IMG/VR virus record: IMGVR_UViG_3300025030_000401
Span: 1-24,627 of that record
DNA length: 24,627 bases
Strand: one strand, 5' to 3'
DNA from: a virus
How positions within the stretch are numbered: position 1 is the stretch's first letter; each line of letters starts with the position of its first letter. Of the stretch, positions 1 through 24,627 are shown piece by piece. The position numbers and the translations under genes are program-made. The notes beneath the pieces were generated by a model that saw only the letters and a list, made by a program, of their open reading frames with translations, made no database searches and was not told the origin of the DNA.

Positions 1-663
1 TCAACCTCGACCAGTTCAACCACTACCAGTTCGTCAACTTCTACCACCCAGTCAACTTCTACCTCATCAACCACAACATCCAGTTCGACTTCAACTACTA
101 CCAGTAGTTCAACTTCTACCACCCAGTCAACCTCGACTAGTTCAACCACAACATCCAGTTCAACCTCTACCACCCAGTCAACTTCTACCAGTTCAACTAC
201 GATTTCCAGTTCAACCTCTACCACCCAGTCAACTTCTACCAGTTCAACTACAACAAGTAGTTCAACCTCAACAACTATATCTACTTCAACTAGTTCAACT
301 ACTACTAGTTCGTCAACTTCTACAACCCAATCAACTTCAACCAGTTCAACTACTACCAGTAGTTCAACCTCTACCACTCAGTCAACCTCAACCAGTTCAA
401 CTACTACCAGTAGTTCAATCTCTACCACTCAGTCAACCTCAACCAGTTCAACTACTACTTCAAGTTCAACTTCATTTACTACTAGCAGTTCAACTTCTAC
501 AACCCAATCTATTTCAACCTCATCAACCACAACTTCCAGTTCAACCTCAATAACCCAATCTACTTCAACTTCGACAACCCAGTCTGTAACCACCTCAACA
601 TCCTCAACTACTACCAGCAGTTCAACTTCTACAACGATATCAACCTCAACAACTACTACTCTT
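1..663 (+). repeat. Ser/Thr block 1 (51-bp protein-level repeat)
   Basis: Roughly eleven 17-residue units, mostly with Q at position 17. Codons vary from unit to unit (tca/tct/tcg/agt and act/aca/acc/acg), so the protein repeat is more regular than the DNA repeat. It ends in T-T-T-T-L at 649-663. Its 5' boundary lies outside the window. Confidence 0.95.
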
Positions 664-1038
664 AATTCTTTGTCTGGAGGATTATCTTTTGGCGAAGAAA
701 ATCCCAATCAGGGAGAATCAGCTATTAGTTGGCAAACATGGTCTGATGGTTCTGGGGGAATACCAACAATAGTTGGGAATCAAGATTGGGGAAAAATAGA
801 TATTGATTTAAGTGAAGAAGGTAGGAGTCAAGTTTATGATTTTAGTAATATAGAATTAAGATTGATCATTCTAACAGAGAATAGGTATGAATCAGGACAA
901 GGAATTGCTACTTTGCAATATAGGACTTCTGATTCAATATTTAATCAAGATGATATTAATCCTTCTTGGAATAATTATTCAGATCAATTTTTAACTGTTT
1001 TTAGATATATGCAAATAAGGATTATTAAAGAATTATAA
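1..1038 (+). CDS. Ser/Thr-repeat virion-type protein, 5' end outside window
   Basis: The frame is open from base 1, so the N-terminus is missing; 345 residues are visible. About 221 of them (bases 1-663) are almost pure Ser/Thr, built on a 17-residue unit STSTSSTTTSSSTSTTQ with Q as the usual 17th residue, and closing with TTTTL. A C-terminal domain of about 124 residues follows (N-S-L-S-G-G to I-I-K-E-L). It is rich in beta-type sequence, with aromatic residues and the motif QDWGKIDIDL. I do not recognise this domain. It may be a small beta-sandwich of the kind found at phage fibre tips, which is inference. The gene ends four bases before the next ATG, so the two are probably co-transcribed. 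A TTG at 670 could start the C-terminal domain alone, but no SD precedes it and the repeat is in frame, so one continuous protein is more likely. Confidence 0.85.
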   Translation, partial: STSTSSTTTSSSTSTTQSTSTSSTTTSSSTSTTTSSSTSTTQSTSTSSTTTSSSTSTTQSTSTSSTTISSSTSTTQSTSTSSTTTSSSTSTTISTSTSSTTTSSSTSTTQSTSTSSTTTSSSTSTTQSTSTSSTTTSSSISTTQSTSTSSTTTSSSTSFTTSSSTSTTQSISTSSTTTSSSTSITQSTSTSTTQSVTTSTSSTTTSSSTSTTISTSTTTTLNSLSGGLSFGEENPNQGESAISWQTWSDGSGGIPTIVGNQDWGKIDIDLSEEGRSQVYDFSNIELRLIILTENRYESGQGIATLQYRTSDSIFNQDDINPSWNNYSDQFLTVFRYMQIRIIKEL

Positions 1039-1042
1039 AAAA

Positions 1043-4000
1043 ATGGCAACTTTAGCTTCCGATAATTTTAACAGAGATGATAGTGTAACTCTTGGTGTAA
1101 ATTGGACTGATGATAATGTTGGATTTGGAATTGTATCTAATAAAGTTATAGGAGTTACAGATGGGGATCAATCCTATTGGTCAGGTACTTTCAATCCTGC
1201 TTCTGCTGACTATGATGTCACCGTTACCCTTCATCACACAGGTACAGTTAGTGAATTGGCTTTCTTTGGTAGGAGAACTGCTTCTAATACTTTCTACTGG
1301 GTGGCCATGAATACTTTTACCCAGACTATAAAACTTTATAAGCGGGTAGGGGGATCGGATACAGAATTAGGCAGTTTTTCAGGAGGATATTCAGTTAATA
1401 ATACTTATACTTTCAGGCTCAACATGGTCGGTTCCATTCTTAAAGTCTATGAGGGAGTAACTGAAAGAATAAGTGTTTCGGATTCAGCTATTACTGATAT
1501 CGGTAAACCAGGTTTACTGGCTACCTCACCAAACGGTAGTTGTGACTGGGATGACTTTTTAGTTGAAGGAACAGAAGCTACAATAACTACTTCAACTACT
1601 ACTTCTGTTTCTACTTCAACCTCAACTTCGACCTCATCAACGACAATTTCTACCAGCTCTACTACTATTTCAACCAGTTCAACTACAACTTCCAGTTCTA
1701 TCTCATCAACCACAACATCAAGTTCAACAACAACAACTCTTTCAATCCAAGCTCAATTCTTAGGAGTTGATATCATGTCTTTAACTAAAGATCTTCTTGA
1801 CAATCCTGCCAGCCAAACTCAAACAGATGCTTTAATTAATTCTATTGCTAGTGATTTTTCTACCATAACTCATATTGGAATATCTATTCCAATGAATACA
1901 AATGCAGAGGCATTGGCTGAAAGAGGTAGTAATTTCAGTATAGAACCAGCAACTTATGCAGCACAATTTACCGATAAAATCCACGCGGTTGGTAAAAAAG
2001 TATTATGGCGGGGAACAGACTGTTTTTTTGAAGGGATATATAATTTTACCAAAGTCGGTAAAAGAAACGGTAATAGATTTACTTATCTGGTCACCGATAT
2101 TACTGATAATTTTTCTTCAACTGAAGTACGAAACCACGGTTATGGATTAAGCAGTTCTGCTGGTAATCTTTCCAGTAATTATCTAACTAGTCATCAATCG
2201 GGGAATGATTGGACAATTGTTACGGGTGAATTAACTGGACCAGCAAGTAATGGTTGGTTAAGAACCTGTTTATTTAATGCCAGCGGTTTAAGAGATGTTG
2301 TAATGGTTGCCAAAGTAAAGAAAGTCGGCAACCAGCAGATAATTTGTCGGGCATCAACAGATTCCAATTTCCCTGGTTATGGATTGCAAATAAGAGATAC
2401 CAATATCTTGCGTCTTGAAAGACCAGGATTGGAAAATCTAGGTGAAACAGCCAAAACTTGGGTTGAGGGTAATTATTATTGGTTAAAACTGGAATGTGTT
2501 GGAACAACTATTAGAGGTAAAGCTTGGGCGGTTGGAGATAGTGAACCAGGAAGTTGGGATTTATCAATTACTAATTCTTCTTACAGTTACGGTTTTTGCG
2601 GATTTTCAGGAGAATCATCAACAGGCTTATTTGATGATATGACTATTACGCCAGCCCAAGATACTGATACTTGGCTTTATCGGGCGGTTAATTGGATAAA
2701 TACCAATATTTCTTTATTTGAAACTAATGATATTATTGCTCCTTATCCAGAAGCTTCTTCCCATCAATCTTTAACTAATCAGGGAACCTATAATGATTTT
2801 TTTGTTGATCTTAAATACTGTTTGGATCAAATTTGTAGCAATAACAACATAACTTGTTATAATGGTTTTTCTTCACATATTTGGACTTCAGTTATTCAGG
2901 GAGCGATTAGTGGCAGTATTTTCAGTATTCCTCAAGTAGCTTCTTTTGACCATTATGGTACAGGTTTAGGGCTTAATAAAAGATTTACTTCATTTTCCCA
3001 TGGATCATCAGGAGCAAGTAATACTTATACCGTACCAACATCCATAACTGAAAATATTACCAACCGACACGATTTTATTCCTGAAAAAGTATCTTATAAC
3101 AAAGAAATTGATATCTATATTGTTAATAAAGGAACTGGTGATTGGACCATGATAGTTCATAAAGCCAATAACGATCCAGTTCAGATGCCTAATCCACAGG
3201 ATTTAACCGATTTGGATAATAGTTATCAGGTAACTATAGCTAATGCTAATTTAACCAATGGAGCCTTAAATACCTTTGCTATTGATTGGGACAATCCTGA
3301 CACTGATGTAACTTACCATTTCCATCTGACTTCAACAGTTACTGATGGTACGGTTAAAACGACTACTTTAAATGATCTAAATACTTTATATTGTGCTGGT
3401 TATAAGCATAATGCCAGACCTGAAGCTTTAGAGATTGATTTAAGGAAAACTTATAATGTAACAGGTCAACCGCTTTATCTTCAAGAATGGGGAGATTATT
3501 GGTCAACTGATGCTTCGCGGTCAGATCCTGTTAGGACAGAGATTGAGCATGAATCTTATCTTGACTCTATTTATGCTGTTTTACAAAGACTGATTAATGA
3601 AGATATATTAGTTGGTTTTAACTATTGGCGGGTTTTGGGCGGTGAAGAAGCTGTCATGTATGATGCTGATCCAACCGCTGGCTATGATTATCAAATGTTG
3701 TATGAAGGAGAACGCTTACAAGCTTTTTTCAATAATAATCAAGTAACAACTACATCAACAACAACATCTAGTTCTACTTCTACTTCAACTAGTTCAACTA
3801 CGACATCTAGTTCAACTTCAATTACTACTAGTAGTTCAACTTCTACAACTCAGTCAACCTCGACTAGTTCAACTACTACATCGAGTTCAACCTCTACCAC
3901 CAAATCAACCTCAACTAGTTCAACTACTACATCCAGTTCTATTTCAACTTCAACTTCAAGTACAACTACTAGCAATTCAACCTCAACTAGTTCAACTACA

Positions 4001-5359
4001 ACTAGTAGTTCTACCAGTATTAGTCAATCAACTTCAACAACGATTTCTACTTCGACTTCGACATCTAGTACAACTACTTCCAGTTCTATTTCAACTTCAA
4101 CTTCGACTTCATCTACAACTATCAGTAGTTCAACCTCAACTAGTTTAACAATTAGTACAACTACAACGCTTTTAGTCAATTATCAGGCTGGAGATATAAT
4201 TATTGAATGGGTTCAACTAACCACTTCAACTACTACCAGCAGTTCAACTTCTACATCTACTTCATCTACAACAACTAGTTCATCTATTTCAACCTCAACT
4301 AGTTCAACTACAACCAGCAGTTCCACCAGTATCAGTCAGTCAACTTCAACAACAATATCTACTTCATCCACAACAACTAGTAGTTCAACTTCAACAACTT
4401 ATTCAACCAGTACGACCAGTTCAACCACAACATCTAGTTCGATTTCAACTACTACCAGCAGTTCAACTTCTACCACCCAGTCAACCTCGACCAGTTCAAC
4501 TACGACAAGCAGTTCAACTTCAACTACAACCAGTACTACAACCACTTTAGCTTGTACGGAAATAATTGATCAATCACAAACAACAGGAACAACTCTTGCA
4601 GGATTTGGAGAGTTTAATGTAACCAGATATCGCGGTCAGGGTTTTATTCCCTCTTTAGGCCGTTTAACAGCTATTGAGATAAATTTAACTTTAAAAGGAT
4701 TAAAGGGATTAAAAGTTTATATTGATACGGCTGATTCAGATTCCATTCCTGATCATTCTCCAGGTTCAGAAATAGCTTCTTTTGTAATAACCAATGCTGA
4801 TTTAAGTATAGGAATGACTAAGTATACATTCCCTTCTGAAATTAATGTTACCAATGGTAGTCAATATGTTGTTTATTTTGCTCCATGGAATACCGATACG
4901 GATACTTATGATGATGATTACCGTGATTTAACTTGGCATAATTCAAATATTTATTCCAGTGGAAAACCAATTGTTAATAATGGCGGTACATGGAGTATTT
5001 CTAATAATGGTAATCTGGATTTGAAATTCCAGATTTATGGATGTGAGGAATCAGGTACAACTACTTCAACTACTACTTCCAGTTCAACTTCTACCAGTTC
5101 GACTACTACTAGTAGTTCAACTTCAACAACGATAACCATATCGACTACAACTTCTATATCTACTTCTACCAGTTCAACTACTACAAGTAGTTCAACTTCT
5201 ATAACGATATCAACTTCAACAACAATGTCAACTTCAACAACGACTACTTTGGCTTATGTGTTATACCGAACCCGAAAAGGAAGTATGATTATCCATAATA
5301 GATATCCTGTGGCTCAAAATAAGCCTTATGAAGAAAAAGAGTCGGTTGTAGATCCATAG
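1043..5359 (+). CDS. Multidomain lectin-like / glycoside-hydrolase-like / Ser-Thr-repeat fibre protein
   Basis: 1438 residues. Domains in order: a concanavalin-like beta-sandwich (1-179; DNF near the start, WDDF near the end); Ser/Thr block (180-233); a probable TIM-barrel glycoside hydrolase (about 234-901) interrupted by a second DNF...FDD beta-sandwich (about 355-540); Ser/Thr blocks 902-1043 and 1060-1169 with a short spacer between; a carbohydrate-binding-like beta domain (1170-1338); Ser/Thr block 1339-1403; and a 35-residue tail. Hydrolase candidates are Glu570 (PYPEAS) and Glu815 (YLQEWGDYW), resembling acid/base and nucleophile positions of clan GH-A enzymes; this assignment is inference. 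The likely role is binding and trimming host or environmental glycans. The ATG has no good SD and lies four bases after the previous stop, so coupled translation is possible. The 1-179 domain is about 80% identical by eye to the start of the gene at 18435. Confidence 0.85.
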   Translation: MATLASDNFNRDDSVTLGVNWTDDNVGFGIVSNKVIGVTDGDQSYWSGTFNPASADYDVTVTLHHTGTVSELAFFGRRTASNTFYWVAMNTFTQTIKLYKRVGGSDTELGSFSGGYSVNNTYTFRLNMVGSILKVYEGVTERISVSDSAITDIGKPGLLATSPNGSCDWDDFLVEGTEATITTSTTTSVSTSTSTSTSSTTISTSSTTISTSSTTTSSSISSTTTSSSTTTTLSIQAQFLGVDIMSLTKDLLDNPASQTQTDALINSIASDFSTITHIGISIPMNTNAEALAERGSNFSIEPATYAAQFTDKIHAVGKKVLWRGTDCFFEGIYNFTKVGKRNGNRFTYLVTDITDNFSSTEVRNHGYGLSSSAGNLSSNYLTSHQSGNDWTIVTGELTGPASNGWLRTCLFNASGLRDVVMVAKVKKVGNQQIICRASTDSNFPGYGLQIRDTNILRLERPGLENLGETAKTWVEGNYYWLKLECVGTTIRGKAWAVGDSEPGSWDLSITNSSYSYGFCGFSGESSTGLFDDMTITPAQDTDTWLYRAVNWINTNISLFETNDIIAPYPEASSHQSLTNQGTYNDFFVDLKYCLDQICSNNNITCYNGFSSHIWTSVIQGAISGSIFSIPQVASFDHYGTGLGLNKRFTSFSHGSSGASNTYTVPTSITENITNRHDFIPEKVSYNKEIDIYIVNKGTGDWTMIVHKANNDPVQMPNPQDLTDLDNSYQVTIANANLTNGALNTFAIDWDNPDTDVTYHFHLTSTVTDGTVKTTTLNDLNTLYCAGYKHNARPEALEIDLRKTYNVTGQPLYLQEWGDYWSTDASRSDPVRTEIEHESYLDSIYAVLQRLINEDILVGFNYWRVLGGEEAVMYDADPTAGYDYQMLYEGERLQAFFNNNQVTTTSTTTSSSTSTSTSSTTTSSSTSITTSSSTSTTQSTSTSSTTTSSSTSTTKSTSTSSTTTSSSISTSTSSTTTSNSTSTSSTTTSSSTSISQSTSTTISTSTSTSSTTTSSSISTSTSTSSTTISSSTSTSLTISTTTTLLVNYQAGDIIIEWVQLTTSTTTSSSTSTSTSSTTTSSSISTSTSSTTTSSSTSISQSTSTTISTSSTTTSSSTSTTYSTSTTSSTTTSSSISTTTSSSTSTTQSTSTSSTTTSSSTSTTTSTTTTLACTEIIDQSQTTGTTLAGFGEFNVTRYRGQGFIPSLGRLTAIEINLTLKGLKGLKVYIDTADSDSIPDHSPGSEIASFVITNADLSIGMTKYTFPSEINVTNGSQYVVYFAPWNTDTDTYDDDYRDLTWHNSNIYSSGKPIVNNGGTWSISNNGNLDLKFQIYGCEESGTTTSTTTSSSTSTSSTTTSSSTSTTITISTTTSISTSTSSTTTSSSTSITISTSTTMSTSTTTTLAYVLYRTRKGSMIIHNRYPVAQNKPYEEKESVVDP
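1580..1741 (+). repeat. Ser/Thr block 2
   Basis: 54-residue Ser/Thr linker joining the N-terminal lectin-like domain to the hydrolase-like domain. It is irregular, with short TTISTSS units and no Q or K, and is capped by TTTTL. Confidence 0.95.
3746..4171 (+). repeat. Ser/Thr block 3
   Basis: 142-residue block after the hydrolase-like domain. It mixes 17-residue units ending in Q or K with shortened variants (for example STSISQSTST) and is capped by TTTTL. A 16-residue non-repeat spacer (L-V-N-Y-Q to W-V-Q-L) separates it from the next block. Confidence 0.95.
4220..4549 (+). repeat. Ser/Thr block 4
   Basis: 110-residue block with mixed unit lengths, including one Y at the variable position (STSTTYST). 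It is capped by TTTTL directly before the C-terminal beta domain. Confidence 0.95.
5057..5251 (+). repeat. Ser/Thr block 5
   Basis: 65-residue block with I or M in place of Q/K at some variable positions. It is capped by TTTTL and followed by a basic 35-residue C-terminus. Confidence 0.95.
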
Positions 5360-5374
5360 CTAAAATAGTATAAT
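5346..5374 (+). promoter_or_regulatory. Candidate promoter for the HNH gene (possibly leaderless)
   Basis: A perfect TATAAT at 5369-5374 sits 17 bases after a weak -35 (TTGTAG, 5346-5351). The usual start distance would put the transcript start at or next to the ATG at 5381, so the mRNA may have no leader. The -10 is part of the 12-bp palindrome TATAATATTATA (5369-5380). The -35 matches consensus at only three positions, so this is tentative. Confidence 0.35.
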
Positions 5375-5380
5375 ATTATA

Positions 5381-5860
5381 ATGAAAAAAATTGAATTAAC
5401 TCAAAATAGAGTTGCTTTGGTTGATGATAAAGATTTTGAATATTTAAGTCAATACAAATGGTGTTTTAATTCAAATGGATATGCAGTTACAAATGAATCA
5501 TTTATGGGTAAAAGAAAGTTATTTCTTATGCATAGATTGATTTTAGGAGCCTTGAGTGAAGATAAAATTCAAAGAGTTGATCATAAAGATATGAATAAAC
5601 TCAATAATCAAAAAATAAATTTAAGATTTGCCGATAAAAGTCAAAATGCAGCAAATAGATTAATTAACAAAAATAATATTTCAGGCTATAAAGGTGTTTC
5701 TTGGAATAAAAGAGACAAAAGATGGCAAGCAAAAATTGGTATAAATGGAAAACAGCTTTATTTAGGAGAATTTAAAGATCCTATTAAAGCTGCTAAGAAA
5801 TATGATTTTACAGCCTTAAAATACTTTGGTAAATTTGCCAGAATTAATTTTAGTTCTTGA
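5381..5860 (+). CDS. Free-standing HNH-AP2 homing endonuclease
   Basis: 159 residues. The N-terminal half carries an HNH nuclease core: H51 in LMHRLILG, then V-D-H-K-D at 66-70 and N76. The C-terminal half (about 100-157) is an AP2-type DNA-binding domain, recognisable from SGYKGVSWNK, the RWQAKI strand, LYLGEF and the helix DPIKAAKKYDFTALKYFG. This pairing is a well-known architecture of mobile phage homing endonucleases, which cut an allele lacking the gene and spread by repair. No intron or intein signals flank it; it lies between two complete genes, so it is free-standing. No SD precedes the ATG and a -10-like TATAAT lies just upstream, so it may be expressed separately from the late operon. 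The stop codon overlaps the -35 of the next promoter candidate. Confidence 0.9.
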   Translation: MKKIELTQNRVALVDDKDFEYLSQYKWCFNSNGYAVTNESFMGKRKLFLMHRLILGALSEDKIQRVDHKDMNKLNNQKINLRFADKSQNAANRLINKNNISGYKGVSWNKRDKRWQAKIGINGKQLYLGEFKDPIKAAKKYDFTALKYFGKFARINFSS

Positions 5861-5885
5861 CAAAAATGTGATTGTTATATATTCT
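5857..5885 (+). promoter_or_regulatory. Promoter candidate P1 (TTGACA-17-TATTCT)
   Basis: Consensus -35 TTGACA at 5857-5862 overlaps the TGA of the HNH gene. TATTCT at 5880-5885 follows after 17 bases, and an overlapping TATATT at 5878 is an alternative. Sequence just after the -10 (ACATAACAGGGT) resembles that after the promoter at 8324 (TCATAACTAGGT). Only a leader of about 60 bases lies between it and the terminator-like hairpin at 5920. Confidence 0.6.
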
Positions 5886-5919
5886 ACATAACAGGGTATA
5901 TAAATTTTAGATGATTTAT

Positions 5920-5949
5920 ATCCACTAGCGAAAGCTGGTGGATTTTTTT
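5920..5949 (+). terminator. Intrinsic terminator-like hairpin abutting a start codon
   Basis: Ten-base stem ATCCACTAGC / GCTGGTGGAT with one G-U pair and a GAAA tetraloop (5930-5933), followed by a T-run that ends exactly at the ATG at 5950. The only SD-like sequence for that gene, GGTGG at 5937-5941, is inside the 3' arm. The hairpin could therefore stop transcription, hide the ribosome site, or both. Confidence 0.75.
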
Positions 5950-6903
5950 ATGCCAATATATCAATATCAGGAAGAATATTCAGGTGCAGGTAGAACAGCT
6001 ACGGTAACGCGTGAGGGTAAAGTCCGTGTTGATGCTGGTCCGGCTTTTAAAGAAGACGTACAAACTGGAACTGGAAATATAAACTATACTACTAATATTG
6101 ATGGTCCTTTCAGGCTTAATCATATTTCTGTCAAATTCAGTGGTACTCCGACAGCATCTTTTAATACTACTTTAATTTCAAGATTAGGAGTTGCATATAA
6201 TGTTTCTTTGGATACTTCAGGAGCTTTTTCAGCAGGAGATACAGGTCATGTTTTTATTCCAGCCCAAGATTTATGGTTCGCCCAAGGAGATGAACTTAAT
6301 GTTTCCTGTCTTGGTGGAGCTGGATTAACTTATGGATTAAGAATAATTTATGCTTTGTCTGGAGAAACAACTACTACTTCTACTTCGACTACTACGAGTT
6401 CCACCACAACATCATCTTCTACAACAATTACTACTTCAACCAGTACCAGTAGTTCAACTACAATTTCAACTTCTACAACAACTTCAACTAGTTCAACTAC
6501 AACTAGTAGTTCAACAACTCAATCAACTTCAACTAGTTCGACAACAACATCAAGTTCGACAACTGAATCAACTTCAAGTTCAAGTTCTACTTCTACGACT
6601 GAATCAACTTCAACTTCAACTTCAACTAGCTCAACTACAACATCGAGTTCAACCAGTACGACTGAATCAACTTCAACTTCAACTAGCTCAACTACAACAT
6701 CAAGTTCAACCAGTACGACTGAATCAACTTCAACTTCAACTTCAACCAGCTCAACGACTACATCGAGTTCAACCAGTACTACTGAATCAACTTCAACTTC
6801 AACTTCAACAAGTTCAACTACGACCAGTAGTTCTACATCTCAGTCGACAACCACATCAACCTCAACAAGTCAATCAACAAGTACTAGTACGACTTTAGGA
6901 TAA
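5950..6903 (+). CDS. Small beta-domain protein with long Ser/Thr tail (possible head fibre or decoration protein)
   Basis: 317 residues from ATG 5950 (MPIYQYQEEY). A GTG at 5938 is in frame but lies in the hairpin stem and has no ribosome site, so it was not chosen. Residues 1-137 look like a compact beta-sandwich (many alternating hydrophobic strands, FIPAQDLWFAQGDELNVSC, Y-G-L-R-I-I-Y-A-L at the end). Residues 140 to the end are a mucin-like Ser/Thr tail whose variable position is mostly E. The protein stops right after the repeat, so the tail would project freely. I do not recognise a family. Its position just before the prohead protease suggests a head-associated protein such as a head fibre or capsid decoration, which is inference. 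A terminator-like hairpin directly precedes it, so expression probably needs read-through. Confidence 0.75.
   Translation: MPIYQYQEEYSGAGRTATVTREGKVRVDAGPAFKEDVQTGTGNINYTTNIDGPFRLNHISVKFSGTPTASFNTTLISRLGVAYNVSLDTSGAFSAGDTGHVFIPAQDLWFAQGDELNVSCLGGAGLTYGLRIIYALSGETTTTSTSTTTSSTTTSSSTTITTSTSTSSSTTISTSTTTSTSSTTTSSSTTQSTSTSSTTTSSSTTESTSSSSSTSTTESTSTSTSTSSTTTSSSTSTTESTSTSTSSTTTSSSTSTTESTSTSTSTSSTTTSSSTSTTESTSTSTSTSSTTTSSSTSQSTTTSTSTSQSTSTSTTLG
6367..6897 (+). repeat. Ser/Thr block 6 (E-type)
   Basis: 177 residues forming the C-terminal tail of the 5950 gene. Units read STSTSSTTTSSSTSTTE and longer STST variants; the variable residue is E in the regular units and Q near the ends. The cap is shortened to STTL followed by Gly and stop. 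The other blocks use Q or K, so this protein has an acidic version. Confidence 0.95.
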
Positions 6904-6912
6904 TGTTATAAT
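6904..6912 (+). promoter_or_regulatory. Extended -10 promoter candidate before the prohead protease
   Basis: TGTTATAAT is a good extended -10 element with no convincing -35. The start would fall about nine bases before ATG 6928. The core TATAATATTAT is also found just before the HNH gene at 5369. Such AT-rich strings arise easily by chance here, so confidence is low. Confidence 0.3.
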
Positions 6913-6927
6913 ATTATTAAAATAATT

Positions 6928-8019
6928 ATGGATGACATAAAAATATTCGTAGGATTTACTAAAAAGGATAATGAAAAAAGAGAAGTTCATGGTTATGCTT
7001 CTTCGGAAACCCTTGATAGTCAAGGTGAGGTTGTAGAAAAAGAAGCCATTATTAAAGCTTTACCTGGATATTTGGGTGATCCTGATCCTGAAACTGGTAA
7101 ATTTAGATTTGGTGGATTAAGGGAAATGCACCAGCCAAGCGCAGTTGGTAAGACAGTTCATGCAAAAGTAGATAATAAAGGATTGTTTATTAAAGGAAAA
7201 GTTGTTGATAAAGATGCTTGGGAAAAAGTAAAAGAAGGAGTTTATACTGGATTTTCAATTGGAGGTAAAGTATTGGAACAGGTTAAAAATAGGATAAAGG
7301 CCATAAAATTAAGCGAAATATCTTTAGTTGATAGACCAGCTAATCCTGATGCGTTATTTAGCATGGTTAAGATTGATGATAAAGGTAAGATAACTGAAGG
7401 ACAAGTTGATAAAAATATGATAATCTCACCAATGACTGAATCTTCTGGAATGGACCCGATTAATACAGCTGGATTTATTTTGAGTTTAGCTAAAGATATC
7501 AGATATTTATTATATTCTTTTGAACAGGAAGGTAAATCATTAGTTGAACTTAATAAAGTTCTGGATTTATTAAAAAAACTAGCGGTTAAAGTATTATCTG
7601 AAGAGGATAAAAAGAAATTCGATAATATTTTATATGGAATGGACAATGAGGAATTAATGAAAGGAACTTTAGATGAGTTTGAAAAGAAAAAGCTTAAATC
7701 CAAAGAGAGGGAAGCTATGGCATCTGGTCAGTTTGCTTATGTGGATTCCAAAGGTGGTAAACATTTGCCCATTTCGGACAAGGCTCATGTTCAAAATGCT
7801 ATGGCTAGATTCAATCAGACTCACTTTGAAAGTTCAGAAAAGAAGAAAAGTGCAGCTAGGAAAATTCTAGCCGCAGCCAAAAGACTTAATATGGAGATTG
7901 ATTCTAAATCAGCTGTAGTCAGCGCGGCTAAACTGGATGAAGATTTTGACATTAAGAAATTTGTAGATTATAATTGGACTCCTGGTTATTTTGAAAATAT
8001 GAGAAAGGTTTTAGGATAA
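6928..8019 (+). CDS. Prohead maturation protease (XkdF-like S78 type) with C-terminal DUF6582-like domain
   Basis: 363 residues. The N-terminal 150 residues match the XkdF/prohead protease pattern: HGYASSETLDSQGEVV, the candidate catalytic His68 in REMHQPSAVGKTV, candidate Ser110 in YTGFSIGG, and the SEISLVDRPANPDALF segment at 129-144. The enzyme cleaves scaffold and capsid precursors inside the immature head. The middle is helical. The C-terminal stretch from about 265 (SGQFAYVDSKGGKHLPI, then HVQNAMARFNQTHF and KKSAARKILAAAKRLN) resembles DUF6582, a small helical domain common in phage head proteins. It is followed by a scaffold-like gene and the capsid gene, the standard order. No strong SD precedes ATG 6928. 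Confidence 0.88.
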   Translation: MDDIKIFVGFTKKDNEKREVHGYASSETLDSQGEVVEKEAIIKALPGYLGDPDPETGKFRFGGLREMHQPSAVGKTVHAKVDNKGLFIKGKVVDKDAWEKVKEGVYTGFSIGGKVLEQVKNRIKAIKLSEISLVDRPANPDALFSMVKIDDKGKITEGQVDKNMIISPMTESSGMDPINTAGFILSLAKDIRYLLYSFEQEGKSLVELNKVLDLLKKLAVKVLSEEDKKKFDNILYGMDNEELMKGTLDEFEKKKLKSKEREAMASGQFAYVDSKGGKHLPISDKAHVQNAMARFNQTHFESSEKKKSAARKILAAAKRLNMEIDSKSAVVSAAKLDEDFDIKKFVDYNWTPGYFENMRKVLG

Positions 8020-8020
8020 A

Positions 8021-8167
8021 ATGCCTTATACATTTGATAAAGATAAAAAACAACCAGAAAAAATACCGGTAACTGAAGATAAACCGAAAATTGAAGTTCC
8101 TAAAACTCCAGAACCCCCAAAAGTTCCCGAAGGTAATGTGATTATTAGTGGTGCAATACAGATTTAA
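8021..8167 (+). CDS. Small Pro/Lys-rich protein of unknown function
   Basis: 48 residues, MPYTFDKDKKQPEKI to NVIISGAIQI. The ATG lies one base after the protease stop, and AGGA (8013-8016) at the end of the protease gene serves as an SD. Charged residues and prolines dominate the middle (KPKIEVPKTPEPPKVPEG), ending in a short hydrophobic tail. No family is recognised. The tight spacing and SD support translation; the short length keeps confidence moderate. It could be a small head accessory or scaffold-associated peptide. Confidence 0.5.
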   Translation: MPYTFDKDKKQPEKIPVTEDKPKIEVPKTPEPPKVPEGNVIISGAIQI

Positions 8168-8170
8168 ACT

Positions 8171-8190
8171 TTGTTTACGCGCGTAAACAA
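8171..8190 (+). promoter_or_regulatory. 20-bp perfect palindrome (operator candidate)
   Basis: TTGTTTACGCGCGTAAACAA is its own reverse complement over all 20 bases, with a CpG-rich centre in an AT-rich region. It lies between two tiny ORFs, about 150 bases before the promoter at 8324. It lacks a T-run, so it is not an intrinsic terminator. A dimeric regulator site is the simplest reading, but no regulator gene is in the window. Confidence 0.55.
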
Positions 8191-8200
8191 TTCGTGAAAA

Positions 8201-8317
8201 ATGCCAGTGGAAACCGTAGAAACCTATAAAATAACTCCACCAACACAATCCATATTTTCTGCTTCCAGCTCAAAAAAAGGTAAAGGTAAATCAGTAAAGT
8301 CAAAAGGTAAGAAGTAG
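8201..8317 (+). CDS. Tiny Lys-rich protein of unknown function
   Basis: 38 residues, MPVETVETYKITPPTQSIF then ASSSKKGKGKSVKSKGKK. The C-terminal half is strongly basic with seven Gly/Ser-spaced lysines or lysine pairs, as in nucleic-acid-binding tails. No family is recognised. Only a weak ribosome site (GTGAAAA) precedes the ATG. It sits between the palindrome and the next promoter. It may be a small head protein or a chance ORF. Confidence 0.4.
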   Translation: MPVETVETYKITPPTQSIFSASSSKKGKGKSVKSKGKK

Positions 8318-8323
8318 TACTGC

Positions 8324-8353
8324 TTGACTTTTATTTTATAGGTATTGTATTAT
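8324..8353 (+). promoter_or_regulatory. Promoter candidate P2 (TTGACT-18-TATTAT)
   Basis: -35 TTGACT (8324-8329) and -10 TATTAT (8348-8353) are 18 bases apart in a 130-base gap without a gene. The bases after the -10 resemble those after P1. The leader of about 75 bases contains an SD-like GAGGAGGA (8383-8390) with no usual start codon nearby, then the terminator at 8403. Confidence 0.6.
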
Positions 8354-8402
8354 TCATAACTAGGTGAGTTCGTTCCCAATTTGAGGAGGAATTTATTTAG
8401 AA

Positions 8403-8433
8403 CCCACGCCAAGTAAGGCGTGGGATTTTTTTT
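8403..8433 (+). terminator. Intrinsic terminator directly before the scaffold-like gene
   Basis: Perfect 8-bp GC-rich stem CCCACGCC / GGCGTGGG with loop AAGTAA and an eight-T run (8426-8433). The next ATG is 14 bases after the T-run, with its SD (AAAGGA, 8435-8440) in between. There is no room for a promoter after the terminator, so transcripts reaching the scaffold and capsid genes must read through it. Confidence 0.85.
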
Positions 8434-8447
8434 GAAAGGAAATATAG

Positions 8448-9566
8448 ATGCCTTGGGTGAATATACCAAAGAGTAAATGGCCACAAATGGAAAAATGCGT
8501 ATCTGATCTTAAAAAAAATCCTAAGTTTAAACCGCAAAGGGGCAAGACTAAGGAAGAAAGTGCTAATGCAATTTGTTATACAAGTATTATGGGAGGTAAA
8601 AGGAAGGGGGGTGAAAAAATGGACAAACCCGTAACTATTAATTTTTATGGAAATTATTGGGATAAAATCTCTGAAGATGATGAGATTGAGAAAGGAGGTG
8701 AATCAGATTCTATGGAAAAACAAAAATGCCCAGAATGCGGCAAAATGGTTACTAAAGATAAAATGAAGGCTCATATGGCGGAAACTCATCCTGCTAAAAA
8801 GGTAGATGATGCTAAACCATTAGAAGAAGTTCCAGCAGAAGCCCCAGTTGAACCAGAAAAAACAGTTGAGGAAGCTCCAGCTGAAGAAAAACCAGTTGAA
8901 GAAGATCCAAAAGTGGAAACTCCAGCTGAAGAAAAAGTGGAGGAAAAGATGGATAAGAAAGCTGCTGAACCTGAACAGTCTCAGAATGTTACAGAACTTC
9001 TTAAAAGTATGATTGCTAAAATTGATTCTCTTACTAAAAAAGAAGAGAAAAAGGTAGAAAAGGCTGATGATTCTGCTCCAGCTGATGGAACGGCTCCTGA
9101 AGGTGAAAAAGCTCCTAAAGAGGGTGAAGAAGCCAAACCAGAAGGGGAGAAACCAGAAGGTGAATCAACAGAAGGAGCAGAAAAAGAAGAAGAGAAAGTT
9201 GAAAAGGCAGAGAGTTCCGCTGTGGCGGAATTAGCCAAAGTTAATTCAACTCTATCTAAGTTCGATCAGTCTTTATCCAAGATTGGCGATCAATTGAAAA
9301 GCTTTGATGAAAGATTAAAGAAAATTGAAGAGCAACCTGCTCCTGTCAAAGTTTCAAGTCCAGTTACAGTCAGCAAGAACGCTGAAGTTACTAAATTGTC
9401 AGATGAAGAAGAAAAAAGGCTATCTGAAATAAAAAAACAACTGGAAGATCTGGATTATGAAAGACAACATAATCTGGATGAATATCAGAAATCAAACAAA
9501 TGGAATAAAGCCTTTGCTTTGATTGATGAAAGAGACAGACTCGAAGCCAGAAAAAAGGGTCTTTAA
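8448..9566 (+). CDS. Scaffold-like head protein with zinc-finger motif
   Basis: 372 residues. The N-terminus (1-57: W-V-N-I-P, KCVSDLKK, ANAICYTSIMGG) resembles a short domain seen in phage head proteins. A C2H2-type motif follows: C94-x2-C97, then H109-x4-H114. Residues 117-260 are low-complexity and Glu/Pro/Ala/Lys-rich. About 228-372 is helical and probably coiled-coil (LAKVNSTLSKFDQSLSKIG, LKSFDERLKKIEEQ, and a charged C-terminal helix). Placement between prohead protease and major capsid protein, acidic composition and coiled-coil potential all fit an internal scaffold, which is inference. Start chosen at ATG 8448 with SD AAAGGA seven bases upstream. A zinc finger is unusual for a scaffold; an alternative is a DNA- or capsid-contacting accessory protein. 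Confidence 0.65.
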   Translation: MPWVNIPKSKWPQMEKCVSDLKKNPKFKPQRGKTKEESANAICYTSIMGGKRKGGEKMDKPVTINFYGNYWDKISEDDEIEKGGESDSMEKQKCPECGKMVTKDKMKAHMAETHPAKKVDDAKPLEEVPAEAPVEPEKTVEEAPAEEKPVEEDPKVETPAEEKVEEKMDKKAAEPEQSQNVTELLKSMIAKIDSLTKKEEKKVEKADDSAPADGTAPEGEKAPKEGEEAKPEGEKPEGESTEGAEKEEEKVEKAESSAVAELAKVNSTLSKFDQSLSKIGDQLKSFDERLKKIEEQPAPVKVSSPVTVSKNAEVTKLSDEEEKRLSEIKKQLEDLDYERQHNLDEYQKSNKWNKAFALIDERDRLEARKKGL

Positions 9567-9596
9567 CTCTAGTTAATAAGATTTATAAATCTATTG

Positions 9597-9607
9597 AAAG
9601 GGGGTGA
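9597..9607 (+). promoter_or_regulatory. Strong SD for the capsid gene
   Basis: AAAGGGGGTGA differs from the full anti-SD complement at one base. It decides the start: GTG 9604 lies inside the SD and cannot use it, so ATG 9619 is the start, with spacing slightly longer than usual. Confidence 0.7.
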
Positions 9608-9618
9608 GAAATAAAAGT

Positions 9619-10632
9619 ATGAATTATGTTGATGAAGCTTTACAGCAAATCAGAGAACAGTTATATAAGGCAGCCGAAGTAACAAGTACTTATACTTTTT
9701 CCCCAACTACTCGATCTATTTTCTCACCAGAAAATCTGGATGAGAGAATTAAGTTTTTGGTTCCTATAGATACACCTTTAAGAAATAGGATTCCTAGAGT
9801 AGCGGGTAAGGGTCAAGCGGCCATGTGGAAACGAATGACTTCTGCTGTTCATAGTAAAAGCCATCCTTCTACAAATGTGGCGGCTGGAACTAATACTGCT
9901 ATTAGTTTTGCCGATGCAGGTGCACCCAATGAAACAACTCAGACTTATGATATGGTATCCCAAGCTTACGAATTATTAGGTCGTAAACTGGAAGTTGGAG
10001 GTTTGGCCTTGGCTGCTTCCCGTGGTCGTGACGGACAACCAGACATGATGAAGAGCCGTGAACAGATTAAGGCTTATGAGTTAATGCTTGGTGAGGAAGA
10101 AATGATTGTAGCAGGAGATACTGATGTGGCTAATGAATTTGATGGTTTGTTTAAACAGATAACCACAAATTCAGGATCATATTCAGGTTTCGTAACCTCA
10201 TCGGGAATCGGAGCTAACTGTCGGACTCTTTATCTTTATGGTGCTGATCCGACACTTTTGGTTCTTAATGCCAGACAATTACAGGCTTTAGCTGATGATT
10301 TACAAGCATCTGGAGCAATCCAAAGAAGTGTTATTACCCAAGGTGAAGTTGCTGGAGTAACAGGCGGGTTTGCTCTATCCAGAATCGTCAATCCTGTAAC
10401 ACAATCTCTGATTGATGTTAAACCTGAAAGGTTTGTCGGTTATGGTGGATTACTTTTGACTGAAAAATCACCAGCAGGTGAGCGTTGGATTGAAATGGAT
10501 GATCTTATTCCAGTATCCAGAGTTGATGTTCCATCAAGTAACTTTTCATATGTCAGCTTTATATTGGAAGCAACGGCATTAAAAGTTATGGGAGAACCTT
10601 TTCAAATGCAACTTACAGTGGGTCAGGTATAA
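9619..10632 (+). CDS. HK97-fold major capsid protein
   Basis: 337 residues from ATG 9619. It matches the HK97-fold capsid family of many siphophages: N-terminal region with STYTFSPTTRSIFSPENLDE, hydrophobic P-domain helix region, RKLEVGGLALAASRG, the EEEMIVAGDTDVANEFDGL segment (a typical E-loop/spine neighbourhood), TLYLYGADPTLLVLNARQL, then R-I-V-N-P-V-T-Q-S and the C-terminal strands (V-M-G-E-P-F-Q-M). It forms the icosahedral shell. The length is usual for the family when no large delta domain precedes the mature chain; a short N-terminal part of about 30-40 residues could be removed by the upstream protease, but no cleavage site is certain. The very strong SD suits its high copy number. 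Confidence 0.88.
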   Translation: MNYVDEALQQIREQLYKAAEVTSTYTFSPTTRSIFSPENLDERIKFLVPIDTPLRNRIPRVAGKGQAAMWKRMTSAVHSKSHPSTNVAAGTNTAISFADAGAPNETTQTYDMVSQAYELLGRKLEVGGLALAASRGRDGQPDMMKSREQIKAYELMLGEEEMIVAGDTDVANEFDGLFKQITTNSGSYSGFVTSSGIGANCRTLYLYGADPTLLVLNARQLQALADDLQASGAIQRSVITQGEVAGVTGGFALSRIVNPVTQSLIDVKPERFVGYGGLLLTEKSPAGERWIEMDDLIPVSRVDVPSSNFSYVSFILEATALKVMGEPFQMQLTVGQV

Positions 10633-10648
10633 GACTAGGTATTTATTA

Positions 10649-10693
10649 TTGTTGGGTTTGATAATTCCTTTTTCAGACCCAACAAAAAGGAAT
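10649..10693 (+). other. Interleaved hairpins (pseudoknot-capable element) after the capsid gene
   Basis: Two perfect complementary pairs interleave: TTGTTGGGT (10649-10657) with ACCCAACAA (10677-10685), and ATTCCTTTTT (10664-10673) with AAAAAGGAAT (10684-10693). The order is A-B-A'-B', so they form either one hairpin or the other, or an H-type pseudoknot if the A/T part of the second stem frays. No T-run follows, so it is not an ordinary terminator on the + strand. It fills the 103-base gap between capsid and adaptor genes. Confidence 0.6.
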
Positions 10694-10735
10694 AATAATA
10701 ATATTTTGCAAGGCCAAGATTTCAGATAATTAGCT

Positions 10736-11404
10736 ATGGCATCAACATTAAATTATGCAACTGAGGTTGATCTGGAAAATCTACTTTTGATTACGGTAGA
10801 TGCTTCTTTTTCTTCTCAAATTGATACCTGGATATCGGCTGCTGAGGAAATGGTAGATAACTACTTAGGCTATACAACTGCATCTGGACTCTGGCAAGAA
10901 CAAATTACTGGAGAATTTAATGAAGCAAGGGTAGATGGCGACCTTAATCTGGTTATTCATCCGCGTAAGAAACCAGTAAGTTCCCTTTCTTCTTTAAGTA
11001 TCCAGAAGGGTTCTGAAATAACCACAATCGGCTTAACTAACGGTTCTGGTAATAACCGCTATATAATTCCAGTCCAAGCTGATTGTATTGTTTATCCGTC
11101 TTTTGAATTGTCCGTTTCTTCCTCGGTAATGCTGAATAACTGGGCTGATATAAAGTTTTCACGTTTCTATACCAAAATAAATTATATTGCTGGTTATACA
11201 ACCATTCCTGGTCCAGTAAAACTGGCCACTACTTATTTTGCGGCTGATATATTCATGCGACAGGCTAATAAAGAAGGTTTAACCTACTTATCTCAAGGCA
11301 GAATTGCCAAAAGATGGTCGGAAACTATGGATGGTCGATCAAATTTTATTCGCGATGGAGAAAGAATGCTGAATTATTATAAATTAGCATCGGGGTGGTT
11401 TTAA
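10736..11404 (+). CDS. Head-tail adaptor (gp6-like connector)
   Basis: 222 residues. The N-terminal half is helical with the connector pattern (A-T-E-V-D-L-E-N-L-L, then DTWISAAEEMVDNYLGYTT), the middle has beta strands (HPRKKPVSSLSSLSIQKGS), and the C-terminal helices include LATTYFAADIFMRQANKEG and ERMLNYYK. This is the usual layout of phage adaptor proteins that bind below the portal. It directly follows the capsid gene, and three further connector genes follow with gaps of two or three bases. No SD precedes ATG 10736; the pseudoknot-capable element lies upstream and could tune expression relative to capsid. Confidence 0.75.
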   Translation: MASTLNYATEVDLENLLLITVDASFSSQIDTWISAAEEMVDNYLGYTTASGLWQEQITGEFNEARVDGDLNLVIHPRKKPVSSLSSLSIQKGSEITTIGLTNGSGNNRYIIPVQADCIVYPSFELSVSSSVMLNNWADIKFSRFYTKINYIAGYTTIPGPVKLATTYFAADIFMRQANKEGLTYLSQGRIAKRWSETMDGRSNFIRDGERMLNYYKLASGWF

Positions 11405-11407
11405 AAT

Positions 11408-11740
11408 ATGTCACTTATACTTGACCGTGTAGTTAGCGTAAAGAGGCTTTTAGTTGATACTGATAATACAGATAAAGAACAGTATCAGGCTTTCGCACCA
11501 CTTGCTAATGTGGCCATAAATATTCAACCTGCGGGGGCAGAAGATTCGATTATAGCTGATGGAACATTCGGTCAGGCATATATCGCTTTTACAACAGTAT
11601 CGGGAATCAGGTCAGGAGACAAATTGACAGACCAGGTAACAGGAGAAACATTTATAGTTAAAGGACTGACAAATTGGATGGCCACATCTCTTATACCGCA
11701 TATAGAACTATTATTAACAGAATTTGAAACAGCAGAATAA
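11408..11740 (+). CDS. Head closure (stopper) protein
   Basis: 110 residues with a beta-barrel-like pattern: LDRVVSVKRLLVDTDNTD, A-N-V-A-I-N-I-Q-P-A-G-A-E-D, AYIAFTTVSGIRSGDKLTD, ETFIVKGLTNW and a final strand. Length and position between adaptor and gp10-like protein match stopper/head-tail joining proteins, which close the portal channel after packaging. The identification rests on order and fold pattern more than on a signature motif. The start is three bases after the adaptor stop, without an SD, which suggests coupled translation. Confidence 0.65.
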   Translation: MSLILDRVVSVKRLLVDTDNTDKEQYQAFAPLANVAINIQPAGAEDSIIADGTFGQAYIAFTTVSGIRSGDKLTDQVTGETFIVKGLTNWMATSLIPHIELLLTEFETAE

Positions 11741-11742
11741 AT

Positions 11743-12234
11743 ATGGCATTTCAACTTAATTTTCAAATTGAAGACAAAGGAACAATTTCAGGATTGAATA
11801 ATGTAGTTAATGCTTTGCCTAATCTGATTGAACAATCTTTAGACACAGCTGCCAATGATATTAAGATGGATATGAAAGGAAGAACTCCAGTAGCCAGTGG
11901 AGCTTTACAAAAAAGTATTGAAATTAATAAGAGAACTTTAAGAAGAGAAATAGGTCCTTCATTGGAATATGGTTATTATCAGGAAAGAGGAATAGGTAGT
12001 CAGAGAAGACCGCCTATAGATAAAATTGAAGCATGGGCTATGGCTAAAAGTTTAAGTCCTAAAGGTAATTATTCTAATCGAATGATGGCTAAATATATTG
12101 CTTTAAAAATAGCCTCATCTGGTTATAGGGCGAAAGAGTTTGTTAAAAAGACATATTTCTGGTCTGTAGGCAAAATGGATCAATGGTTTGGTCAATTAGC
12201 TGACAAAATTACTATTGAATATCAAAGAGGATAA
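11743..12234 (+). CDS. HK97 gp10-like tail completion / neck protein
   Basis: 163 residues. The motif K-G-R-T-P-V-A-S-G-A-L-Q-K-S-I at about 45-60 is diagnostic for the HK97 gp10-like family, which joins tail to head. It is followed by a conserved E-Y-G-Y-Y-Q-E-R-G segment and a basic C-terminal helical part. It begins two bases after the stopper stop (TAAATATGG) and lacks an SD. Neighbours on both sides are connector genes, which supports the call. Confidence 0.8.
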   Translation: MAFQLNFQIEDKGTISGLNNVVNALPNLIEQSLDTAANDIKMDMKGRTPVASGALQKSIEINKRTLRREIGPSLEYGYYQERGIGSQRRPPIDKIEAWAMAKSLSPKGNYSNRMMAKYIALKIASSGYRAKEFVKKTYFWSVGKMDQWFGQLADKITIEYQRG

Positions 12235-12236
12235 AT

Positions 12237-12656
12237 ATGAGCCTAACAAATATACAAACAAAACTGCTTTTAAAACTGAATGAAATGGGAACATTAAAAG
12301 CCGCTTTTGATTACCCAACGGGTAATCCTGATGGAAAATATCCTTTTGCAGTTTTGACTTTACGGGATGGTGATGCCAAATTTGCCTCAACAACACATAA
12401 TTTAAGACGACAGGGATTTTCTATCACTGTTTATCAGGAACAATCAAAGCTCGGTCAGGGGGTTGAAGCAGCTGAGTCTATTACCACTTCTGTCTTAAAA
12501 GAATTAAAAGCAGCTTTAGATATGGATACAACGCTTTCTGGTAACTGTAAATGGGTAACTCCAGTTAGTTGGAATACGACCTATGTAGATCGGGAACTGG
12601 ATACCCGTGTACTTGAAGTTTCAGTTGATGCTTATGAAATTGTGAATTCTTTATGA
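12237..12656 (+). CDS. Tail terminator protein
   Basis: 139 residues. Helix at the N-terminus (IQTKLLLKLNEMGTLKAAF), a beta sheet (YPFAVLTLRDG, GFSITVYQEQ), the AAESITTSVLKELKAALD helix and C-terminal strands with D-T-R-V-L-E-V-S-V-D-A-Y. Size, fold pattern and position just before the tail tube gene fit the tail terminator that caps the tail tube at the head end. A second copy, about 70% identical by eye, forms the C-terminus of the fibre protein at 18435-21623. AGAGG lies before ATG 12237; the gap to the previous gene is two bases. Confidence 0.78.
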   Translation: MSLTNIQTKLLLKLNEMGTLKAAFDYPTGNPDGKYPFAVLTLRDGDAKFASTTHNLRRQGFSITVYQEQSKLGQGVEAAESITTSVLKELKAALDMDTTLSGNCKWVTPVSWNTTYVDRELDTRVLEVSVDAYEIVNSL

Positions 12657-12666
12657 AAGGGGGTGA
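12656..12666 (+). promoter_or_regulatory. Strong SD that points to a non-AUG start
   Basis: AAAGGGGGTGA overlaps the stop of the terminator gene. The only start-like codons at workable distance in the tail tube frame are ATT 12673 (six bases after the SD), ATT 12667 and ATA 12679. The nearest ATG, at 12748, is 82 bases past the SD. Confidence 0.7.
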
Positions 12667-12672
12667 ATTACT

Positions 12673-13638
12673 ATTGGAATAGATATAGGGCGTACAGGTA
12701 GTTTAGGAATTGCAATAGAAGCCAGTGCTGGCAGTGCCAACACTACCATGTCTGCCTATTTACCATATTCAGATATTTCTCTTCGTGGTCATCACGAAGC
12801 AATTGAAGATATTTCATCCAGAACATCAAGAATCATGGATTCCGATTCGGTTATCGGCAAAAGATGGACTGAAGGAGATGTAGAAATAAATGCTGATATA
12901 GTTAATTCTGGATATTTATGGAAATTGGCTTTGGGTGGTGAATTATTAGTTACAGGTACACCTAATAACCATACTTTTTATCTATATACAACCGTATCAG
13001 GTAATACTCCATTAACAGCAACTTTAATCCAAACCAGAGCTAATACAACTGATATTGAACAGTATACTTATGCCGCAATAGATGAGCTAACCTTTGAAGT
13101 TTCAGATGGCCTTGCAACCCTCAATGCTTCTTTTCAGGCTCAATTTCCTGTGGCTGGAGCTGCTCAAACAGTAACAACTACATCAGGAACAGTATTGGCT
13201 TTCAAGGATTATTTTGTCCAATTTGGAGCAACTCTGACAGCAGCTGGAACAGCAGCAACTACACCAATTAATGAATTCAGTCTGACAATTGCCAATAATC
13301 TGGAAGTTATTCACAGAAGCGGCAGTTCAGATGTTTCAATAATCAGAACTAAAGGAGTCAGAGTAACTGGTTCTTATACGCTTTTCTTTGATTCAGTAAC
13401 TGATAGGGATGCTTATTATGCTTTGCAGAAAAGGTCCATGATCTTAACTGCGTCAGGAATACTTAACGAATCACTGAGAATCAGGATTCCTGAATTCAGG
13501 TTGAGTGAAGCTGACATATCAACAGGACTTGATGATTTCTATACCATCACAGCAGAATTTGTGGCTGAAGACGATGTAGACTCAGGGGTACGTTTAATGG
13601 ATTGTCGTTTACAAAATGGTAAGAGTACATCATATTAG
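12673..13638 (+). CDS. Major tail tube protein, probable ATT start
   Basis: 321 residues if started at ATT 12673; 296 if started at ATG 12748. The codons from 12673 read I/M-G-I-D-I-G-R-T-G-S-L-G-I-A-I-E-A-S-A-G-S-A, which looks like the conserved N-terminus of phage tail tube proteins (a Gly-rich strand followed by E-A-x-A-G). The strong SD lies just before it and there is none before ATG 12748. The rest is beta-rich with D-I-S-L-R-G-H-H-E-A-I-E-D, the TFEVSDGLATLNASFQAQF strand pair and VRVTGSYTLFFDS, in keeping with stacked hexamer rings forming the tail tube. Position between tail terminator and assembly chaperones is canonical. A sequencing error removing an ATG is the alternative. Confidence 0.82.
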   Translation: MGIDIGRTGSLGIAIEASAGSANTTMSAYLPYSDISLRGHHEAIEDISSRTSRIMDSDSVIGKRWTEGDVEINADIVNSGYLWKLALGGELLVTGTPNNHTFYLYTTVSGNTPLTATLIQTRANTTDIEQYTYAAIDELTFEVSDGLATLNASFQAQFPVAGAAQTVTTTSGTVLAFKDYFVQFGATLTAAGTAATTPINEFSLTIANNLEVIHRSGSSDVSIIRTKGVRVTGSYTLFFDSVTDRDAYYALQKRSMILTASGILNESLRIRIPEFRLSEADISTGLDDFYTITAEFVAEDDVDSGVRLMDCRLQNGKSTSY

Positions 13639-13660
13639 CCGAATTAATAAATTAAGAAAT

Positions 13661-13671
13661 AAAGGAGGTGA
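13661..13671 (+). promoter_or_regulatory. Perfect SD for the tail assembly chaperone
   Basis: AAAGGAGGTGA is a full complement of the 16S rRNA 3' end, four bases from ATG 13675. It is the strongest ribosome site in the window. Confidence 0.8.
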
Positions 13672-13674
13672 AAA

Positions 13675-14037
13675 ATGTTAGATAAAACTGGCATACCAAC
13701 AGTAGATCATGTATTGCCAAATGGAGACACTGTTGTCTTATACAAATTCCTGACAACAGGAGAGGCTAGGGAACTCCAGAAAATGATGTTGGCGGAAAGC
13801 AAGTATGATATTACATCTGGAAAGATGGAAAATGTCAATGTGGCTACTTTCCTCAAATATCAGGATCAGTCTGCAAATGCCTTGATTAAGGAAATAAAAT
13901 TAAAAGATGGAACTATCAAGCCATTCCAACAGGAGTGGCTTGATTCTTTACCAATAGAAGAAGGCAATAAAGTCTATGATTTGGTAAATGAGATTACTCA
14001 AGGTTCTTGGGTTAAAAAAGAGGAAAAAAAAAATTAA
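13675..14037 (+). CDS. Tail assembly chaperone, short form (G-like)
   Basis: 120 residues. Position between tail tube and tape measure, size, and a C-terminus built on Lys/Glu runs over an A-rich slip site identify it as the G-type chaperone that coats the tape measure during tail assembly. The sequence starts L-D-K-T-G-I-P-T-V, has a beta part (GDTVVLYKFLTTGEARELQ) and a helical part (ALIKEIKLKDGT, P-F-Q-Q-E-W-L). In frame 0 it stops at TAA 14035 just after the A10 run. A fraction of ribosomes or transcripts probably slip there to make a longer G-T fusion. Confidence 0.78.
   Translation: MLDKTGIPTVDHVLPNGDTVVLYKFLTTGEARELQKMMLAESKYDITSGKMENVNVATFLKYQDQSANALIKEIKLKDGTIKPFQQEWLDSLPIEEGNKVYDLVNEITQGSWVKKEEKKN
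14024..14033 (+). other. A10 slippery site for G-T frameshift
   Basis: Ten A's, read GAA AAA AAA AAT in the G frame, contain the heptamer A AAA AAA (14025-14031). A -1 slip enters the T frame and joins about 119 G residues to 77 T residues (about 196 in total). The in-frame stop follows four bases later. A10 could also cause RNA polymerase slippage, so the mechanism is open. Confidence 0.7.
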
Positions 14038-14264
14038 TAAAAGCAGTTTGGAGAGGACTGGCGGGTGAAGAAATCAGGTCTGAAGAATATATCAGATACT
14101 TGGTTTGTAAAGACATGCATTGGGATTATTATACCTATGAGTCCCAACCTGCTTTCTTTATAGAAGAAGTATTAACTATTATGAATCTGGAGGGTCAGAA
14201 ATCAAAGAAAGATACTAAGGATTTAGAAAGAAAAAGTAAATCTATGAGTAGGAAAAGGAGATAA
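14034..14264 (+). CDS. Tail assembly chaperone, T part of the G-T fusion (made by -1 frameshift)
   Basis: An open -1 frame of 76 residues (L-I-K-A-V-W-R-G-L-A-G-E-E to S-R-K-R-R) without a start codon or SD of its own. It runs from the slip site to one base before the tape measure GTG. The sequence E-E-Y-I-R-Y-L-V, D-M-H-W-D-Y-Y-T-Y-E-S-Q-P and F-F-I-E-E-V-L is typical of T domains, in which the segment with W/Y-rich motifs recruits tail tube subunits. The basic C-terminus is also typical. The first in-frame ATG is at 14115, too late to encode the whole domain, so a frameshift is the most sensible route. Confidence 0.72.
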   Translation, partial: LIKAVWRGLAGEEIRSEEYIRYLVCKDMHWDYYTYESQPAFFIEEVLTIMNLEGQKSKKDTKDLERKSKSMSRKRR

Positions 14265-14265
14265 A

Positions 14266-17200
14266 GTGGCAGAAAAAGAAGTAAAAATTGTCGTTACAGC
14301 TGAAGATAGAGCTACACCAGTAATTTCGAGAGTAGCTAGTGGAGTCAAAGGTGCGGTTGACTCCATGCGATCCAGTATTAAAAGCTGGATTAATGATACT
14401 GCTTTGGCTTCTGCTGCTTTTACTGCTCTTTTTACCAAAGTAGCCAAAGGTGCTATTGATACGGCAGCTGACTTTGAAAAAGCGGGTATCATGACCCGTT
14501 TTCTAACTGATAATACTGAAGCTGCCAATAAATATTCTCAAGCTTTAATAGATCTTGCTCTTACTACTCCTTTTACCACCAAAGAAATAACCACTTTGGG
14601 TTCGCGGATGATCGGCCAGGTTAAAGATGTAGATATTAGCGTTCTGGGAATGAAAGCTTTAACCAATGCTGTTTCAGCAACTGGTGGTGGCATTATGGAA
14701 TTGGAAAACTCCCAAAGAGCCTTAACCCAAACTTTCATTAAAGCCAAACCTTCTTTGGAAGAATTAAACAAACAATTCAATAATGCCAATATTCCCGTTA
14801 TGCGGGCATTATCCAAACATTTGGCTGATGGAACAGTAAAACTTAAAGGATATACGGATGCGGTGGTAGTAACTGGCGGAGCATCAAAAAAGTTAGCTGG
14901 AGATGCGACTAAGGCAGGAGAAGTTATTGAAGATTCAGCTTTCAAAACGGATAAGTTAACGGCTGCCATGAATAAGGCTAAGAATAAGTTTGGTGAAAGC
15001 AGCTATCAATTCAAGGAAGCCAAAGATAAATTAGGAGACTGGAATGAAAAAGTAGCTGGTGCTCAAGGAACAATCGAAAAATATAATTCAGCTTTGGGTA
15101 GTACCACCAAAACAATAAGCGGATTCCATAAGACCCAGGAACAGATAATGGCTGATCTTCAGGATGTGGCTAATTTGGGTGTTACTGGCAAGGATACGGC
15201 TGTGGCTATTATGGAAGCTCTAGCTTTGGAATACGCGGGAGCCAATGAAACAATGCTAAACAGCTTTTCTGGTTTAACCAGAAATATTGTAGACCAAATA
15301 CAGGTTGTTTCTGCATCTATTATGGGAATTGATAAAAACTTAAATGTTCGGGAAGGAAGTATTTTTTATTATCTTAAATTGGGAGCTAAGTCATTATCAG
15401 AATTCCTGGCAGCCCACAGATATGATATAGCTGATTTTGTTGACTCTCTTCTTAAAAATAAAGTGGCAATGATGAGCATAGCAACGATTATTGTTAGTAT
15501 GATGATTCCTGCTTTTGTTAAATTAAATAAGTTTTTGGGATTAACTAAACTTCTTTTGGGTGGACTAACATTAACTCCTTTTGTCCTCATTATGGCTGGA
15601 GCTATCAGTCTTCTTCTTGCAAATACAGATCGTATCCAACGGATAAAAGACAAAATGGCGTTTGGAACAACAGAAACCGGAAATGTCCATGCAACCTGGC
15701 AACAAGCATTAAAAGGAATCGCTATCAGAATTGAAAACCTTGTTGATTCTCCCCAAATGCAACGAATTAAAGACAAACTGGCTTTCGGTACAACTGATAC
15801 TGGAACAATACATGCAACCTGGCAACAGGCTCTTGAGGGAATAAAAATAAGAGTTCAAAATTTTTCCGAAAATTATATAGGACCACTTATTCAGAGAATG
15901 AAAAATAATTTATATTGGAGTATTACAGATACTGTTAAAGCTGATACTACTTGGATGGATATTTTGGAAGGAATAAAAGACAGGATTAACCGATATGTGG
16001 GAATTATAGGCCAGAAAATCCAAGAGATGAAAAATATGTTTGTCTTTGGCGAAATAGCCCCGCCAATTCCAGCAACTTGGATGAATGTTTTAGAGAAAGT
16101 AAAAATCTTATTAGAACAAGTCAAACAAAAACTGTCCGAATTAAAAGCAAAAGCCAAATCGGAAATAGACAGTATAATTCAATTCTGGAATGAACATAGA
16201 GAGGCTATTACAAAAACAGCCCAGGCAATTACAGTATTTTTTCTCCCTGCTATTATAGCTTTAGGTATTGCAATGGCGACTAATGCTATTCGGGCTGCTA
16301 TTACACTTACTTTGCAATTTATTGCTATGAAAAATGCAGCAGCCCAAGCTGCCTTTACTGGAATCGGCCAATTAATATACCAAACTATCCAGTTTGGTAT
16401 ACAAGGATGGAAAACTATTGTTGTATTAGCTGCCCAAGCTGTTGCTTGGACAACCAGTACTCTTCTGAAAACTGCAAATGCTGTAGCAACTGGATCATTA
16501 ACTATAGCAACTGTAGCTCAAGCTATAGCTACAGGTGTATTAACAGCTGCTACATGGCTTCTTAATACCGCCCTTTCAATCTTATTTGCTCCTTTAACAA
16601 TAATAATTGTGGCTATAACTACTATTATTGCTATCTTTTTACAATGGGCTGGACTATTGGATAATGTAATTGGAGGATTAAGAGGATTACTTAGTTCTAT
16701 TTTTGGGTTAAATCCACAACTTGATTTATATAGACAAAATTTAGATTTATCTAAGAGTTCAACAGATAGTTTAGCTGCGGCTACTGATATTCTTACAGGT
16801 GCACATGATAGGGCAACAGATGCTAATTTGGAGTTACGAGGAGCGCAATTAGGAGTAGACAACGCACAAAGAATGGTAACTGATGCGTTAAATACATATG
16901 GAGAAAATAGTCCACAATATAGAGATAATGTCCATAATTTAGATTTGGCTAATAGAAGATTAGAAAAAGCTGAAGAAGGTGTTGAAGGTGCACAAAGAGA
17001 TATAATGAAAGCTCAAGATGATTATGCCAAAGATGTAAAAGAGAAAGCAGTACCAACAGTTACTTTTTTTAATAGATACTTAGATAGTCATAAAAGTAAA
17101 TGGCAAGAATTGGCAGATGCAATAAATAGTGTTATTAGTAATATTTTGAGATGGACTGGATTAAAAGGGCAACATGGAGCTTCTGGACAATGGCAACATG

Positions 17201-17442
17201 GAGGTATCGTTCCTGGTCCAATAGGTCAACCAATGCCAGCTATTGTCCATGGAGGTGAAAGAATAACACCAAGAGGAGGAGTAGATGAATCTGCTAAATC
17301 AATGGGGGGGGATGGAATAACAATAAATATTAATGGTTCAGTAACTATGGATAGTGAAGAACGGGTTCGGGAATTGGCAAGATTGATTATGAGAATGCTC
17401 GGAAGAGAAAGTGAGTTAAGCCGCTACGGAGTCGGTTATTGA
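14266..17442 (+). CDS. Tape measure protein
   Basis: 1058 residues, the longest protein of the tail core, placed after the chaperone pair as in all siphophages. The N-terminus (VKIVVTAEDRATPVISRVA) and the C-terminus with GGIVPGPIGQPMPAIVHGGE, followed by ITININGSVTM and a final helix, are characteristic. It has strongly hydrophobic segments at about 400-450, 645-680 and 770-800, fitting DNA ejection through the cell membrane. Four imperfect repeats of about 43 residues start near residues 457, 498, 542 and 585 (QRIKDK, F-G-T-T, A-T-W-Q-Q-A-L). A helical, likely coiled-coil part lies at about 830-930. It starts at GTG 14266 with AAAAGGAG just upstream, one base after the T-frame stop. The protein sets tail length. 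Confidence 0.9.
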   Translation: MAEKEVKIVVTAEDRATPVISRVASGVKGAVDSMRSSIKSWINDTALASAAFTALFTKVAKGAIDTAADFEKAGIMTRFLTDNTEAANKYSQALIDLALTTPFTTKEITTLGSRMIGQVKDVDISVLGMKALTNAVSATGGGIMELENSQRALTQTFIKAKPSLEELNKQFNNANIPVMRALSKHLADGTVKLKGYTDAVVVTGGASKKLAGDATKAGEVIEDSAFKTDKLTAAMNKAKNKFGESSYQFKEAKDKLGDWNEKVAGAQGTIEKYNSALGSTTKTISGFHKTQEQIMADLQDVANLGVTGKDTAVAIMEALALEYAGANETMLNSFSGLTRNIVDQIQVVSASIMGIDKNLNVREGSIFYYLKLGAKSLSEFLAAHRYDIADFVDSLLKNKVAMMSIATIIVSMMIPAFVKLNKFLGLTKLLLGGLTLTPFVLIMAGAISLLLANTDRIQRIKDKMAFGTTETGNVHATWQQALKGIAIRIENLVDSPQMQRIKDKLAFGTTDTGTIHATWQQALEGIKIRVQNFSENYIGPLIQRMKNNLYWSITDTVKADTTWMDILEGIKDRINRYVGIIGQKIQEMKNMFVFGEIAPPIPATWMNVLEKVKILLEQVKQKLSELKAKAKSEIDSIIQFWNEHREAITKTAQAITVFFLPAIIALGIAMATNAIRAAITLTLQFIAMKNAAAQAAFTGIGQLIYQTIQFGIQGWKTIVVLAAQAVAWTTSTLLKTANAVATGSLTIATVAQAIATGVLTAATWLLNTALSILFAPLTIIIVAITTIIAIFLQWAGLLDNVIGGLRGLLSSIFGLNPQLDLYRQNLDLSKSSTDSLAAATDILTGAHDRATDANLELRGAQLGVDNAQRMVTDALNTYGENSPQYRDNVHNLDLANRRLEKAEEGVEGAQRDIMKAQDDYAKDVKEKAVPTVTFFNRYLDSHKSKWQELADAINSVISNILRWTGLKGQHGASGQWQHGGIVPGPIGQPMPAIVHGGERITPRGGVDESAKSMGGDGITININGSVTMDSEERVRELARLIMRMLGRESELSRYGVGY
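15631..16140 (+). repeat. Four tandem ~43-residue repeats within the tape measure
   Basis: Copies begin at IQRIKDKMAFGTT (about 15634), MQRIKDKLAFGTT (15757), IQRMKNNLYWSIT (15889) and IQEMKNMFVFGEI (16018). Each contains x-A-T-W-x-x-x-L-x-G-I or a close match (A-D-T-T-W, P-A-T-W). Copies 1 and 2 are most alike and copies 3 and 4 have drifted. Copy number would translate directly into tail length. Confidence 0.8.
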
Positions 17443-17488
17443 TAGCATTGTGACACTCTAAACTATGATTATTAACCTAAAATAAAAT

Positions 17489-18373
17489 ATGGCAATAACA
17501 TTTGACGCTTTTAGTCTACAAGACAGCAACTACATAATCACGGATACTGAGTATAGGACAATCCCCTCGCGGGAAATTACTCTGGAATCAATTGCCAGAA
17601 AGCCTGGTAAGAAATTTTTGGCTGAGGAATTTGGTGAAAGAAGAATCAGGTTATCTGGATTCATTGAAGGATCTTCTGCTTCTGATCTGATTACCAAAAT
17701 AGACGATCTTCATACCAATGTTACCCGTAAAAAAATAGGCACTTTATCAATTGATGCAGACCGCGATATCCAGACTTTGGTAGTTTTAGTTGCTATAGCT
17801 GAACCGCATTACAGCCAAACCATAGTTCCCATGTCTCTGGAATTTGTAGCTGCCGAACCTTTCTATCAGGGTGCTCAACGAGTAGCTGTTACAGCAATAG
17901 CTGAAGGAACAGCTTCAGCCACCATTACTACCACAATTTCTGGTTCTGTTTTTACCGAACCAATAATTACTTATACGCCCAAAGGCGGTGGGAGTAATAC
18001 TAATATTTACAGGATTGATATAAGTTATGATCAAACTGGAGAAGAAGTTACTTGGTCAGGCGGTAATCATCCTTTAAGTAATGCGGATTCAGTAGCCTTT
18101 GATTATTCTAACCAGATTATAACTGAAGGAAATAGTGAAATTGAAGCCAGTGGAGTATTTGCCAGATTTGAACCAGGATCAACAAATTTAACAGTTACTT
18201 ATTACAGTACTTCCACTTCTTCAACAACAACATCTACTTCTTCAACAACAAGATCAACATCAACAACTCATACTGGAACTACTACTTCAACAACCAGATC
18301 TACCTCAACTTCTACAACTACAACTTTAGCTAGTCCAACAATAACGATTACTTACAGACCAAGATATCTATAA
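17489..18373 (+). CDS. Distal tail protein (Dit-like) with Ser/Thr insert
   Basis: 294 residues. The N-terminal 130 residues match the Dit pattern: F-D-A-F-S-L-Q-D, IPSREITLESIARKPGK, GERRIRLSGFIEGSSASDL, K-I-G-T-L-S-I-D and P-M-S-L-E-F-V-A-A-E-P-F-Y. Dit rings join the tail tube to the tip. The second half is a beta-sandwich (galectin-like arm) ending FEPGSTNLTVTYY, then 41 residues of Ser/Thr repeat, then T-I-T-I-T-Y-R-P-R-Y-L. The strands on the two sides of the insert (LTVTYY and ITITYR) look alike, so the insert splits or duplicates the last strand. No SD precedes ATG 17489; 46 bases separate it from the tape measure. Confidence 0.8.
   Translation: MAITFDAFSLQDSNYIITDTEYRTIPSREITLESIARKPGKKFLAEEFGERRIRLSGFIEGSSASDLITKIDDLHTNVTRKKIGTLSIDADRDIQTLVVLVAIAEPHYSQTIVPMSLEFVAAEPFYQGAQRVAVTAIAEGTASATITTTISGSVFTEPIITYTPKGGGSNTNIYRIDISYDQTGEEVTWSGGNHPLSNADSVAFDYSNQIITEGNSEIEASGVFARFEPGSTNLTVTYYSTSTSSTTTSTSSTTRSTSTTHTGTTTSTTRSTSTSTTTTLASPTITITYRPRYL
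18206..18328 (+). repeat. Ser/Thr block 7 (in the Dit-like protein)
   Basis: 41 residues, with R at some variable positions (TTRSTSTT) and one H-T-G break, capped by TTTTL. It is the only block that sits within a core baseplate protein. Confidence 0.92.
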
Positions 18374-18434
18374 AAATATGTATGATAACTTCTATCAACT
18401 CCATTTTTAAAATTTTTTCTAAAGAAATAAATCT

Positions 18435-21400
18435 ATGGCAACCTTAGCTTCTGATAATTTTGATCGGGGTGATAGCGGTAATTTAGGTGCTAATTGGACT
18501 GATGATGATGCAGGTTTTGCAATTGTATCCAATAAAGCTGTAGGAGCTACTGGTGGAGATCAGACTTATTGGTCAGGAACTTTTAACCCCGCTTCAGCTG
18601 ACTACGATGTAACTGTAACTTTACATCATACGGGGGATGTTTCCGAACTCGCCTTTTTTGGTAGACGTACAGCCTCCAATAACTTTTATTGGGTGGCCAT
18701 GAATACTTTTAGTCAGACAATCAAGCTATATAAACGGGTAACGGGTTCAGATACAGAATTAGGAAGCTATACAGGTGGTTATTCAGTTAATAACACTTAC
18801 ACCTTTAGACTTAATATGGTTGGTTCAACCATTAAGGTTTATGAGGGACTTGATCAAAGAATCAGCATAACTGATACAGATATTACTGATATCGGTAAAC
18901 CAGGATTGTTATCTACCTCACCAAATGGTACTTGTGACTGGGATGATTTTCTGGTTGAGGGAACAGAAGCTACTACAACTTCAACCACCGTCTCAACCTC
19001 AACTAGTTCAACTACAACATCGAGTTCAACTACGACATCAAGTTCAACTTCGACAACTCAATCAACCTCAACTTCAATAACTACATCAACCACTACAACA
19101 TTACCACCCAATGAAGGTCGATTATGGTCATGTGGATTTGAGTTGAATAGTTTAACTCCAGGAGTGGAAATTTCATCAATTTTTGCAGGTAGTCCTACAA
19201 TTGTTACTTCTCCAGTCAGAAGTGGAACTTATGCTTTAAATTGTAATACTACTTCAAGTGGAACAGGGTTTAGATATCAATTTTCTGAATCAGAAACTGT
19301 TATTTATGTAAGGTTTTATATTCAATTAGCTTCAGCTCCAGATGGAGAAACACCACTTTTAGATTTAGAAGTTGCGCCTCCTAATTTTACTGGAGTTGAA
19401 GATACAATTCTTTTAGACACCGATAGGACTTTACGATTAAGAGGAATTGGTGATAAAAGTTCAGCCTTATCTTTAAATACTTGGTATAGAGTTGAATTAT
19501 TTTATGATATATCTACTCCTTCTTCCACAGTTATAACTGGAAGACTTAATGGAGTACAATTCAGTACTCAAACATATTCACATGGAACTGCAACTTATGT
19601 AAATCAAATTGTATTAGGTTTACTTGCTCCTGATGTTATTTGTCAGGCATACTTTGACGATATTGCCATTAATATTACAGATTGGCCAGGATCAGGTAGA
19701 ATTGTTCATCTTAAAACAATTAGTAGTACAACTTATGAGTGGACTCATGATGATAATACAGGAGCAGATGTTAATAACTATACCGAGATAAATGAAGTTA
19801 TTCCAGATGATGCTACTTCTTATTTAAAGACTGATATACAAACTTTAGAGGATCAGTTTACAGTTGAAGATTTACCAGTTGAAGCAGAAATAATAAATCT
19901 TGCTTCAATTGGAGTACGTTATAGGGGAGAAGGAGCCTCAGAAAATACTTCTTTTAGTGTTGGTTTGGAAACATCAGAATCTTTTAATGGTAGCGATATT
20001 ATTACACCAGCCAGTACAACTTGGATTACAAATGCGAATATTGTACCCAGAAATTATCCATATACAGTTTATGGAGAAACAGTCTCCAGTATAAATGGGG
20101 CAAATCTATATTTAGACTCTCTATTAGCAGATACAAATAAAGTAAATGTTTCTACTTTATGGCTATTAGTCGATTATACAACAGTTGCTGATTTAACAAC
20201 CACTTCTACTTCAACCACTCAATCAACTTCTACTTCTTCAACTACGACTTCCAGTTCAACCTCGACAACTCAGTCAACTTCTACTTCAATTTCAACCTCA
20301 ACTTCTTCAACCACGACATCAAGTTCAACCTCAACAACTCAGTCAACCTCTACCAGTTCAACTACGACATCAAGTTCAACTTCTACCACCCAGTCAACCT
20401 CAACTAGTTCAACTACTACATCGAGTTCCACTACTAAATCAACATCTACCTCGTCAACTACAACCAGTAGTTCAACTTCTACAACTCAATCTACTTCTAC
20501 CACCAAGTCAACCTCTACCAGTTCAACTACAACGTCCAGTTCAACTTCTACCACCAAGTCAACCTCAACTAGTTCAACTACTACCAGTAGTTCAACTTCT
20601 ACCACAAAATCAACCTCAACTTCTTCAACCACAACATCGAGTTCAACTTCTACCACTCAGTCAACCTCAACCAGTTCAACTACAATATCCAGTTCAACTT
20701 CTACCACCCAGTCAACCTCGACTTCTTCAACCACGATATCGAGTTCAACTTCTACCACCAAGTCAACCTCAACTAGTTCAACTACTACCAGTAGTTCAAC
20801 TTCTACCACAAAATCAACCTCAACTTCTTCAACCACAACATCGAGTTCAACTTCTACCACCAAGTCAACCTCTACCAGTTCAACTACGACTTCCAGTTCA
20901 ACTTCTACTACCAAATCAACCTCAACCAGTTCAACTACTACATCCAGTTCAACCACAATATCAAGTTCAACTTCAACAACCAAATCAACCTCAACCAGTT
21001 CAACTACTACATCGAGTTCAACTTCTACCACTCAATCAACCTCAACTTCTTCAACCACGATATCGAGTTCAACTTCTACCACCAAGTCAACCTCTACCAG
21101 TTCAACTACGACTTCCAGTTCAACTTCGACAACCCAATCAACTTCAACCTCTACATCTTCTACAACTACTAGTAGTTCAACTTCAACAACTACTATTTTA
21201 TCTTTTACTGTAGTAGATATTAGAACTTTTTTGTTAGCCAAATTAAACGCTATTACTACTCTTAAAGCTGCCTTTGATTACCCAACAGGTAATCCTGACG
21301 GCAAATATCCTTTTGCCACTTTGACCTTAAGGGAAGGTGAAGGCAGATTTGGTAGTACGGCTCATAATATCAGGAAAGAAAGTTATGTTATCAAGGTTTA

Positions 21401-21623
21401 TCAGGAACAGTCTAAAATAGGACAAGGAGTAGAAGCAGCAGAATCAATAACGATGAATGTTTTATCAGAGCTTCAAAACGCTCTGGATATGGATACAACT
21501 CTTTCTGGCACTTGTAAGTATGTAGTGCCAGTCTCTTGGAATACTGCCTATGAAAACCGTGAATTGGATGTACGGATACTTGAAGTTATTATAGAAGCTT
21601 ATGGTATAGTTGACAGTAGATGA
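18435..21623 (+). CDS. Lectin-like / Ser-Thr-repeat fibre protein fused to a tail terminator paralog
   Basis: 1062 residues. Domains: a concanavalin-like beta-sandwich (1-179), near-duplicate of the start of the 1043 gene; Ser/Thr block (180-223); a LamG-like beta-sandwich (about 226-418, F-E-L-N-S to Y-F-D-D-I); a second beta domain (about 420-585, G-R-I-V-H-L to L-L-V-D-Y); a 335-residue Ser/Thr stalk (588-922); and a tail-terminator-like domain (923-1062) about 70% identical by eye to the gene at 12237. The terminator part has no start codon or SD of its own, so it is fused. It lies between Dit and hub, where tail-tip proteins belong. A natural reading is that the C-terminal domain anchors the stalk to a tail ring and the lectin heads project outward; this is inference. 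Start ATG 18435 has only a weak AAAGAAA ahead. Confidence 0.85.
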   Translation: MATLASDNFDRGDSGNLGANWTDDDAGFAIVSNKAVGATGGDQTYWSGTFNPASADYDVTVTLHHTGDVSELAFFGRRTASNNFYWVAMNTFSQTIKLYKRVTGSDTELGSYTGGYSVNNTYTFRLNMVGSTIKVYEGLDQRISITDTDITDIGKPGLLSTSPNGTCDWDDFLVEGTEATTTSTTVSTSTSSTTTSSSTTTSSSTSTTQSTSTSITTSTTTTLPPNEGRLWSCGFELNSLTPGVEISSIFAGSPTIVTSPVRSGTYALNCNTTSSGTGFRYQFSESETVIYVRFYIQLASAPDGETPLLDLEVAPPNFTGVEDTILLDTDRTLRLRGIGDKSSALSLNTWYRVELFYDISTPSSTVITGRLNGVQFSTQTYSHGTATYVNQIVLGLLAPDVICQAYFDDIAINITDWPGSGRIVHLKTISSTTYEWTHDDNTGADVNNYTEINEVIPDDATSYLKTDIQTLEDQFTVEDLPVEAEIINLASIGVRYRGEGASENTSFSVGLETSESFNGSDIITPASTTWITNANIVPRNYPYTVYGETVSSINGANLYLDSLLADTNKVNVSTLWLLVDYTTVADLTTTSTSTTQSTSTSSTTTSSSTSTTQSTSTSISTSTSSTTTSSSTSTTQSTSTSSTTTSSSTSTTQSTSTSSTTTSSSTTKSTSTSSTTTSSSTSTTQSTSTTKSTSTSSTTTSSSTSTTKSTSTSSTTTSSSTSTTKSTSTSSTTTSSSTSTTQSTSTSSTTISSSTSTTQSTSTSSTTISSSTSTTKSTSTSSTTTSSSTSTTKSTSTSSTTTSSSTSTTKSTSTSSTTTSSSTSTTKSTSTSSTTTSSSTTISSSTSTTKSTSTSSTTTSSSTSTTQSTSTSSTTISSSTSTTKSTSTSSTTTSSSTSTTQSTSTSTSSTTTSSSTSTTTILSFTVVDIRTFLLAKLNAITTLKAAFDYPTGNPDGKYPFATLTLREGEGRFGSTAHNIRKESYVIKVYQEQSKIGQGVEAAESITMNVLSELQNALDMDTTLSGTCKYVVPVSWNTAYENRELDVRILEVIIEAYGIVDSR
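18972..19103 (+). repeat. Ser/Thr block 8
   Basis: 44 residues between the lectin-like and LamG-like domains of the 18435 gene, capped by TTTTL followed by P-P. Confidence 0.95.
20196..21200 (+). repeat. Ser/Thr block 9 (longest, K/Q-type)
   Basis: 335 residues in about 19 units of STSTSSTTTSSSTSTT plus K or Q. A few units are shortened (15 or 6 residues) or lengthened (23), as expected from unequal exchange. The cap is TTTIL. Lysine is common only here, so this stalk is basic where the 5950 tail is acidic. Confidence 0.95.
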
Positions 21624-21624
21624 T

Positions 21625-23919
21625 ATGTATAGTTCTCAAAGAATTATAACTATAGACCAAGATCAGGTTAACGGCCAAGCCGATTTGACTAATTTTGTCT
21701 TTTTGTTTAAAGAAACCGCTAATTATCTGAAAACGGTTGGAAATGGCGGTAAAATCCAAAACAGTAATGGCTACGATATTATTTTTACTCTCGGTCCAGA
21801 TATTTCTTCCAAACTGGATCATGAAATCATTAATTACGACTCGGTTACAGGACAATTTATTGCCCGTATTTGTATTCCCACGGTTTATTATGATAAAAAC
21901 ACTATTTTATATATTTATTATGGCGACAGTTCAATTGATAATAGTCAAGAAAATGTTAAAGGAGTTTGGGATAATAATTACCAGTATGTTTCTCATTTGA
22001 AAGACTTAACTACTTCAACTGTTAAGGATAGTGCGGGTAAAAATAATATTACTTCAACAAAATTAGCTGCAAATCAACCGATTGAAACTACTGGTAAAAT
22101 TTATAAAGGTCAACAATTTGATGGAATAAATGATTTAATTAACTGCGGTACTCCTAATTTATCCATAACTGATGTAGTAACTGTTTCTTTTTGGTTTTAT
22201 CCAACAGCTGATGAGGGAACTATTATTTCCCAACGATGGGTTTATTCAGGAAATGAATCTGGTTGGGAAGTATATTATGGAAGTAATAATCATGCTAGTC
22301 TTAATGCTCAATCAATTTCTTGGAATTCAGGTTCAAATACTAATAATGATAATGCAGGTGCTGTTTTGCAAACCGATGCTAATGCTTTACCAATAAACGG
22401 GTGGCATCATTGTTTTATTATTAAAAACGGAACGTCAGTTGAAATCTATATTGATGGTTCACTGGCTAAAAGCGGTACTATCACCAGAAGTACAATTGCT
22501 TATGTTGCTTATACTTTAAGAATCGGACGTAATGCTATTAGTGATGCTACATACTATAGGAAATATTTAACGGGGATATTAGAAGAACTAAAAGTTTCCA
22601 ATACCAATCGTTCTGCCTCGTATTTAATTACTGAATACAACAATGAAAATTCTCCCTCAACTTTTTACAGTATCAGTACGGAAATTCCTTATGGAAATTT
22701 TACTAAAAAGAGATTTGTTTATAAGGTTTATGATGGAGCTACTTATGTGATTACTTGGTCTAACGAAGTCCTGAATGAACCACAATTCAGGAATGTTATT
22801 AATGGTGGTCCAGGAGAAATAATTATTAGGCTTGATCGTGAGTTTGATTCTTTCGGTGAGGATGTAGATATTAAATTAAATAATAGGGTAGAGTTGTGGA
22901 TTTCTGACCGCCAGTATCCCAATGGACTCCTTTTTTATAAAGGTTTTATTTCCGGTTATCGACCTGTTTTTCAGGGAAACATTGAATTTGTTGAAGTAAC
23001 AGTTTTAAGTTATGTTTTTGAACTTGGCTATTATATATTAAGAAATACCTCTGGACAAACTACAATAGCCTACAATAGCTATGATCCATCAGATATCCTA
23101 AAAGATGCCATTGATAAATATCGGGCTGATGGAGGACAACTTAATTATTCAGATACCTCAATTGAAACAACCAATACTACAGTCAGTTATACTTTTAATT
23201 CTAATACAATAAGAGAAGTTATTGATAAAGTAATCGAACTGGCTCCTGAAGGCTGGTATTGGTATATAGACTCTGCTTCAATTATTCATTTTAAAGCTAA
23301 AAATGCCTTGGCTGATCATACTCTTATCATTGGAAACCATATTAATCAAATGGAAACATGGAGAAGGATAGAAGATGTAATTAATCAAGTATATTTTACA
23401 GGCAATACCACTGAAGCAAAAACTGGCTTATTCAGGGTTTATAGCAATTCGGGGTCAATTGATACTTATGGTCGTCATGCTATCCATCAGGTTGATGGTA
23501 GGGTTACTTTATCCGCAACAGCTGATACTATGGCCAATCGGATTATTAATAATAAAAAAGATCCTGAAATCCGTACCAGATTAACTATTCTTGATAATAA
23601 TGGTGAATTAGAAAATAAGGGTTATGATATTGAATCAATACGTCCTGGTCAAACTTTAAAAATAAGGAATATTAAAGGTAGCGTAAAAACATTTTCTTTA
23701 TGGGATCAGTTTATTTGGGACGTGGATATTTGGGATCAAACATTAACAACTGCCGCAGCTGACGTTATTCAAATCCTGCAAATTGAATATACTTTGGATT
23801 CATTAACTTTGGAAGCTAGTTCTAGATCACCGGAAATTGCTAAAAGAATCGAGGATATCCAAAGAAACTTGGTTCAGCAGCAAACTGTTAATAATCCGAT
23901 TGCACCTATAGCTGGTTAG
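21625..23919 (+). CDS. Baseplate hub (tail-associated) protein with N-terminal DUF2341 and LamG-like domains
   Basis: 764 residues from ATG 21625, one base after the previous stop; an earlier in-frame TTG at 21610 has no SD. Residues 1-103 match DUF2341 (F-V-F-L-F-K, GYDIIFTLGPDISSKLDHEI, TILYIYYGDSS). About 110-345 is a LamG/concanavalin-like domain (QQFDGINDLINCG, VSFWFYPTADEGTIIS, VEIYIDGSLAKSG, L-R-I-G-R-N, GILEELKVSN). From about 358 the hub starts (KKRFVYKVYDGATYVITWSN, GEIIIRLDREFDSFGEDVDI, FYKGFISGYRPVFQGN, then a helical part and the W-Y-W-Y-I-D segment). The hub closes the tail tube tip. The two N-terminal domains are usually sugar-binding or adhesive and are not part of the standard hub, so receptor binding may be built into it. 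Confidence 0.8.
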   Translation: MYSSQRIITIDQDQVNGQADLTNFVFLFKETANYLKTVGNGGKIQNSNGYDIIFTLGPDISSKLDHEIINYDSVTGQFIARICIPTVYYDKNTILYIYYGDSSIDNSQENVKGVWDNNYQYVSHLKDLTTSTVKDSAGKNNITSTKLAANQPIETTGKIYKGQQFDGINDLINCGTPNLSITDVVTVSFWFYPTADEGTIISQRWVYSGNESGWEVYYGSNNHASLNAQSISWNSGSNTNNDNAGAVLQTDANALPINGWHHCFIIKNGTSVEIYIDGSLAKSGTITRSTIAYVAYTLRIGRNAISDATYYRKYLTGILEELKVSNTNRSASYLITEYNNENSPSTFYSISTEIPYGNFTKKRFVYKVYDGATYVITWSNEVLNEPQFRNVINGGPGEIIIRLDREFDSFGEDVDIKLNNRVELWISDRQYPNGLLFYKGFISGYRPVFQGNIEFVEVTVLSYVFELGYYILRNTSGQTTIAYNSYDPSDILKDAIDKYRADGGQLNYSDTSIETTNTTVSYTFNSNTIREVIDKVIELAPEGWYWYIDSASIIHFKAKNALADHTLIIGNHINQMETWRRIEDVINQVYFTGNTTEAKTGLFRVYSNSGSIDTYGRHAIHQVDGRVTLSATADTMANRIINNKKDPEIRTRLTILDNNGELENKGYDIESIRPGQTLKIRNIKGSVKTFSLWDQFIWDVDIWDQTLTTAAADVIQILQIEYTLDSLTLEASSRSPEIAKRIEDIQRNLVQQQTVNNPIAPIAG

Positions 23920-23927
23920 AAAGGAGG
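23920..23927 (+). promoter_or_regulatory. Strong SD before the small appendage gene
   Basis: AAAGGAGG, five bases before ATG 23933, directly after the hub stop. Confidence 0.75.
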
Positions 23928-23932
23928 AATTT

Positions 23933-24373
23933 ATGGCAGCAGTTACTTATTCATTTAGCCCTAATACCAAAGCCCAATCAGGACAGGTAAATAGTAATTT
24001 TGACCAATTGGCTAATGAAATATTACCAACATTTGTTGTTACTATAACTGGAACTCTGACAACTGGAACGAATTTAACACCAATTCTAATAGTTCCGCAG
24101 GATTTAGTTATTCTTAAGGCTTATGCAGCAGTTAAAACAGCTCCGGTTGGAGCTAATATCATAGTTGATATTAATATCGGTGGAACATCTATCTGGAATG
24201 TTACTCCAGCTAACAGATTAAATATTGAAACTGGTTCTGATACTGGTAATCAAACAACTTTTGATACAACACAATTATCGGATGGAGATTTATTGACATT
24301 TGACTTGGATCAAGTTGGAAGTTCCACATCTGGTGCAGATATTACGATTGAACTCAGGTGTGAGTGGAGATAA
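23933..24373 (+). CDS. Small tail appendage protein (beta-sandwich head)
   Basis: 146 residues. The first 33 residues (VTYSFSPNTKAQSGQVNSNFDQL) match the N-terminal segment common in small phage tail/fibre proteins, where x-N-x-N-F binds the tail. The rest is beta-rich (FVVTITGTLTTGTNL, VILKAYAAVKTAPVGANII, T-I-E-L-R-C-E-W-R) and probably a jelly-roll. No Ser/Thr block is present. The strong SD fits a multi-copy virion protein. The next ATG begins three bases after its stop, so the two are likely a unit. Confidence 0.65.
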   Translation: MAAVTYSFSPNTKAQSGQVNSNFDQLANEILPTFVVTITGTLTTGTNLTPILIVPQDLVILKAYAAVKTAPVGANIIVDINIGGTSIWNVTPANRLNIETGSDTGNQTTFDTTQLSDGDLLTFDLDQVGSSTSGADITIELRCEWR

Positions 24374-24376
24374 ATT

Positions 24377-24627
24377 ATGGCACAGTTTTTAGGTTTAGGA
24401 AACGGTTCAGATGGAAATTTAATTATTTCGGCCAATACTGCTTGGAATTCAGTAACTGGAGTGGTAATAACAGGTTGTTCTGGCGATAGTGGTGAAACAG
24501 GTTTAACAGTTGATGATGAAACCGGTTTTTCGGCAGGACAAAAAATATTAATTATTAAATCCAGGGGTAATACTTCTGCAACTTGCGGGGCTTGGGAACT
24601 TAATCAAATTGTTTCAGTTAGTACAGG
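24377..24627 (+). CDS. Tail fibre or adhesin-like protein, 3' end outside window
   Basis: 83 residues are visible, M-A-Q-F-L-G-L-G-N-G-S-D-G to V-S-V-S-T, and the frame is open to the end. Gly/Ser/Thr-rich beta sequence with L-T-V-D-D-E-T-G-F-S-A-G-Q-K-I-L-I-I-K-S resembles the opening of fibre or adhesin-like proteins that begin with a G-x-G-S-D-G turn. The family is not certain. Co-linear with the tail tip genes, so a receptor-binding or fibre role is plausible. Confidence 0.55.
   Translation, partial: MAQFLGLGNGSDGNLIISANTAWNSVTGVVITGCSGDSGETGLTVDDETGFSAGQKILIIKSRGNTSATCGAWELNQIVSVST

Follow-up and report, generated by a model that had tools for sequence, protein, structure and literature searches.

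What are long blocks made up almost purely of serine and threonine (S/T) doing in several proteins of one phage? The question is raised by the window studied here, an IMG/VR virus record of 24,627 bases from an uncultured tailed phage whose genome is incomplete. The window contains nine such blocks in five open reading frames (1-1038; 1043-5359, with four blocks; 5938-6903; 17489-18373; 18435-21623, with two), which add up to 3,507 nt, 14.2% of the window and 1,169 amino acids, as the original prediction had it: nine blocks in the same five ORFs, about 3.5 kb or a seventh of the DNA. The block residues are 557 T, 526 S and 86 others, with no Ala or Pro anywhere among the 1,169, and the S/T content of the remaining ORFs of the window is 8-23%. 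The longest block, of 333 residues, is far above the chance expectation. A chance or artefactual origin of the blocks was excluded by the length of the ORFs, by recurrence in independent contigs and homologous genes and by variation that falls mostly at third codon positions. The blocks and the domains that surround them are as follows.

1..660, + strand, block A1, at least 220 aa, the N-terminal part of truncated protein A (1-1038)
661..1038, + strand, C-terminal domain of protein A, 125 aa, no match in family searches
1043..1585, + strand, lectin-like domain 1 of protein B (ORF 1043-5359), 83% identity to 18435-18971
1586..1738, + strand, block B1, 51 aa
3746..4144, + strand, block B2, 133 aa
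4220..4546, + strand, block B3, 109 aa
5057..5248, + strand, block B4, 64 aa
5249..5356, + strand, C-terminal peptide of protein B after its last block, 36 aa, 42% identity to the same position in relative G004
5950..6366, + strand, beta domain of protein C (ORF 5938-6903, likely start ATG 5950), adjoining the protease gene, homologs at 48-74% in relatives G002/G003 and G004
6367..6894, + strand, block C1, 176 aa, the C-terminal tail of protein C
17489..18373, + strand, Dit-like distal tail protein (PF05709 and phrog_202)
18206..18325, + strand, block D1, 40 aa, inside the C-terminal loop of Dit
18435..18971, + strand, lectin-like domain 1 of protein E (ORF 18435-21623), 83% identity to domain 1 of B
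18972..19100, + strand, block E1, 43 aa
19101..20195, + strand, lectin-like domain 2 of protein E (phrog_14065)
20196..21194, + strand, block E2, 333 aa (265 aa in a second assembly)
21195..21623, + strand, C-terminus of protein E, paralog of ORF 12237 at 68% identity

The gene order is protease (6928), capsid (9604), head-tail connectors, tail terminator, tail protein, tape measure (14266), Dit (17489) and Tal-like (21610), with the terminator and capsid identified by gene position. A structural role was likewise assigned to proteins A, B, C and E from gene position only; for Dit and for the Tal-like proteins of relatives there is membership in structural families. Gene order and families thus support the earlier claim that head-module and tail-tip genes both carry blocks; the capsid protein itself has none. 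Two further claims hold with the exception of Dit. The blocks lie between domains or, in protein C, at the C-terminus, but the Dit block is inside a loop rather than at a domain boundary or an end. The common motif is a 17-residue unit, STSTSSTTTSSSTSTT[Q/K], and its core SSTT[T/I]SSS was counted 52 times over eight of the nine blocks, with the unit present in the Dit block only in a degenerate form.

Several other features of these genes can be described here. The peptide of about 36 residues after the last block is conserved in head-module S/T proteins (window 5249-5356; G004:13570-14415) and could possibly be an anchor. An HNH/AP2 homing-endonuclease-like gene lies at 5381-5860 between the S/T genes B and C, and relatives have further HNH-type genes at other sites. 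The protein at the terminator position (12237-12656) has its paralog fused to the end of S/T protein E, the same in both assemblies, and with such a terminator-like C-terminus protein E may hang from a ring. The predicted structures of protein C and lectin-like domain 1 are of low confidence (pLDDT 57), and the fold hits obtained with them, among these the match of the domain 1 model to CBM66, may be taken as leads only; sequence searches of solved structures with three domains gave no match. Homologs of lectin-like domain 2 were found in two G002 proteins, in G006 and in Hiyaavirus 'minor tail' proteins.

The codons of the units tell us something about their history and about what has been maintained. 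The units have codon classes in common, with AGT at position 11 in 48 of 52, and this sharing betrays a descent from common DNA. Variation at third codon positions is about 4x that at first or second positions, and pN/pS is 0.22-0.28 for units chosen by register and not by sequence. Among the single-base amino-acid changes available to the block codons, Ala and Pro together have an expected share of about 38% (transitions weighted 2:1). The low pN/pS, the third-position excess and the absence of Ala and Pro together argue that the S/T content is maintained by selection.

A second assembly of the window phage gives a view of how stable the arrays are. IMGVR 2626541819_000017 overlaps the window at 6603-24627 with near 100% identity and extends about 10 kb beyond it, and its content agrees with GenBank LBWB01000029.1. 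The E2 array in this assembly has 265 rather than 333 residues, four units (68 aa) fewer, so that the arrays either vary in length or collapse on assembly. Short stretches of the capsid and tape-measure genes are also missing from it (window 10479-10604, about 14172-14275 and in the tape measure near 15.6 kb) at about 100% identity elsewhere, which could be assembly error or real variants. LBWB01000029.1 belongs to the bin Candidatus Woesebacteria GW2011_GWB1_39_12. Outside the bin, weak partial matches (E 3e-4 and 1.6e-7) were all that the capsid gave in 57 genomes of the order and 380 of the phylum, and the GT-B glycosyltransferase described below had no match in the searched genomes of that order and phylum. 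The bin is thus weak evidence for the host, since neither protein was convincingly found in other genomes of the phylum.

Relatives of the window phage were found in two ways: a strict DNA pattern search gave three further contigs, and a capsid profile search, which used no S/T criterion, gave nine loci, including four not found before. G002, the nearest of the long relatives, is 94 kb with a capsid at 74%. Related phages with a single isolated linker had been named in advance as evidence against the original prediction; what we see is several relatives with blocks in two to four proteins. The S/T tail of protein C is kept in both distinct homologs found, even as domain identity falls to 48%. 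The Dit C-terminal loop is short (YSGTxxGGTL...YRPRYL) in four of five relatives (G002, G004, G012 and L190), and in L194 56 S/T residues stand where the window has 40. The simplest reading of these alignments would be that the Dit block is a gain in an exposed loop of a structural protein. Some relatives (G483, with 35 kb, L187 and L193) have no block in the DNA seen, which suggests that the S/T trait is both gained and lost. In G483, a protein of 2,583 aa lies between the protease and capsid genes (G483:4910-12661, locus L195). Domains have also been re-joined at blocks, with domain 1 common to B and E and domain 2 common to E and two G002 proteins.

Blocks of this kind also occur in IMG/VR contigs that have no detectable relative of the window capsid. 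Seven proteins of G006 and six of G009 bear blocks, with blocks of 1,128 and 1,079 aa, and the word patterns differ from phage to phage while the composition is alike. The original prediction that a repeat family in this many proteins is particular to the window therefore fails: many unrelated uncultured phages have S/T-only blocks in several proteins, up to seven. These phages also bear on the idea that the blocks are a DNA-level recombination element, serving domain shuffling and array-length change, with the protein sequence a by-product. The common codon classes, the domains re-joined at blocks, the 68-aa difference between assemblies and the block gained by Dit would all fit this idea. 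However, such an element does not predict third positions that are the most variable, nor the same composition built from different words in unrelated phages, and it leaves the enzyme linkage described below unexplained. We consider it the least probable of the explanations, with very little chance of being right, and recombination may well be a side effect of the arrays.

As a check on glycosylation, a search for a glycosyltransferase gene elsewhere in the genome had been suggested. The glycosyltransferase family PF00535 was found above the cut-off in 11 of 15 S/T records against 0 of 26 block-free contigs. The controls were the longer blockless loci from a scan with a shorter DNA pattern, which was unspecific (92 of 121 loci without a block), and contigs with weaker or Pro-containing S/T stretches (e.g. 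L066, L068, L070, L084, L124 and L132) were kept outside the test. PF00535 is missing from four S/T records, each a short structural fragment: the window, its second assembly, G004 and G012. With the count restricted to distinct phages and to contigs no shorter than 20 kb, PF00535 is present in 10 of 11 (Fisher p 3e-8 against the controls), and leaving aside the window's own contig all ten such phages have glycosyltransferase genes. The check is then positive for the relatives and the other S/T phages, and negative for the sequenced part of the window phage, an incomplete genome in which PF00535 and GT-B profiles found none.

In G002 alone, 11 GT2 and two GT-B matches were counted, along with many sugar-modifying genes. 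A 40-kb region around its portal and terminase contains GT2, GT-B, aminotransferase, epimerase and UDP-sugar dehydrogenase-like genes, together with a PIG-L deacetylase, an ATP-grasp enzyme and methyltransferases. One GT2 gene of G002 (L014:360-2486) has an intein containing a LAGLIDADG domain. Comparing whole gene sets, G002 and the structurally unrelated S/T phages have mainly glycan genes in common, the others being HNH-type genes and lectin-like domain 2. Of the genes in common, the best conserved encodes a 434-aa GT-B enzyme of fold family PF00534 with 48-53% identity, whose profile also matches G005, G010 and G014. The residues invariant in this enzyme agree with the R-x4-K and EX7E motifs, which we take to be those of GT4-type enzymes. 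A sequence search of solved structures returned 0 PDB chains at E <= 0.01, no homolog was found among 50,697 phage records, and PHROG gave a weak match only. That the blocks are O-glycosylated through host enzymes and not the phage's own would agree with the sequenced part of the window phage, which is free of glycosyltransferases. The relatives and the unrelated S/T phages encode their own enzymes, however, often beside the acceptor genes, and we regard host enzymes as very improbable.

The search was then turned around. Viral contigs were searched with the GT-B enzyme alone, giving 122 relatives, of which 80 loci were kept. S/T-only blocks are present at 63 of these 80 against 0 of 120 control loci (p = 1.3e-36); some of the 80 represent one virus found in several samples, so not all are independent. 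The controls are viral loci (1.1 Mb) fetched by a thymidylate-synthase-type DNA motif; they are shorter than the enzyme loci, and the contrast persists within length classes. The block nearest to the enzyme is at a median of 838 bp, always on the same strand and upstream in 55 of 63. The 137 blocks at these loci are 98.8% S+T, and 110 of them are at the extreme C-terminus. One family accounts for 87 acceptor proteins, each a small domain with a tail (N-part median about 53 aa), and 18 other single-linkage families also carry blocks. Small domains of about 50-60 aa with an S/T tail are the commonest acceptor type at enzyme loci, and tandem genes for such proteins lie near the enzyme at G009:29263-30146 and G006:28324-29329. 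No block lies in the DNA fetched for the eight loci whose enzymes are closest to that of G002. In G002 the S/T proteins are more than 40 kb from the enzyme. Samples 3300031999 and 3300032731, the sources of two of the eight loci, also yielded capsid relatives that bear S/T blocks, and these may be parts of the same phages.

Ser/Thr-rich linkers occur in many proteins, and the blocks often lie between folded domains, so one could see them simply as unmodified flexible linkers. The glycosyltransferases would then serve phage DNA or the host surface instead, and phage enzymes are known to act on DNA (PMC12619734). But a linker should also accept Gly, Ala and Pro, and these are almost absent here; the 110 of 137 blocks at the enzyme loci that are C-terminal tails have nothing to link; and a same-strand neighbourhood with one enzyme would not be expected. 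This makes the linker explanation unlikely, though it is the strongest of the rivals.

We therefore think it probable that the blocks are self-glycosylated O-glycan acceptor stalks and tails on virion proteins, modified by phage-encoded glycosyltransferases. The extended O-glycosylated stalks originally proposed are thus the best-supported reading by way of the glycosyltransferases of relatives and of other S/T phages, although the window phage's own enzyme was not seen. In such a scheme the first sugar would most likely be added to Ser/Thr in the cytoplasm by the dedicated GT-B enzyme, after which the glycan would be lengthened and decorated by GT2 and sugar-modifying enzymes. Stiffened by dense glycosylation, the blocks would become brush-like rods that keep carbohydrate-binding domains off the head and tail and coat the particle, and rods and tails would be built into head fibres, Dit/Tal and small associated proteins. 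The enzyme that the window phage presumably has would lie outside the part sequenced here. With somewhat less confidence, we favor the broader view of a portable two-part system, made of an S/T-only acceptor (tail, stalk or loop) and a GT-B enzyme usually just downstream of an acceptor gene, that has spread over structurally unrelated uncultured phages (122 contig stretches) and makes a virion glycan brush. If this holds, a glycoprotein coat of the phage's own making, built by a system recognisable from sequence alone, would be present in many uncultured phages, and the large phage glycosyltransferase clusters would have a purpose beyond DNA or host-surface modification. It would also suggest how phages keep adhesins far from the particle or shield it. 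The system could be tested with few genes in a laboratory strain and would provide a defined acceptor-enzyme pair for bacterial O-glycosylation.

Comparison with known systems helps to place these findings. The PTS domains of mucins have a similar density of tandem Ser/Thr, which is the part of the earlier label 'mucin-like' that fits, but the window blocks lack Pro and a secretory context, and the label is a loose one; the blocks are not mucin PTS domains, since Ala and Pro never occur in them. The Hiyaavirus 'minor tail protein' (Streptomyces phages Galactica and Hiyaa) has the same lectin-like domain 2 at 27%, encoded between the capsid and head-tail adaptor genes. There is no S/T array in the Galactica protein, and the 60 kb viewed of that phage's genome contains no annotated glycosyltransferase. 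The serine-rich repeat adhesins of Gram-positive bacteria combine an O-glycosylated Ser/Thr stalk with dedicated GtfA/GtfB and a binding domain (PMC6973325, PMC5207161). The window proteins are similar in having a Ser/Thr repeat stalk with a binding domain, the lectin fold being at low model confidence. Unlike these cell-surface proteins, which use accessory Sec export, they are encoded within phage structural gene clusters, and the phage GT-B enzyme is placed in fold family PF00534, with no detectable sequence match to any solved structure. In the literature searched, with subscription journals mostly outside its scope, we found no description of S/T-only acceptors paired with one enzyme family. 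Closest are the mycobacteriophages, in which, by the accounts given of Freeman et al. 2023 in PMC12619734 and PMC12691614, glycans are found at the C-termini of capsid and tail-tube proteins and the glycosyltransferases are phage-encoded. Glycosyltransferases are also encoded by G002 and all other long S/T contigs tested, but none was found in the incomplete window phage. The mycobacteriophages, in those accounts, modify capsid and tail-tube subunits, whereas here the likely sites are S/T-only tails and stalks on other proteins. Virion glycosylation is thus already known, and the part that appears to be new, as far as the literature searched goes, is the pairing of acceptor and enzyme in unrelated uncultured phages.
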